Notes under the pieces: generated by a model
The model's database searches: none
The model's input: the letters and a program-made list of their open reading frames with translations, nothing else
What the model was told of the DNA's origin: nothing
Translations under genes and position numbers: made by a program
NCBI RefSeq assembly: GCF_011947225.1
Contig: NZ_JAATVW010000001.1
Coordinates: 310,001-374,000 of the forward strand
DNA length: 64,000 bases
Source: Planosporangium flavigriseum
GTDB taxonomy: Bacteria; Actinomycetota; Actinomycetes; Mycobacteriales; Micromonosporaceae
Direction of reading: 5' to 3'
Shown: one piece after another, positions 1-64,000 of the stretch
Layout: the number at the start of each line of letters is the position of its first letter
Numbering within the stretch: the first letter of the stretch is position 1

Positions 1-1
1 A

Positions 2-970
2 CGATTCAACGTCGACGAGCTCGCCGACCTGCTGCTGCATCCCGTCCTGGCACCGATGCTGCGCGACCTGGTCTTCGTCTCCGACGAGGGGGTCGTGGGC
101 TTCGCCTCCCCGGACGCCCGGCTGCTGGTCGGCCCGGACGACGAGGAACGTCCCGTCGACGGGTCAGCGCTGCGGGTCGCGCACCCGGTGGATCTGCTCG
201 CCTCCGGCGAATGGCCGCAACTGCAACACGCGCTGTTCACCCGCCGGCGGGTCCAACCGTTCCGGCAGCTGTTCCGCGAGCTGTACATACCGACCGCGAC
301 CGAACTCGACGACGGGCCCCGGTCACGCCGCTACAGCGGTCAGCAGATCGAGGCGCGGCAGGCCGCCGGGCTGTTCACCAGCCGCGGCTGGGTCGCCGAC
401 TTCGAGGTCGGCTTCAGCCGGACATACCACCAGGAGAAGATCACCGCCTGGTGCTCGGTACTCAACGGCCTCGGCACCGCCGCCGAGGTCGAAGACGCCG
501 CCGTCGAGGACGTCACGTTCGTTCAGGCCGGCACCTGGAAGGTCATCCCGGTCGGCGACGTGCCGCCCCGTCTGTTCAGTGAGACGATGCGCGACCTCGA
601 CCTGGTCGTCTCCGTGGCACACGCCGGCCGCGTCGATCCGGAGACCACCGAGTCATCGATCGAGATGCGACGCCGCCTGGTCGAGGAGACCGCCGACCTG
701 CTCGGCCTCGACAACGTCGAGGTCACCGGACATCACGCGAGAATCAAGGGCAAGCTCGGCACCTACTCGGTACAGCTCGGCTCCGGAGTCGTCCACCGCA
801 TCCCCGGCAACGCGATCTGCATCATCCCCGTGAGCGCACAGCACCGGGGACGGATCTTCCTGCCGTTCGCCGACGACGACCCCCGCACCGCTGAGGTCAT
901 CTCGAAGGTTCTGCTCCTGGCCCGCGACGACCGTATCCAAGATCCCACGATCCTTCAGCAGTTGACCTGA
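2..970 (+). CDS. DUF4132 / DUF7737 protein, C-terminal part (5' end outside window)
   Basis: The frame is open from the left edge, so this is the 3' end of a longer gene; the first in-window ATG at 56 is probably internal. The last ~150 residues read as the conserved C-terminal domain of DUF4132 (MolR-like) proteins: a DLDLVVSVAH stretch, a LGTYSVQLGSGVVH segment and a closing IPVSAQHRGRIFLPFADDD region followed by KVLLLARDD. Function is unknown. In actinomycetes such proteins often accompany SWIM-finger, MoxR and VWA genes, but none is visible here because the upstream side is cut off. The family call comes from memory of the motif and no database was searched. Confidence 0.75.
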   Translation, partial: RFNVDELADLLLHPVLAPMLRDLVFVSDEGVVGFASPDARLLVGPDDEERPVDGSALRVAHPVDLLASGEWPQLQHALFTRRRVQPFRQLFRELYIPTATELDDGPRSRRYSGQQIEARQAAGLFTSRGWVADFEVGFSRTYHQEKITAWCSVLNGLGTAAEVEDAAVEDVTFVQAGTWKVIPVGDVPPRLFSETMRDLDLVVSVAHAGRVDPETTESSIEMRRRLVEETADLLGLDNVEVTGHHARIKGKLGTYSVQLGSGVVHRIPGNAICIIPVSAQHRGRIFLPFADDDPRTAEVISKVLLLARDDRIQDPTILQQLT

Positions 971-1085
971 GCCCTAGCACCCCGTCAACACCGCGGCGAC
1001 TGCGACGGTGGTCGTGCCGGAGGCTCGCACGGCGCCGCAGCAACGCTGCCACTCGGCTACGGCGCCGCCACCCACCGCGAACCTC

Positions 1086-1154
1086 CCCGCTCCCGCCAAG
1101 GCAGCAGCCGCGCCAAGCCGACCAGCACCGCCCGGTCGGCCCAATCGATGCCGC
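1086..1154 (-). pseudogene. possible rve-type transposase remnant
   Basis: Read on the minus strand, about 23 codons give GIDWADRAVLVGLARLLPW. This resembles the (L/I)DWADRAVLAALVRLLP stretch ahead of the catalytic domain in many actinomycete rve-type insertion-sequence transposases. The frame then hits a stop and nothing else of the gene is left. The piece is too short to be sure of. Confidence 0.3.
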
Positions 1155-1168
1155 CGTGCCACCGCGCA

Positions 1169-1214
1169 CAACGGCCATAGCCGGCCGGCACCTGCTGGCC
1201 GGCTATGGCCGTTG
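1169..1214. terminator. 18-bp perfect hairpin, probable terminator
   Basis: Arms 1169-1186 and 1197-1214 are exact reverse complements (CAACGGCCATAGCCGGCC) around a 10-nt loop. There is no T-tract, as is usual for terminators in GC-rich actinomycetes. It lies downstream of the DUF4132 gene. Confidence 0.55.
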
Positions 1215-1386
1215 AGGGGCGGGCGGATCCTCGGCGCCGATCGGGCGCGAGGCGCGGAGCCGTCCGATCGCGGGTATGGCCCGTTCTTCGTGAGCGCGCG
1301 CGGCGTGCGGGTACACAGGTGAGTTGTTCGACCGTCCGGCGAGAAGCCGGTAGACCGTCTCCGCCGATCGGCGGTTGGGAAGTGAG

Positions 1387-2397
1387 ATGCCGATTTCAAC
1401 GAGACTGACCAGGGAGTACGGGATACGTCACCCGCTGGTCAGTGCGGGCATGGGATTCGTCTCGTACGAAGGTCTCGCGGCCGCGGTGTCGAATGCGGGC
1501 GGCCTGGGTGTGCTGGGCGCATCGCCCGATCCGGTGCCGAGTTTGCAGTCCATGGTCAGCCGGATCCGCGATCTCACCGACAAGCCGTGGGGCGTTGGCC
1601 TTATCTGCGCGGAGACCGCATTCGGCCCGGCCAGCACGCCGGAGCACGTCGCCGCCTGCGTGGAGCTTCGAGTCCCGTTGGTCGTATTCCACCACGACGT
1701 TCCGCCTGCGGAGTGGATCTCGCGGCTTCGCTCTGCCGGGATCAAGGTGTGGATGCAGGTGTCCTCCGTCGACCTCGCCGTCCAGGCAATGGCGGCCGGC
1801 GTCGACGGCCTGATTGCGCAGGGGCGCGAGGCGGGTGGGCACGTGCGGGCGGTTTCGTCTCGCGCGGAGTTGCTGAGCGCGATCCGGCAACGTTTTCCGG
1901 AAGCGTTGCTGCTCGGGGCGGGCGGTATCAGTACCGGCGAGAACGTGGCCGCCACCCTTAGCCAGGGAGCCGACGGCGTCTGGGTCGGCACCCGCTTCGT
2001 CGCGTCCGTCGAGGCGTACGCGAACGAGGAGTACAAGCAGCGGCTCGTCCGGTCGGACGGTGCGACGATCGTCACGAAGGTGTTCGGACCAGAATGGCCG
2101 GACGAGTCATACCGTGTGCTGGCCACCCCGTTCGCCGTCGAGGCGGATGCGAACCCGCCGGCTGAGTTCACCCCGGGCGCTCCGATCGGGCATACCACGT
2201 TGTTTCCGCATTCGGCGAAGTTGCCGTACGACATTCCGAGGTATTCCAACCTGCCGCCGAGCGTCGACACCACCGGGGATTGGGATCTGATGGTTTACCC
2301 GGCTGGCACCGGAGTCGGCGCCATCACCTCGATCGAACCTGCAGCGAGAATCGTCGATGAGATGATGAGGCAGGCGGAGAACCTGCTGGACCCTTGA
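1387..2397 (+). CDS. nitronate monooxygenase (2-nitropropane dioxygenase family)
   Basis: This is an FMN-dependent TIM-barrel enzyme that oxidises alkyl nitronates to carbonyl compounds and nitrite. The 336-residue product has the expected N-terminal 'IRHPLVSAGMGFVS' entry, an AGGLG turn near residue 38, the family motif QGREAGGH near 145-152 (its His is the catalytic base in class I enzymes) and the phosphate-binding GAGGI near 177. Length is normal. I chose ATG 1387 over TTG 1375 because GGGAAG sits just upstream of it. The gene stands alone between transposase scraps, so the real substrate and role are unknown; other flavin enzymes of the same fold remain possible. Confidence 0.8.
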   Translation: MPISTRLTREYGIRHPLVSAGMGFVSYEGLAAAVSNAGGLGVLGASPDPVPSLQSMVSRIRDLTDKPWGVGLICAETAFGPASTPEHVAACVELRVPLVVFHHDVPPAEWISRLRSAGIKVWMQVSSVDLAVQAMAAGVDGLIAQGREAGGHVRAVSSRAELLSAIRQRFPEALLLGAGGISTGENVAATLSQGADGVWVGTRFVASVEAYANEEYKQRLVRSDGATIVTKVFGPEWPDESYRVLATPFAVEADANPPAEFTPGAPIGHTTLFPHSAKLPYDIPRYSNLPPSVDTTGDWDLMVYPAGTGVGAITSIEPAARIVDEMMRQAENLLDP

Positions 2398-2432
2398 CAT
2401 CCAGGCCCGCAAGCACGCGCCGAGCGCTTTTC

Positions 2433-2579
2433 GGAACAGCCGGCCCGTACCAGGTACACGATCGCGGCCAGCGCCGCCCGGCCGTCGGCCCACCGCTTGC
2501 CACCGCCCTGGGGACGCTTGGCCGGTACCGGGATCAGCGGCTGCGCCATCTCCCAGAACTCGTCGGCGCCCAGGTTCGG
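2433..2579 (-). pseudogene. IS5-family transposase N-terminal remnant
   Basis: Minus-strand translation gives LGADEFWEMAQPLIPVPAKR followed by PQGGGKRWADGRAALAAIVYLVRAGC. This is the N-terminal domain (DUF4096 type) of IS5-group transposases from actinomycetes. Homology stops right after AGCS and the DDE catalytic domain is missing, so it is a dead fragment of about 50 codons. It lies in the 445-base gap 2398-2842, where I see no intact gene. Confidence 0.65.
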
Positions 2580-2842
2580 ATCATGCCCTCGATCACGGAA
2601 CAGAGACCCCGCCTCAGCCCAGCGACATCCTTCCAGCCCGCCCATAGCGCAAGCCATCTCAGGTGGCACCCATCGGTGCAGCAAACCCGTTCGGGCCTGG
2701 CGGATGGTGTGCATAACGCCGCGACCACGGGGTAGCGCGAGCGGGAGGCGTCCGCGTTCCGCCGTCGGACGTTCCGGAAGTTCCTCAGGCGACGAGCATG
2801 GCGTGATTCCTGGATTTGCGAGATAGCGAGTGAATCGTGCAG

Positions 2843-3910
2843 ATGCGAGCCGCTCGGATGTACGGGTACCAGCAGCCCCTTCGGATCGAAGAGGTTCCCG
2901 TGCCCGAGACCAGGCCTGACGAGGTCCTGGTGAAGGTCGCTGCGGCGGGTATGTGCCGAAGCGACTACCAGCTCGTTGATGGCTACTTCAAGGGTCCGTT
3001 CCCGGTGAGGTTTCCGTACATCCCCGGGCATGAGATCGCGGGTCGCGTGGCGGGGTTGGGGAGCGCGGTACCGACGACAACGCACCTTTCCGAGGGCGAC
3101 ATGGTCGTGGTCTACCCGAGCTGGGGTGACGGTACATGCCGGCAGTGTCGCGAGGGCAACGAGCAGTTGTGCAGCGGCGACGGACGGTGGGTGGGCTTCG
3201 GCCCTCCGGGAGGCTTCGCCGAGTACCTTGCCGTGCCGTACCGGCACGCGATCCCGGTGTCAGGGGAAGGCGTGGAGACGCCGGAGATTCTCGCGCCGAT
3301 GACCGACGCGGGTGTGACCCCCTACCGCGGGTTAAAGAAGCTCCGGGACGCGGGCAAGCTCGGGCCGGGGCGCACGGTCGCCATCAACGGCATCGGCGGC
3401 CTGGGCGCCTATGCGGTCCAGTACGCCAGGTTGTTTGCGGGTGGATCGACGGTGGTCGCACTCGGCCGCACCGACAGCAAGCTGGCCGTCGCGGTGGAGA
3501 ACGGCGCACACCACGGCATCAACACCAGGGACAAGTCCGTCGAAGCCATCCAGGACGAGCTCGCCAAACTCACCGGCCGGCGCACGATCGACGCGATCCT
3601 GGACTGTGCGGGCGCCACGGCATCGGTCTCGTTGGGGTTTGACCTGCTGGGCGCCGAAGGCGCCCTGGTGTCCGTCGGGCTGATGAGCGACCGCGTCGAA
3701 CACCGTCTGTTCCCCTTCGTCGGAACAGAGCTGTCCTACTTCGGTTCGTTCTGGTCCAATCACAACGACCTCGTCGAGGTGCTGGCACTCGCCAACGCCG
3801 GACAGATCAAGCACAACGTGACCAAGGTCAGGCTCGAGGACGTCAACGAAAACCTGGAAACCCTCGGCCGCGGCGGCGTCGTCGGCCGCCAGGTCATCGT
3901 CTTCGACTGA
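2843..3910 (+). CDS. zinc-dependent alcohol dehydrogenase (MDR family)
   Basis: This medium-chain NAD(P)-dependent dehydrogenase has about 355 residues. It shows the catalytic-zinc ligands C38 (AAGMCRSD) and H63-E64 (IPGHE), and a Rossmann motif INGIGGLGAY in the second half. The structural-zinc loop reads GDGTCRQCREGNEQLC, so three of the four usual cysteines are present and the first is Asp; the structural site may be altered. GTG 2837 is an alternative start, and no strong Shine-Dalgarno sequence separates the two. It lies between insertion-sequence remnants, and the substrate (secondary alcohol or aldehyde) cannot be told. Confidence 0.82.
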   Translation: MRAARMYGYQQPLRIEEVPVPETRPDEVLVKVAAAGMCRSDYQLVDGYFKGPFPVRFPYIPGHEIAGRVAGLGSAVPTTTHLSEGDMVVVYPSWGDGTCRQCREGNEQLCSGDGRWVGFGPPGGFAEYLAVPYRHAIPVSGEGVETPEILAPMTDAGVTPYRGLKKLRDAGKLGPGRTVAINGIGGLGAYAVQYARLFAGGSTVVALGRTDSKLAVAVENGAHHGINTRDKSVEAIQDELAKLTGRRTIDAILDCAGATASVSLGFDLLGAEGALVSVGLMSDRVEHRLFPFVGTELSYFGSFWSNHNDLVEVLALANAGQIKHNVTKVRLEDVNENLETLGRGGVVGRQVIVFD

Positions 3911-4003
3911 GCACACGACACGACGAGGCAACGCCGTCGGTATGCGGACGCTGGCGAGGTTGGGTCGCGGCTGGGGGCGCTGCGAGCACGGTCCGCCCCG
4001 AAG

Positions 4004-4093
4004 CATCGTCGGCCGCACCCGCCGGCAGCTGGCCTCGGAATTGATCACCGAGGTCGCCGCCATAGACAAGGAGATCAAAGCCGCCAACCAACT
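4004..4093 (+). pseudogene. possible IS110-family transposase remnant
   Basis: A short frame reads IVGRTRRQLASELITEVAAI followed by DKEIKAANQ. It resembles the helical linker of IS110-type transposases (R-R-x-L-A-x-E-L-[IL]-x-[DE]-[VL]-x-x-[IL]-D-x-x-[IL]-K). Nothing else of a transposase is present. The match is by eye over about 30 residues only. Confidence 0.4.
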
Positions 4094-4105
4094 GTCACTC
4101 TGCCG

Positions 4106-4540
4106 TCAGACCTCGACGGCTATGAGTTCCAGCTGGTTGTTGTCGATATCGCGGAACACGATTGTCGAGAAGGCGAACGGCTCCTTCCTGCTCTGGATGC
4201 CGGAGTGCGCAATACCAAGGCTGTCGAGCCAGTCCACCCAGGCCTCCAGGCCTTGACGCCCGTCGACCTTCAGCGAGATGTGGTCCAGACCGGTGCGTGT
4301 CTCGTCCATCTCCTCGCCCTTGTTGGCATTGTTGTAATGCAGACCGATCACCAGTCCCGTTCGGGGCTCGACAACGAGTTCGGCGTACCCGGTCCACTCT
4401 CGCCCGTAATGCGGCACTCTCCCCTCCACCAAGTCACCCTGAAAGACCTTCTTGTACCACTCGACACTCTTGTCGAGGTCCCGGACGGTGAGCGCGAAGT
4501 GATGCACACCGTCGAATGACGGTGCCATTGTTCGGGTCAT
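4106..4540 (-). CDS. VOC (glyoxalase/bleomycin-resistance fold) protein
   Basis: This is a single-domain vicinal-oxygen-chelate protein of 144 residues. The pattern is visible: HHFALTVRDLDKSVEWYKKV at the start, a central 'TGLDHISLKV' second half-repeat and the closing metal-ligand region RDIDNNQLELIAVEV. Likely metal ligands are His near 13-14, His in DHISL and Glu in LELIA. ATG 4540 follows GGGAGACG. Members include dioxygenases, isomerases and resistance proteins, and the substrate is not predictable. It is followed by the truncated DJ-1 gene on the same strand. Confidence 0.8.
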   Translation of the reverse strand: MTRTMAPSFDGVHHFALTVRDLDKSVEWYKKVFQGDLVEGRVPHYGREWTGYAELVVEPRTGLVIGLHYNNANKGEEMDETRTGLDHISLKVDGRQGLEAWVDWLDSLGIAHSGIQSRKEPFAFSTIVFRDIDNNQLELIAVEV

Positions 4541-4620
4541 CGTCGTCTCCCTCGGGGTTGAATCCGAACAGCTTCCTCGGCAACGCTGGACGCGACAGCC
4601 GTGCCAGTTCCGCACTGTGG

Positions 4621-5050
4621 TTAGGTGAGGACCTTCAAAAGTTCCTGGGCCAGCGGTCCGGCGGACGCGGGGTTCTGTCCGGTGTACAGGTTGCGATCCA
4701 CTACGGTGTACGGCTGCCAGATCGGGCCGCAGGAGAACTCCACGCCGAGCTTCTTGACCTCGTCCTCCATCAGCCACTTCGCCTTGGACGCCAAGCCCAC
4801 TGCCTCCTCCTCGTCATTGGTGAAGCCGGTTATCCGATAGCCGGCGAACGGCGACGTGCCGTCCGCGTCCCGGGTGGCCAGCAGCGCCGCCGGCGCGTGG
4901 CACACCACGGCCAGCGGCTTGCCCGACGCCAGCGCATCCACCAACAGCTTTCCCGAGTCGGCGTCGAATGCCAGGTCTTCCATCGGCCCGTGGCCGCCGG
5001 GGTAGTACACCGCGTCATAGTCGTCCAGACGGGCGTCCTTCAGCGCCCTG
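4621..5050 (-). pseudogene. DJ-1/PfpI-family (class I glutamine amidotransferase-like) gene lacking its 5' part
   Basis: The frame carries the C-terminal ~140 residues of a DJ-1/PfpI protein of the Hsp31/YhbO type. It includes YDAVYYPGGHGPMEDLA and the nucleophile elbow AVVCHAPAALL with its Cys-His pair. Upstream of about 5050 the open frame continues without family resemblance and reaches a TGA near 5275 with no ATG, GTG or TTG before the GTG at 5010. The first ~90 residues, including the conserved acidic residue that pairs with the Cys, are therefore missing. It is most likely a 5'-deleted pseudogene. Confidence 0.7.
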
Positions 5051-5063
5051 CCCGAGGTTCTCC

Positions 5064-5119
5064 GGCCGGGCCTAGGCTCGCCGAAGGCGACCGCGAAGCG
5101 GCTCGGCCTTGGCCCGGCC
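5064..5119. repeat. imperfect inverted repeat at the broken end of the DJ-1 gene
   Basis: GGCCGGGCC (5064-5072) and GGCCCGGCC (5111-5119) are exact inverses. Flanking bases (CTAGGCTCGCCG against CGGCTCGGCCTT) also pair partly, giving a long imperfect hairpin where DJ-1 homology stops. Confidence 0.45.
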
Positions 5120-5288
5120 GGGGGTTCTCGGGCAGCCGTCCCGGTGCACGGACGAGGGGAGCCCGCCCGGTGACCGTCCCGCCCCGATCTCTGAGGGAGG
5201 GCCGGGTCTGGGCGGAGCCCAGGGATCTCCGGGGTCGCGCAGTGGCGGTCGCATGAGGGAAGATCGACCTCTCATGCGGGGAAGGACG

Positions 5289-5612
5289 ATGGTCGATTCC
5301 ACTGAGGCTGTCCTGGGCCAGATTCAGGAGACGAGAGCGTACCGGCGGACCGTTGTCGCCGTGCGATGCTTCGGCCTTGGCTGGCTGGGCTTCATGGTGT
5401 GCTTCGCCGTGACGTTCGCAGGGTTCCATCCTGCGGTGCTCGTCATTCCTGTGGCCTGGCTTCTGGCCGTCATTGGCTGGGGCATGGGGATAACCGCACA
5501 GCGGCAGCTGCGCCGCGACTTCGGGCTTCGACCACGAACTGCGTTGTCGTCCTCGCTCTGGCGCGCTGTGCTCCGTGACGCGTTGCCCGGCCGTGGCTCA
5601 AGCCAGGTGTGA
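5289..5612 (+). CDS. small hypothetical membrane protein
   Basis: This 107-residue protein has two adjacent hydrophobic helices (about residues 22-42 and 46-68, separated by FHPAV). The flanks are polar; the C-terminus is basic and probably cytoplasmic. ATG 5289 follows GGGGAAGGACG, a strong ribosome binding site; upstream in-frame starts lack one. I recognise no family. Confidence 0.6.
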   Translation: MVDSTEAVLGQIQETRAYRRTVVAVRCFGLGWLGFMVCFAVTFAGFHPAVLVIPVAWLLAVIGWGMGITAQRQLRRDFGLRPRTALSSSLWRAVLRDALPGRGSSQV

Positions 5613-5818
5613 CGGCACTCGTGGTGCGGCCGACCGGCGCGTGCGCGGCGGGCCGAAGGTCCAGAGCGCGACGCGCCGCGCCGGCACGGTCGGGCAACGC
5701 TTGCGCGGCGTCTTGATCCTGTAGAGAACAATGCGGCAATACAACCGCATCGCGCCGGCCCTGCCTGGGTGCGGTCGCACCGAACACTTGCCTGACCACA
5801 CGTCGACAGGATCGCGTC

Positions 5819-6286
5819 ATGCCCGGAGATCCGTTCAAGTTCCGCACCCCCGTCGTCCTTGTCATAACGGCCATTGGGGTTGCCTTCGGGGCGGTCATGG
5901 GGATCGGCGGCCTGGTCTTGACGGTCCCGGAGTGGCGGGCGGCTCATGGCGCTGGACGCACCGGCACGTTCACCCTCACCGAACCGATGTCCTGCGACCG
6001 TTGGCAGCCGCCACGACAGCGATGCGGCTGGTTCGGTGACTTCGTTAGCGACGACGGCAAGGTCGTACGCCAGGGGATGGAGCTGGACGGAGGACTGCCA
6101 CCGGGCGCCAAGGTCGGCGACACCCTTGAGGCTCGTGACACCGGCAGCCTCGCCCAGATCTACCCGCTCAAAGCCGCACCGAGTTGGAAGGGCTCCGCAG
6201 GGTTTGCCGCTGGAGGATTCGGCATCTGCCTCGTGTGCCTGCTCGTCCTTCAGCCCTGGTCACGGTTCGGCAGATCACGGCGATAG
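5819..6286 (+). CDS. hypothetical membrane protein
   Basis: This 155-residue protein has a hydrophobic helix near residues 12-34 and another near 128-146. Between them lies a ~90-residue loop with two cysteines (SCDRW, RCGWF) that could form a disulfide outside the membrane. ATG 5819 has AGGA eight bases upstream. The layout, with a small extracellular domain between two helices, is common in actinomycetes, but I recognise no named family. Confidence 0.6.
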   Translation: MPGDPFKFRTPVVLVITAIGVAFGAVMGIGGLVLTVPEWRAAHGAGRTGTFTLTEPMSCDRWQPPRQRCGWFGDFVSDDGKVVRQGMELDGGLPPGAKVGDTLEARDTGSLAQIYPLKAAPSWKGSAGFAAGGFGICLVCLLVLQPWSRFGRSRR

Positions 6287-6359
6287 TCGGCCAGCTGCCC
6301 AGCCAGGTAGCTCGCGCGCACTGGTTGAACTTGCCCTCCGATGTGCCAGGTGTTCAGCG

Positions 6360-7240
6360 CTACGCGGCGAAAGACTGGATCTCGTCGTACAGATCGACGG
6401 CTTCCCTGGACTTGTCGTACGGCTCTTGACGGAGCATGCCAGCGAACCGGCCGAGGCGCTTGCGGATCCATGAGATCTGGCGTTCGGGCGGTAGGTCGAG
6501 GATCGGTCGGATCGCGGCCGTTGCGACGTCGAACTGGCGCAGCTGTAGGTGCGCGGTGGCCTGGTAGACGTGCGCCAAGGCCTCGTCGTCGAGCGACCGT
6601 GACTCGGGCGGCTCGTGCTCCCACATGGCGATGGCCTGGGCCGCCTCCTGTGCCGCTCGTTGCGCGTCTGGTCCGCCGTCGAGCCAGATCAGGCTGCTGC
6701 CGGCGTAGTAGCGCTGTTTGGCCTCGCTGAACTCGTAGATGCCTCCGATGGAGTCGGCCGTGGTCAGGTGGTCGCGTTGGTCCTGGGCGCGGTCGAGGGC
6801 GCGGTTGGTGCCCTGCGAGTCGCCCAGGTTCGCGTGGCACTGGGCATAGCCGCAGAGCAGGCGCAGGCGGCTTGTTCCGCGCGTGCCGTATGGCAGCCCG
6901 TCGAGCACGTAGGCCGTGGCGCGGTCGTAGTCGCCTTCGAAGCGTGAGATCAGGCTCTGCGTGCCGCGTGTCCAGGCGCGCAGCTCGTTGTCGCCTGCGC
7001 GCTCGGCGCAGGTCCAGGCGGCGTCGGCGTGGATCATCGCCGCATGCGGATCGCCGAGGTCGAGCGCGGCGTAGGCGAGGATGCCCTGCAGGCGTCCGAC
7101 GATCAGGTACAGGTCGTTGAGTTCGACGGCGCGATACTGGTGTTGGCGCCGCCGGCGAAGTGCCTCGCTGCGTAGCTCAACGGCCTGCTGAAGCATCGGC
7201 GCCGGCGGGCTGCTCAGGTAGCCGACCGCGAGATGCCTGG
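6360..7240 (-). pseudogene. XRE-family TPR regulator, 5' truncated (no HTH)
   Basis: The frame encodes the C-terminal ~290 residues of a large actinomycete class of XRE regulators with a helix-turn-helix followed by TPR-like repeats. Helical repeats such as AYAALDLGDPHAAMIHADAA, GYAQCHANLGDSQGTNRALD and the closing ILDLPPERQISWIRKRLGRF are typical. Homology ends abruptly at 7240, where the sequence becomes an inverted copy of integrase DNA. The HTH and first repeats are gone, so it cannot bind DNA in the usual way. Longer antisense frames that continue to 7898 are shadows of the integrase. Confidence 0.75.
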
Positions 7241-7605
7241 CGGCCTGGTTGGTGAAGACCTCTCCCAGAGGGCCGGACGCGAATTGCCGAGAGTGCTCGG
7301 CGAGCAGCTGCTTCCGGCAATCCCGCTGCGGTACCGGGCGCTCGTCGGGCTCGCCGCGGGAACCGGCCTGCGCTGGGGTGAGTGCGTGGGCCTGCGCTGG
7401 GACGCCGTCGACCTGGACGCCGGCCTCGTCCGCGTGGTCCGGGTCGCCGTCGAGGTGGCCGGCACCGTCACCGCGAAGCCGTTTCCGAAGTCGAAGGCCG
7501 GGCGCCGTACCGTGCCGCTGCTGCCGGCCGTCGTACAGCTGCTCGCCGAGCACTCTCGGCAATTCGCGTCCGGCCCTCTGGGAGAGGTCTTCACCAACCA
7601 GGCCG
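7241..7605. repeat. 70-bp perfect inverted repeat (7241-7310 and 7536-7605)
   Basis: The reverse complement of 7241-7310 is identical over all 70 bases to 7536-7605, and identity ends sharply on both sides (7240/7606 and 7311/7535). The right copy lies in its natural place inside the integrase frame. The left copy is a duplicate in reverse, placed between the integrase fragment and the regulator fragment. The arms flank 225 bp. Confidence 0.95.
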
Positions 7606-8048
7606 GCGGCCCGCTGCGGCGGACCCTGTTCCGCGCTCGCGTCTGGCGGCCGGCGCTGGTCCGGGCTGGCCTGCTCGGCAAGGTCGTGGAGGTCGGCCCG
7701 CGCAGCTACTTCGCCGCCTGGCCGGACACGACCGGGCTGGAGTGGTCGGCCGAGTTCCCCACCGAGCGGGAGGCGGTGGCCCACGTCGCCAAGAACGCGG
7801 CCGGCGGCCTGCGGTTCCACGACCTGCGGCACTCGTACGCGACCTGGTTGGTGTCGTCCGGGGTGCCGATCAACGACGTGCAGAAGGTCATGGGGCACGA
7901 GCAGGCGTCAACGACGCTGAACCGGTACACGCACGGCTCGGACGACCGTGACGCGCGCATCAGGAACGCTCTTGCTGCTTTTCTGCTGCCTGAGGCGGCC
8001 ACGGATAGATCAGGAAACGCGGAAGGCCCCTCCGAAGAGGGGCCTTGA
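7311..8048 (+). pseudogene. tyrosine recombinase (phage/ICE integrase), N-terminus missing
   Basis: The catalytic domain is intact: the first Arg in GTGLRWGE, the HxxR box HDLRHSYATWL, the GHEQASTTLN segment and the nucleophile Tyr in NRYTHG. The N-terminal arm-binding and core-binding domains (normally ~150-180 residues) are absent. The frame begins at the 70-bp inverted duplication, which supplies only antisense codons and a spurious start. Its stop lies 14 bases from the tRNA-Val 3' end, the usual place of an integrase in an element inserted in a tRNA gene. As it stands it is probably inactive. Confidence 0.8.
8023..8046. terminator. terminator hairpin of the tRNA cluster, inside the integrase 3' end
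   Basis: AAGGCCCCTC (8023-8032) pairs perfectly with GAGGGGCCTT (8037-8046) around CGAA. It encodes the last residues of the integrase and lies 17 bases beyond the tRNA-Val 3' end. It can therefore end the leftward tRNA transcript as well as the integrase message. Confidence 0.7.
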
Positions 8049-8062
8049 CCTGGTGATTCATC

Positions 8063-8137
8063 TGGTGGGCGATACTGGGTTTGAACCAGTGACCTCTTCC
8101 GTGTCAAGGAAGCGCGCTCCCACTGCGCCAATCGCCC
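8063..8137 (-). tRNA. tRNA-Val (GAC)
   Basis: The cloverleaf is complete: acceptor GGGCGAT/ATCGCCC, anticodon arm CTTCC-TTGACAC-GGAAG with anticodon GAC, T-loop GTTCAAACC, discriminator A and an encoded CCA (8063-8065). It is the last of three tRNAs read leftward, and its 3' end faces the integrase, making it the likely attachment site. Confidence 0.95.
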
Positions 8138-8165
8138 TTGGCGGTACTTCTGTTGTGCCGTTCCG

Positions 8166-8236
8166 AGGTGGAGACGGGATTTGAACCCGTGTACACGGCT
8201 TTGCAGGCCGTTGCCTCGCCTCTCGGCCACTCCACC
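8166..8236 (-). tRNA. tRNA-Cys (GCA)
   Basis: Acceptor GGTGGAG/CTCCACC, anticodon GCA within ACGGCCTGCAAAGCCGT, T-loop GTTCAAATC and the discriminator U expected for tRNA-Cys. No CCA is encoded. It is the middle gene of the cluster. Confidence 0.95.
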
Positions 8237-8269
8237 GAGGTGTCGCCTCGAGATTTCTGGCGGCCTCCG

Positions 8270-8342
8270 AGCGGACGACGGGACTCGAACCCGCGACCCT
8301 CACCTTGGCAAGGTGATGCGCTACCAACTGCGCTACGTCCGC
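8270..8342 (-). tRNA. tRNA-Gly (GCC)
   Basis: Acceptor GCGGACG/CGTCCGC, anticodon GCC within TCACCTTGCCAAGGTGA, T-loop GTTCGAGTC, discriminator U. No CCA is encoded. It is the first gene of the leftward Gly-Cys-Val cluster. Confidence 0.95.
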
Positions 8343-8378
8343 ACCGCCACCGGCTGTGTTTCCCGGTGACGGATGAGA

Positions 8379-8408
8379 ACTTTAGCCGAGCCAACCCCCC
8401 ACTGCCAA
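8379..8408 (-). promoter_or_regulatory. promoter of the tRNA cluster
   Basis: On the minus strand TTGGCA (8403-8408) and TAAAGT (8379-8384) are 18 bp apart, a good housekeeping-sigma match. The predicted start is about 30 bases before tRNA-Gly. Confidence 0.6.
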
Positions 8409-8477
8409 ACCGGGCCCCCCTCGGCGCGTCGCCGACACCCACGATCGACCCCGAAACCAACCCTGACCAGGAGTTTC

Positions 8478-9539
8478 TCAGGATGGCGCAGCAGCGAGCC
8501 CTGCGCATTGGCGCAGCCCGGCGAAGCGCTTGCTGACCTTGGCGGCCGCGTCGCCCTTCAACGGAATCGGCTGGCCGGTGGCGGAAACCACGGCCGGGAG
8601 GAACTCGTTCTTGACCACCTTGCGGCCCTCGACGGTCAGTTTCAGTACCCCGGTCTCCGTACTGAACGATTCCCCGTACCAGAGGAAGTTCGCCAGGCCG
8701 TACGCCACGTACGTGCCGCCCATCCAGCCGTCGCCCTGCAGCGTGTGGGCGTGCGAGCCGATGATCAGATCTGCCCCGGCACCGGCGATCTTGGCTGCGA
8801 AGCTCTTCTGCTCACCAGTGGGGCACGATTTGCCCTCCTGACCCCAGTGGTTGAACACGACCACCAGGTCGGCGTTCGAGCGGGCCGTGCGCACCGCAGC
8901 CACAGAACGGTCCAGGTCCAGCGTCATCGCGACCCCGGCGCGGTTGTCGCGCGCCACCCAGGTCGACTCCAACTCGTGCACCTGATTGAACGCCAGGAAC
9001 GCGATCTTGACGTCCTTCACGGTCAGGTACAGCGGGGCGTACGCCTCCTCAGCGTTGCGCCCGATCCCGACGTACGGGAAGTCGGCGCGGCGAACGTTGA
9101 CGAGAGTGTCGGCGAGCCCGACCTGGCCGTAGTCGAGCACGTGATTGTTGGCCAAGGTGACCACGTCGACCCCGGCGGCCTTCAGAGCGGCGAACGCGGT
9201 GATCGGCGCCCGGAAGCGGTACTGCTTCGGCTCGGGCGTACCCCGCTCGGTGATCGCCGTCTCCAGGTTCAGCATGGTCAGGTCGGAGTCCTGCAACACC
9301 GACGCGATCGGACCGAAGGCGCTCGCCGGGTCACTCAACAGGCCAGCAGTACGGCCGGTGAAGTGCACGTCGCCCGCGAACGCGAGGGTGAGGGGTCCGG
9401 CGGGAGCAGGACGAGCCGTAGGAGCGGACGGAGCCGCCGAATGGAACGTGGCGTCCCCACCACCGCACCCTGCCACGGCACCGGCCAGCACCGCCAACGC
9501 CCCGGCAAACCCGATCATCCTGCTCTTGATCACGGCCAC
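8478..9539 (-). CDS. CapA-family lipoprotein (copy 2)
   Basis: This is a metallophosphatase-like protein of the CapA/PgsA family (poly-gamma-glutamate synthesis type), about 353 residues. The signal peptide ends in a lipobox LAGAVAGC, so it is probably anchored outside the membrane. Family motifs are visible: LAFAGDVHF, NLETAITERG, TLANNHVLDYG, NHWGQEG and IIGSHAHTLQG; these His, Asp and Asn residues match the presumed metal site. It follows copy 1 with a three-base gap, and the two proteins align throughout, so they arose by tandem duplication. No cap or polyglutamate genes are nearby, so the substrate is unknown. GTG 9533 or ATG 9518 are alternative starts. Confidence 0.85.
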   Translation of the reverse strand: MAVIKSRMIGFAGALAVLAGAVAGCGGGDATFHSAAPSAPTARPAPAGPLTLAFAGDVHFTGRTAGLLSDPASAFGPIASVLQDSDLTMLNLETAITERGTPEPKQYRFRAPITAFAALKAAGVDVVTLANNHVLDYGQVGLADTLVNVRRADFPYVGIGRNAEEAYAPLYLTVKDVKIAFLAFNQVHELESTWVARDNRAGVAMTLDLDRSVAAVRTARSNADLVVVFNHWGQEGKSCPTGEQKSFAAKIAGAGADLIIGSHAHTLQGDGWMGGTYVAYGLANFLWYGESFSTETGVLKLTVEGRKVVKNEFLPAVVSATGQPIPLKGDAAAKVSKRFAGLRQCAGLAAAPS

Positions 9540-9542
9540 AGG

Positions 9543-10604
9543 CTAGCTGCGGGGCACACGCCCCAGACCCGTACACGGATGTAGATCCGCGAATTTTTTC
9601 CCGATTTCATCCGCCTCGGTACCCGAAACCGGCAGCGGCTGCCCGGTCGTACGCGAGATCGACGCGGGCACCAACTCGGAGCGAGTGACGGTGCCACCCC
9701 GCAGCGTCAGCCGCAGCACCCCCGTGTCGTTACTGAACGCGTCGTCGCGCCACCACAGGAAGTTGCCCAGCCCGTACGCGACATAGGTCTTGCCCATCCA
9801 CCCGTCGCCGAGCAGCAGGTGCGAGTGAGTACCCAGCACGATGGTCGCGCCCGCGTCGGCCATCCGGGACGCGAACGTCTTCATCTCAGCCGTCGGGCAG
9901 TTGTTGCCCTCCTGGCCCCAGTGCGCGTACACGACCACGACGTCGGCGACGGCACGGGCGGCGCGTACCGCGGCGGCGGAGCGGGCGAGGTCGACGGCCA
10001 TCGCGACGCCAGGGCGGTCCTCCTTCGCAGCCCAGCTGTACTCCAGCTCGTGCACCTGGCTGACGGCGACGAAGGCGATGCGGGTGCCGCGCACGTTCGC
10101 CACCCACGGCGCGTACGCCTCGGCGGCGTTGTGACCGGCCCCGATGGCCGGCACGCCGGCCTTGCGGGCATTGTCGAGGGTGTCGGTCAGCCCGACCTTG
10201 CCGTAGTCGAGCGAGTGGTTGTTGGCGATCGTCACGACATCCACGCCGGCGCCACGCACGGCGTCGAAGGCGGCGGCCGGCGCCCGGAAGTGGAACTGCT
10301 TGGACTCGGGGGTACCCCGGTCGGTGACGGCCGTCTCCAGGTTGACCATGCTCACGTCGGCGTCCTTCAGCGTCGACGCGATCGGGCCGAAGGCGCTCGC
10401 CGGGTCGGTCAACAGGTCAGCCGTACGGTCCATGAAGTGGACATCGCCGGCGAACGCGAGCGTGATGTCCTGGGAGAGAGCCGGCGAAGGCGACGAAGCG
10501 GGCGCAACGGGCGCGGAGTTCCACGTGGCCCCCGGCGTACCCGACGAGCAGCCAGCGACAGTCAGCAGCGCCACACCGAGCGCAAGCCACCTCCGGGTTC
10601 TCAC
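9543..10604 (-). CDS. CapA-family lipoprotein (copy 1)
   Basis: This is the upstream twin of the preceding gene, 353 residues, with lipobox LLTVAGCSS near residue 15-20. It has the same motif series: LAFAGDVHFMDRTADLLTDP, NLETAVTDRG, TIANNHSLDYG, AHWGQEG and VLGTHSHLLLG. The paralogues keep shared blocks such as DPASAFGPIAS and GDGWMG, but differ in the linker after the lipobox and in the C-terminal third. The promoter must lie in the ~150-bp interval shared with the oppositely read glyA leader. Confidence 0.85.
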   Translation of the reverse strand: MRTRRWLALGVALLTVAGCSSGTPGATWNSAPVAPASSPSPALSQDITLAFAGDVHFMDRTADLLTDPASAFGPIASTLKDADVSMVNLETAVTDRGTPESKQFHFRAPAAAFDAVRGAGVDVVTIANNHSLDYGKVGLTDTLDNARKAGVPAIGAGHNAAEAYAPWVANVRGTRIAFVAVSQVHELEYSWAAKEDRPGVAMAVDLARSAAAVRAARAVADVVVVYAHWGQEGNNCPTAEMKTFASRMADAGATIVLGTHSHLLLGDGWMGKTYVAYGLGNFLWWRDDAFSNDTGVLRLTLRGGTVTRSELVPASISRTTGQPLPVSGTEADEIGKKFADLHPCTGLGRVPRS

Positions 10605-10629
10605 GGGCGCAAGCGTACGGGCCTCCGGC

Positions 10630-10724
10630 TAAGATCGAAGGCGTACTCGTGACTGGCGCATCACAGAGGTGGAACCGACCACCGGGGAGCGAGCTCGATC
10701 GCGGCACCGCGCGCCTGGGTGTCC
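10630..10724 (+). promoter_or_regulatory. ZTP (pfl) riboswitch and promoter of glyA
   Basis: The leader matches the ZMP/ZTP-sensing riboswitch consensus: CGTGACTGGCG (10648-10658), then AGGTGGAACCGACCACCGGG leading into GAGCGA, and the pseudoknot partner CGCGCCTGGG (10710-10719). ZTP accumulates when 10-formyl-tetrahydrofolate is short, and these RNAs commonly control glyA and purine or folate genes. A TAAGAT -10 box lies at 10630-10635; I see no clear -35. The glyA Shine-Dalgarno sequence follows about 25 bases later. Confidence 0.9.
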
Positions 10725-10756
10725 GATCTTCGGCCGACCCTGCCAGGAGGACTCTC

Positions 10757-12028
10757 ATGCACGTACCGCCGATCCCGACCCTGCACGCCGCCGACCCGGA
10801 GCTGGCCGCTCTGGTGGAGGGCGAGGCCCAGCGCCAGCACGACGTCCTACGGATGATCGCCTCGGAGAACTACGTCTCCCGCACGGTCCTCGAGGCGACC
10901 GGCACGGTGCTGACCAACAAGTACTCCGAGGGGTACCCGGGCAAGCGCTACTACGAGGGCCAGCTCTTCATCGACCAGATCGAGCAGCTGGCGATCGACC
11001 GCGCGAAGGCGCTGTTCGGCGTCGACCACGCCAACGTCCAGCCGTACTCGGGCTCGCCGGCCAACCTCGCCGTCTACCTGGCGTTCGCCCAGCCCGGCGA
11101 CCCGGTGATGGGCCTGTCGCTGCCGATGGGCGGCCACCTGACCCACGGCTGGGGCGTTTCGGCGACCGGCGCCTGGTTCCGCCCGGTGCGCTACGAGGTG
11201 CGCCGCGAGGACGGCCGCATCGACCTGGACCAGGTCCGCGACCTGGCCCGCAAGGAGCAGCCGAAGATCATGATCGCGGGTGGCACGGCCATCCCGCGCA
11301 CCATCGACTTCCCGGCGTTCGCCGAGATCGCCCGCGAGGTCGGCGCGGTCCTGGTCGCCGACATCGCCCACATCGCCGGCCTGATCGCCGGTGGCGCGCA
11401 CCCGTCCCCGGTCGGCTACGCCGACGTGATCACCACCACGACGCACAAGACCCTGCGCGGCCCGCGTGGCGCAATGATCATGACCACCGCCGAGCACGCC
11501 AAGGCGGTCGACAAGGCCGTCTTCCCCGGCCTGCAGGGCGGCCCGCACAACCACACCACCGCCGGTATCGCGGTGGCGCTGAAGGAAGCGTCGACGCCCG
11601 ACTTCAGCCGCTACGCCCACCAGATCGTGGCCAACGCCAAGGCCCTGGCCGCCGCCCTGACCGAGCGCGGCTTCGACCTGGTCACCGGCGGCACGGACAA
11701 CCACCTGATCCTGATCGACCTGACCAACAAGGGCATCGGCGGCAAGCCGGTTGCCCGCGCGCTCGACCGCGCCGGCATCGAGACGAACTACAACACCGTC
11801 CCGTACGACCAGCGCAAGCCGTTCGACCCGTCCGGCCTGCGCATCGGCACCCCGGCGCTGACCACGCGGGGGCTCACCGAGGCGCAGATGCCGCAGATCG
11901 CCGCGTGGATGTCCGACGCGGTCGACGCCGCGACCAAGGACGACGAGGCGACCCTGAACACGATCGCCGGTCAGGTACGCGAGATGCTCGCCGCGTACCC
12001 GATGCCGGGTTGGGAGCCGACCCGCTAG
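10757..12028 (+). CDS. glyA: serine hydroxymethyltransferase
   Basis: This PLP enzyme interconverts serine and glycine with transfer of a one-carbon unit to tetrahydrofolate. The 423-residue product has the family signatures: LRMIASENYVSRTVLEA, TNKYSEGYPGKRYYEG, the PLP-lysine block ADVITTTTHKTLRGPRGAMI and the C-terminal LRIGTPALTTRG. ATG 10757 follows an excellent AGGAGGACT; longer in-frame starts lie inside the riboswitch. Control by ZTP fits a one-carbon supply enzyme. The 3' end overlaps bioD by four bases in convergent orientation. Confidence 0.96.
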   Translation: MHVPPIPTLHAADPELAALVEGEAQRQHDVLRMIASENYVSRTVLEATGTVLTNKYSEGYPGKRYYEGQLFIDQIEQLAIDRAKALFGVDHANVQPYSGSPANLAVYLAFAQPGDPVMGLSLPMGGHLTHGWGVSATGAWFRPVRYEVRREDGRIDLDQVRDLARKEQPKIMIAGGTAIPRTIDFPAFAEIAREVGAVLVADIAHIAGLIAGGAHPSPVGYADVITTTTHKTLRGPRGAMIMTTAEHAKAVDKAVFPGLQGGPHNHTTAGIAVALKEASTPDFSRYAHQIVANAKALAAALTERGFDLVTGGTDNHLILIDLTNKGIGGKPVARALDRAGIETNYNTVPYDQRKPFDPSGLRIGTPALTTRGLTEAQMPQIAAWMSDAVDAATKDDEATLNTIAGQVREMLAAYPMPGWEPTR

Positions 12029-12741
12029 AGCGAGGCGACAGCGCCCCGGAACTTCTCGGCGTCGAAGGTGCCGTGCAGTTCCGGGGCCAGCCAGTAGGCG
12101 GCCTGCTCGCGGAAGGGCGCGGGCTGCCACCCACCGACACCGTCGGGCACGACCCCGGCGAGCTCGCCGGTGAGGTCGGTCAGGTTGGTCCGGTGCACGA
12201 GTTCCGGCTGATCCGGCCACGAGCCGACCACGACCCTGGCCGGCACGCCCCGCCGGTCGAGCGCTTCGAGCGTCAGCGCGGTGTGGTTGAGCGTCCCGAG
12301 CCCGGGCCGCGCGACCACGACCGCGGGGGCGCCGAGGGTGATGGCGAGGTCGGCGACGGTCCAGCCACCGTCACCCAGCTGTACGAACAGACCGCCGGCC
12401 CCTTCCACGAGGACGAGTTCGTGGTCGGCGGCGAGGTCCTCGACGGCGCTGAGCACGTCGGCGAGGACGAGCGGGGCGAGACCGGAGACCCGGGCCGCGG
12501 TCAGCGGCGCGAGGGGATCCGGGTAGGACGCGAGCGTACGCACGGTCGCCGGGCCGGCGAGGCGCTGTACGGTCTCGGCGTCGGTCTCCTCCTCCTCAGC
12601 GGTGCCGGTCTGACCGGGCTTGACGACGGCGACCCGCAGGCCGGCCTGGGTGGCGGCGGCCGCCATGGCTGCCGTCACGATCGTCTTGCCGACCGCGGTG
12701 TCGGTACCCGTCAGGATGACCGGCCCCCGCAATGGCCTCAT
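12025..12741 (-). CDS. bioD: dethiobiotin synthase
   Basis: This is the ATP-dependent ureido-ring closure enzyme before biotin synthase (238 residues). The P-loop GTDTAVGKT (residues 12-20), KPGQTG, the LVEGAGGLFVQL segment and ARPGLGTLNHT are all typical. It overlaps bioF by four bases (ATGA), so the two are translationally coupled. It is the last gene of the bioA-remnant/bioF/bioD operon. Confidence 0.93.
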   Translation of the reverse strand: MRPLRGPVILTGTDTAVGKTIVTAAMAAAATQAGLRVAVVKPGQTGTAEEEETDAETVQRLAGPATVRTLASYPDPLAPLTAARVSGLAPLVLADVLSAVEDLAADHELVLVEGAGGLFVQLGDGGWTVADLAITLGAPAVVVARPGLGTLNHTALTLEALDRRGVPARVVVGSWPDQPELVHRTNLTDLTGELAGVVPDGVGGWQPAPFREQAAYWLAPELHGTFDAEKFRGAVASL

Positions 12742-13934
12742 GGGCGCTCCTCCAGGATCACATCGATGGCGCGCTCGAAATCGGCCCGCGCCACGCCGGC
12801 GTTGATGGTAAGCCGCAGCCGCGACCGCTGGTCCGGCGTCGACGGCGGCCGGAAACAGCCGACCGCGACTCCCCGGTCCCGGCAGGCGGTGGCCCAGGCG
12901 AGGGCCTGCTGCGGCCCGGGGGCGGTGACGGACAGGACCCCGCCGGACGGCGTGGGCACCTCCAGGCCGGCGGCGCGCAGACGCGCGGTCGCGTACGCGG
13001 CCCGGTCAGCCAGCTCCTTGCGCAGCGCGTCCCCTTCCGCGATCACGCGCAGCGCCGCGTGCGCGCCGGCCGCGACGGCCGGCGGGAGCGCGGTGTCGTA
13101 GATGAACGTACGGCCGGTGTCGACCAGGTGCCGGCGCAGTTGCGCGGGGCCCGCGACGAGCCCGCCGGCCGCGCCGAACGCCTTGGACAGGGTGGCCGTC
13201 ACGACGACGTCGGGTTCGCCGGCGATGCCCGCCGCCGCGACCCCGCCCGCGCCGCGCGGGCCGAGCAGCCCCACGGCGTGCGCGTCGTCGACGAGCAGGA
13301 GCGCCCCGTACTCGCGGCAGGCGGCGTGCAGTTCCCGGAGCGGGGCGAGGTCGCCGTCGACGGAGAACACCGACTCGGTGATGACCAGCGCCGGGCGGCC
13401 GGGGTGCGCGGCGAGCGTCTCGCGTACGGCCGGCACGTCGGCGTGCGGCGTGACGACGGTCTGCACCCCGGCCCGGCCGGCCTTCGCCATCCGGCAGCCG
13501 TCCACGAGAGACGCATGGTTGTAGGCGTCGGAGACGATGAGGGTGCCGGGCCGGGCGAGCGCCTTGACCGCGCCGACGTTGGCGAGGTACCCCGACGAGT
13601 ACACCAGGGCGGTCTGCGTACCGAGCCAGTCGGCCAGGCCGGCTTCGAGGTCGTCGTGGGCGTTCGTCGACCCGCGGACGAGCCGGGAGCCGGTGGCGCC
13701 CAGCCCGTACGCCCGGACCGCCGCCACCGCGGCCTCGATGATCTCCGGGTGCCGGGCCAGACCGAGGTAGTCGTTGCCGGCGAGGTCGATCATCTCCTCG
13801 GCCGGCCCGTGCGGGCGCAGGTCGCGGCGCAGCCCGGCCGTCTCGCGTGCGGCGGCCTGCTCGGTCAGGGTGTCGAGCCAGTCGTGGCAGGAGGGCGCCC
13901 CGGTCACCGGGGCGCTGATCTCGGCGGCGGTCAC
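12738..13934 (-). CDS. bioF: 8-amino-7-oxononanoate synthase
   Basis: This PLP-dependent condensing enzyme joins pimeloyl thioester and alanine to start the biotin rings (398 residues). It shows NDYLGLARHPEI, GATGSRLVRGS, YSSGYLANVG, VDDAHAVGLLG and the PLP lysine in TATLSKAFG. The start overlaps the end of the bioA remnant by four bases, as expected if bioA was once a full gene in this operon. Length is normal. Confidence 0.93.
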   Translation of the reverse strand: MTAAEISAPVTGAPSCHDWLDTLTEQAAARETAGLRRDLRPHGPAEEMIDLAGNDYLGLARHPEIIEAAVAAVRAYGLGATGSRLVRGSTNAHDDLEAGLADWLGTQTALVYSSGYLANVGAVKALARPGTLIVSDAYNHASLVDGCRMAKAGRAGVQTVVTPHADVPAVRETLAAHPGRPALVITESVFSVDGDLAPLRELHAACREYGALLLVDDAHAVGLLGPRGAGGVAAAGIAGEPDVVVTATLSKAFGAAGGLVAGPAQLRRHLVDTGRTFIYDTALPPAVAAGAHAALRVIAEGDALRKELADRAAYATARLRAAGLEVPTPSGGVLSVTAPGPQQALAWATACRDRGVAVGCFRPPSTPDQRSRLRLTINAGVARADFERAIDVILEERP

Positions 13935-14278
13935 CCGACCACCTCGGGCAAGCGACCGACAGCGGGCGGCTCGTCCGGGCCGGTCGGGTTGGTCGGCTCG
14001 TCGGGCTTGGGGTCGGTCGGCCCCTCCGGGTCGGTCGGGCTCGGGCCGCTCGGCAGGTCCGGGTCGGGCGGCGGGAGGCTGGGCTCCTTGGTAGCGGTCG
14101 GGCCCGCCGAGGTAGCGGTCGGGCCCGCCAACGAGCCGTCGAGGACCCGGTTACCGTCCACGTCGTACAGCCAGGATCCCTCGATCCGGGTGATGACGGT
14201 CCGCCGATCGCGCTGCGACGGGCTGTCCTGGGTGAATGGCTGCCACATCGACGCCGCGTCGCGTTCCAGCCAGTTCAT
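13931..14278 (-). pseudogene. bioA: bioA remnant: BioA N-terminus fused to a low-complexity tail
   Basis: The first ~50 residues (LERDAASMWQPFTQ, then RIEGSWLYDVDGNRVLDG) are the N-terminus of adenosylmethionine-8-amino-7-oxononanoate aminotransferase, which is normally ~430 residues. After LDGSLA the frame changes into a Pro/Gly/Thr/Asp-rich stretch, with a 21-bp tandem duplication at 14090-14129 encoding two AGPTATs-type units, and stops at 115 residues. All PLP-binding and catalytic parts, including the lysine, are missing. ATG 14278 still has a good GGAGG site and the end still overlaps bioF, so it may act only as a translated leader for bioFD. BioA activity would have to come from elsewhere. 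Confidence 0.75.
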
Positions 14279-14520
14279 GGCACGCCTCCAGGCGTTGTAT
14301 TGAGTTCCACAAAGCGCCCTGTTCCGCCCGAAGCAGGTCTAACCGGCGGAATTACCACTGCAAGCACCGCTCCGGCCGTCATCAGGCCGTCTGCGCCATG
14401 ATGGCACCGAGTAGGTTATCGATTGGCGTACGGGTGCGCTCGCCGAGATCACGCCCATCCTGTCGACCATGCCCCGGCCACCCGGTAATGGTGAGGCCGC
14501 GACCGCCGGATGGTGGCATC

Positions 14521-15468
14521 GTGACGGGCGTGATCAGCGCCTCGGGTAGCCGGATCGGCTGGGCTGACCTCCCGGCGAAGGTGTGTGCCGCCGTCGAGGA
14601 CATCGTCGGCGGCGAGGTGTGCGAGGCGGTCTCCCAGCCCGGCGGCTTCTCCCCCGGCAGCGCCGACCGGGTACGGACCACGAACGGCCGGCGAGCGTTC
14701 GTCAAAGCGGTCAGCCCGGCACAGAACGCCGAATCTCCGGACCTGCACCGCCGGGAGGCCCGGATCACCGGCACCCTCCCGCCCACTGCTCCCGCTCCTC
14801 GGCTGCTCGGCACGTTCGAGCACGACGGCTGGGTGGTGCTGGTCCTGGAGGACGTCGAGGGGCGCCATCCGCGTACTCCGTGGGAGATCGGTGAGCTGAC
14901 CGCCGTCCTGGACGCGCTGGACGATCTGGCGCGGCAGGCCACGCCGACGCCGCTGCCCGAACTGGCGAGCACGGCCGCACAACTGGCCGACGACTTCGAC
15001 GGCTGGCGGCGACTGGCCGCCGATACGCCCGATGACCTCGACGCCTGGGCGGTCGACCAGCTGGACGACCTGCAGCGCTGGGCGGCCCGGGGTCTGGCGG
15101 CGCTCACCGGCGACACCCTTGTCCACCTCGACGTCCGGGCGGACAACCTGCTGCTGCGCCCGGACGGTGGCGTCAGCATCGTCGACTGGCCGTGGGCGGC
15201 GACCGGCCCCCGGTGGCTCGACGCGCTCTCCGTACTGGTCAACGTCCACCTGTACGGCGGGGTCGACGTCGAGGCGATCCTCGCCGCCCGGGACACGACG
15301 GCGACGGCCGACCCGGGCGACCTCACCGGCGTACTGGTCGGGCTGACCGGCTTCTTCCTGGATTACGCGCGGCGGCCGTCCCCGCCCGGCCTGCCGACCC
15401 TGCGGGGGTTCCAACGCGCCCAGGGCGAGTCCACGCTGCGCTGGGTACGCGCCCGGATGCGTGAGTAA
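14521..15468 (+). CDS. aminoglycoside-phosphotransferase-like kinase
   Basis: This 315-residue protein of the APH/choline-kinase fold has the Brenner-type catalytic loop VHLDVRADNLLLRPDG (Asp and Asn of HxDxxxxN) followed by the metal-binding VDWPWAATGP. The N-terminal lobe has a Lys (RRAFVKAVSP) and WVVLVLEDVEG hinge. Such proteins phosphorylate small molecules or act in unknown metabolism; resistance should not be assumed. GTG 14521 is preceded by GGTGG; ATG upstream (about 14488) is possible. It stands between the divergent bioA remnant and bioB. Confidence 0.75.
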   Translation: MTGVISASGSRIGWADLPAKVCAAVEDIVGGEVCEAVSQPGGFSPGSADRVRTTNGRRAFVKAVSPAQNAESPDLHRREARITGTLPPTAPAPRLLGTFEHDGWVVLVLEDVEGRHPRTPWEIGELTAVLDALDDLARQATPTPLPELASTAAQLADDFDGWRRLAADTPDDLDAWAVDQLDDLQRWAARGLAALTGDTLVHLDVRADNLLLRPDGGVSIVDWPWAATGPRWLDALSVLVNVHLYGGVDVEAILAARDTTATADPGDLTGVLVGLTGFFLDYARRPSPPGLPTLRGFQRAQGESTLRWVRARMRE

Positions 15469-15513
15469 CTGCGCAAACAGGAGAGTCCGCAGGTGACTGT
15501 CCTACGCGCCTTG

Positions 15514-15519
15514 TAGGGT
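15514..15519 (+). promoter_or_regulatory. -10 box of a probable leaderless bioB transcript
   Basis: TAGGGT ends six bases before ATG 15526, so transcription would start at or next to the start codon. A short inverted repeat CCTAC/GTAGG (15501-15517) overlaps the box and could be an operator. Confidence 0.5.
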
Positions 15520-15525
15520 ACGGCC

Positions 15526-16521
15526 ATGCCTGAGTCCGTACTCGCGCGCGCCGAGCGCGTCCTGGAAACCGGTGTGGGCCTCGACGAGGCCGGCGTGCTC
15601 GAGGTGCTGCGGCTGCCCGACGACCAGATACCGGCCATCCTCGAGCTGGCACACCAGGTACGGATGCGCTGGTGCGGCCCGGAGGTCGAGGTCGAGGGCA
15701 TCGTCTCGCTGAAGACCGGCGGCTGCCCGGAGGACTGCCACTTCTGCTCGCAGTCCGGCCTGTTCACCTCGCCGGTACGCGCCGTGTGGCTGGACATCCC
15801 CGCGCTCGTCGAGGCGGCCAAGCAGACCGCGGCCACCGGGGCGACCGAGTTCTGCATCGTCGCCGCCGTCCGCGGGCCCGACGCCAAGCTGATGGCGCAA
15901 CTGCGCGAGGGCGTGGCCGCGATCCGCGAAGCCGTCGACATCAACATCGCCGCCTCCATCGGCATGCTCACCAAGGAGCAGGTGGACGAGCTGGTCGAGC
16001 TCGGCGTGCACCGGTACAACCACAACCTGGAGACCGCCCGGTCGCACTTCCCCAACGTCGTCACCACCCACTCCTGGGAGGAGCGCTGGGACACGCTGCG
16101 GATGGTGCGCGAGTCCGGCATGGAGGTCTGCTGCGGCGGCATCCTCGGCCTGGGCGAGAGCGTCGAGCAGCGGGCCGAGTTCGCGATCCAGCTGCAGGAG
16201 CTCGACCCGCACGAGGTGCCGCTCAACTTCCTCAACCCGCGCCCCGGCACCCCCCTCGCCGACCAGCCGGTGCTCGACCCGAAGGACGCGCTCCGGGCGA
16301 TCGCCGCGTTCCGGCTGGCGCTGCCGCGCACGATCCTGCGGTACGCCGGCGGCCGCGAGATCACGCTCGGCGACCTCGGCACCCGCGACGGCCTCCTCGG
16401 CGGCGTCAACGCGGTGATCGTCGGCAACTACCTCACCACGCTCGGCCGCAGGCCGGACGAGGACCTCGCGCTGCTCGAGGAGCTGAGCATGCCGGTCAAG
16501 GCTCTCTCTGCCACCCTGTAG
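15526..16521 (+). CDS. bioB: biotin synthase
   Basis: This radical-SAM enzyme inserts sulfur into dethiobiotin (331 residues). The [4Fe-4S] motif CPEDCHFC, the C-C-G-G segment [13 protein letters not shown] for the auxiliary cluster, and [12 protein letters not shown] are all present. The start is supported by the leaderless-type -10 box. It is followed after two bases by the small Cys-rich bsaP gene. bioB lies apart from bioFD, which is read in the opposite direction. Confidence 0.95.
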
Positions 16522-16523
16522 CC

Positions 16524-16706
16524 ATGCTGTGGTGTGATCGATGCGGGCGGGCGCTCGCCGACGGCGGCCATGAGACGTGCGTGGCCGCCCGCGCGCTGGA
16601 GCCGCCCCGGTACTGCGGGCAGTGCCGGCGCCGGATGAAGGTGCAGGTGCTGCCGGCCGGCTGGCGGGCCAGCTGCGTGGAGCACGGCACCCGCGCCTCC
16701 GCCTGA
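16524..16706 (+). CDS. bsaP: biotin synthase auxiliary protein (BsaP-type)
   Basis: This 60-residue protein begins two bases after bioB stops. It has six cysteines (4, 7, 19, 31, 34, 51) in the pattern CxxC...C...CxxC...C, suited to an Fe-S cluster or zinc. A small Cys-rich protein directly after bioB is characteristic of actinobacteria, where BsaP is needed for BioB activity. Assignment rests on position, size and cysteine spacing. Overlapping longer frames across bioB are shadows. Confidence 0.75.
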   Translation: MLWCDRCGRALADGGHETCVAARALEPPRYCGQCRRRMKVQVLPAGWRASCVEHGTRASA

Positions 16707-16718
16707 CCCTCGCCTTCC

Positions 16719-16770
16719 TTGATCACCGAGAGTTTCGGGTGCTTTGACGCCCCAGACTCTCGGTGATCAA
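16719..16770. terminator. palindromic terminator element encoding the FAD-monooxygenase C-terminus
   Basis: TTGATCACCGAGAGT (16719-16733) and ACTCTCGGTGATCAA (16756-16770) are perfect inverses. The element lies between the convergent bsaP and monooxygenase genes and includes the last ~15 codons and stop of the latter. It is homologous to the palindrome at 37211-37260. Confidence 0.8.
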
Positions 16771-17808
16771 TGAACCCAGCAACGCAAGCCGGGCGAGCCG
16801 GTTCCGGCGGGCCAGGCGTGCCACTCGGGGCCGGCAGGCGCGCTGATAATCACGCAGCGCGTCGATCAGTGCGGGGCCGGGTGCGGCATCGCGTACGAGC
16901 GCCTGCAGCGCCACCGCGTCCGCCAGGGCCAGGCACGCGCCCTGTCCCGGATGGTCCGCGAAGGCGTGGGCCGCGTCGCCGAGCAGCACGTACCCGCCAC
17001 CACCGCCGGGGAACACGAACGACTCCGGCATCGGCCGCAGCGCGCTGATCGTCTCCTGGACCAGGTCCTCGGGCTCGGTCGCCGCCAGCAGCGTGCCTAC
17101 GGTCTCGTGCCAGCCCGCGAACCACCGCCGCAGCAGAGCAAGCTGGACCTCCGGCGGCTCCGGGCGGGCCGCGCCCGGCACCGTCGCCATCCAGTAGATG
17201 CCGCCCCGGTTCGACGCCCCGGCCGAACCCCGCTCACCCAGCGAGGCGTGGAGGAACCGCTGCCGCCCGCTCAGCATCTCTCCGGCCACGGGCACGCCGG
17301 CCGGCAACTGCGGCGCTCGGTACCAGGGGATCACCGCCCGCCACGCGACGCGACTGCTGACCGGAACGCTGGCGGGTACGAGTCGCTGCCGCACCGCGCT
17401 GCGCACCCCGTCGGCGGCGACGACCAGGTCGGCCTCCCACGTGTTGCGCCCGTCACCGACTGCGGGCCGGTACTCGTCGGCGCGTACGGTCCGCACCGTC
17501 ACCCCGGTCCGGATGTCGATGCGGTCGCCGAGCCCGGCGACGAGCGCGTCGTGCAGATCTTCGTGGTGCACCACGTACGTCGCCTCACCACCGATCGCCG
17601 GCACCGGCGTCGCGATCGCGTCGAGCCCGTCGTCGAGGCCCAGGGTCCGCAGCGCACGTACCCCGTTCGGCCACAGCAGCAGGGCCGCCCGCCCGAGACG
17701 GATGCGCTCCTCCCGCTCCAGCAGCGTGACCTGCCAGTCCGCCCGGGCCAGGGCGCCGGCGACGGCGAGACCGCCGATGCCGGCGCCGACCACGACCGCC
17801 GTGCGCAT
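16723..17808 (-). CDS. FAD-dependent monooxygenase (PHBH fold)
   Basis: This flavoprotein aromatic-hydroxylase-type enzyme has 361 residues. It has the N-terminal dinucleotide motif VVGAGIGGLAVAGAL, then LVVAADGVRSAVR (the DG motif) and YVLLGDAAHAFADHPGQGACLA (the GD motif). Hydroxylation substrate is unknown. The last residues LITESLGRQSTRNSR come from a palindromic repeat element rather than from the enzyme fold, closely like the tail of the YczE protein at 37257. Confidence 0.85.
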   Translation of the reverse strand: MRTAVVVGAGIGGLAVAGALARADWQVTLLEREERIRLGRAALLLWPNGVRALRTLGLDDGLDAIATPVPAIGGEATYVVHHEDLHDALVAGLGDRIDIRTGVTVRTVRADEYRPAVGDGRNTWEADLVVAADGVRSAVRQRLVPASVPVSSRVAWRAVIPWYRAPQLPAGVPVAGEMLSGRQRFLHASLGERGSAGASNRGGIYWMATVPGAARPEPPEVQLALLRRWFAGWHETVGTLLAATEPEDLVQETISALRPMPESFVFPGGGGGYVLLGDAAHAFADHPGQGACLALADAVALQALVRDAAPGPALIDALRDYQRACRPRVARLARRNRLARLALLGSLITESLGRQSTRNSR

Positions 17809-18906
17809 CTACTGCTTGGAGGGCTGGGCCTCGCCGGCGGTGGCGGGAGCGGCCGGGGTGGTCTTCCCGGGCGCCCCGGCATCGGCTAACTCGACGTCGG
17901 CCGCTCCGTCGGCCGCCTCGGCCTTGGCCGCTCCGTCGGCCGCCGCGGCCTTGGCCGCTCCGTCGGCGCCGGCCGGCACCGGTGCGTCGCTGACCGCCGG
18001 GTCGGCGGCCGTACCGTCGGCCGGCACGACCGTGATCTCGCCGGACTCCGCGACGACCAGGCGCTCCTGCGGGCCGCGTACCCGCAGGAAGTAGATCAGC
18101 GCTCCGACGAAGACGATGATCGACATCCAGTTGTTGACCCGCATGCCGAGGATCTGGTGCGCGTCGTCGCTGCGCATCGCCTCGACCCAGAACCGTCCGA
18201 CGGTGTAGGCCATCACGTAGAGCGCGAACGCCCGGCCACGGCCGAAGCGATAACGCCTGTCCAACTGCCAGACCAGGATCGCCACGCCGAGGCACCACAG
18301 CGACTCGTACAGGAACGTCGGGTGGTACAGCCCGGACTGGACGACCGGGTTGCCCGCGAAGTCGGTCTTTGCCGCGCCTCTCGCCGGGTCCCACTCGTAG
18401 ATCTTGAGTCCCCAGGGCAGCGAGGTCTGCCGGCCGAACAGTTCGTTGTTGAACCAGTTGCCCCAGCGCCCGAGCCCCTGTGCCAGGGGAAGCCCCGGCG
18501 CGAGCGCGTCGGCGACGAACGCCAGCGGGATGCCCATGCGGCGGCAGGCGATCCACGCCCCCACCGCGCCACCGGCAACGGCGCCCCAGATACCCAGGCC
18601 ACCGTTCCAGATCTGGAACGCGCCCATCGGGTGGCCACCCGGACCGAAGTACGCGTCGGGCGACGTGATCACGTGGTAGATCCGCGCGCCGATGATCCCG
18701 AACGGCACCGCCCACACGGCGATGTCGAGGACGGCCCATTCGGGCGCACCGCGGCGGCGCATCCTGATCTCGGTAATGGCACAGGCGGCCACGATGCCGA
18801 GCACGATGCACAGAGCGTACGCCCGGATCGGCACCGGGCCGAGGTGCCACACGCTCTGCGACGGACTCGGGATCGCGGCAAGGGAGGTAAGCGCGACAGG
18901 GGTCAC
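17809..18906 (-). CDS. lgt: prolipoprotein diacylglyceryl transferase
   Basis: This integral membrane enzyme adds diacylglycerol to the lipobox cysteine of prelipoproteins. The Lgt signature GRWGNWFNNELFG is present, with YHPTFLYESLW, several transmembrane helices and the early HLGPVPIRAYAL loop. A ~75-residue Ala/Lys/Asp-rich cytoplasmic tail containing repeated ADGAAKA units follows the last helix, as in other actinobacteria. GTG 18906 is preferred over GTG 18957 because a TAGCGT box ends eight bases upstream and the family begins about here. The nearby CapA lipoproteins are potential clients. Confidence 0.9.
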   Translation of the reverse strand: MTPVALTSLAAIPSPSQSVWHLGPVPIRAYALCIVLGIVAACAITEIRMRRRGAPEWAVLDIAVWAVPFGIIGARIYHVITSPDAYFGPGGHPMGAFQIWNGGLGIWGAVAGGAVGAWIACRRMGIPLAFVADALAPGLPLAQGLGRWGNWFNNELFGRQTSLPWGLKIYEWDPARGAAKTDFAGNPVVQSGLYHPTFLYESLWCLGVAILVWQLDRRYRFGRGRAFALYVMAYTVGRFWVEAMRSDDAHQILGMRVNNWMSIIVFVGALIYFLRVRGPQERLVVAESGEITVVPADGTAADPAVSDAPVPAGADGAAKAAAADGAAKAEAADGAADVELADAGAPGKTTPAAPATAGEAQPSKQ

Positions 18907-18914
18907 AGGTGGAC

Positions 18915-18920
18915 ACGCTA
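18915..18920 (-). promoter_or_regulatory. -10 box of a probable leaderless lgt transcript
   Basis: TAGCGT on the minus strand ends eight bases before GTG 18906. It is divergent from the nudix box at 18974. Confidence 0.45.
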
Positions 18921-18973
18921 CCTCGAACACCCGCGATCTGCGTCGCCCGGTGGTCACGCCGTGGGACCGGTTC

Positions 18974-18979
18974 TAGGCT
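18974..18979 (+). promoter_or_regulatory. -10 box of a probable leaderless nudix-gene transcript
   Basis: TAGGCT ends six bases before ATG 18986, leaving no room for a ribosome binding site. Confidence 0.5.
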
Positions 18980-18985
18980 TCCGAT

Positions 18986-19537
18986 ATGAGCCAGGTCACT
19001 TCGGCGGTCAGCGCCGACGTTAGTTTCATCAGTGACCGCCCGTCCGTATCAGTGGTCACCGCCGTCCTCTCCGACGATGCCGGGCGCCTGCTGTTGTGCC
19101 AGATCCGCCTCGGGGATCCGCTCTGGTCGCTGCCCGGGGGCCGGGTACGCGACAGTGAGAGTCCGATCCACGCGGTCGCCCGCGAGGTCTTCGCCGACAT
19201 CGGCGCGGAGTTCGAACTGATCGACCTGGTGGGCCTCTACCAGCTCACCGGCGACGACGGCGGCGACGACGAGCTACCCGACGTGGCGGTCCACGTCTTC
19301 CGCGGCAAGCTGCGCACCGGCGAGGTCGCGGTGAACTGGCCGGGCCGGGTCCACCGCCTGTCCTGGTACGAGCCGGACGCGCTGCCGGAGTCGCTGACCG
19401 CCACCACGCGGGCGGCCCTGGCCGACGCCGTCGCCGGCCGCTCCGGTGTCGTGCGCACGGTGCGCCGGGATCTGGCGCGCGAGCGGACCGACGTCACCGG
19501 GGCCACCCGGCCGAGCACGGTCGCCGCCGCGGGCTGA
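18986..19537 (+). CDS. Nudix-fold protein with a degenerate Nudix box
   Basis: This 183-residue protein has a Nudix fold start (SVVTAVLSDDAGRLLLCQIR) and the box GGRVRDSESPIHAVAREVFADIGAEF. The GX5EX7RE part is kept, but the metal-binding EE of REUXEEXGU is replaced by Ala-Asp. Catalysis may be weak, shifted to other acids, or lost. Substrate is unknown. The gene sits between the divergent lgt and convergent trpA. Confidence 0.75.
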   Translation: MSQVTSAVSADVSFISDRPSVSVVTAVLSDDAGRLLLCQIRLGDPLWSLPGGRVRDSESPIHAVAREVFADIGAEFELIDLVGLYQLTGDDGGDDELPDVAVHVFRGKLRTGEVAVNWPGRVHRLSWYEPDALPESLTATTRAALADAVAGRSGVVRTVRRDLARERTDVTGATRPSTVAAAG

Positions 19538-19538
19538 C

Positions 19539-19561
19539 CGCCACGCGGGTCAGGCGTGGCG
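19539..19561. terminator. short hairpin between nudix gene and trpA
   Basis: CGCCACGC (19539-19546) pairs with GCGTGGCG (19554-19561), with the trpA stop codon in the loop. It may end both convergent transcripts. Confidence 0.4.
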
Positions 19562-20349
19562 TACGCCCCCGGCGAGGTCGGCGGCGAGCGCACGCAGCGC
19601 GGCGAGGCCCGCATCGAGGTCCGGCGCGCGGAGCAGAGCGTCGACCAGCGCGCTGCCGACGATCACCCCGTCGGCGAAGGACGCCACCTCGGCGGCCTGC
19701 GCTCCGTCGCGCACCCCGAGCCCGACCGAGACCGGCAGGGCCGGGTTGGCCGACAGCCGCCGCACCCGGTCCACCAGCACGGGCGCGGCAGTCGAGGTCT
19801 GGTCGCGGGCACCGGTGACGCCCATGACGCTGCTGGCGTACACGAAGCCACGGCACGCCGCGGTGGTCATGCGTACCCGCTCGTCGGTCGACGACGGCGC
19901 CACCAGGAACACCCGGTCGAGGCCGTGCTCGTCGGAGGCGGCGATCCACTCGTCGGCCTCGTCCGGGATCAGGTCGGGGGTGATGAGACCGGCGCCGCCC
20001 GCGGCGGCGAGGTCACGGGCGAACGCGGAGACGCCGTAGCGCTCGATCGGGTTCCAGTACGACATGACCAGCACGGACGCGCCGGCGTCGGCGACGGCGG
20101 CGACGGTGCGGAGCACGTCCGCCGCGCGTACGCCGCCGGCGAGGGCGGCTTCCGCGGCGCGCTGGATGGTCGGGCCGTCCATGACCGGGTCGGAGTACGG
20201 GAAGCCGACCTCGACGACGTCGACGCCGGCCTCGACCATGGCCCGGACGGCGGCGATCCCGCCGTCGACGGTCGGGAACCCGGCCGGCAGGTAGCCGACC
20301 AGGACGGCGCGGCCCTCGGCCTTCGCCTTCTCAAAAGCGATACTGACGC

Positions 20350-20353
<4 letters not shown>
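19550..20353 (-). CDS. trpA: tryptophan synthase alpha chain
   Basis: TrpA cleaves indole-3-glycerol phosphate to indole, which passes to TrpB (267 residues). It shows [13 protein letters not shown], the catalytic Glu in [19 protein letters not shown], and the catalytic Asp in [12 protein letters not shown]; the phosphate loop is VGLGVRDG and [12 protein letters not shown] 20353 overlaps the trpB stop by four bases; longer frames reaching 21157 are trpB shadow. Confidence 0.95.
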
Positions 20354-21554
<1,201 letters not shown>

Positions 21555-21558
<4 letters not shown>

Positions 21559-22418
21559 CGGGTCGGCCTCGGCGTCGCCGGGTGGCTGCCGGCGGTCACC
21601 AGCTCAGCCACCGCCTCCCGCGGACTCTTGTGGGTCACCAGGCCCTCCCCGACCAGTACCGCGTCGGCACCGGCCGACGCGTAGCGAATCAGGTCGTGCG
21701 GGCCCCGCACCCCCGACTCCGCGATCTTGACGACGTGCCCCGGCAAGCCGGGGGCGATCCGCTCGAACACCGAGCGGTCCACCTCGAGGGTACGCAGGTT
21801 GCGGGCGTTGACGCCGATCACGCGGGCACCGGCGTCCAGGGCCCGGTCGGCTTCCTCCTCGTTGTGCACCTCGACGAGCGCCGTCATGCCCAGGCTCTCG
21901 ACGCGGTCGAGCAGGCCGGTCAGCGTGTTCTGGTCCAGCGCGGCGACGATCAGCAGGATGACGTCGGCGCCGTACGCGCGGGCCTCGTGCACCTGGTAGC
22001 TGGAGACGACGAAGTCCTTGCGCAGCAACGGAACGTCCACCACGGCCCGCACCGCCGCGAAGTCTTCGAGGCTGCCGCCGAACCAGCGCCCCTCGGTCAG
22101 CACGCTGATACAGCGCGCGCCGCCCGCCGCGTACTCCTGGGCCAGCTCTGCCGGGTCCGGAATCTCCGCGAGCTGCCCCTTGGAGGGCGACGAGCGCTTG
22201 ACCTCCGCGATCACCCCCACACCGGGGGCGCGCAGGATCGTGTACGCGTCCTTGGCTGGCGGCGCGGCGGCGGCCAGCTCTTTGATCTGCTCCAGCGGAA
22301 CCCGCTCCTGGCGCACGGCCACGTCTTCACGTACGCCAGCCAGAATCTCATCCAGCACGTGGCCGGACTCGGGCTGGAAACGCTCGGGGTTCTGCGGACT
22401 CCCCTCTTCCGCTGTCAT
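21555..22418 (-). CDS. trpC: indole-3-glycerol phosphate synthase
   Basis: This TIM-barrel enzyme ring-closes CdRP to indoleglycerol phosphate (287 residues). Typical blocks are [14 protein letters not shown] with the catalytic Lys, [23 protein letters not shown] and [11 protein letters not shown], then ESGVRG. ATG 22418 is chosen: a TAGCAT box ends seven bases before it, suggesting a leaderless internal promoter. There is an 89-base gap to the upstream membrane-protein gene. Confidence 0.95.
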
Positions 22419-22425
22419 GCGCCCG

Positions 22426-22431
22426 ATGCTA
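22426..22431 (-). promoter_or_regulatory. -10 box of a probable leaderless trpC transcript
   Basis: TAGCAT on the minus strand ends seven bases before ATG 22418. It would uncouple trpCBA from trpE. Confidence 0.45.
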
Positions 22432-22507
22432 AGCGGAGTCCGAACGGGGTAGGTGTCCGGGGTATGGGCGTCGTCACCACAGCGCGTACGGCATAATGTC
22501 AAGCCCC

Positions 22508-23011
22508 CTATTGAGTGGGGTCCTCACCACGGTCGAGAGCGTCCCAGATCTGCGCCTCGCCGCGCGGCGCGGTCGCCGTTCCCGCCGGCCGTTCGTACCG
22601 GGCGCTCATGCCCGGCCACGCCCGCCCGTACACCATCGTCAACACGCCTGAGCCGGCGACGAGCAGGCCACCCAGCGCGGTCAGCACCGGCCAGGCCGGC
22701 GTGGCGACCCCCAGCTTCGACAGCGCGCCGGCGGCCAGCCCAAACCCCGACAACACCAGCAGTACGCCCACCGCGGCGCGCACCAGCCCGCGGGTGGCGA
22801 GCAGGGCGCCCGCCCCGGCGAGCGCGACCAGGGCGAGGGCGGACAACCACGGCAGCAGCGCGGCGCCGGTCTTCGCCTCGTTCAGGGCCGGCAGCGGCGC
22901 CGGGCGCACCACCGTGACGTGCGTCCAGGTGCGGCCGGCGGCCAGCAGCGCCAGCCCGGCACCTGCGGCACAGGCCAGGACCGCGACGGCACGTACCCGG
23001 TTGGGGCTCAT
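22508..23011 (-). CDS. Trp biosynthesis-associated membrane protein (TIGR02234 type)
   Basis: This 167-residue protein has four predicted transmembrane helices (first near residues 8-26, then three between 53 and 128) and an extracellular loop after helix 1. The closing [11 protein letters not shown] is typical of the family. It lies between trpE and trpC, overlapping trpE by four bases, an arrangement conserved in actinobacteria. Its biochemical role is not established. Confidence 0.85.
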
Positions 23012-24534
23012 CGCGCCGGCCGCAGCGTCTCCGCCGCCGTGATCGCGGCGAGCACCGCGGCAGCCTTGTTACGGGTCTCGGTCTCCTCGGCCTCCGGGTT
23101 GGAGTCGGCCACGATGCCCGCCCCGGCCGACACGTACGCCATGCCGTCACGGAACAGCGCGGTACGGATGGCGATGGCGGTGTCCATGTCCCCGCCGAAC
23201 CCGAAGTAGCCCACGACACCGCCGTACACGCCGCGCCGGACCGGCTCCAACTCCTCGATGATCTCCATCGCCCGGACCTTGGGCGCCCCGGACAGGGTGC
23301 CGGCCGGGAACGTGGCGGCGAGGGTGTCGAACGCCGAGTACCGGTCGGCCAGCTCACCGACGACCGTGCTGACGATGTGCATCACGTGGCTGTACCGCTC
23401 GACGGTGGCGAACTCGGGCACCTCCACGGTGCCCGGCTTGCACACCCGGCCGAGGTCGTTGCGGGCCAGGTCGACCAGCATCACGTGCTCGGAGCGCTCC
23501 TTGGGGTCGGCGAGCAACTGCGCCGCGAGCGCGGCGTCCTCGGCCGGCGTCGCGCCCCGCCAGCGGGTACCCGCGATCGGATGCAGCATCGCCCGCCGAC
23601 CGGTGACCTTCACGTGCACCTCGGGAGACGACCCGACGATGTCGAAGTCGTCGAAGCGCAACAGGTACATGTACGGGCTGGGGTTGGAGGTGCGCAGCAC
23701 CCGGTACACGTCGAGCGGGTCGGCGTCGGTCGGGCGCTCGAAGCGCTGGGCGAGCACGATCTGGAAGCACTCGCCGGCCCGGATCGCCTCCTTGGCCACC
23801 TCAACGGCCTTCGGGTACTCGCCGGGGGCCGTCCGGCTCGTCACGCCGGCGACATCGGCGCGGTCCACCGTGGACACCATCGGCGGCGTAGGGCGCGACA
23901 GGGCGGTCGTCATCGCGTCGAGCCGGCCGATGGCCTGGTGGTAGGCGGCCTTGAGGTCGTCGTCGGACGGATCGACCGGCAGCACCGCGTTGGCGATGAG
24001 GACCGCAGCGCCGGCGAAATGGTCGAGCGCGACCAGGTCGGTCGCGAGCATCATGCCCAGCGCCGGCTGCCCCAGGTCGTCCTCGGCGAGCTCGGGCAGC
24101 CGCTCGAACCGGCGGACCATGTCGTACGAGATGAAGCCGACCATCCCGCCGGACAGCGGCGGCAGGTCGATCTCGTCGGGCTCCGGGGCGTGCAGCGCCG
24201 CGACCGTCGCGCGCAGCACCTCGGCCGGGTCACCGGCGGTGGGCACGCCGTCAGGCGGGGTACCCAGCCAGTGGGCGCCGCCACCCTGTTCCACGAGCGT
24301 GGCGGCGCTGCGCACGCCGATGAACGAGTACCGCGACCAGACCGCCCCGGCCGATCCGGCCCCCTGCTCGGCCGATTCCAGCAGGAACGTCCCCGGCCCG
24401 CCGGCCAGCTTGCGGTAGACCCCGACCGGCGTCTCGCCGTCGGCGAGCAGCCGCCGCGTCACGGGCACCACCCGCCGGGTACGCGCCAGCGCGCGGAAGG
24501 TCGCCTCGTCGGGTACGACGGCGCCGGTCGTCAT
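23008..24534 (-). CDS. trpE: anthranilate synthase component I
   Basis: Chorismate to anthranilate, with ammonia from a TrpG partner not found in this window. The 508-residue product has the chorismate-binding core: [64 protein letters not shown] and the closing AGAGIVADS. The N-terminal [10 protein letters not shown] region belongs to the Trp-binding feedback site. It overlaps hisI by four bases. Confidence 0.95.
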
Positions 24535-24893
24535 GCCTTCTCCTCCCGGAGGACGTCGAAGAAGCAGCTGTGCTCGCCCGTGTGGCAGGCCGCTCCGACC
24601 TGCTCCACGGTCAGCAGCAGGGCGTCGCCGTCGCAGTCGAGCGCCACCGAGCGCACGTACTGATGGTGCCCGGACGTGTCACCCTTCACCCAGTACTCCC
24701 GTCGGCTGCGCGACCAGTAGGTCGCCCGGCCGGTGGTCAGGGTGCGCCGCAGCGCCTCGTCGTCCATCCACGCCAGCATCAGGACGGTGCCGGTGGCGGC
24801 TTCCTGGACGATCGCGGGAATCAGGCCGGCCGGATCGCGCTTGAGCCGCGTCGCGATGGCCGGATCGAGCTGCGTGTCGGGTTCTAGCTGCAC
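24531..24893 (-). CDS. hisI: phosphoribosyl-AMP cyclohydrolase
   Basis: Opens the purine ring of PR-AMP in histidine synthesis; single-domain HisI of about 120 residues without a HisE fusion. The metal-binding parts are ALDCDGDAL and [10 protein letters not shown], with the core [25 protein letters not shown] 24893 is preferred; GTG/ATG at 24926 would add 11 residues. It heads the trpE unit, while the other his genes lie at 37300-42772. Confidence 0.92.
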
Positions 24894-25139
24894 AGTGCCC
24901 GATTCTCTCCCATCCGCCGGGTGCACCGGACGCCCGCCCCCACAGCCCCTTTTGCGGGGGTGTGCGGCAGGGACATCAGCGGTAATTTGTGGGGGCGCAT
25001 CGGCATGCGTGAGATCCGCACCGAAGCGTTGGCGCGTCCAGATCTAACCCGAGGCGATGGCATCTGCCTGCCCGGCTCCCCACGAGCAGTGCTGCCCCGG
25101 CGGCGCGAGTCCGCCGGACGAGTGGACATAAGGAGCATC

Positions 25140-25877
25140 ATGGACCCGGATACGACGGGGCACCCCTTCGGCGACACCTTGCCCTCCCAACGGGCGGTGG
25201 GCACAGCGGGGATACCGAGCCAGCGCCCCCCGTGGGAACCGCCCACCGAGCCATGGCACGAGCAGCCCAGCCCGTTCGCGTTCCGTCCCGCGCACTCGGC
25301 GCCGGCCGACGAGGAGCCTGCGGCCGGTCCCGCGCCGTGGGAGGCCGAGCCCGCGCCGTGGGAGGCCGAGCCCGCGCCGTGGGAGGCCGAGCCCGCCGCA
25401 GACGTCGAGCAGGTGACCGTCACCGCCCCGGCGCGCGATGCGGAGGCCGACGTCGACGAAGCGGACATCGAGCAGGCCGAAGCAGCCGAGCCTGCCGAGG
25501 TCGCTTGGGTGGCCGAGCCGGACGAAACCGATGAACCGGAGACCGGGTCGGACTCAGCGCCGCCGTCGGCCGGCGCGCTGCGCCCCGGCGACGTACCCGA
25601 GACACGCATCACGCTGTGGGGAGACGCCTCCGCCGAGGCCGAGGCGTTCCGCGCCCGCATCCGTGCGGCCGGGACCCTGTTCGTCGACGACCCGAACTTC
25701 GCCGTGACGGCGGCGGCCGCCGTCGTGACCGACGCGGTCGACGCCCTCGCCGCGGCGCTGCAACGCCAGCACGCCGACCTGGATCCCCGGCGCACGTCCG
25801 ACAATCCGGACACCGAGTCGCTACGGGTGGCGATCCGGCGGTACCGGGAGTTTCTCGACCGCGTACTCGCGCTCTGA
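25140..25877 (+). CDS. acidic repeat-containing hypothetical protein
   Basis: This 245-residue soluble protein has two parts. Residues 1-~145 are Pro/Glu/Ala-rich, strongly acidic and probably disordered, with three exact APWEAEP units (63-85). The C-terminal ~90 residues are helical (RIRAAGTLFVDDPNFAVTAA, DAVDALAAALQRQHADL, SLRVAIRRYREFLDRVLAL) and may form a small bundle. ATG 25140 follows AAGGAGCATC. I recognise no family. The terminator at 25885 follows. Confidence 0.65.
   Translation: MDPDTTGHPFGDTLPSQRAVGTAGIPSQRPPWEPPTEPWHEQPSPFAFRPAHSAPADEEPAAGPAPWEAEPAPWEAEPAPWEAEPAADVEQVTVTAPARDAEADVDEADIEQAEAAEPAEVAWVAEPDETDEPETGSDSAPPSAGALRPGDVPETRITLWGDASAEAEAFRARIRAAGTLFVDDPNFAVTAAAAVVTDAVDALAAALQRQHADLDPRRTSDNPDTESLRVAIRRYREFLDRVLAL
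25329..25391 (+). repeat. three 21-bp tandem repeats inside a gene
   Basis: CCCGCGCCGTGGGAGGCCGA plus one base is repeated three times without change, encoding APWEAEP units. Exact nucleotide identity suggests recent expansion by slippage. Confidence 0.9.
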
Positions 25878-25884
25878 TCCTTTA

Positions 25885-25932
25885 GATCTTGGAGAGCAAG
25901 GCATCAATATTGGTGCCTTGCTCTCCAAGATC
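25885..25932. terminator. 19-bp perfect hairpin terminator
   Basis: Arms 25885-25903 (GATCTTGGAGAGCAAGGCA) and 25914-25932 are exact inverses around a 10-base loop. It lies directly after the acidic repeat gene and before the ABC operon. Confidence 0.8.
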
Positions 25933-26012
25933 CGGACAGCCGTACATGTCGATCTTGTAGCTGATCACACTCCCCGTCACATCGTCTTGTGCCGATCAAA
26001 GAATTCACCTAC

Positions 26013-26034
26013 CGTTGATTTCAACGCTCGTTGA
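26013..26034. promoter_or_regulatory. candidate TetR operator: three alternating CGTTGA half-sites
   Basis: The sequence CGTTGA-TT-TCAACG-CT-CGTTGA gives two overlapping 6-2-6 inverted repeats just upstream of the ABC ATPase start at 26050. The TetR gene is the last gene of the same operon, so autoregulation is likely. Confidence 0.55.
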
Positions 26035-26049
26035 GTTTCGGAGGCCACC

Positions 26050-26772
26050 ATGGAGATCGCGATCGGCGTCGACGACCTCGTCGTCCTACGCGGTAAGCGG
26101 CCGGTGCTCCACGGCCTGAGCTGCACCGTTCCGCGGGGCAGCGTCACCGGCCTGTTGGGCCCCAGCGGCAGCGGCAAGACCACCCTCATAAGGTGCGTGG
26201 TCGGCGTACAGAAGATCAAGTCCGGCAGCGTGACCGTGCTCGGCCAGCCGGCCGGCAGCCCAGCACTGCGGCACCGGGTGGGCTACGTGACCCAGGCGCC
26301 CAGCGTCTACGCCGACCTGACCGTCCGCGAGAACGCCCGATACTTCGCCTCCCTCTACGGCATCGGACACCGCCAGGCCGACCAGGCGATCATCGACGTC
26401 GGGCTCAAGCAGGCCGCCGATCAGCTCGTCACGACCCTCTCCGGCGGCCAGCGCGCCCGCGTATCGCTGGCCTGCGCATGGGTGTCAAAGCCCGAACTGC
26501 TCGTCCTCGACGAGCCGACCGTCGGCCAGGACCCGGTGCTGCGAAACGACCTGTGGCAGCAGTTCCACGACCTGGCGCGGGCCGGCACCACGCTGCTGGT
26601 CTCCAGCCACGTCATGGACGAGGCCGGGCGCTGCGAACGGCTGATCCTCCTCCGCGAGGGGCGGATCGTCGCCGACGACACCCCGGCTGCGGTGCGCGCC
26701 GCCACCGGCACCGATGACCTGGAAGAGGCGTTCCTGCGCCTCGTGCTGGCGCAAGAGAAGGCGGTGGCGTGA
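26050..26772 (+). CDS. ABC transporter ATP-binding protein (drug-exporter type)
   Basis: This 240-residue nucleotide-binding subunit has Walker A GPSGSGKTT, Q-loop VGYVTQAPS, signature LSGGQRARVSLA, Walker B LLVLDEPTVGQDP and the switch His in LLVSSHVMDEA. It pairs with the ABC-2 permease that starts at its stop codon. Together with a TetR regulator it looks like a multidrug or antibiotic exporter of the DrrAB kind; substrate unknown. Confidence 0.9.
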   Translation: MEIAIGVDDLVVLRGKRPVLHGLSCTVPRGSVTGLLGPSGSGKTTLIRCVVGVQKIKSGSVTVLGQPAGSPALRHRVGYVTQAPSVYADLTVRENARYFASLYGIGHRQADQAIIDVGLKQAADQLVTTLSGGQRARVSLACAWVSKPELLVLDEPTVGQDPVLRNDLWQQFHDLARAGTTLLVSSHVMDEAGRCERLILLREGRIVADDTPAAVRAATGTDDLEEAFLRLVLAQEKAVA

Positions 26773-27509
26773 TGTCGGCCCGGATCACCCTGCACACGAC
26801 GGCGCGGATCCTGCGCCAACTGCGCCACGACCCGCGTACCATCGGGCTGCTGCTGGTCGTGCCGGCGCTGCTGCTGACCCTGATGCGCTACGTCTTCGAC
26901 TCCCAGCCGGCCATCTTCAACCGGGTCGGCGTCACCATGCTCGGTGTCTTCCCGTTCATCGCGATGTTCCTGATCACCAGCGTCGCCATGCTGCGGGAGC
27001 GGACGACCGGCACCCTGGAGCGCCTGCTCACCACGCCGGTGCACAAGCTCGACCTGCTCTTCGGCTACGCCCTGGCGTTCGCCCTCGCCGCCGCGGCACA
27101 GGCGGCGGTGGCGGCCGGGCTGGCGTACGCGCTGCTCGACCTCGCTACGGCCGGCAGCGCGTGGACCGTCGCCGGGCTCGCCATCGGCAACGCCGTCCTC
27201 GGCATGGCGATCGGCCTGCTGGTGAGCGCGTTCGCGCAGAGCGAGTTCCAGGCCGTACAGTTCATGCCCGCCTTCGTCCTGCCGCAGATGCTGCTGTGCG
27301 GCCTGATCTGGCCGCGGGACCAGATGGCCGGCTGGCTGGAAACGATCAGTAACGTGATGCCGATGACGTACGCGGTCGACGCGCTCACCGAAGTGAGCCG
27401 GCACGCCGACCCGACCGCCACGATGTGGCGCGACGTGGCCGTGGTGATCGGGTGCATCGTGGTCGCGCTGCTGCTCGGTGCGGCGACGCTGCGCCGGCGG
27501 ACCTCGTAG
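26772..27509 (+). CDS. ABC-2 type permease
   Basis: This 245-residue membrane subunit has six predicted helices and the ABC-2 signature region LICG-like segment LLCGLIWPRDQMAGWLETIS followed by MPMTYAVDAL. MLRERTTGTLERLLTTPVHK is the usual coupling motif. Start ATG 26772 overlaps the ATPase stop by one base; GTG 26769 is an alternative with a four-base overlap. Confidence 0.9.
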   Translation: MSARITLHTTARILRQLRHDPRTIGLLLVVPALLLTLMRYVFDSQPAIFNRVGVTMLGVFPFIAMFLITSVAMLRERTTGTLERLLTTPVHKLDLLFGYALAFALAAAAQAAVAAGLAYALLDLATAGSAWTVAGLAIGNAVLGMAIGLLVSAFAQSEFQAVQFMPAFVLPQMLLCGLIWPRDQMAGWLETISNVMPMTYAVDALTEVSRHADPTATMWRDVAVVIGCIVVALLLGAATLRRRTS

Positions 27510-27523
27510 GAACAAGGAGAGGC

Positions 27524-28117
27524 ATGCCCCGCACCGGCCGACGGCCCGGCTACTCCGACACCCGGGAGGCGATCCTCACCGCGGCCCGGCAGGCGTTCGC
27601 CGAGCGCGGCTACGACAAGGCGTCCATCCGCCAGATCGCGACCAGCGCCGGGGTCGACCCGGCGCTGGTCCACCACTACTTCGGCGCCAAGGAGCAACTG
27701 TTCCTGGCCGCCATGGAGGCGCCCATCGACCCCGGCAAGGCGATCGAGCAGGTCGTCGCCGGCGGCCTCGACGGGATCGGCGAGCGCCTCGTGCGCACTT
27801 TCGTGACCGTCTGGGACTCCCCCGCCGGCACCCCGGCGGCCGCGCTGGTCCGCAGCGCCGTCAGCCACGACTGGTCGGCGCGGATGCTGCGCGAGTTCAT
27901 CACCACCCAGATCCTGCGCCGCGTCATCGGCAACCTCGAACTCGACCCGAACGAAGGGCCGCTGCGGGCGTCGCTGGTCGCGTCGCAGCTGATGGGCCTG
28001 ATCATGGCCCGGTACATCATCAAGCTCGAACCGCTCGCGAGCGCGCCCCCCGAAACGATCGTCGCCACCGTCGCGCCGACGATCCAGCGGTACCTCAGCG
28101 GCCCGCTGGATCAGTAG
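27524..28117 (+). CDS. TetR-family regulator
   Basis: This 197-residue repressor has an N-terminal HTH (residues ~10-56: TREAILTAARQAFAERGYDK, IRQIATSAGVDPALVHHYFG). The C-terminal ligand domain resembles the TetR_C_17-like group near drug exporters. ATG 27524 has an AAGGAGAGG site, 14 bases after the permease stop. It probably represses its own operon through the CGTTGA sites at 26013-26034. The 3' end overlaps the convergent membrane-protein gene by seven bases. Confidence 0.88.
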   Translation: MPRTGRRPGYSDTREAILTAARQAFAERGYDKASIRQIATSAGVDPALVHHYFGAKEQLFLAAMEAPIDPGKAIEQVVAGGLDGIGERLVRTFVTVWDSPAGTPAAALVRSAVSHDWSARMLREFITTQILRRVIGNLELDPNEGPLRASLVASQLMGLIMARYIIKLEPLASAPPETIVATVAPTIQRYLSGPLDQ

Positions 28118-28635
28118 GTGTGCCGGCGGAACCAGGACCGGGCCGCCGACGTGTTCAGCAGCACCACGTAGATCACCGGTAGGACCAGCCCGAGCAGCAC
28201 GTTCGACCCGCCCACGGCGAACAGGCCGGTGTAGAGCGTGTGGGCGATGCTCGCCGCGGCGAGGAGCAGGACGAGCACCCGTACCCACCGCCGGCCGCGC
28301 TGCAGCTTGCGTGAGATGGCCAGCGTGAACAGCGCCGCGAACACGAGCAGCGCACCGACCGCGATGCCCGCGCCGGTCACCGCGGACAGGTCGACCGCGA
28401 ACTGCCCTTCGAGGTATCGGTGACCGCCCAGCGCATACACCACGGCGGCGACACCGGCCGCGAGCAGCGCGAGCCCGGCCACGTACCCGATGATCGCGAC
28501 GAGGTGCACCGACGCGGGCGCGGTACGGCGGACGGGCTCCGGTTCCACGTACTCGTCATCGCCGTGGTCACCGTAGACGTCGTAGTCGCCCTCGTACTCC
28601 TCGACCGGGTAGTGCTGGACGTACCTTTTGGACAT
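28111..28635 (-). CDS. hypothetical membrane protein with tyrosine-rich N-terminus
   Basis: About 174 residues. The N-terminal ~35 residues are acidic and rich in Tyr, Asp and Glu (KRYVQHYPVEEYEGDYDVY), then come four predicted helices between ~45 and 165. ATG 28635 is chosen; GTG/ATG at 28650 adds five residues. No named family is recognised. Confidence 0.6.
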   Translation of the reverse strand: MSKRYVQHYPVEEYEGDYDVYGDHGDDEYVEPEPVRRTAPASVHLVAIIGYVAGLALLAAGVAAVVYALGGHRYLEGQFAVDLSAVTGAGIAVGALLVFAALFTLAISRKLQRGRRWVRVLVLLLAAASIAHTLYTGLFAVGGSNVLLGLVLPVIYVVLLNTSAARSWFRRHTY

Positions 28636-28671
28636 GCCACAAGGGTGCACCTTTGGCGCAAAGGGCCCCGG

Positions 28672-30450
28672 TTACGACGCGCGGGTCTGTTCCAACCAGG
28701 ACGCGTACAGCCGCCCGTACACGGACTCGGGGTCGCGGACGAGCTCGTCGTGCGGTCCGCGCTGGACGACCCGTCCGCGGTCGACGACGAGCACCTCGTC
28801 GGCGGCCTGCGCGGTGGACAGCCGGTGCGCGATCGCGATGGTGGTCCGCCCCCGGGTGACCGCGTCGAGGGTGCGCTGCAGCCGTACCTCGGTGGCCGGG
28901 TCGACCGCGCTGGTCGCCTCGTCGAGCACGAGCAGGTCGGGGTCGGCCACGTACGCCCGGGCGAGGGCCACCAGCTGGCGCTCCCCCACCGACAGCGCCT
29001 CGCCGCGCTCGCCGACCTGCGTGGAAAGGCCCTCGACGAGCCCGTCGACCCAGTCGGCGAGCCCCAGTTCGGCGAAGGCCAGGTACAGGTCCTCGTCGCT
29101 GATGTCCGGGCGGGCGAAGCGGACGTTGTCGGCGACGCTCGCGTCGAACAGGAACCCGTCCTGCGGCACCATCACCACGCGGCGGCGCAGCGACGCGAAG
29201 CGTACGTCGGTCAGCGCGACGCCGGACAGCAGCACCTGCCCACTCGTGGGGTCCATGAGCCGGGTGAGCAGCTTGGCGAAGGTGGTCTTGCCGCTGCCGG
29301 TCTCCCCGACGACGGCCACCCTGATCTGTGCCGGGATCGCGAGGTCGACGTCGCTCAAGACCTCAGGACCGCCGGGGTACGCGAAGCGGACGTGGGAGAA
29401 CCGGACGTCGATCGGGCCGGGTGGCAGATCGAGGCCTGCCTCGCCGGGGTCGGCCACGTCCGGGGCCTGGTCGAGCACATCGAGCACGCGGCGCCAGCCG
29501 GCGATCGCGTTCTGCGCCTCGTTGAGCACCTCGGTGGCGATCTGCACCGGCTGGACGAACAGCGTGACCAGGAACAGGAACGCGGTCAGCTGACCCACGG
29601 TCAGGTGCCCACCGATCCCGAGCAGCACACCGACGACGACCACGGCCGCGGTCGCCAGGCCGGACGCCCACTCCCCCGCCGTGAAGCTGGTGACGCTGGT
29701 CCGCAGCGCCGTGAACTGGGCGCGCCGGTTGTCCTCGATCGCGGCGTCGAGCCGGGACTCGGTCCGCCGGCGCACCCCGTACGCCCGGATCACGGCCGCG
29801 CCGACGACGCTCTCGGAGATGGCGGCGAGCATCGTGCCGACGTGGGCACGCACGACCCCGTACGCGACGGTCAGCCGCTTCTGGAAGTGCCGGATGACGA
29901 ACACGACCGGGGCGAACGCGGCGTAGACGACCAGGGTGAGCTGCCAGGAGTACGTGGCCATGACCACCGTGGTGATGGTGAGCTGGCCGAGGCTGACCAG
30001 CAGGATCACCCCGCCCCACTGCAGGAACTGGCTCATCTGGTCGACGTCGCCGGTCACCCGGGACACCAGCGAGCCGCGCCGCTCGCTCTGCTGGTGCAGC
30101 ATCGACAGGTCGTGGATGTGGCGGAAGGTCCTCGTCCGGATGCCCGCGAGGGCCGTCTCGCTGACCGTGTACAGGCGGACGTTCATCAGGTACGCGCTGA
30201 TCATCGTCACCAGCAGCACGAGGGCGGTGACGGCGACGACGCCCGCGATGGCGCCGAGGTCCGGGCCGCCCTGCACGAGCAGGCCGTGGTCGATGCCCCG
30301 CTGGACCGCGATGGGGACGGCCACCCGGCCGGCCGTCGCGAAGAAAGCGAGCACGAGGGTGCCGGCCAGCCCGCTGCGCAGTTCGGGCGACATCGCGAGC
30401 CCGCGCCGCAGGGTGGACCAGGTGGACGCCTGGCTCACGGCGGTCGTCAT
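28672..30450 (-). CDS. ABC exporter half-transporter with canonical catalytic Glu (heterodimer subunit)
   Basis: This 592-residue type IV exporter subunit has a six-helix membrane domain (~1-310) then an ATPase: Walker A GETGSGKTT, Walker B LLVLDEATSAVDP, switch His in IAIAHRLSTA. The signature is LSVGERQLV instead of LSGGQ. The upstream partner overlaps by four bases and has the opposite set of changes. The pair therefore probably forms a heterodimer with one consensus and one degenerate ATP site, as in TM287/288 or BmrCD. Confidence 0.88.
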   Translation of the reverse strand: MTTAVSQASTWSTLRRGLAMSPELRSGLAGTLVLAFFATAGRVAVPIAVQRGIDHGLLVQGGPDLGAIAGVVAVTALVLLVTMISAYLMNVRLYTVSETALAGIRTRTFRHIHDLSMLHQQSERRGSLVSRVTGDVDQMSQFLQWGGVILLVSLGQLTITTVVMATYSWQLTLVVYAAFAPVVFVIRHFQKRLTVAYGVVRAHVGTMLAAISESVVGAAVIRAYGVRRRTESRLDAAIEDNRRAQFTALRTSVTSFTAGEWASGLATAAVVVVGVLLGIGGHLTVGQLTAFLFLVTLFVQPVQIATEVLNEAQNAIAGWRRVLDVLDQAPDVADPGEAGLDLPPGPIDVRFSHVRFAYPGGPEVLSDVDLAIPAQIRVAVVGETGSGKTTFAKLLTRLMDPTSGQVLLSGVALTDVRFASLRRRVVMVPQDGFLFDASVADNVRFARPDISDEDLYLAFAELGLADWVDGLVEGLSTQVGERGEALSVGERQLVALARAYVADPDLLVLDEATSAVDPATEVRLQRTLDAVTRGRTTIAIAHRLSTAQAADEVLVVDRGRVVQRGPHDELVRDPESVYGRLYASWLEQTRAS

Positions 30451-32345
30451 GAGATCCCCTTGTTGTTGGTTGCGGAGGGGTTGTTGCTGTTCGCCGGTGG
30501 CTCGTCGTAGGCCTTCTCGCGCTCCCGCTCCGCGTCGGCCTTCTCGTACGCGGTGACCAGGTCGGCGTAACCGGGGACGGTCGCCAGCAGCTCGGCATGG
30601 GTGCCGTGGGCGACGACCCGGCCGTGCTCGACGTAGACGACCTCGTCGGCGAGCGCGATGGTGGCCCGGCGGTAGGCGACGACCAGCACGGAGGCTCCGG
30701 CCCCGCCGTCGCGCAGGGACGACAGGATCGCCGCCTCCACGCGCGGGTCGACCGCGCTGGTGGCGTCGTCGAGGATGAGCAGCCGGGGGCCGCCGGCGAG
30801 GGCCCTGGCCAGGGTCAGCCGCTGGCGCTGGCCGCCCGACAGCGACGTGCCCCGCTCACCGACCGTGGTGTCGAGCCCCTGCGGCAGTGCGGACACGAAC
30901 GACTCAGCCTGGGCCACCCGCAGCGCCGCCCAGGCACCTGCGTCGTCGACGCCCGGCCGGTCGAGGGTGATGTTGCCCCGGACCGTGTCGTCGAAGACGA
31001 ACGGCACCTGCGGCACCAGCGCGACGGTCGCGGCGAGCGACTCGTGGGCCAGGTCCGACACGTCGACCCCGTCGAGGTACACGCTGCCAGCGGTCGGGTC
31101 GACCAGCCGGGCGGCGAGCGAGGCAATCGTGGACTTGCCCGATCCGGTCGGCCCGACGAGCGCGACCGTACGCCCGGCCGGCACCTCGAACGTCACGCCG
31201 TGCAGCACGGGCTGCCCTAACGAGGGTGCCGGCTCGCTCGTGCCTGACGGGCCGCGACCCGGCACCGTCGCGGCGTACGCGAAGTCGACGTTCTCGAAGC
31301 GCAGGGTCGCCGGCTTGGGATCGGCCGCCAGCTCGGCCTCCCCGTACGCCATGTCGCCGGTGGCGGTCAGCACGTTCTGTACCCGTTCCCACCCGACGGC
31401 GCTGCGCGGCAACTCGGCGAGCACCCAGCCGATCGCCCGTACCGGGAACGCCAGCACGGTGAACAGGAAGGCCACGCTCACAAGGTCGGCAACGGTGATC
31501 GCGCCCTGACGCAGCCGCCAGGCGCCGACGAGCAGCACGGTCAGGGTGCCGAAGCTGGGCAGCGCGTCCAGGGCCGGGTCGAACAGGCCACGGATCCGGC
31601 CCACCCGGATCATCGCGTCGCGCAGTTCGCCGGCCTTCGCCGCGAACCGCTGCGTCTCGTCGCCCTCCCGCCCCATCGTCTTGACCACGAGCGCGCCGTC
31701 GAAGCTCTCGTGGGCGACCGCGGAGACCTCGGCCCGCAGCCGCTGGGCGGCCGACACCCGCGGCGAGATCAGCCGCGAGTACACGATGTTCATGCCCAGC
31801 AGCGCGAGAAAGACCCCGACCCCGACGAGCGCGAGCACCCAGTCGGTGAAGAACAGCGACGCGACCGCGACGAACAGCATGACGACGGTCCCGACGGCGA
31901 ACGGCAGCGGTGCGATCGGGTAGAAGGCCGCCTCGACGTCGGCGTTCGCGTTGGACAGGAGGGTGCCGGTGGCGTTGCGGTGGTGCCAGGCCAGGGGAAG
32001 TTCCAGGTACCGGCGGGTGACGCGACGGCGGTAGGTGGCCTGCAGGCGGAACTGCATCGCGCCGGCACCGAGCCGCCGGCCGAACAGGCCCAGCACCTTG
32101 GCCGCACTGACACCGAAGATCACCCCGGCGCCGCCGGCCAGGGCCGCCACGCCGACGTGACGGTGGTCGATCGCCGGTACGACCACGTGGCCGATGATGG
32201 CGCCGACGATGTACGCCCCGGCGATGATGAGGACGCTGAACAGGACGCTGCCGGCCACGCCGATCGAGAAGAGTCGGGGCTGCTCGCGGATGCTGTGACC
32301 GAGTACCCGAAATCCCTTGCCGAGCACTCGGTCGCTATTCAACAC
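30447..32345 (-). CDS. ABC exporter half-transporter with degenerate catalytic residues (heterodimer subunit)
   Basis: This 632-residue partner has a membrane domain then an ATPase with Walker A GPTGSGKST and intact signature LSGGQRQRL. Walker B reads LLILDDATSAVDP (Glu to Asp) and the switch His is Tyr in VVAYRRATIA. GTG 32345 is preceded by AGGGGAG. The C-terminus has a charged, Asn-rich tail (DEPPANSNNPSATNNKG). The substrate is unknown; drugs, peptides or lipids are possible. Confidence 0.88.
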   Translation of the reverse strand: MLNSDRVLGKGFRVLGHSIREQPRLFSIGVAGSVLFSVLIIAGAYIVGAIIGHVVVPAIDHRHVGVAALAGGAGVIFGVSAAKVLGLFGRRLGAGAMQFRLQATYRRRVTRRYLELPLAWHHRNATGTLLSNANADVEAAFYPIAPLPFAVGTVVMLFVAVASLFFTDWVLALVGVGVFLALLGMNIVYSRLISPRVSAAQRLRAEVSAVAHESFDGALVVKTMGREGDETQRFAAKAGELRDAMIRVGRIRGLFDPALDALPSFGTLTVLLVGAWRLRQGAITVADLVSVAFLFTVLAFPVRAIGWVLAELPRSAVGWERVQNVLTATGDMAYGEAELAADPKPATLRFENVDFAYAATVPGRGPSGTSEPAPSLGQPVLHGVTFEVPAGRTVALVGPTGSGKSTIASLAARLVDPTAGSVYLDGVDVSDLAHESLAATVALVPQVPFVFDDTVRGNITLDRPGVDDAGAWAALRVAQAESFVSALPQGLDTTVGERGTSLSGGQRQRLTLARALAGGPRLLILDDATSAVDPRVEAAILSSLRDGGAGASVLVVAYRRATIALADEVVYVEHGRVVAHGTHAELLATVPGYADLVTAYEKADAEREREKAYDEPPANSNNPSATNNKGIS

Positions 32346-32450
32346 CGCTCCCCTGGTAAGTCATCGCTAGCGGTGTCCATCCTTACCAGACGCGGCCGGA
32401 TCCGCACCTTCGTTACCAACTGTGTCCGGCGTCACATGATGATCTACGTC

Positions 32451-32456
32451 TATGAT
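32451..32456 (+). promoter_or_regulatory. -10 box of a probable leaderless TIGR03085 transcript
   Basis: TATGAT ends seven bases before ATG 32464 and contains the alternative upstream ATG 32452, which is therefore unlikely to be the start. Confidence 0.5.
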
Positions 32457-32463
32457 GGGGTGC

Positions 32464-33096
32464 ATGCCGAGGTACGCCCCGATGGAGCGCGACGCCCTCG
32501 CCGACGCCCTGCTGGAGGTGGGGCCGGACGCGCCGACCCTCTGCGACGGCTGGACGGCGCGCGACCTGGCCGCCCACGTGGCCCTGCGCGACCGCCGCCC
32601 CGACGCCGTCGTCGGCATCCTGGCCAGACCGCTCGCCGGCTGGACCGAGCGGGTCCAGCGCGGCTACCGCGACGGCCACGACTACACCGAACTGGTCGAC
32701 CTGGTGCGCCACCCGCCGAGATGGAGCCCGATGAGCCTGGCGCCCCTGGACGAGGCCGCCAACACCGTCGAGTTCTTCGTGCATACCGAGGACGTCCGCC
32801 GGGGCGAACCCGGCTGGCAGCCCCGCCCCCTCGACCCGGGCCTGGCGGCCCGGCTGTGGCGGCGGGCAGCGACGCTGGCCCGCCTCAACCTTCGCCGCTT
32901 CGACGCGACCGTCCGCGTCGAGGCGCCCGGTCACGGCGCGTTCACGGTGGGCGACGGGACACCCGCGGTCACCCTGCGCGGCGACCCGGGTGAGCTCATT
33001 CTCTTCTTCTACGGGCGGCAACGTGCGACCCTGGTCGATACCAGCGGCCCGGACGACCTGGTCGACGAAGTGCGTAGAGCACGATTCGGCCTCTAG
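32464..33096 (+). CDS. TIGR03085-type (mycothiol-dependent isomerase-like / DinB fold) protein
   Basis: This 210-residue protein starts MPRYAPMERDALADALLEVG and has the helical-bundle signature PTLCDGWTARDLAAHVALRD, with metal-ligand-type His in AAHV and EFFVHTEDVRRG. Members of this actinobacterial family resemble mycothiol-dependent maleylpyruvate isomerase and bind a divalent metal. The reaction is unknown. The start fits a leaderless promoter. It is divergent from the ABC exporter. Confidence 0.8.
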   Translation: MPRYAPMERDALADALLEVGPDAPTLCDGWTARDLAAHVALRDRRPDAVVGILARPLAGWTERVQRGYRDGHDYTELVDLVRHPPRWSPMSLAPLDEAANTVEFFVHTEDVRRGEPGWQPRPLDPGLAARLWRRAATLARLNLRRFDATVRVEAPGHGAFTVGDGTPAVTLRGDPGELILFFYGRQRATLVDTSGPDDLVDEVRRARFGL

Positions 33097-33190
33097 GCCA
33101 GACTGGACTAGCCGAAAGGCCCCACCGCAACTTACTCTTCGGTAACACAGGCCGTGACCCTCATCACGAACACCCCTGCGGAGGCCACCG

Positions 33191-35014
<1,824 letters not shown>

Positions 35015-35022
35015 CGCCAAAG

Positions 35023-35054
35023 GTGCAGGGGAGGGCGAACGCCCTCCCCTGCAC
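35023..35054. terminator. bidirectional terminator hairpin
   Basis: GTGCAGGGGAGGGC and GCCCTCCCCTGCAC form a perfect 14-bp stem with a GAAC loop between the convergent acyl-CoA synthetase and MocR genes. Confidence 0.85.
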
Positions 35055-35059
35055 GCTGC

Positions 35060-36508
35060 TCAGGCGACGATCGCGGGGGCGCGCAGTTGGCGTACCGGCA
35101 CCCGGTCGAGGCTCTCCCGGGCCTGCGCCAGCCGCCGGACCGCCTCGACCAGGTCGGCCTCCGGCAGGGTGTAGGGCAGCCGCAGGAACCGCTCCATCGT
35201 GCCGTCGGCGCCGAACCGGGGCCCCGCCGCCACCCGTACGCCCAGCTCCTCCACGGCGCGGGCGAGGGCGCTGGAGACCGGCGCGTCCAGCTCGACCCAC
35301 AGGCTCAAGCCCCCGTGCGGTACGACGAACCGCCACTCGGGCAGGTGCGCGCGCAGCGCGGCGACGAGGGTGTCCCGGCGCGCGGTCAGCTCGGCTCGGC
35401 GCGCCGCCACCACCTGCTGACGTGCGCCCAGCAGGTGCGCCCCGACGAGCTGGTCGAGCACTGGCGAGGACATGTCGACCGCGACCCGCGCGGCGGCCAG
35501 CCGGGCCGTCACCGAGGTGGCCGCCCGTACCCAGCCGATACGCAGGCCACCCCAGTACGGCTTGCTCATCCCACCGATGGTGAGCACCCGGGCCGCCCGG
35601 TCGAACGTCGCCACCGCCGGGGGCAGCTCCGGCCCGTCCAGCCGCAGGTCGGCGAAGGACTCGTCGACGACCACGTCGGTGCCCACCGCGTGCGCCGCGG
35701 CCGGCAGCCGCTCCCGCAGCGCCGTCTCCATGAGATGGCCGGTCGGGTTGTGGAAGTCGGGGATCAGGTACGCCAGCCGCGCCCGGGCGTCCCGGACGGT
35801 GCTCAGCAGCAGGTCAGAGTCCCAGCCGGCATCGCCCAGGGCGTACCCGATGACGCGGGCCCGGCTGGCGACGACCGCGGTGAGGGCGTTGGGGTACGTC
35901 GGCGCCTCCAGCAGTACGCGCTGTCCGGGCGCGACGAGCAGCCGCAGCACCAGGTCGAGGGCGTGCGACACGCCGGCCGTGATCATGATCTGGTCGGGCA
36001 GGGTGGGCAGCCCCCGCTCGGTGTACTCGCGGGCGACGGCCTCACGCAGCACCGCCAGGCCCATCGGGTGGTAGCCGGCGCCGGTGAGGTAGGGCGGCAG
36101 GTCCTCGGCTGCCGCGGCGACCGCGGCGGTCAGTTCGGGCGGAGCCGGTAGCGCCGCCTGTCCGAGGTCGATGGTGTCGTCGTCCTCGATCGGCCCCCAC
36201 AGCCCGGAGGTGCCGACACGGTGCCCGCTGGGCAGCGCGGTCCAGCTGCCGGCGCCCCGCCGGCTGGTCAGGTGGCCGGACTCGCGCAGCGTCCGGTACG
36301 CGGCGGTCACGGTGGTACGGCTCAGGCCGAGCGCCTGGGCCAGCTCGCGCTCGGCCGGCAGGCGTACGCCGAGCGCCAGCCGCCCGTCGGTGAGCAGGCC
36401 ACGGACGGCGGCGGCGAGTCGCGCATACTCGGGCCCGCCCGCTCGGCCTGCGCCCTGCCACCCGCCGAGAAGCCGCGCTAGTTGAGACCCACGAACGGTG
36501 CCAGCCAA
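35060..36508 (-). CDS. MocR-type GntR/aminotransferase fusion regulator
   Basis: This regulator of about 482 residues has an N-terminal winged helix (residues ~25-90: GVRLPAERELAQALGLSRTT, YRTLRESGHLTSRRGAGSW) fused to a fold-type I aminotransferase-like domain. PLP-site features are visible: AGVSHALDLVLRLL, IPDFHNPTGHLM, VVVDESFADLRL and the PLP lysine in GGMSKPYWGGLRIGW. The start is uncertain: TTG 36508 has GGGGGGA suitably spaced; TTG 36523 or GTG 36514 are alternatives. It is divergent from a YczE-type gene, a pairing seen repeatedly for this MocR group. Confidence 0.88.
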   Translation of the reverse strand: MAGTVRGSQLARLLGGWQGAGRAGGPEYARLAAAVRGLLTDGRLALGVRLPAERELAQALGLSRTTVTAAYRTLRESGHLTSRRGAGSWTALPSGHRVGTSGLWGPIEDDDTIDLGQAALPAPPELTAAVAAAAEDLPPYLTGAGYHPMGLAVLREAVAREYTERGLPTLPDQIMITAGVSHALDLVLRLLVAPGQRVLLEAPTYPNALTAVVASRARVIGYALGDAGWDSDLLLSTVRDARARLAYLIPDFHNPTGHLMETALRERLPAAAHAVGTDVVVDESFADLRLDGPELPPAVATFDRAARVLTIGGMSKPYWGGLRIGWVRAATSVTARLAAARVAVDMSSPVLDQLVGAHLLGARQQVVAARRAELTARRDTLVAALRAHLPEWRFVVPHGGLSLWVELDAPVSSALARAVEELGVRVAAGPRFGADGTMERFLRLPYTLPEADLVEAVRRLAQARESLDRVPVRQLRAPAIVA

Positions 36509-36523
36509 GGCCACTCCCCCCAA

Positions 36524-36551
36524 ATTGGCTCTATCTACATCCCCGATTGGC
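36524..36551. promoter_or_regulatory. candidate MocR operator: direct repeats of ATTGGC
   Basis: ATTGGC occurs at 36524-36529 and 36546-36551 in the same orientation, 22 bp apart (two helical turns), between the divergent mocR and yczE genes. MocR proteins typically bind direct repeats. The 10-mer GATTGGCCTT recurs at 36639-36648 inside yczE. Confidence 0.5.
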
Positions 36552-36567
36552 CTTCAGAGTGGCATGC

Positions 36568-37257
36568 ATGGGCTCCACTAGCAACTCTGTAGCCATACCA
36601 CTGCGGCACCAGTTCGTACGCCGGTTCATCCAGTTACAGATTGGCCTTGTCTGCTACGGGCTCAGCATGGCGCTCATGATTCAGGCCCGGCTCGGCCTGG
36701 ATCCGTGGGACGTGTTCCACCAGGGCATCGCCCGGCGCACCGGCCTGCGGTTCGGCCTCGTGGTCATCGCCACCGGCGTACTCGTCCTGCTGCTGTGGAT
36801 CCCGCTGCGCCAGCGCCCCGGCATCGGCACGATCTCCAACGTGATCGTGATCGGGCTGGCGGTCGACGCGGCGCTCCTGGTGCTGCCCGCGCCCGACCCG
36901 CTCGCCGCCCGGTGGGCCTTCCTGATCGGCGGCATCGTGCTCAACGGGATCGCCACCGGCCTGTACATCGGCGCCCGACTCGGCCCGGGCCCTCGCGACG
37001 GACTGATGACCGGGTACGTGGCCCGCACCGGGGGTTCGATCCGGCTCGTACGCACGACGATCGAGGTGACCGTCCTGGTCGTCGGCTGGCTGCTGGGTGG
37101 CACTGTCGGCTGGGCGACACTGCTGTACGCGGTGGCGATCGGGCCGCTGGCCCACGTCTTCATCCCACTGTTCTCGGTCCGCGCGCCTGCGGTTGAAACC
37201 GACGTCCGCATGATCACCCTGAGTTTTGGGCGCTATGACACCCAAAACTCAGGGTGA
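36568..37257 (+). CDS. YczE/YitT-type membrane protein
   Basis: This 229-residue protein has five to six helices and the typical segments MIQARLGLDPWDVFHQGIAR, ISNVIVIGLAVDA and ATGLYIGARLGPGPRDGLMTG. The last 15 residues, MITLSFGRYDTQNSG, are encoded by a palindromic terminator element and are probably not part of the fold. Being divergent from mocR suggests MocR control, perhaps in response to a PLP or amino-compound signal. TTG 36547 is another possible start. Transport substrate is unknown. Confidence 0.8.
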   Translation: MGSTSNSVAIPLRHQFVRRFIQLQIGLVCYGLSMALMIQARLGLDPWDVFHQGIARRTGLRFGLVVIATGVLVLLLWIPLRQRPGIGTISNVIVIGLAVDAALLVLPAPDPLAARWAFLIGGIVLNGIATGLYIGARLGPGPRDGLMTGYVARTGGSIRLVRTTIEVTVLVVGWLLGGTVGWATLLYAVAIGPLAHVFIPLFSVRAPAVETDVRMITLSFGRYDTQNSG

Positions 37258-37260
37258 TCA
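37211..37260. terminator. palindromic terminator element encoding the YczE C-terminus
   Basis: Arms 37211-37230 (TGATCACCCTGAGTTTTGGG) and 37241-37260 are perfect 20-bp inverses with a 10-base loop. It includes the YczE stop codon. It is 50 bp long, like the homologous element at 16719-16770. Confidence 0.85.
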
Positions 37261-37292
37261 CCGAGATTCGCGATACAGACTCTCGGTGATCA
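37255..37292. terminator. second palindrome, overlapping the first
   Basis: TGATCACCGAGA (37255-37266) pairs with TCTCGGTGATCA (37281-37292). Its left arm shares TGATCA with the first hairpin, so the two stems cannot both form fully. It lies downstream of hisF on the minus strand. Confidence 0.75.
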
Positions 37293-37299
37293 TGACGAC

Positions 37300-38061
37300 C
37301 TAACGGACCGGGTGGCCCGCCGCCCGCAGCGAGGACTTGACCTCGCCGATCGACAACTGCCCGAAGTGGAACACGCTCGCCGCGAGGACCGCGTCGGCGC
37401 CGACGCCAACCGCCGGGGCGAAGTGCTCGATCGCACCGGCCCCGCCGGAGGCGATGACCGGAATGTCCACCACGGCCCGTACCGCCGTGATCAGCGGCAG
37501 ATCGAAGCCGTCCTTGGTGCCGTCCCGGTCCATCGAGTTGAGCAGGATCTCCCCCGCGCCCAACTCTGCCACCCGGGCCGCCCACTCGACCGCGTCGAGC
37601 CCGGCGCCGCGCCGCCCGCCGTGCGTGGTCACCTCGAACCCGCTGGGCACCGACGCAGAGCGGCGCACGTCCAGCGACAACGTGAGCACCTGGCTGCCGA
37701 ACCGGTCGGTGATCTCGGCGATCAACTCCGGCCGGGCGATGGCGGCGGTGTTGACGCCGACCTTGTCGGCGCCGGCGCGCAGCAGGGTGTCCACGTTGTC
37801 CACCGAGCGGACCCCTCCGCCGACGGTGAGCGGGATGAACACGTTCTCGGCCGTGCGGCGTACGACGTCGAGCATGGTCGCCCGCTCGTCGGCCGACGCG
37901 GTGACGTCGAGGAAGACCAGCTCGTCGGCGCCGGCGGCGTCGTACGCGGCCGCCAGCTCGACCGGGTCACCGGCGTCGCGCAGGTCGGCGAAGCGCACGC
38001 CCTTCACCACCCGGCCGGCGTCCACGTCCAGACACGGGATGACCCGTACGGCTACGCTCAT
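37300..38061 (-). CDS. hisF: imidazole glycerol phosphate synthase, cyclase subunit
   Basis: This (beta-alpha)8 subunit uses ammonia from HisH to form IGP and AICAR (253 residues). It has the catalytic Asp near the start in [17 protein letters not shown] and the second one in [15 protein letters not shown], with phosphate loops TVGGGVRS and [14 protein letters not shown] 38061 is chosen. It is the last gene of the leftward his operon. Confidence 0.95.
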
Positions 38062-38131
38062 ACCATCGCCTCGCTTCGCTCCGCGATGCATTCGCGACGC
38101 ACTGAGCTCATGGTTCGCTCGCTGCGCTCGC
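38062..38131. repeat. GCTCGCT-type repetitive spacer between priA and hisF
   Basis: This 70-bp spacer has TCGCTTCGCTCCGCGA and then GGTTCGCTCGCTGCGCTCGC, a direct repetition of CGCTCGCT. Other operon junctions in the his cluster are 1-10 bp or overlap, so this looks like an inserted extragenic repeat. Confidence 0.5.
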
Positions 38132-38860
38132 TCACCGCTCCTCCGACAGAACTTCCAGCGCCTCGGCCACGGTGAACGCCCCGGCGTACAGCGCCTTGCC
38201 CACGATCACGCCCTCGACGCCGGCCGGTTCGAGCGCCGCCAACTGGCGCAGGTCGTCGAGCTTGGCGACCCCGCCGCTCGCGACGACCGGCTTCTTGGTG
38301 CGCTCGCACACCTGCAGCAGCAGGGTGACGTTCGGGCCGGTGAGCGTGCCGTCGCGCAGGACGTCGGTCACGACGTACCGGGCGCAGCCGGCCCGGTTGA
38401 GCCGGTCGAGGACCTCGAACAGGTCGCCGCCGTCCTTGGTCCAGCCCCGCGCGGCGAGGGTGTGCCCGCGCACGTCGAGGCCGACCGCGACGCGGTCGCC
38501 GTAGGTGGCGCAGACGTGGTCGGTCCAGTCCGGGTTCTCCAGGGCCGCGGTGCCGAGGTTGATCCGGGCCGCGCCGGTCGCGAGGGCCCGCTGCAGCGAC
38601 TCGTCGTCGCGGATACCGCCGGACAGCTCGACGGCGACGTCGAGACGCTTGATCACGTCGGCGAGCAGGTCGGCGTTGGAGCCACGGCCGAACGCCGCGT
38701 CCAGGTCGACCAGGTGCACCCAGTCGGCGCCGTCGCGCTGCCAGGCGAGGGCGGCGTCGAGCGGGTCGCCGTAGACCGTCTCGCTGCCGGCGGCTCCTTG
38801 GACGAGGCGTACGGCCTGGCCGTTGGCCACATCGACAGCGGGCAGCAGGGTCAGGGCCAC
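38132..38860 (-). CDS. priA: bifunctional ProFAR/PRA isomerase
   Basis: This 242-residue (beta-alpha)8 isomerase, in actinobacteria called PriA, serves both histidine (HisA) and tryptophan (TrpF) synthesis. Features are [18 protein letters not shown] with the catalytic Asp, [26 protein letters not shown] and [16 protein letters not shown] with the second Asp. No trpF is found with the trp genes at 19550-24534, consistent with the dual role. Confidence 0.94.
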
Positions 38861-38861
38861 G

Positions 38862-39179
38862 TCAGGTCCTCCGGTTCACAGTAAGTACGAACAACATGGA
38901 CGCGCTGAGCGCGATCAAAATGGTCAGGGCTATCCGGGTCGACACTCCGTCGACCAGCAGCCACACGAACGTTACCGCCGCCAGCGCACCGACCGTGATG
39001 GCGGCCCGCTCGGCCCGGGTCAGGCCGGACGGCAGCCGGCCGGAGCGGCCCCGGCGGGGCAGTCGCGGGCGGAGGCGGTTCAGCGCGTCGCGCCTGCGGG
39101 CGGCCCGCTCCCGGCGTACCCGCGCCTTTTGGGCCTCGGCCTCGCGCGCCGCCCGCCGTAAGGCGCGCTCCTTGCTCAT
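38862..39179 (-). CDS. small basic two-helix membrane protein of the his operon
   Basis: This 105-residue protein has a very basic N-terminal half ([20 protein letters not shown] and more Arg/Lys), then two hydrophobic helices (about 58-76 and 82-101). It lies one base upstream of priA and ten bases after hisH. Such a small membrane ORF is often kept in actinomycete his operons, with no known role. Confidence 0.65.
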
Positions 39180-39189
39180 GGCGAGCTGC

Positions 39190-39801
39190 TCATAGCGAGC
39201 GGACCCAATTCTCCAGCAGGGCCGCGCCGGCGTCGCCGGACTTCTCCGGGTGGAACTGGGTCGCCGCCAGCGGGCCGCGCTCGATGGCCGCCGCGAACGC
39301 CCCGCCGTGCTCAGCCGTCGCCACCTCAGCGCCCTCCACCAGCGGCGGAGCGGCGTACGAGTGCACGAAGTAGAACCGGGTGCCCGGCTCCACGCCGCGC
39401 CCCAGCAGCGACGAAGCGGGCCAGTCGACGGTGTTCCAGCCCATGTGCGGCACGACCGGCGCGGTCAGCCGGGTCACCGTGCCGGGCAGCAGACCGAGCC
39501 CCTTCGTCACGACGCCGTGCTCCTCGCCGCTTTCGAAGAGAATCTGCATGCCGACGCAGATGCCGAGCACCGGTCGGCCGCCGCGGACCCGCTCGGCGAT
39601 GGCCGGGCCGGCGTCGATCTTCTCGATGCCGGCCATGCAGGCCGCGTAGGCGCCCACGCCCGGCACGACGAGACCGTCAGCGGCCGCGGCAAGCCCCAGG
39701 TCGTCGGTCACGGTCACGTCGGCGCCGACGCGTTCGAGGGCCCGCTGCGCCGAGCGGAGGTTGCCCGAGCCGTAGTCGAGGACGACGACGCGCGGCGCCA
39801 C
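39190..39801 (-). CDS. hisH: imidazole glycerol phosphate synthase, glutaminase subunit
   Basis: This class I glutamine amidotransferase (203 residues) feeds ammonia to HisF. The nucleophile is in [16 protein letters not shown], and the His-Glu pair in [17 protein letters not shown] 39801 immediately follows the hisB stop codon. Confidence 0.95.
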
Positions 39802-42772
<2,971 letters not shown>

Positions 42773-42779
42773 ATAGGGA

Positions 42780-42785
42780 AGTCTA
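42780..42785 (-). promoter_or_regulatory. -10 box of a probable leaderless his operon transcript
   Basis: TAGACT on the minus strand ends seven bases before the hisD GTG. No convincing -35 is visible. Confidence 0.5.
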
Positions 42786-42894
42786 GGCGGCTCTCAGGAA
42801 GCGAACCGGTTCCGTCCAGCGGATGAGATCCACGCCGCGCTCTCGCATCGGACGGACGGTACGTAACCGGCACATTACGCAAACGGCCGTCGGA

Positions 42895-42900
42895 TACGCT
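42895..42900 (+). promoter_or_regulatory. -10 box of a probable leaderless Lon-N gene transcript
   Basis: TACGCT ends seven bases before GTG 42908. It is divergent from the hisD box, 110 bp away. Confidence 0.4.
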
Positions 42901-42907
42901 CAGCGGC

Positions 42908-43621
42908 GTGACCGCAGCGCTACCGCTGTTCCCCCTGAGCACCGTCCTGTTTCCGGGCCTGGTGCTCCCGTTGCACGTCTTCGAAGACCGCTACCGGGAA
43001 CTGATCCGCGACATCATCGCCCTGCCCGCCGACTCCGACCGCGAATTCGGCGTGGTCGCCATCCGCAGCGGCTGGGAGGTCGAGCACACCGGCCCCGGCG
43101 GCGAGCCGGCCGTCGGCTTGACCTCGGGCGCCTCGATCAGCCTGTACGACGTGGGCTGCAGCGCCCTCCTGCGACAGGTCACCGAGCACCCCGACGGTCA
43201 GTTCGACGTCGTGACCGTCGGCCGGCGCCGGTTCCGCATCGTCGAGGTGGACGCGACGACCGCGCCGTACCTGATCGCACAGGTGGAGTGGCTGGACGAG
43301 GAGCCGGGCGAGCCCGGCATGGCCGACGCGCTCGCCCCCGGCGTCCTCGCGGTGTTCCAGCGGTACCTCCGGATGCTGCGTGGCGAGTCCACGCCCACCG
43401 GCGAACAACTGCCCGAGGACCCGAACGTGCTGTCCCACCTGATCGCCGCCACGGCCTCGCTGACCACCGACGACCGCCAGCAGCTGCTCGCCCTGCCCGA
43501 CACCGTCAGCCGGCTACGGGCCGAGCGCACCCTGCTCAATCGCGAGGTGGCGCTGCTGGATCAGCTTCAAGCCGTGCCGGCGAGCCTGCCGGAGCTGGCG
43601 ACTCCGTCGGCCCCGAACTGA
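42908..43621 (+). CDS. Lon N-terminal (LAN) domain protein
   Basis: This 237-residue protein consists of a Lon-protease substrate-binding domain without ATPase or protease. The start PLFPLSTVLFPGLVLPLHVF followed by EDRYRELI, then GCSALLRQVTEHPDGQFDVV and TVGRRRFRIVEV are typical. Such stand-alone proteins are widespread in actinobacteria and of unknown function. The last 86 bases overlap the 3' end of the convergent DUF2567-like gene. Confidence 0.85.
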   Translation: MTAALPLFPLSTVLFPGLVLPLHVFEDRYRELIRDIIALPADSDREFGVVAIRSGWEVEHTGPGGEPAVGLTSGASISLYDVGCSALLRQVTEHPDGQFDVVTVGRRRFRIVEVDATTAPYLIAQVEWLDEEPGEPGMADALAPGVLAVFQRYLRMLRGESTPTGEQLPEDPNVLSHLIAATASLTTDDRQQLLALPDTVSRLRAERTLLNREVALLDQLQAVPASLPELATPSAPN

Positions 43622-44288
43622 CGCCGTCGCCCGCACCGGCCTCGTCGTCCGCACCGGCGTCGTCGTCCGCACCGGCGTCGTCGTCCGCCGGCTGCCGCAG
43701 GTCGGGCTCGAGGTGGAAGGACGCGAGCATCATGTACCCCATCACGGCCGTCACCGCCTGGACCAGGACGGCGCCCTGCACCCTGGGCAGGAAGCCGAAC
43801 CACAGGCCGACGCTGCCCGACCGCACGGACGGCGGGCGCAGGAAGTGCGTGCCGACCGGGGCGCTGGTGAGCAGCTGCCGGTAGTGGGCGTACTCGAGGT
43901 AGTGGCCCAGCCACGCCGTCAGCACACCACCCGCGACGCAGCCCACGGCCAGGCCGAGCAGGATCAGCGGACCGCGGCGGTGGCGCGCGAGCGCCCACAC
44001 CACGATCGCGGCGAGCAGCCCCGTCGCGAAGGTGATCAGCACGTACCACCCGTCGCCGGCGACGAAGCCCTCCGGCTCCGGCTGCACCGGCGTCGGCCCG
44101 AGGTCGGTCATCTCGAACTCGACCCTGGGGGCGACCGCCCGCCACAGCAGGCCCAGCGGCAGCCCGAGGGCGGCGATCACGGCCGCGACGGCGAGCGCGA
44201 TCAGCGACTCGCGCCGCCACCCCCCGCCATGCTCGGCCGAGGAGGCCGGCTTGGAAGCTTGATCCGGGACTACGGCGGGGGTCGTCAC
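43536..44288 (-). CDS. DUF2567-like membrane protein
   Basis: About 250 residues with four predicted helices (near 30-50, 83-105, 110-130 and 180-200) and an extracellular part between helices 1 and 2 (RVEFEMTDLGPTPVQPEPEG). The cytoplasmic tail has a repeated DDAGAD unit encoded by an 18-bp tandem repeat. GTG 44288 is chosen over an upstream frame that runs into non-family sequence. Function unknown. Confidence 0.7.
   Translation of the reverse strand: MTTPAVVPDQASKPASSAEHGGGWRRESLIALAVAAVIAALGLPLGLLWRAVAPRVEFEMTDLGPTPVQPEPEGFVAGDGWYVLITFATGLLAAIVVWALARHRRGPLILLGLAVGCVAGGVLTAWLGHYLEYAHYRQLLTSAPVGTHFLRPPSVRSGSVGLWFGFLPRVQGAVLVQAVTAVMGYMMLASFHLEPDLRQPADDDAGADDDAGADDEAGAGDGVSSGPTESPAPAGSPARLEADPAAPPRD
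43643..43691. repeat. 18-bp tandem repeat, 2.7 copies
   Basis: CGTCGTCCGCACCGGCGT is repeated exactly twice and then partly. It encodes the acidic DDAGAD repeats of the DUF2567-like tail and lies just past the stop of the Lon-N gene. Confidence 0.85.
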
Positions 44289-44369
44289 AGCGGCGATCCT
44301 GCCACGCCCGGCCGGCACCGCCCAGCCGACACCGTTCCGGTGACACCTGAACGGCAACTGCTCACTCCG

Positions 44370-44467
44370 TAGACACGGGGACACTTTGGCAGATCGAGGT
44401 GACCGCAGGCGGGCGAATCTGGTACCTGGCCGACGCCGACGCCCGCAAAGTCTTTGTCATGTATGCC
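44370..44467 (+). pseudogene. RelE/ParE-like toxin gene fragment
   Basis: The + strand reads TGTLWQIEVTAGGRIWYLAD and continues ADARKVFVMYAGTTG. The order W-[EQ]-I/L-x3-GGRIWY-x-[AV]-D...R-x-[VL]-[WF]-[VI]-x-x-A matches the core strands of actinomycete RelE/ParE/HigB-type toxins. Only about 33 codons are left, with no start, no C-terminus and no antitoxin. It directly adjoins the broken 3' end of dnaE. Confidence 0.45.
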
Positions 44468-44485
44468 GGCACCACCGGCCGCGCG

Positions 44486-47400
44486 TCATCGGGGACGGTG
44501 AGGTCCGGGTAACGAGAGGTCCATCGCCATGAGTCGGGGCTGGTCGTCCCGGCGGTCCACCCGGCCCCTGACCGCGACGATGGCGTCCTCGGCGATGTGC
44601 TGGCCGACCATCGCGTACGTGTTCGGGAAGAAGAGCACCTCGATCGCACCGGTCAGATCCTCCAGCGTCGCGGAGGCCCACGGCCGGCCCTGCTTGGTGA
44701 CCCGCCGGTGGACACCGCCGAGGATGCCGGCGAGCGTGACGACGGCACCGTCCGGAGCCCCGCCGCCCTCCGCCGAGAGCGTCACGATCTGCCGCTCGGC
44801 CACCCGGTCGAGCACGTGCGCGTACCCGTTCAGGGGGTGGTCGGAGACGTACAGGCCGAGCATCTCCCGCTCGAACGCGAGCCGGTCGGCCTTGTCCCAC
44901 TCGGTGTCCGGGATCGGCGGCGTCACCACCAGGCCGGCGCCCTCGGACTCGTCGCCGGACACGACGGCGAACAGGTCGAACTGCCCGACCGCCTCGTTGC
45001 GCTTGACGTCGAGGTACGCGTCGATCGCGTCGGCGTGTACCGACAGCAGGCCCTTGCGGGTGTGCCCCATCGAGTCGAACGCGCCGGCCTTGATCAGCGA
45101 CTCGATCGTCTTCTTGTTGCAGGCCACCGCGTCGACCTTGCGCAGGAAGTCGGAGAAGTCGCCGTAGCGGCCGTGCTCCTTGCGGCAGCGGATGATCGCC
45201 TCGACCACTCCTGCGCCGACGTTGCGGACCGCGCCCAGCCCGAACCGGATGTCCGCGCCGACCGCCGCGAACCGCGCTAAAGAGGCGTTCACGTCGGGCG
45301 GCAGCACCTTGATGCCCATCCGCCGGCACTCGGCGAGGTAGCCGGCCATCTTGTCCTTGTCGTCACCGACGCTGGTGAGCAGGGCGCTCATGTACTCGGC
45401 CGGGTAGTTGACCTTGAGGTAGGCCGTCCAGTAGGACACCAGGCCGTAGCCGGCGGTGTGCGCCTTGTTGAACGCATAGTCGGAGAACGGGACCAGGATG
45501 TCCCAGAGCGTCTTGATCGCCTCGTCGGAGTACCCGTTGGCGCGCATGCCTTCGGAGAACGGCACGTACTCGGAGTCGAGGATCTCCTTCTTCTTCTTGC
45601 CCATCGCTCGGCGCAGGAGGTCCGCGGCGCCGAGCGAGTAGCCGGCGAGCTTCTGCGCGATCGCCATGACCTGCTCCTGGTAGACGATCAACCCGTAGGT
45701 GTCGCCCAGGATGTCGGCGAGCGGCTCGGCCAGCTCGGGGTGGATGGGAACCACCGGTTTACGGCCGTTCTTGCGGTCGGCGTACTCGTTGTGGGCGTTG
45801 GCGCCCATCGGGCCGGGCCGGTACAGCGCGAGCACGGCCGAGATGTCCGCAAAGTTGTCCGGCGCCATCGAGCGCAGCAGCGAGCGCATCGGGCCGCCGT
45901 CGAGCTGGAACACCCCGAGCGTGTCGCCCCGGGCCAGCAGCTCGTAGGTCGGCTTGTCGTCGAGCGGCAGGTCCGCCAGGACCAGATCGAGGCCCCGGTT
46001 GGTCCTGATCGCCGCCAGCGCGTCATCCATGATCGTCAGGTTGCGCAGGCCCAGGAAGTCCATCTTGAGCAGGCCGATGGACTCGCAGGCGCCCATGTCC
46101 CACTGCGTGATGATCGCGCCGTCCTGCTCGCGCTTCTGGATCGGGAGCACGTCGATCAGCGGCTCGCGGGACAGGATCACGCCCGCCGCGTGCACGCCCC
46201 ACTGCCGCTTCAGCCCCTCCAGCCCCTTGGCCAGGTCGATGACCTTCTGCACGTCCGGCTCGGCCGCATACAGCTGGCGGAGCTCGACCGCCTCCGCATA
46301 CCGCGGGTGCGCCGGGTCGAAGATCCCCGACAACGGGATGTCCTTGCCCATCACCGCGGGCGGCATCGCCTTGGTGATCCGGTCACCGACGGCGAACGGG
46401 TAGCCGAGGACCCGGGCGGAATCCTTGATCGCCGCCTTGGCCTTGATCGTGCCGTACGTGATGATCTGCGAGACCCGGTCCGCGCCGTACTTCTCCGTCG
46501 CGTATCGGATCATGTCGCCGCGCCGGCGCTCGTCGAAGTCCATGTCGATGTCGGGCATCGACACCCGCTCCGGGTTGAGGAACCGCTCGAACAGCAGGCC
46601 GTGCGCGAGCGGGTCGAGTTCCGTGATGCCCAGGGCGTACGCGATGAGCGCCCCCGCCGCCGAGCCGCGGCCCGGGCCGACCCGGATACCGCTCGCCTTG
46701 GCGTACGCGACCAGGTCGGCCACGACCAGGAAGTAACCCGGAAAGCCCAGCTGGCAGATCACGTCGAGCTCGTAGGAGGCCTGCCGGCGGTGGGTCGCGG
46801 GGACCCCGCCGGGGAACCGGCGGGCCAGGCCCCGGTGGACCTCCGCGCGCAGGAACGACTCCTCGGTCTCCCCGGCCGGCACCGGGAAGCGCGGCATCAG
46901 ATTGCGCGGGGCGAAGACCGCCGAGTAGTCACCGATCCGCTCGGCGATCTCCAAGGTGTTGTCGCACGCGCCCGGGATCTCGGCGTCCCAGAGCCTGCGC
47001 ATCTCGTCCGGCGACTTCAGGTAGAAGTCGCGGGCGTCGAGCTTGAACCGCTTCGGGTCGGCCAGGGTCGAGCCGGACTGTACGCACAGCAGCGCCTCGT
47101 GCGCGTCGGCGTCCGACGCGTACGTGTAGTGCAGGTCGTTGGTCGCGACCGGCTTCAAGCCCAGCCGTTTGCCCAGCCGCAGCAGGTCGGCCCGGACCCG
47201 CTGCTCGATGTCGAGCCCGTGCTCCATCAACTCCAGGTAGAAGTTGTCCGGGCCGAAGATGTCGCGGAGCTCCGCCGCCGCCGCACAGGCCTTGGCGAAG
47301 TCGCCGATGCGCAGCCAGGTCTGCACCTCGCCGGAGGGGCAGCCGGTCGTGGCGATGAGGCCCTTGCCGTACTCGTGCAGCAGCTCCCGGTCGGCCCGCG

Positions 47401-47791
47401 GCTTGTAGAAGAAGCCCTCCAGGCTGGACCGGGACGCGAGCCGGAACAGGTTGCGCAGGCCGTCGGCGTCGGCCGCGAGCATGGTGAGGTGGGTGTACGC
47501 GCCGCCGCCGGAGACGTCGTTCTCCCCGCCGGAGGCCCAGCGCACCCGGCTGCGGTCGCGCCGGTCGGTGCCCGGCGTGACGTACGCCTCGACCCCGATC
47601 ACGGGTTTGATGCCCACGGCGGTGGCCTGCTGGTAGAAGTCGTAGGCGCCGTAGAGGTTGCCGTGGTCGGTCATGGCGAGGGCCGGCATGCCCATCCGGG
47701 CGGTCTCGGCGAAGAGCTGCTTCAGCCGCGCCGCGCCGTCCAGCATCGAGTACTCGGTGTGCACGTGCAGGTGCACGAACGAGTCGCCCAC
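44486..47791 (-). CDS. dnaE: DNA polymerase III alpha subunit, 3' end disrupted
   Basis: This is the replicative polymerase, 1101 residues as read. The N-terminal PHP domain begins [15 protein letters not shown]; the polymerase core has the catalytic Asp pair in [31 protein letters not shown] and the OB-fold ([20 protein letters not shown]) follow. Start GTG 47791 has GGGGGGAGG five bases upstream; the frame to 48061 is spurious. After AMDLSLP one extra C shifts the frame and a stop follows; the alternative frame reads [14 protein letters not shown] before homology ends at the toxin fragment. About 80 C-terminal residues typical of actinobacterial DnaE1 are missing. Confidence 0.9.
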
Positions 47792-47862
47792 GCCAACCTC
47801 CCCCCCTTTTGCGACGGGAGCGATGGTAACCCCACCCACCGACAGCGGGCGGGGGTGAGAGA

Positions 47863-48900
47863 TCAGCGGGCGAAGGGCTCCAGCATCACGGCGGTCGCCC
47901 GCAGCCAGGCCCGCTTCGTGGCGGGGCTCAGCATCCCGTACTCGATGTTGGAGCCGCTCTCCAACTGCGGGTCGTACGGGACGACGACGACCGCGCGGGT
48001 GCGGTTGGCGAAGTGCGCCGCGAGGTCGTCCAGCAGCGCCGACTTGCCGGGCGTCGGGCACGACAGCAGCGTCACCGCGTTCTTGACCATCCGGCCGAGG
48101 CCCGCCTCTTCGAGCAGGTCGAGCATCCAGTCCGCGGTGAACGCGGCGTCCTCGCGGGGCACGGTGGTGACCACCAACTGGTCCGCCGACTGGATCACCG
48201 TGCGCCAGTTGGGGCTCTCCACGTTGTTACCGGTGTCGACGCAGACCACGTCATGGGTGCGGCAGAGCAGCTCGAGCACCCTGCGCACGATGTGCGGGTC
48301 GAGCTTCTGCGCGAAGCGGGAGTCCTCCTCGCCGGCGAGCACGTCGTAGCTGCCGTCAGCGGCGTGCCGCAGGTAGTCGTCGAGGCGGTCGCGCAGCTCG
48401 TACCCGTCGGTGGCCTCGATCTCCATCAGGTCGTGGAGCAGGTGCCGGATCGTACGGGCGTGGCGGGCGCTGCCGGCGCGCAGGCCGAGGGTGCCGCGCA
48501 GTTCGTTGTCGTCCCAGGCGAGCACGCCGCGCCCGCGAACACTCCCGGCGGTGGCAGCGGCGAGCACGGTCGCGGTCGTCTTGTGGACGCCGCCCTTGGG
48601 GTTGGCGAAGGCGAGCACCCGCGGCCCACCGAGGTTCGCGCGGAGCACGCCCGCCGCCCAGTCGTCGCCGTCGGCCGCGGCCACCGGCGCGGACTGCCAG
48701 CGCGCGGGCGGACGTGGGTCGGGCTCGAAGCGCTCGGGTAGCGGCGCCCGGGGATCGAGCCGGTCGTCGTCGAGGAGCGCCTGTTCTCCCGATCGGCCGT
48801 TGAGCGCGCGATCCAGGAGCGACCGCCACCGGCCAGTCGGCTCGGCGGCTCGACTCCAGCCGGCCCCGGTGCGCTCCAACGTTCGCCGCCCTCCTGCCAC
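47863..48900 (-). CDS. ParA/MinD-like ATPase with altered P-loop
   Basis: About 345 residues. The deviant Walker A is [17 protein letters not shown] (His in place of the usual Gly before KT), near residues 101-113. [15 protein letters not shown] is the Walker B region, and [20 protein letters not shown] follows. The N-terminal ~85 residues are Arg/Pro-rich and probably disordered. Such His-containing ParA-like proteins occur in actinomycetes, where partner and cargo are unknown. The downstream membrane-anchored gene in the same direction (48985-49803) may be its partner. TTG 48879 after GGAGGGCGGCG is an alternative start. Confidence 0.75.
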
Positions 48901-48984
48901 CTGTGTACCGCCCCCATCAGGCTACGGACCGGACCGATGTACGACCACTCGAAATGTTCATACGGGCAACTAAGCCCTGCGGGT

Positions 48985-49803
48985 TCAACGGCGCGCAACC
49001 GCCGGAGATGCTGTCGGTTGCCCAGAGTTGTCCGGAGCGGTGACCCGCTCCCGCTGTTCGGGCAGGGGTGGCAGGAACACCGCCCGATCCAGCCGTCGTA
49101 CTTCCGGCGTGGGATCGACCACGCGCACCTCGCCGCGTCGGGCGAGTTGATCCAGTGCCGCGGGAGTCGCGCGTACGACCGCCGCGTACACGCAGGCGCA
49201 GTGGGAGCGGTACCCGGCCGCCTCCACGGCGGCGATCTGATGACCCTTCGTGTACACGGCACGCAACTCGCGTTCGGAGTCCGTGGTGCCGAGGTTCGCC
49301 GCGAGGCGCGCGTAGTCGGCCGCCTCGGCGTCCTTCTTCGCGGCCACCCGGTCCATCCCCCCGGTGACGTCGTCGGGCACCCGGTACGCGTCCAGCCGCA
49401 CGATCTGGGTCTGCAGGTGCGGCTCGGGTACCCGCGCGTACACCTGGGTCAGCGCGACTCCACCCAGCGCCGGCGCCAGCTGGTCCGGGGTCAGGTAGCC
49501 GCGCAGCGTCACCAGGGCGACGAGCTCACCGGGGCTGCCGCCGCGTACCAGGTCGGCAAGTTCCGCACGGCTGCGCTGTTCGTAGTCGGGCACGGAGGCG
49601 CCGTCAACGACCCCGACCCGGACCACGTCACCGACGGTCTGGTCGCCGCCGCTCGCATTACCAGTGCCGCGACCGACGAACCAGGCCGTCGCCACGGTCA
49701 TCATCAGCGCCGCGAGCATGGCCACCATGACCAGGCCGCGCAGGCGCCGGGCGCCACGCCGGAGCCGGGCGGCCGCCTCGGCCAATTCCGAAAGCAGGTT
49801 CAT
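48985..49803 (-). CDS. membrane-anchored extracytoplasmic protein, unknown family
   Basis: This 272-residue protein has a short amphipathic, Arg-rich N-terminus, one helix (about residues 22-45: [20 protein letters not shown]), then a ~220-residue domain outside the membrane. That domain has two cysteines in [10 protein letters not shown] and a Pro-rich end. It overlaps rluD by four bases (ATGA) and lies upstream of the ParA-like gene. Size and topology suggest a bitopic partner of that ATPase, which is inference from position only. Confidence 0.6.
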
Positions 49804-50726
49804 TCCTCGCCGCGCAGCACCGACAGGGCGTGGGCCAGATCTTCCGGGTACTCGCTGGTGAACTGCACGTGCTCGCCGGTCGCGGGATGCTCGAACCCGA
49901 GCTGGCGCGCGTGCAGCCACTGGCGGTTGAGCCCGACCCTGGCCGACAGCGTCGGGTCCGAGCCGTACATGGGATCGCCGACGCACGGGTGGCGCAGCGC
50001 GGAGAAGTGCACCCGGATCTGATGGGTACGCCCCGTCTCCAGGTGAATGTCGAGCAGGCTCGCCGCCGGGAACGCCTCCAGCGTGTCGTAGTGGGTGACG
50101 CTGGGCTTGCCGCTGGACACCACGGCCCACTTGTAGTCGTGGGTGGGGTGGCGGTCGATCGGCGCGTCGATCGTGCCGCGCAACGGGTCGAGGTGCCCCT
50201 GCACCACGGCGTGGTAGCGCTTGTCCACCGTGCGCTCCTTGAAGGCGCGCTTGAGCACGCTGTACGCCCGCTCGCTCTTGGCCACCACCATCAACCCGGT
50301 GGTGCCGGCGTCCAGGCGGTGGACCACGCCCTGCCGCTCGGCGGCGCCGCTGGTCGCGATGGTGTGGCCCATCGCGGCGAGGCCCGCGGTCACCGTCGGT
50401 CCGCTCCAGCCCGGGCTCGGATGGGCGGCGACACCGACCGGCTTGTCGACCACGACGATGTCGTCGTCGCTGTAGACGACCTTCAGTCCGGGCACCGGCT
50501 CGGCCTTGACGGGCACCGGCGCTTCCGGGCCGGGCAGCGTGACCTCCAGCCAGTCGCCGGCGTTGACCTTCTCGGATTTCGGCCGCGGCACCCCGTCGAC
50601 GAGCGCGTCACCGGCCTCGGCGACCGCGGCGGCCGCCATCCGGGAGAGCCCGAACAACCGGGAGATCGCCTGGTCCAACCGCAGGCCGTCAAGACCATCG
50701 GGGACGGGAAGTGAACGAACCTCAGC
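49800..50726 (-). CDS. rluD: RluD-type 23S rRNA pseudouridine synthase
   Basis: This enzyme isomerises uridines in 23S rRNA (308 residues). It has an N-terminal S4 domain ([20 protein letters not shown], ...[13 protein letters not shown]) and the catalytic Asp in [38 protein letters not shown] is the conserved RNA-binding end. GTG 50726 overlaps the lspA stop by five bases, a common lspA-rluD arrangement. Confidence 0.92.
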
Positions 50727-51348
50727 CACCTGCGGAGTCTGGCACACTCTCGCGGTCGCGGTTTCGGGTACCGGTACCGTCGAGGCGCCGGCCGGTCAAC
50801 TCGAGTAGCACCGCGAGCGTCACGCCGACGCACAGAGCCGAGTCGGCCGCGTTGAACACGGGAAAGAACTCACCCCGCGGGGCGAACACACTGATCATGT
50901 CGACCACGTGCCCGACCATCGGACCGGGCGCGCGGAAGATCCGGTCGGTGAGGTTGCCCAGCGCGCCGCCTGCGACCAGCCCGAGCGCGAGCGCCCACGG
51001 CACCGACCGCAGCCGGCGGGCCGCCGCCCAGCCGATCCAGCCGACGACCGCGATGGTGATGATCGGGAAGATGAACGTGTACCCGGTCCCGAGGCTGAAC
51101 GCGGCCCCGCTGTTGCGGATCAGGTCCAGGTACACCGCCCCACCCAGCAGCCGTACGGGCTCGCGCCCGCTCAACCCGCTCACCGCGAGCTGCTTGGTGA
51201 CGATGTCGATCAGCAGCACGACGACGCTGGCGAGGATGAGCACCCCGATCGTTCGGTGCCGGCGTGCCGGAGTCTCCGATGCCGGCGCGGGCCCGGCGGT
51301 CGGCGCGGACTGCTGCGCCGCGAGTTCCGGGCTCGGACCGCTGGCCAA
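50722..51348 (-). CDS. lspA: lipoprotein signal peptidase
   Basis: This aspartic membrane peptidase removes signal peptides from lipidated prolipoproteins (about 208 residues). Four helices are visible with the catalytic Asp residues in [17 protein letters not shown] and [14 protein letters not shown]. An N-terminal Pro/Ala-rich tail precedes helix 1. TTG 51348 has GCGAGGAG upstream; GTG 51399 would overlap the upstream dksA-like gene by 37 bases. It acts after Lgt (17809-18906). Confidence 0.9.
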
Positions 51349-51362
51349 CGTCTCCTCGCTGT

Positions 51363-52064
51363 TCAGCGCCGCTCCTCCAGCTGCTTGCAGGTGACACACA
51401 GCGTAGCCGACGGGAACGCGGCGAGCCGCTCGACCGGAATGGTGCTACCGCACCGCTCGCAGTAGCCGTACGTGCCCTCGTCGAGGCGCTCGAGGGCCCG
51501 CTCCACCTGGGTGATCCGCTCCAGGATGCTGTTGGCCAGCGAGATCTCCTGCTCGCGCTCGAACGTCTTGGTACCGGTGTCGGCCTGGTCGTCGCCGGCC
51601 GAATCGGTCAACCGGTCGCGCTGCAGTTCGGCGATCTCCGCCATGGTCTGGTCGTACTCGGTCTTGAGCCCGTCACGGCGCTCGGACAGAGCCGCCCGGA
51701 TCTTCTCGGTGTCAGCCGCGGAGCGCGCGCGAGGCGCCTTGCCGGTCTTGATGCCGGCCGTGTCGGTGGCGGTCTTGCTGTCGGCGGTCTTAGCCATCGT
51801 CGCTCCCTCGGCCGCGGTCGTCGCGGCGGTTACCGGTGCTTGCGCAGAGGTTGGTGCAGACGTTCCGGACGGCCCGGGGGCACGCCGTCGGGACGTCCTG
51901 GTCGACGTCACGCCGGGGGGCGTGGCCTCGACCGGGTCGGCGGGTGCCGAAGTTTCCTTAGTCACGCTTTTGGAGGTTTCGTCGCGACGGTTACCCGTCG
52001 TAGTCTTCTTGGCGGAACTGGTCGCTGCGCCGGCCCTCCGCACCGCGCCCGCCCGAGCCGCCAT
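51363..52064 (-). CDS. DksA/TraR-family zinc-finger protein with long basic N-terminus
   Basis: This 233-residue protein has a C-terminal DksA/TraR domain: coiled coil (EKIRAALSERRDGLKTEYDQ onward) and a C4 finger with Cys 202, 205, 223 and 226 (YCERCGSTIP, ATLCVTC). The N-terminal ~115 residues are Ala/Thr/Lys/Arg-rich (SSAKKTTTGNRR, STRTSRRRAPG) and probably disordered. It may modulate RNA polymerase through its secondary channel, as DksA does, although no DxxDxA motif is obvious at the coil tip. ATG 52064 follows GGAGGACG. Confidence 0.8.
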   Translation of the reverse strand: MAARAGAVRRAGAATSSAKKTTTGNRRDETSKSVTKETSAPADPVEATPPGVTSTRTSRRRAPGPSGTSAPTSAQAPVTAATTAAEGATMAKTADSKTATDTAGIKTGKAPRARSAADTEKIRAALSERRDGLKTEYDQTMAEIAELQRDRLTDSAGDDQADTGTKTFEREQEISLANSILERITQVERALERLDEGTYGYCERCGSTIPVERLAAFPSATLCVTCKQLEERR

Positions 52065-52309
52065 GGCGTCCTCCAAAAATGCAAAACGGGCGCGCGACGA
52101 AAACGCCGCGCACTCCAGAGAGTGGCAAGAATACGGAACGTACGTGCGTCCGACAAACCTGCCACGCAACATCGGCCGGCCGGAACGCGCAATTATGCGC
52201 TATTTGCTTCCGCCCCGCCGTCGAATTATCGGCGTCCCATACCCACACCCCTGCGCGTTGAACCCCGCAGTGTCGGGAATCGGACTCTGCGCCAAGTCCG
52301 AGGGGAGCC

Positions 52310-52597
52310 TCACCGGGCCGGATCGCGCAGTCGGCTTACCCGCTCCGCCAGATCAGGCGGGGGCTGCTCGACCTCGAACACCTTGTCCCGGCTCGCGGCT
52401 CCGGTACGCAGCGTGACCGCTCCGGCACGCAGCTCCAGCGCCTCGGCGATGGCCCGGCGCGCGGCCTCCGTCGCTCGGCCGTCCACCGCCGGCGCGTTCA
52501 CCGCCACCACCAGCGCCGGACCGTGCGGGCCAGGGTAGGAGCCCCCGACCCGGGTACGCGACGAGCCGGGCTTGACCCGGACGGCGATCGTGAACAC
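52310..52597 (-). CDS. DUF167 (YggU-type) protein
   Basis: This 95-residue protein has the family's start FTIAVRVKPGSSRTRVGG, the central ALVVAVNAPAVDGRATEAAR and closing GAASRDKVFEV. The fold is known (YggU) but not the function. It lies in the cell-division region after the membrane protein at 52625. Confidence 0.88.
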   Translation of the reverse strand: MFTIAVRVKPGSSRTRVGGSYPGPHGPALVVAVNAPAVDGRATEAARRAIAEALELRAGAVTLRTGAASRDKVFEVEQPPPDLAERVSRLRDPAR

Positions 52598-52624
52598 GTC
52601 TCAATTCTGCCGGAGTAGCGGGCG

Positions 52625-53362
52625 TCAGACCCCGCGGGCCTCGGCGAGCAGCGCACGGTCGGGCTCACAGAGCCCGCACGGGGTGAACCCCAACTCGACG
52701 GCCTCGGAGACCGGCAACGGCTCGCTGGTCCGGCCAAGCAGGTGTACGCAGCCGGCCAGGTGGTAACGCGGGCGGCCATCGATGACCAGCACCTCATTGC
52801 TCATCCGGGCCACCTCGGCCGCGTCGCCGTCCGGCACCCGCTGGGCCACCGGCTCATCCGGCGGGTCCTCGTCGTCCGTGGCTTCCGAGGCGTTGTCGAG
52901 CAGGAACTCCCGGCGCCGACCGGAGGCGCCCCCCTGGGCCGGGATCACCGACTCCGGCACGACGACCGACGGGTCGCGCTCCCGCGCCTCTTCCAGTACC
53001 GCCGGTTCGTCCGCCCCGACGCGGGCGGCCGGGATCACCGCGGTCGCCGGCTCACGCTGACCGGATACCGAGCCGTCCGACCCGGTGCCCGCCTGGTCTT
53101 CCTGGTCGCCGCCGGCAACGGACGCGGGCGCGGCGTCAGCGGACGCGGGCGCGGCATCAGCGGGCACGGTCTCGGCGAGTGTGGGCGCCTCCGCATCGGG
53201 TTCCCGGTCAGCACCGGCCCGACGGCCGCCGACAACGAGTGCGATCGCGGCGAGCAGGCTCGCCGCGATCGAACCGACCAAAAACGGGTCGGAGCCGGTG
53301 ACCAGGCCCACCGCGAGAAACACGGTAGCGCCGACGATGAGGATCAGACTTCCGACGATCAC
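52625..53362 (-). CDS. membrane protein with C-terminal Ada-like Cys/His domain
   Basis: This 245-residue protein has two N-terminal helices (about 1-20 and 28-47), then a ~120-residue disordered acidic, Ala/Pro-rich linker with ADAAPAS repeats. The C-terminal part reads YHLAGCVHLLGRTSEPLPVS and ends FTPCGLCEPD, with Cys 205, 229 and 232 and His 201/207. This resembles the small metal-binding domain of Ada-type proteins (HxxxC...CxxC). GTG 53362 follows GGAGGATTGGCC. It lies just downstream of divIVA; role unknown. Confidence 0.65.
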   Translation of the reverse strand: MIVGSLILIVGATVFLAVGLVTGSDPFLVGSIAASLLAAIALVVGGRRAGADREPDAEAPTLAETVPADAAPASADAAPASVAGGDQEDQAGTGSDGSVSGQREPATAVIPAARVGADEPAVLEEARERDPSVVVPESVIPAQGGASGRRREFLLDNASEATDDEDPPDEPVAQRVPDGDAAEVARMSNEVLVIDGRPRYHLAGCVHLLGRTSEPLPVSEAVELGFTPCGLCEPDRALLAEARGV

Positions 53363-53436
53363 GGCCAATCCTCCGCGGGTAATCGTCCCTGACCTGTCTC
53401 GCACGTCTAACGAACGAGCCCCCGGACGGGCGACCA

Positions 53437-53473
53437 CACGGCGGCGCATCGCGAGCTGCGGCTCGCCGCCGTG
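53437..53473. terminator. hairpin after divIVA
   Basis: CACGGCGGCG (53437-53446) pairs with CGCCGCCGTG (53464-53473) in the gap between divIVA and the next gene. Confidence 0.6.
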
Positions 53474-53482
53474 AACCGGTTG

Positions 53483-54277
53483 TTAGCGCGTTGCGTCGAT
53501 GCCGGACCGGGAGCCGTACGCACCGGCGAGCGTCGCCATGCTTCCGGAGTTGCCGCCGGCCGACCGGCCGTTCTCGGTCCGGGTAAGGTCCGCTTCAAGA
53601 CCCTGCGCCCGGCCGTCCAGGTCGCGCAGCTGGCTTTCGAGGTACGCCTTCAGGCGGGTGCGGTACTCGCGCTCGAACTGCTTGAGCTCCTCGATGTGCT
53701 TCTGCAGCGCCGTGCGCTTGGTGTCCAGGCCCGCGATGGCTTCCTGGTGGCGCTGGCGCGCGTCGCGCTCGAGGGCGTCGGCCTTGGCCCGCGCCTCGCG
53801 GGTGACCTCTTCGGCCTTGGTGCGCGCGTCGGACAGCAGCTTGTCGGCCTCGCGGCGGGCGTCGTTGACGTGGTCGTCAGCCGTGCGCTGGGCCATCATG
53901 AGCACCCGCAGCGCCTGCTGCTCACCGTCACCGGTGACCGCCCCGGGGCCCTGAGCGCGGACCTGCTCGAGCTCGGCCTGCATGCCTCGGGCCGCCTGCT
54001 CCGCCGCCGCCTTCTCGCGCTGAACGCGGTCGAACTGGCTCTGCAGCTCGGCGAGCTCGGCGGCCAGACGGGCGTCGGACGCGCCCCCGCCACCCACGCT
54101 GCGACCGCCGCCCCGCTCGGCCTGCGCCCGCAGTTCGTTGTTCTCCTCGATCAGACGGGCGAGTTCGCGCTCAACCTCATCCAGGAAGGCGTCGACCTCC
54201 TCCTCGTCGTACCCCCGCTTGCCGATGGGGGGCTTCTTGAATGCGACGTTGTGGACGTCGGCCGGGGTCAGCGGCAT
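53483..54277 (-). CDS. divIVA: DivIVA/Wag31 polar growth protein
   Basis: This 264-residue coiled-coil protein marks growing cell tips and recruits wall synthesis in actinobacteria. The N-terminal membrane-curvature domain is MPLTPADVHNVAFKKPPIGK then RGYDEEEVDAFLDEVERELA. Two coiled-coil parts follow, separated by a Gly/Ser-rich linker (GGGRSVGGGGASD). ATG 54277 has GAGGAG. It is the end of the division cluster. Confidence 0.95.
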   Translation of the reverse strand: MPLTPADVHNVAFKKPPIGKRGYDEEEVDAFLDEVERELARLIEENNELRAQAERGGGRSVGGGGASDARLAAELAELQSQFDRVQREKAAAEQAARGMQAELEQVRAQGPGAVTGDGEQQALRVLMMAQRTADDHVNDARREADKLLSDARTKAEEVTREARAKADALERDARQRHQEAIAGLDTKRTALQKHIEELKQFEREYRTRLKAYLESQLRDLDGRAQGLEADLTRTENGRSAGGNSGSMATLAGAYGSRSGIDATR

Positions 54278-54331
54278 CGAAACTCCTCGGGTCAGTTGCG
54301 GCCGCGTGGCGTCGTGACTACGGGCCGTCAC

Positions 54332-54643
54332 CTAGATCAGACGCCGTACCACGACGTTCATCAGCACGAACAGAATAACCAGCAGCACAAGGGAGGCCAG
54401 GTCGACACTCACAGTACCAACACGAAGCGGCGGGATCACTCGCCTCAACGCGTTGAGAGGGGGATCAGTGACGCTCCAGACAACCTCGAGCGCCGCGGCC
54501 GCTCCGCGCCCCGGATGCCATCGACGACCGTACTGCAGCACGGCCCCCATCACGAACCTCGCGAGGAGGGCCAGGAAGAAGGCGTACAGCACCAGGTAGA
54601 CGACCTGCATGGCGACCGATAGCACGGTGGACCGGATCCTCAC
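54332..54643 (-). CDS. YggT-family membrane protein
   Basis: This 103-residue protein has two helix pairs and the YggT motif VTDPPLNALRRVIPPLRVGT. GTG 54643 directly follows the sepF stop; GTG 54625 is an alternative. The sepF-yggT-divIVA order is conserved in actinobacteria and links it to division or envelope function. Confidence 0.88.
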   Translation of the reverse strand: MRIRSTVLSVAMQVVYLVLYAFFLALLARFVMGAVLQYGRRWHPGRGAAAALEVVWSVTDPPLNALRRVIPPLRVGTVSVDLASLVLLVILFVLMNVVVRRLI

Positions 54644-55255
54644 TCAACTTTGGTTGAAGAACCCACCCTCGGCGATCTTTGCCTTGTCTTCTGCCGTGAC
54701 CTGGACGTTGGCCGGCGAGAGCAGGAACACGCGGTTAGTGACGCGCTCGATCGTACCGCGAAGGCCGAACGCAAGCCCCGCCGCGAAATCAACCAGTCGT
54801 TTAGCATCCGCCTCGTCCATTTCGGTGAGATTCATGATGACTGGCACGCCATCGCGGAAATGCTCACCGATCGTCCGGGCCTCGTTATATGTGGTCGGAT
54901 GCAGTGTCGTTATCTGGTAGCGGCGCTCGTCCTCTTCGGCCTGGGTGGCCGGGCGCTCGCTCACCCGAGGCGCGAGCGCCAGGTTCTCCCGCGTGGGGTA
55001 GCTGACCGTCGACTGCGGCGAACGGGCGATAGACCGCACGGTCGAGCGCTCAACGCGGGCCTCCCGCTCCGCGGCCAGCCGTTCGCTGACCCGGCTCCGG
55101 GTCGAGACGGCCGACTGCTCGTCGACCTCGTCCTCGTCGCCGAAGTCCTCGCCGTACCGGTAGCCGCGCTCGTCGTAGCCGCGTTCGGAGTACGCGCGCT
55201 CGTCTTCGTCCTCAACGAGGCCGAGCCAGACCCCGGCCCTCCGCATTGCTCCCAT
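54644..55255 (-). CDS. sepF: SepF cell-division protein
   Basis: SepF tethers FtsZ to the membrane where FtsA/ZipA are absent (203 residues). It begins [20 protein letters not shown] (the amphipathic membrane anchor) and has an acidic/Arg-rich linker, then the core domain [20 protein letters not shown] and [23 protein letters not shown] 55255 follows AAGGGGCG; ATG 55246 is possible. No ftsA is present in the window. Confidence 0.94.
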
Positions 55256-55377
55256 GCCGCGCCCCTTACCTCCGTGCGGCACTGCCCTGTGCCGTGCCCC
55301 CAAACTCGCGCCGGCGCCCGCCGGCGCCGACCTTGACAAAACCACACTCGTGTAGTTTCAATGTCCCACTCGCGAGG

Positions 55378-56124
55378 CTACCTCAACGCCGCTCGTTTCC
55401 CGAGCAACGCGGCACCAATGCGGACATGTGTCGCGCCTGCTGAAATAGCCGCTTCGAGATCGACGCTCATACCCGCCGAAACCACTGTTGAATCCGGGTG
55501 GTCGCGCCGTATGACGCTTGCCACCTCGGCGAGTCGATCGAAGGCAGACCGCGGATCCCAGGCGAGCGGCGCCACCGCCATCACCCCGCGCAACCGGAGC
55601 GACTCCGACTCGGCCACCGCCGCCACCACGCGTTCGAGGTCGCGCTCGGGGACGCCCGCGCCGATCGCGGCGCCGCCACGCTCCAGATCGGCGTCCAGGC
55701 TGACCTGCACGAGCACGTCGAGCGGCCGCTCCCGGTGGACCGTGGCGGCCCGGTCGAGCGCCGCCACGAGCGTGCTGCTGTCCACGGAGTGGAGCAGGTC
55801 GGCGTACCTGACGACCGACTTGGCCTTGTTGCGCTGCAACTGCCCGACAAAGTGCCAGCGCACCGCCGCGCCGGCGGCCGCCAGTTCGGCGGCCTTCGGC
55901 GCGGCCTCCTGGTCCTTGTTCTCGCCGATGTCGTGCACGCCAAGCTCGACCAGTCGCCGGACGTCGGCTGCCGGGTAGGTCTTGGTGACCGCTATCAGCG
56001 TCACCTCCGCCGGATCGCGCCCGGCCTCGACGCAGGCGGCGGCGATGCGCCCGCGTACGTCCGACAGCCGCTGCGCCAACTCCGCCCGCCGCGGGTCGGC
56101 GCCTTCCTCAATAGTCATAGTCAC
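55378..56124 (-). CDS. YggS-type PLP homeostasis protein
   Basis: This fold-type III PLP-binding protein has 248 residues. The PLP Lys is in LIAVTKTYPAADV, with GENKDQEA, WHFVGQLQRNKAK, and the phosphate-binding VSAGMSVDLEAAISAGATHVRIG. It is conserved next to ftsZ/sepF. GTG 56124 or ATG 56118 are equally possible starts. The laccase-like pgeF gene usually found between ftsZ and yggS is missing. Confidence 0.93.
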   Translation of the reverse strand: MTMTIEEGADPRRAELAQRLSDVRGRIAAACVEAGRDPAEVTLIAVTKTYPAADVRRLVELGVHDIGENKDQEAAPKAAELAAAGAAVRWHFVGQLQRNKAKSVVRYADLLHSVDSSTLVAALDRAATVHRERPLDVLVQVSLDADLERGGAAIGAGVPERDLERVVAAVAESESLRLRGVMAVAPLAWDPRSAFDRLAEVASVIRRDHPDSTVVSAGMSVDLEAAISAGATHVRIGAALLGKRAALR

Positions 56125-56192
56125 CAGATATACGGCGCGGTCGCCCCGGGCCCACGCCCGGGGCGGATACGCCGCCTCCCCCTCTGCGGTGG

Positions 56193-57305
56193 TCAGGCGC
56201 CGTTCTTGAGGAAGTCGGGCACGTCCACGTCGTCGAACAGGACGCGGCGCGGCGTGGCCTGGGGCGCGGCCGGCCGCGGCGGGGCGGCCGGCGCCTGCGG
56301 CTCCACCGGAGCGGCGGCGACGACCTTGCGCGGCGGCTCGGCCGGCTTGTAGGCCGGTGCCCCGCCGTCGAAGCCGGCGGCGATCACGGTGACCCGCACC
56401 TCGTCGCCGAGCGCGTCGTCGATGACCGCACCGAAGATGATGTTGGCGTCGGGGTGCGCGGCGTCGGTGACGAGCTGGGCCGCGTCGTTGATCTCGAACA
56501 GGCCCAGGTCGGAGCCGCCGGCGATGGACAGCAGCACGCCCCGTGCGCCGTCCATGCTCTGCTCCAGCAGCGGGCTGGAGATCGCCGCCTCGGCCGCCTC
56601 CACCGCCCGGTTGTCACCGCGTGCGCTGCCGATGCCCATGAGAGCGCTACCGGCGCCGCTCATGACGCTCTTGACGTCGGCGAAGTCGAGGTTGATCAGA
56701 CCCGGCGTGGTGATCAGGTCGGTGATGCCCTGGACACCGGAGAGCAGCACCTGGTCGGCCTGGCGGAAGGCGTCCATCATGCTGATGCCACGGTCGCCGA
56801 GGGCGAGCAGCCGGTCGTTCGGGATCACGATGAGCGTGTCGCACTGGTTGCGCAGCTCCTCGATACCCGCCTCGGCCTGCACCTGCCGGCGCTTCCCCTC
56901 GAAGGAGAACGGACGGGTGACCACACCGATGGTGAGCGCACCGAGCTTGCGGGCGATGTTGGCGACCACGGGAGCGCCACCGGTGCCGGTGCCGCCGCCC
57001 TCGCCACAGGTCACGAAGACCATGTCGGCGCCCTTGAGCACCTCTTCGATCTCGTCGCGGTGGTCTTCGGCGGCGTTCTTTCCGACCTCGGGCTGCGCGC
57101 CGGCACCGAGGCCCCGCGTCAGCTCACGTCCAACGTCGAGCTTGACGTCGGCGTCGCTCATCAGCAACGCCTGCGCGTCCGTGTTGATCGCGATGAACTC
57201 GACACCCTTGAGCCCGACCTCGATCATTCGGTTGACGGCGTTGACGCCGCCACCACCGATGCCGACGACCTTGATGACCGCCAGGTAGTTGTGCGGATGT
57301 GTCAT
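56193..57305 (-). CDS. ftsZ: cell division protein FtsZ
   Basis: This tubulin-like GTPase forms the division ring (370 residues). It has [17 protein letters not shown], the tubulin signature [10 protein letters not shown] (residues 103-112), and the T7 synergy loop [20 protein letters not shown]. The C-terminal linker is Pro/Ala-rich and ends in the conserved [10 protein letters not shown] peptide that binds SepF and others. ATG 57305 follows GGGGAAAGG. Confidence 0.97.
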
Positions 57306-57619
57306 CGGACGTGCCTTTCCCCTTGAGTATCGTCGAGCGCCGGTCCGGTACGGGCGTCCGCATCGGGTGCGGCCCCTCACGGGCGGCGTCCGCTTGTTGC
57401 AGACGGCGCGAGGGTCGCTAAACCCTCACCCTTTACTAGAGGCTTATAGTTATGTCAACTAATGCCTGGTGGAAAGGTATGTGCCGACCCGCCGCGATCC
57501 AAGGACCGGCGTCGGCGTGTCGCCGCGCGACCGTCAATAAACTTCTACAGCGCCGCGAACGCCGGAAGTATCACGCCCACCCCCGCGGCCGATGCCTGAA
57601 TCAACGAGGACACCCTCGA
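57306..57619. other. ftsZ leader and upstream control region
   Basis: This 314-base stretch between ftsQ and ftsZ has no credible gene. It holds the ftsZ promoter (57430-57458) and a GC-rich leader of about 120 bases. The rest, up to the ftsQ stop, shows no clear terminator. Confidence 0.6.
57430..57458 (-). promoter_or_regulatory. ftsZ promoter
   Basis: On the minus strand a perfect TTGACA (57453-57458) is 17 bp from TAAAGG (57430-57435), in an AT-rich patch (TAACTATAAG) unusual for this genome. It reads toward ftsZ. Confidence 0.55.
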
Positions 57620-58375
57620 TCAGCGGGTCGTCACCACCGACGGCGCACTCACATCCGTCACTTTCTGACCGTTGCCAAGGATGGTGAGCGCCACGCGCGC
57701 CTTCTCGTCATTCTGGGTCGCGTCGCCCCACACGATCTGGCGGCCGTCCCGCAGCTCCAGGCGGATCCGGGCCGGGGAGTCCGCCACCAACGCCGCCATC
57801 GGTTCGCGCAGCCCCGGCGGCAGCGCGGCGAGGACGGTCAGCGCGGCCCGCGTCGCCGAGTCGTCCCGGCCGGGGGTACGCAGCTTGAGCACGGGCAGAC
57901 CAGCGGGTGGCACCGGCGCCGAGTCGAACACCGTGCCGGTACCGTCGACGATCGCGTACCGGTCGCCCATCGGCACCACCGCCGCCGGGGTGCGCTCGAC
58001 GACACGGATGACCAGCGTGCGCGGCCACGACCGGCTGACCGTCACCCGGGAAACGGGGGGCAGCCCGCCGACCCGGCGGGCCACGACGTCGACGTCGACC
58101 CGTACCAGCGGGGTACCCGGCGCCACCCGCGCCGCCGCGCGTACCTGGTCGGCGGTCACCAACCGGGCACCCGTGACCCGGATGCCGGCCACTCCGAGCA
58201 GCGGCGTCGTGTACACCACGGCGCCGATGATGGCGAGGAGCACGACGGCACCCAGCGCTACCAGCCAGGGCAGCGCGGCGCGCAGCCGGCGCCGCCGGGC
58301 CCGCTGCGAGAACAGACGGACCGAGTCCGGTACGGCGTCGCGGCGCGCCCGGACCAGGCGCCATCTGCTGCTCAA
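57620..58375 (-). CDS. ftsQ: cell division protein FtsQ
   Basis: This bitopic divisome protein has 251 residues: a basic cytoplasmic head, one helix (about 37-56: LVALGAVVLLAIIGAVVY), then the POTRA domain beginning VAGIRVTGARLVTADQV and the beta domain (WPRTLVIRVVERTPAAVV). It follows murC after five bases. TTG 58375 is chosen. No ftsL or ftsI is visible, as they lie beyond mraY in such clusters. Confidence 0.93.
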   Translation of the reverse strand: MSSRWRLVRARRDAVPDSVRLFSQRARRRRLRAALPWLVALGAVVLLAIIGAVVYTTPLLGVAGIRVTGARLVTADQVRAAARVAPGTPLVRVDVDVVARRVGGLPPVSRVTVSRSWPRTLVIRVVERTPAAVVPMGDRYAIVDGTGTVFDSAPVPPAGLPVLKLRTPGRDDSATRAALTVLAALPPGLREPMAALVADSPARIRLELRDGRQIVWGDATQNDEKARVALTILGNGQKVTDVSAPSVVTTR

Positions 58376-58380
58376 CTACG

Positions 58381-59847
58381 TCACTCGGAGCGGGCGTGGC
58401 GCGCCACGTACCCGTTGTCGCCGGACTCGACCGCGGCCTCCAGCGCGGCCAACAACTCGTCGCCCATCAGCGAGATCGGCGGCGCACCCATCGTGACGAC
58501 GACATCGCCCTCGCGCGCCCGGCGGGCGACCTCCGCGGGCACGTCGTCCCAGCTGGGCACGAACACCTTCCGGTCGCCGGGAAGGCCGATCGCGGCGGTC
58601 AGCGACACGCCGCCCGCACCGGGCTCCCGGACCTCACCGGGCCCGAACACCTCCAGCACGATCGCCTCGTCACCGATCGCCAGCGCCGCCGCGATCGCCG
58701 CCTCGTTGTCACGGGTGCGGTAGACCCGGTAGGGCTGGAAGACCACGATCAGCCGCCCGTCGCCGGCAACCTCGCGCAGCGTGTTCATCGCCGCGGTCAT
58801 CGACGTCGGGTGGTAGGCGTACTCGTCGTACACCCGCACGCCCGCCGCCGTGCCCTTGAGCTCGAAGCGTCGGCGCACCCCGGAGAACTCCGCGAGCGCC
58901 TCGACGACCGCCGCCGGCTCGACCCCCAGCTTCAACGCGGTGAGAACGCCCGCCGCGGAGTTGAGCCCCAGGTGGCGACCTGGCACCCGCAGCGAGATCT
59001 CACCCAGCGACTCGCCGTCGAGCGCCGCCATGTACCGCACGCCGTTGACCGACGAGACGACCTCGGTCATGCGCAGGTCGGCGTCCTCGGCCTCGCCGTA
59101 CGTGTACACGGTGATGCCCTCGGCCCGGACCCGCTCGGCCAGCCGGCGCGCGCCGGGGTCGTCGGCGCAGGTGACCACGAATCCGTCCGGGTCCACCCGC
59201 TGGCAGAACTGGACGAACGCGTCCTCCAGGCCGGCCAGGTCGCCGTACGTGTTGAGGTGGTCGGCGTCGATGTTGGTGACGATCCCGACGTGCGGGCGGT
59301 ACACCAGGAACGACCGGTCGCTCTCGTCGGCCTCGGCGACGAAGAACTCGCCGCTGCCGTGGTGGCCGTTCGATCCGGCCTCGGAGATCTCGCCACCGAT
59401 GAAGAACGACGGGTCGAGGCCGGCGTGCTGGAGGATCATCGTCGTCATCGACGTGGTCGTGGTCTTGCCATGGGTGCCGGCCACCGCGATCGTGCGCCGC
59501 CCCGCCATCGCCGCCGCGAGCGCCTCGGACCGGTGCAGGATCCGCAGGCCCCGGCTGCGGGCCTCGACCAGTTCGAGGTGGTCGGCCGGGATCGCGGTCG
59601 AGTACACGACCGTGTCGACACCGTCCAGATTGGACACTACGTGCTGCATGTGGATGGTGCCGCCGAGTGCCCGCAGGCCCGCGAGCGACGGCCACTCGCG
59701 CAGCTCGCTGCCGGACACCGGAACGCCGCGGGTGAGCAGCAGGCGGGCCAGCCCGCTCATGCCCACTCCGCCGACCCCGATGAGGTGTACCGTCCCCAGG
59801 TCCTCCGCCGTCAGCTCGGCGAGCTGATCCGGCTTGGCCGCATTCAC
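58381..59847 (-). CDS. murC: UDP-N-acetylmuramate-L-alanine ligase
   Basis: This ATP-dependent Mur ligase has 488 residues. It has the Rossmann start VHLIGVGGVGMSGLARLLL, the P-loop AGTHGKTTTTSM, and AEADESDRSFL and YRPHVGIVTNIDADHLNTYG with the metal and ATP residues. It adds the first amino acid of the stem peptide. It lies 31 bases after murG. Confidence 0.96.
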   Translation of the reverse strand: MNAAKPDQLAELTAEDLGTVHLIGVGGVGMSGLARLLLTRGVPVSGSELREWPSLAGLRALGGTIHMQHVVSNLDGVDTVVYSTAIPADHLELVEARSRGLRILHRSEALAAAMAGRRTIAVAGTHGKTTTTSMTTMILQHAGLDPSFFIGGEISEAGSNGHHGSGEFFVAEADESDRSFLVYRPHVGIVTNIDADHLNTYGDLAGLEDAFVQFCQRVDPDGFVVTCADDPGARRLAERVRAEGITVYTYGEAEDADLRMTEVVSSVNGVRYMAALDGESLGEISLRVPGRHLGLNSAAGVLTALKLGVEPAAVVEALAEFSGVRRRFELKGTAAGVRVYDEYAYHPTSMTAAMNTLREVAGDGRLIVVFQPYRVYRTRDNEAAIAAALAIGDEAIVLEVFGPGEVREPGAGGVSLTAAIGLPGDRKVFVPSWDDVPAEVARRAREGDVVVTMGAPPISLMGDELLAALEAAVESGDNGYVARHARSE

Positions 59848-59878
59848 TGACCCATCACCTTTCTGGGCTCGTTCCCGC

Positions 59879-60982
59879 TCACTGCCCTACCACCTCATAC
59901 ATGAAGGCACGTAGTGCCTCGTCGCCGTCGCGGCGCCCGTACGCCCCGGCGGCCCTGCTCATTTCGGCGAGGCGGGCCTCGTCGCGGACCAGCGGAACCA
60001 CCGTCCGCTCGATCCAATCCGGGGTCAGCTCGCCGTCGTCGACGATCAACCCACCCCCGGCGTCGACGATCGGCAACGCGTTACGGCGCTGCTCCCCGTT
60101 TCCGTAGGGTAGTGGCACGTAGACGGCGGGCATCCCGACGGCCGCGGTCTCCGCGCACGTGATGGCGCCGCCCCGGCACAAGGCCAGGTCACCGGCCGCA
60201 TATCCCAGCTCCATCTCGGACAGGAACTTGACGGTCACGTACGGCACGGGCAGGTCCGGCGGGATGTCGACCGGCTCGTTGCGAGCGCCGATGATGTGCA
60301 GCACCTGTACGCCCGCGGCCGTGATCGCCTTCGCCGCCCCGGCCATGGCGAGGTTAATCGACCGGGCACCCTGTGAGGCGCCGAACACGAAAAGCGTCGG
60401 CAGATCGGGGCGGAGCCCGAAGTGGGCGCGGGCCTCGGCGCGGCGGGCGGCTCGATCGAGCGTGGTGATCGACCGCCGCATCGGCACCCCGGTGACGCGC
60501 GCCTGGCGCAGCACCGGCACCTGCTCGACCTGGTGCGGGAAGCCCACCGCCAGGTTGCGGGTGAAGCGCATGCCCATCCGGTTGGCGACGCCCGGCGGCA
60601 CGTTGACCTCGTGGATGACGACCGGCGTCTTGCGCCGCCAGGCCGCCAGATAGGCCGGGACGGACACGTAGCCGCCGAAGCCGACGACCACGTCCGCCGA
60701 GACCTCGTCGAGCACCTCCCGGGTCGCGCGCGCGGCGCGCCACATGCGGTCGGGAGTGCGCACGAGGTTCATGTTGATCGAGCGCGGCAACTGGTACGCG
60801 GGGACGTTGCGCAGGTCGTAGCCCTTCGGCGGGATCAGCTCGGTTTCCAGCCCCTTCGGCGTGCCGAGGCAGGTGATGCGTAACTGCGGATCGTGCTGTC
60901 GAAGACAGTCGGCGAATGCCAGCAACGGGTAGATGTGCCCCCCGGTGCCTCCGCCGGCCAGCACGACCGACCGTACAGGCAT
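59879..60982 (-). CDS. murG: UDP-GlcNAc transferase MurG (lipid II synthesis)
   Basis: This peripheral glycosyltransferase converts lipid I to lipid II (367 residues). The N-terminal GGGTGGHIYPLL (G-loop 1), GFGGYVSVPAYLAAW (G-loop 2), VFGASQGARSIN and CRGGAITCAETAAVGMPAVY are present. ATG 60982 has GGGGAGGAG; the longer frame to 61099 is ftsW shadow. Confidence 0.96.
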   Translation of the reverse strand: MPVRSVVLAGGGTGGHIYPLLAFADCLRQHDPQLRITCLGTPKGLETELIPPKGYDLRNVPAYQLPRSINMNLVRTPDRMWRAARATREVLDEVSADVVVGFGGYVSVPAYLAAWRRKTPVVIHEVNVPPGVANRMGMRFTRNLAVGFPHQVEQVPVLRQARVTGVPMRRSITTLDRAARRAEARAHFGLRPDLPTLFVFGASQGARSINLAMAGAAKAITAAGVQVLHIIGARNEPVDIPPDLPVPYVTVKFLSEMELGYAAGDLALCRGGAITCAETAAVGMPAVYVPLPYGNGEQRRNALPIVDAGGGLIVDDGELTPDWIERTVVPLVRDEARLAEMSRAAGAYGRRDGDEALRAFMYEVVGQ

Positions 60983-61007
60983 CTGTGCGCTCCTCCCCTT
61001 TTTCCGG

Positions 61008-62444
61008 CTAGCGGTTCCGGACGCGGTCCTTGGCGCGTCCACCGCCGTCACCGCGCGGCCCGGCACCACCCGGTGCCGTCGCGCGACGCCCCGCGCCACC
61101 GCTGGGCAGCGGTGGCAACGGCGCCCAGACTAGCTGTACCCACTGACGCGGTGGACGGGCGTGTAGCGCTCGTGCGGCGTCGGGCTCAGCGCGGGCGAAG
61201 GACGTCAGGATTCCGGCCGCGGCGAGCGCGACGACGAGAGCCGTGCCACCGTCGGAGATGAACGGCAGCGGCACCCCGGTGATCGGCATGACGCCGGTCA
61301 CCCCGCCGATGTTGATCATCGCCTGGCCGACCAGCCAGCAGGTGATGCCGGCGGCGACGAGCCGGCGGAACGGGTGCTCCACCCGACTGGCGATGCGCAG
61401 GCCGGTATAGGCGAGCACGCTGAAGACTGCCAACAGGACCACGCAGCCAACGACGCCGAGTTCCTCGGCGATGACCGCGAAGATGAAGTCGTTGTGCGCC
61501 TCCGGCAGCCGCCCCCACTTCAGGTGCCCGTTGCCCAGCCCCACCCCGAACCAGCCGCCGTTGGCGATCGCATACAGGCCCTGGAAGAACTGGTACGCGG
61601 GCCCGTTGCGGTCGGCGCGCGCCGGGTCGAGGAACACCGTCAGCCGCTCCTGGCGGTACGGCTGCAGAGAGATCAGCGCGGTCATACCCAGCGCTGCGAG
61701 AGCGAACAGCGCCGCGAACACGCGCTTACGCACGCCCGCGGCCCAGAGCACGCCGAGGAAGAGCACGAACAGGATCGTCATGCTGCCGAAGTCGTTGTAG
61801 CCGACCAGCGCGAACAGCGACAACGCTACGGGGAACAGCGGGAGGAACAGCTCACGCCAGCTGGTGATCTTCGTACCCTTGCGGGTGAGGACGTCGGCCA
61901 CCCACAGCGCCAGCGCCAGCTTGGCAAGTTCAGCTGGCTGCAACGAGAGCGGGCCGACGTAGAGCCACAGTTCCCTGGCGTACAGCGGGCCGATCCGAAA
62001 CGGCACCGGGGCGGCGTTGGGCGGTGTGTTCAGGGCTGTGAGGAACGCCAGCGTGTCGAGCACGACCACCAGTACGATGCAGCCGATGATCGCGATCCTG
62101 CAGATCGCCCGGTAGGTGCGCATCGGCAGGCGCTGGCAGATCCAGAACCCGAACAGCCCCACCACCGCCCAGCCGGCCTGCTTGGCCACCGAGGCGTATG
62201 CGCTCTGGCCGACCGCGAAGTTCTCCACGCTGGTCGCGCTGAACACCATGACCAGCCCGAAGATCAGCAGCAGTCCGACGCTGGCGAGCAGCAGGTAGTA
62301 CGACGCGAGCGGCCGGTCGAGCAGCCCGCGCAGCGCGGCGAGTGGCCCGGACAGCCGCCCGGCCGCCGGCACCGGCGTGGGTACCGGCGTGGGTACGGGC
62401 GCGGCGGGGATGTCCTTGTCCTCGACGGTCGTCTGGGTCTTCAC
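61008..62444 (-). CDS. ftsW: FtsW (SEDS peptidoglycan polymerase)
   Basis: This 478-residue protein has ten predicted helices. SEDS motifs are visible: SLQPAELAKLALALW, GYNDFGSMTILFVLF, GNGHLKWGRLPEAHNDFIFA and GVTGVMPITGVPLPFISDGG. The N-terminal tail has a PTPVPTPVPA repeat, and the C-terminal tail is long, Pro/Gly/Arg-rich and cytoplasmic. It works with a cognate class B PBP (FtsI) outside this window. Confidence 0.95.
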   Translation of the reverse strand: MKTQTTVEDKDIPAAPVPTPVPTPVPAAGRLSGPLAALRGLLDRPLASYYLLLASVGLLLIFGLVMVFSATSVENFAVGQSAYASVAKQAGWAVVGLFGFWICQRLPMRTYRAICRIAIIGCIVLVVVLDTLAFLTALNTPPNAAPVPFRIGPLYARELWLYVGPLSLQPAELAKLALALWVADVLTRKGTKITSWRELFLPLFPVALSLFALVGYNDFGSMTILFVLFLGVLWAAGVRKRVFAALFALAALGMTALISLQPYRQERLTVFLDPARADRNGPAYQFFQGLYAIANGGWFGVGLGNGHLKWGRLPEAHNDFIFAVIAEELGVVGCVVLLAVFSVLAYTGLRIASRVEHPFRRLVAAGITCWLVGQAMINIGGVTGVMPITGVPLPFISDGGTALVVALAAAGILTSFARAEPDAARALHARPPRQWVQLVWAPLPPLPSGGAGRRATAPGGAGPRGDGGGRAKDRVRNR

Positions 62445-62462
62445 GACACCCCCTCCTACGTG

Positions 62463-63857
62463 CTAGCTCTCCAACGTTCGGACCGCCGCGGCGAACGCGT
62501 CCCCGCGCTTGGCGTAACTGGCGAACATGTCCAGGGATGCCGCCGCCGGCGCGAGCAGGACCGTGTCGCCGGGGCTCGCGAGCGTCGCCGCAGCCCGTAC
62601 GACCTCGGCCATCGCCCCATCATCGGCCCTGGCGACCTCGACCACCGGTACCCCCGGGGCGTGTCGCGCCAGCGCCGCGGCGACCTCGGCGCGGTCGACG
62701 CCGAGCACGACCGCCCCGGCGAGCCGGTCGGCGACGCTGCGTACCAGGTCACTGATGTCCACGCCCTTGAGCTGTCCACCGGCGATCCAGACGACGCGCG
62801 GGTACGCCGTGAGCGAAGCCAGGGCCGCGTGCGGGTTGGTCGCCTTGCTGTCGTCGACGTAGGCCACGTGGGCGACCGTGGCGACGTAGGCGTTGCGGTG
62901 CCCCTGCGGCACGTAGCCGGCCAGACCCGCCCGGATGGCGTCCGGGCCGACCCCGTACGCGGCTGCGAGGGCCGCCGCGGCGAGGGCGTTGGCAACGTTG
63001 TGCGCGCCCGGCGGGCGGATCGCGTCGACCGGGATCAGCTCCACCCCGTCGGCGATCAGGCACCCGTCGGCGACGCCGTACTGTCCCGGCGCCGGCTCGG
63101 CGAGGGTGAAGCCCACGCGGCGGCCCGCCACCCGTGACAGCAGGCCAGCGACCCGCGCGTCGTCGAGGTTGCCGACGGCGACGCCGCCGAGGTTGCCGAC
63201 GGCGGCGCCGCCGCCTGCCGACCGCCAGATCGCCGCCTTCGCCCCGGCGTACGCGTTGAAGCCGCCGTGCCAGTCGAGATGGTCGTCGGCCAGGTTGAGG
63301 AGCGCGCCGGCCTCCGGCGCCAGGCTCGACGACCAGTGCAGCTGGAAGCTCGACAGCTCCACCGCGAGCACGTCGTAGGCCGCCGCGGATTCAGTGGCCG
63401 CGAAGACCAGCGGCTCACCGATGTTGCCGAGCGCGGCCGTGCGCAGCCCGGCGGCGGTAAGGATCGCCGCGAGCATCGTCGTCGTCGTGGTCTTGCCGTT
63501 GGTGCCGGTGATGGCCAGCCACGGCGCCGCGTCGGGCCGGCGCAGCCGCCAGGCCAGCTCGGGCTCGCTGTACACGTCGAGCCCGGCGCCGACGGCCGCG
63601 GCCGCAAGCGGGTGGTGCGGAGCGAACCCGGGCGAGACCACCACGTCGGTGACCCCGGCGAGCAGGTCCTGCCCGTCTCCGACGACCACCTTCGCGCCCG
63701 CCGCACGCAACCGGTCGAGCGCGGCGCTGTCAGCCCGGTCGACGACCGTGACCTCGGCGCCGGCACCGATCAGCACCTGGGCTGACGCGACGCCCGCGAC
63801 TCCGGCGCCCGCGACGAGGACCCGCCGCCCCGCGTACTCGTACCTGGCCTCGCTCAC
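62463..63857 (-). CDS. murD: UDP-N-acetylmuramoylalanine-D-glutamate ligase
   Basis: This Mur ligase has 464 residues. It has [28 protein letters not shown], the P-loop [31 protein letters not shown] and [14 protein letters not shown] followed by [15 protein letters not shown] 63857 overlaps the mraY stop (GTGA). Confidence 0.95.
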
Positions 63858-64000
63858 GGTGCCTTCGTCACCACCCGCAGGAAGTCGGCGTAGAACAGGC
63901 CGATGCCGATCGCCACGCCGAGCCCGGCGATGATCCAGAATCGAACGACGATGTTGACCTCGCTCCAGCCGGCCAGCTCGAAGTGGTGCTGGAGCGGGAC
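63854..64000 (-). CDS. mraY: MraY, C-terminal end (rest outside window)
   Basis: The last 48 codons of phospho-MurNAc-pentapeptide translocase: [20 protein letters not shown], then the final helix [20 protein letters not shown]. The HHFE(L) motif is the conserved MraY active-site loop. The gene is cut by the right edge of the window. Confidence 0.92.

What the first reader, a model, noticed from the sequence alone, without database searches (positions are those of the whole stretch)
16719..37292. Homologous ~50-bp palindromes at two gene ends give unrelated proteins the same C-terminal tail
The 50-bp palindrome at the end of the FAD monooxygenase (minus strand, within 16720-16769) and the one at the end of the YczE-type gene (plus strand, 37211-37260) are homologous. 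Both start TGATCACC, carry a GGGCG centre and end GGTGATCA, and both stems keep pairing although the bases differ, so changes are compensated. Both supply the terminal codons and the stop. The tails are LITESLGRQSTRNSR and MITLSFGRYDTQNSG, alike at most positions. A third relative is at 37255-37292. This looks like a dispersed palindromic element that serves as terminator and has been captured as coding sequence.
Basis: partly seen in the sequence, partly recalled or inferred. Interest (0 to 1): 0.78.

Follow-up and report, generated by a model that had tools for sequence, protein, structure and literature searches.

The report
Dispersed stop-and-hairpin palindromes at gene ends
A soil actinomycete and its relatives scatter near-perfect 50-base palindromes at the ends of genes, where they can fold into hairpins and often supply the gene's stop signal; the places partly persist between species while the letters inside are replaced.

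Summary
The palindromes at 16720-16769, 37211-37260 and 37255-37292 belong to a dispersed family with 58 model places (55 at E 1e-4 or better) in this Planosporangium-type genome, not counting the 38-nt copy (a lower bound). The three same-genus genomes held also carry it. Palindromes with the same CATGATC...GATCATG ends but other interiors are expanded in at least three further Micromonosporaceae genera. None of the 58 lies wholly inside a called gene; 28 lie between convergent genes. Stems vary with compensation. The stop codon is often the element's own TGA. The shared tail is a rarer case, 4 of 82 gene ends, where a frame runs on to the far-arm TGA; orthologues lack these tails.

Unexpected: at gene ends bearing an element in two species, the elements are not clearly more alike than random cross-species pairs (39 pairs, 0.664 versus 0.647), and species have their own arm dialects. 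A U-tract is nearly always missing.

Best filing: a new REP-like variant, GATC-bounded, present without a RAYT transposase in two carriers, probably defining mRNA 3' ends in both directions. Function and spreading are inferred.

The parts
16720..16769 (.). Element 1: 50-nt GATC-bounded palindrome, ACC dialect, between a small plus-strand frame (ends 16706) and the FAD monooxygenase gene (minus)
   Evidence: (RNA fold of 16710-16779: -36.9 kcal/mol, z -6.5)
16723..17808 (-). FAD-binding monooxygenase gene, 361 aa; its last 14 codons, part of the one before, and the stop lie inside element 1 (tail LITESLGRQSTRNSR)
   Evidence: PF01494
16524..16706 (+). Small Cys-rich frame directly after bioB (15526-16521), perhaps the biotin synthase auxiliary protein (name recalled, not tested); convergent with the monooxygenase
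   Evidence: read from the sequence; bioB by Pfam domains; the gene-call script did not call this small frame
37211..37260 (.). Element 2: 50-nt palindrome, perfect 20-bp arms with a 10-nt loop, between convergent genes
37255..37292 (.). Element 3: 38-nt shortened relative that abuts element 2 and shares its terminal TGATCA
36667..37257 (+).
37300..38061 (-). hisF (PF00977), convergent partner at elements 2 and 3; a GGDEF gene lies between the two genes in G001 and G002
25885..25932 (.). Member of a second GATC-bounded 48-nt palindrome family (GATCTTGG...CCAAGATC), 7 nt after a plus-strand gene end

Best explanation
These are copies of a REP-like, genus-wide family of dispersed palindromic DNA repeats that live at gene 3' ends. 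Each is typically CATGATC - about 40 bp of inverted repeat with a short loop - GATCATG. SHOWN: many dispersed copies; no model place wholly inside a called gene; excess between convergent genes; compensated stems; the outer TGATCA offers a TGA stop to either flanking gene, and in elements 1 and 2 there are stops in all three frames on at least one strand; genes often end on the element; positions are partly shared between species while the letters at shared positions differ and each species has its own common arm dialect; gains and losses occur. INFERRED: transcribed from either side, the element forms a very stable hairpin directly behind the stop codon that fixes the mRNA 3' end, either by hairpin termination without a U-tract, as proposed for some Streptomyces hairpins, or by blocking 3'-to-5' exonucleases after Rho-dependent termination, and so separates convergent genes. 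INFERRED: new copies arise by copying within a genome by an unknown agent, and old copies are lost or overwritten. The similar protein tails are a side effect: when a deletion or stop loss lets a frame run into an element, one of the three frames is open up to the far-arm TGA and encodes the same roughly 15 residues.
For: Copy number: 20 exact-pattern sites, 0 for the reversed control, 58 model places. Position: 28 convergent, 26 tandem, 4 divergent, none wholly inside; 49 of 58 have a gene 3' end within 30 nt or inside the element, median distance 7.5 nt over 82 ends; background convergent share 42 of 212 neighbour pairs, p about 1e-6. Hairpins with z from -6.5 to -9.4 in the 4 stretches folded. 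Covariation. Stop codons: in 115 listed elements of four species, 55 of 181 adjoining gene ends use the first TGA, 9 end further inside, 117 before it. Dialects: arm triplet after TGATC is ACC in 40 of 82 (G000) and 47 of 82 (G002) arms; GCG, ACG or GTG in 34 of 36 (G001) and AGG or ACG in 27 of 30 (G003), both without ACC. Same gene end, different letters: 39 pairs, mean identity 0.664, null 0.647, 158 of 2000 random pairings reach it; best own-species copy at least 0.8 for 96 of 115; nearest copy in the same species for 72 of 115, shuffled maximum 55. Palindromes with another interior stand at the same spot in 3 of 24 site-by-genome tests, as if structure rather than letters were kept. In G081 many of the listed copies are near-identical, asymmetric loop included.
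Against: No transcript data. No U-tract as a rule. Arms and loop are conserved as sequence within a species, which hairpin function alone does not require. The dialect split is not clean: the best match in another species has the same median identity, 0.86, as the best own-species copy. Mismatches oriented to the transcript do not clearly favour G-U over A-C in tandem sites (23 versus 17). No mobilising enzyme was found; empty sites give no consistent target duplication.
Confidence: 0.7

Rival explanations
1. Selfish miniature mobile element: the palindromes spread by a transposase in trans, and gene ends are simply where insertions do least harm. Any effect on transcripts is incidental.
For: Near-identical copies in G081 and three in G000; dialects; sites filled here and empty in relatives; abutting copies that share one TGATCA; unrelated interiors with the same GATC...GATC bounds.
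Against: Compensated changes keep the stems paired; palindromes with another interior occupy some of the same ends in other species (3 of 24 tests); no RAYT found in the draft genomes G001 and G002; no consistent target-site duplication.
Confidence: 0.35
2. Binding sites of a sequence-specific protein (nucleoid or insulator type) whose preference drifts by species, so that all sites follow it and form dialects, as DNA uptake sequences follow ComP in Neisseriaceae.
For: Arms and loop are conserved as sequence within a species and differ between species; the outer GATC is nearly constant.
Against: Half-sites outside palindromes are essentially absent: TGATCACCGAGAG occurs 16 times within listed elements and 4 times outside, all 4 in degenerate or longer palindromes (bases mostly fetched around elements). 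Confinement to gene 3' ends is not needed for a DNA-binding role.
Confidence: 0.15
3. Ordinary rho-independent terminators that look alike by chance or by common base composition.
For: Position and hairpin stability; one place has a run of seven T.
Against: Sequence identity including the loop, copy number, dialects and general lack of a U-tract.
Confidence: 0.03
4. The element is an adaptive protein-coding module that adds a useful C-terminal tail.
For: Two unrelated proteins end in similar 15-residue tails.
Against: Only 4 of 82 gene ends in this genome carry the tail; orthologues in three species lack it; it is predicted by frame alone.
Confidence: 0.03

Closest known systems
REP elements tagged GTAG or CGTC (Di Nocera et al. 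2013, PMC3733652; abstract, one searched passage and the genome-distribution section read)
   Same: Dispersed short palindromes in many copies, downstream of genes, predominantly between convergent and tandem genes, close to stop codons; the paper reports that GTAG REP termini often provide the TAG stop codon, and that some REPs lie within ORFs.
   Different: About 50 bp, nearly symmetric, bounded on both sides by GATC rather than carrying an unpaired GTAG or CGTC at one end; found in actinomycetes (a word search of that paper found no Actinobacteria, Micromonospora, Salinispora or Streptomyces); no RAYT found in two carriers; interior differs between species at shared gene ends.
Inverted DNA uptake sequences as terminators in Neisseria and Pasteurellaceae (Kingsford et al. 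2007, PMC1852404; Frye et al. 2013, PMC3630211; passages read)
   Same: A repeated motif in inverted pairs at gene ends, enriched tail-to-tail, with dialects.
   Different: No solo motif copies seen here, far fewer copies, no T-tail as a rule.
U-poor hairpin terminators of Streptomyces (TERMITe study, PMC12207403; passages read)
   Same: Long, very stable hairpins behind genes with few U.
   Different: The passages read do not describe them as one repeated sequence family; ours are dispersed repeats.
Rickettsia palindromic elements inside proteins (recalled; mentioned in the section read of PMC3733652)
   Same: A palindromic repeat read as protein.
   Different: Here reading is confined to the last codons and is a minority case.

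Membership tests
REP (GTAG/CGTC-tagged) | Dispersed short palindromes, extragenic, mostly downstream of genes | tested here: met
   58 places, 0 wholly inside called genes; 49 of 58 with a gene 3' end within 30 nt or inside the element
REP (GTAG/CGTC-tagged) | Unpaired GTAG or CGTC tag at one end of the hairpin | tested here: not met
   Both ends are paired TGATC/GATCA in the alignments of 19 and 18 copies
REP (GTAG/CGTC-tagged) | RAYT (Y1) transposase partner (claimed for GTAG REPs) | tested here: not met
   PF01797: 1 match in G000, 2 in G003, 0 in G001 and G002, which carry many elements (draft assemblies)
Canonical intrinsic terminator | Stable hairpin shortly after the stop codon | tested here: met
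Canonical intrinsic terminator | U-tract after the hairpin | tested here: not met
   Mean 1.75 T per 10 nt, 5 or more T in 2 of 181, no TTTT; at the 58 places 4 of 82 tails have 5 or more T or TTTT, one a run of seven T
Canonical intrinsic terminator | Termination activity | not testable with these tools
   Needs Term-seq or a reporter
DNA uptake sequence terminator | Motif abundant as single copies genome-wide | tested here: not met
   324,816 bases scanned, mostly fetched around elements: 16 half-sites in listed elements, 4 outside, all in degenerate or longer palindromes
MITE-like transposable element | Target-site duplication at filled versus empty sites | tested here: inconclusive
   One search flagged 16 comparisons as empty; 2 of these do hold a diverged element. 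Of the other 14, 8 hold one GATC in the compared gap and 6 none; remnants of old elements could explain some of the 8
MITE-like transposable element | Many near-identical copies in one genome | tested here: met
   G081: 100 pattern matches, of which the part listed contains many that differ by a few bases; three near-identical copies in G000

The most novel reading that the evidence does not exclude
Micromonosporaceae carry a third large class of tagged palindromes beside GTAG and CGTC REPs: GATC-bounded palindromes, GATC - 40 to 42 bp inverted repeat - GATC, with several unrelated interiors. They are copied into GATC-containing stop-codon sites by an unknown machinery (the GATC would be a palindromic target duplication) and serve as combined two-strand translation-stop and transcript-end modules. 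Occupied gene ends are repeatedly re-filled by the currently active dialect, giving position conservation without sequence conservation.
Probability: 0.25. Interest if true: 0.75.

Novelty: new variant of a known kind. Interest (0 to 1): 0.52.

Why it matters
How high-GC actinomycetes, which rarely have U-tracts, end their transcripts is unsettled, and how short palindromic repeats spread and stay uniform in bacteria has been debated since REPs (gene conversion, transposition or selection). A family whose places partly persist across species while its letters are replaced gives a natural test: single elements could be deleted or swapped between dialects in a laboratory actinomycete. It also warns annotators: similar C-terminal tails in unrelated proteins can be read-through of a dispersed repeat.

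Tried and rejected
RAYT mobilisation: Pfam PF01797 not found in two of four carriers. DNA-uptake-type motif: no solo half-sites. Phage origin: two patterns gave 0 stretches in viral contigs. Known RNA family: at gathering thresholds Rfam finds only three tRNAs and a ZTP riboswitch in the window. GATC target-site duplication: attractive from one empty site (G001 at the monooxygenase end has a single TGATCAC), from the shared GATC of abutting copies and from the 48-nt spacing, but 6 of 14 empty comparisons hold no GATC, so left open. G-U bias as an RNA-level signature: not decisive. An adaptive coding tail: rejected by orthologues.

Rows dropped or spurious: of the 20 exact-pattern sites, C2:181278 (57 nt) is not of this family and the 38-nt copy was left out of the model alignment (18 sequences used). 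The set of 115 elements takes only TGATC...GATCA ends with at least 72% pairing. Of its 41 G000 rows, 39 are among the 58 places, one is the 38-nt copy, and one (L025:3186-3228) is a chance match inside a gene that I had not removed. L326 repeats the two places of L320, so the 20 rows are 18 distinct places. In G136, 2 of the 3 loci looked at were inside genes and not palindromes, and the three G045 loci are poor palindromes, so raw counts overstate some genomes.

I found no description of this family in searches (listings) of an open-access library only. Also opened and not relied on: passages of PMC12306157, PMC2267715 and PMC4681348, abstract of PMC5381666.
Full report
CHECK. The three palindromes are present at the stated coordinates. 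Their pattern occurs 3 times in the window and never in 100 shuffles. The inverted-repeat scan lists the two 50-mers third and fifth of 24. Both flanking reading frames end in the far-arm TGA, and the tails share 8 of 15 residues.

A FAMILY IN THE GENOME. The exact pattern gives 20 places in the 5.72-Mb genome and none for the reversed control: eighteen 50-mers, the 38-mer of the window, and one unrelated 57-nt stretch. In the 18 50-mers the outer TGATCACC is fixed by the search, but inner pairs vary with compensation: 8 of 22 pairs have changes on both sides, in 32 cells, against a shuffled mean of 13.4; sliding the partners gives at most 9. A covariance model finds 109 matches on both strands at E 1 or better, i.e. 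58 places, 55 of them at 1e-4 or better, with 150 of 3167 candidates scored. The wider family includes arms such as TGATCACGGAGACTTTTCCG, TGATCCTGAAG and TGATCATGAAGG.

WHERE THEY SIT. With my own gene calls, 0 of 58 places are wholly inside a gene; 28 are between convergent genes, 26 between tandem genes, 4 between divergent ones. In 212 neighbour pairs of the window and nine 20-kb blocks, 42 are convergent (p about 1e-6). 49 of 58 have a gene 3' end within 30 nt or inside the element. Of 82 adjoining gene ends, 22 use the element's first TGA as stop, 3 the central TGA, 1 another stop inside, 4 the far-arm TGA, and 52 end before the element. The 4 include both genes of the finding. Over 115 listed elements of four species, 55 of 181 ends stop at the first TGA, 9 further inside and 117 before the element. 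TGA at positions 1, 26 and 45 of the 50-mer lies in three different frames. Stops in all three frames occur on the top strand in 16 of 39 elements of 48-52 nt in this genome, 11 of 40 in G002, 7 of 15 in G003 and 1 of 18 in G001: common, not a rule.

THE TAILS. Orthologues of the monooxygenase in G001, G002 and G003 are 402, 402 and 404 aa and share a different C-terminus. Similarity to this genome's 361-aa protein ends near its residues 340-345, so roughly the last 40-45 residues of the orthologues are gone here, besides an 18-residue internal gap. What follows is the element. The gene before element 2 ends differently in all four species. In G001 and G002 a GGDEF gene stands between it and hisF. 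The tails are therefore what a frame reads when it falls into the repeat.

RELATIVES. The three same-genus genomes have 80, 120 and 42 model matches (both strands), another genus 1. The exact family pattern occurs in one named species, Planosporangium mesophilum (14 stretches; the window's own genome may be left out there). Arms form dialects: ACC is the commonest in G000 and G002, GCG and ACG in G001, AGG and ACG in G003. At 39 gene-end pairs bearing elements in two species, identity averages 0.664, not clearly above random cross-species pairing (0.647; 158 of 2000), and 5 of 39 reach 0.8. The nearest copy is in the same species for 72 of 115, shuffled maximum 55. Against a clean split: the best match in another species has the same median identity, 0.86, as the best own-species copy. 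Yet 12 of 41 G002 elements stand at gene ends that also carry one among the fetched G000 sites. Eight G000 places (the two sites 0.3 kb apart in L027 counted once) were followed in three relatives, 24 tests, counting a palindrome from a score of 14: 6 had a family element, 3 a palindrome with another interior (the G003 one still ends in TGATCACG on one side), 13 none, and 2 could not be mapped. So places are partly kept, letters are exchanged, and gains and losses are common.

A WIDER CLASS. CATGATC-N34-46-GATCATG was counted in 300 genomes of the family. Most have 0-3 and the reversed control 0-1, but some have far more: G081 100, G110 142, G121 91, G137 116, G057 53. In G081 many of the listed copies are near-identical, loop included, and three listed copies abut another CATGATC-bounded repeat and share the end sequence, as elements 2 and 3 do here. 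Of 18 distinct places from six genomes, 9 are convergent and 2, both in G136, inside genes. In 613 kb of contiguous blocks, 56 intergenic palindromes of score 15 or more were found; 27 have symmetric GATC ends, 18 of these spanning exactly 48 nt, including a second family GATCTTGG...CCAAGATC with a copy at window 25885-25932 (some blocks were chosen because they hold elements).

MECHANISM. Hairpin energies are extreme (z -6.5 to -9.4 in four folded stretches, one of them holding elements 2 and 3 together), but the tails are G-rich: mean 1.75 T in 10 nt, 5 or more T in 2 of 181. One place, C4:98330, does have seven T after its hairpin. Other intergenic palindromes near gene ends in these genomes are also U-poor (mean 2.4 T, 32 tails), and Streptomyces terminators mapped by Term-seq have only 3-4 U in 10 nt (PMC12207403, passages). 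I infer 3'-end formation in both directions, with termination and exonuclease-stop variants not separable here. Copying within genomes is inferred from near-identical copies with unrelated flanks; the agent is unknown. Y1 transposases were not found in two carriers. Of 14 truly empty comparisons, 8 hold one GATC in the gap and 6 none, so target duplication is open.

COMPARISON. GTAG and CGTC REPs behave similarly, down to supplying stop codons (PMC3733652, abstract, a passage and one section), but the tag, the size and the RAYT partner differ. Inverted uptake sequences in Neisseria are the best parallel for dialects at gene ends (passages), but solo copies are missing here. I file it as a new, GATC-bounded variant of REP-like repeats.

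Noticed in passing
window 38055-38135: An ~80-nt stretch between hisF and hisA has many dispersed copies, about 73-93% identical, in G001, G002 and G003: a different repeat family.
   Followed up: no
window 25885-25932; L337:972-1019, L337:17164-17211, L338:13471-13518, L347:5620-5669; G001 L170:17434-17481, L332:11759-11808: Second palindrome family GATCTTGG...CCAAGATC with the same 48-nt GATC-to-GATC span; in L338 and L170 a second copy lies about 1 kb away.
   Followed up: partly
L331:16433-16512, L342:14299-14372, L348:2697-2777: A 74-81-nt palindrome class in G001 and G000, with GATC at or near both ends in two of the three and at one end of the third.
   Followed up: no
L128:2506-2560: A 14-nt unit CATGATCCTGAAGA repeated about four times at the left end of one element, as if the arm had slipped or been copied in tandem.
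   Followed up: no
G006 C1:6382753-6382874: Two 39-nt TGATCACC...GGTGATCA pattern matches of another interior, about 260 and 350 nt beyond the matched end of the monooxygenase orthologue in a different genus.
   Followed up: no
window 10639-10727: ZTP (pfl) riboswitch upstream of the gene at 10757.
   Followed up: no
window 36221-36311: ARAGORN calls a tRNA-Gly (ccc) antisense inside the gene at 35060-36514; Rfam does not list it, so it is probably spurious.
   Followed up: no
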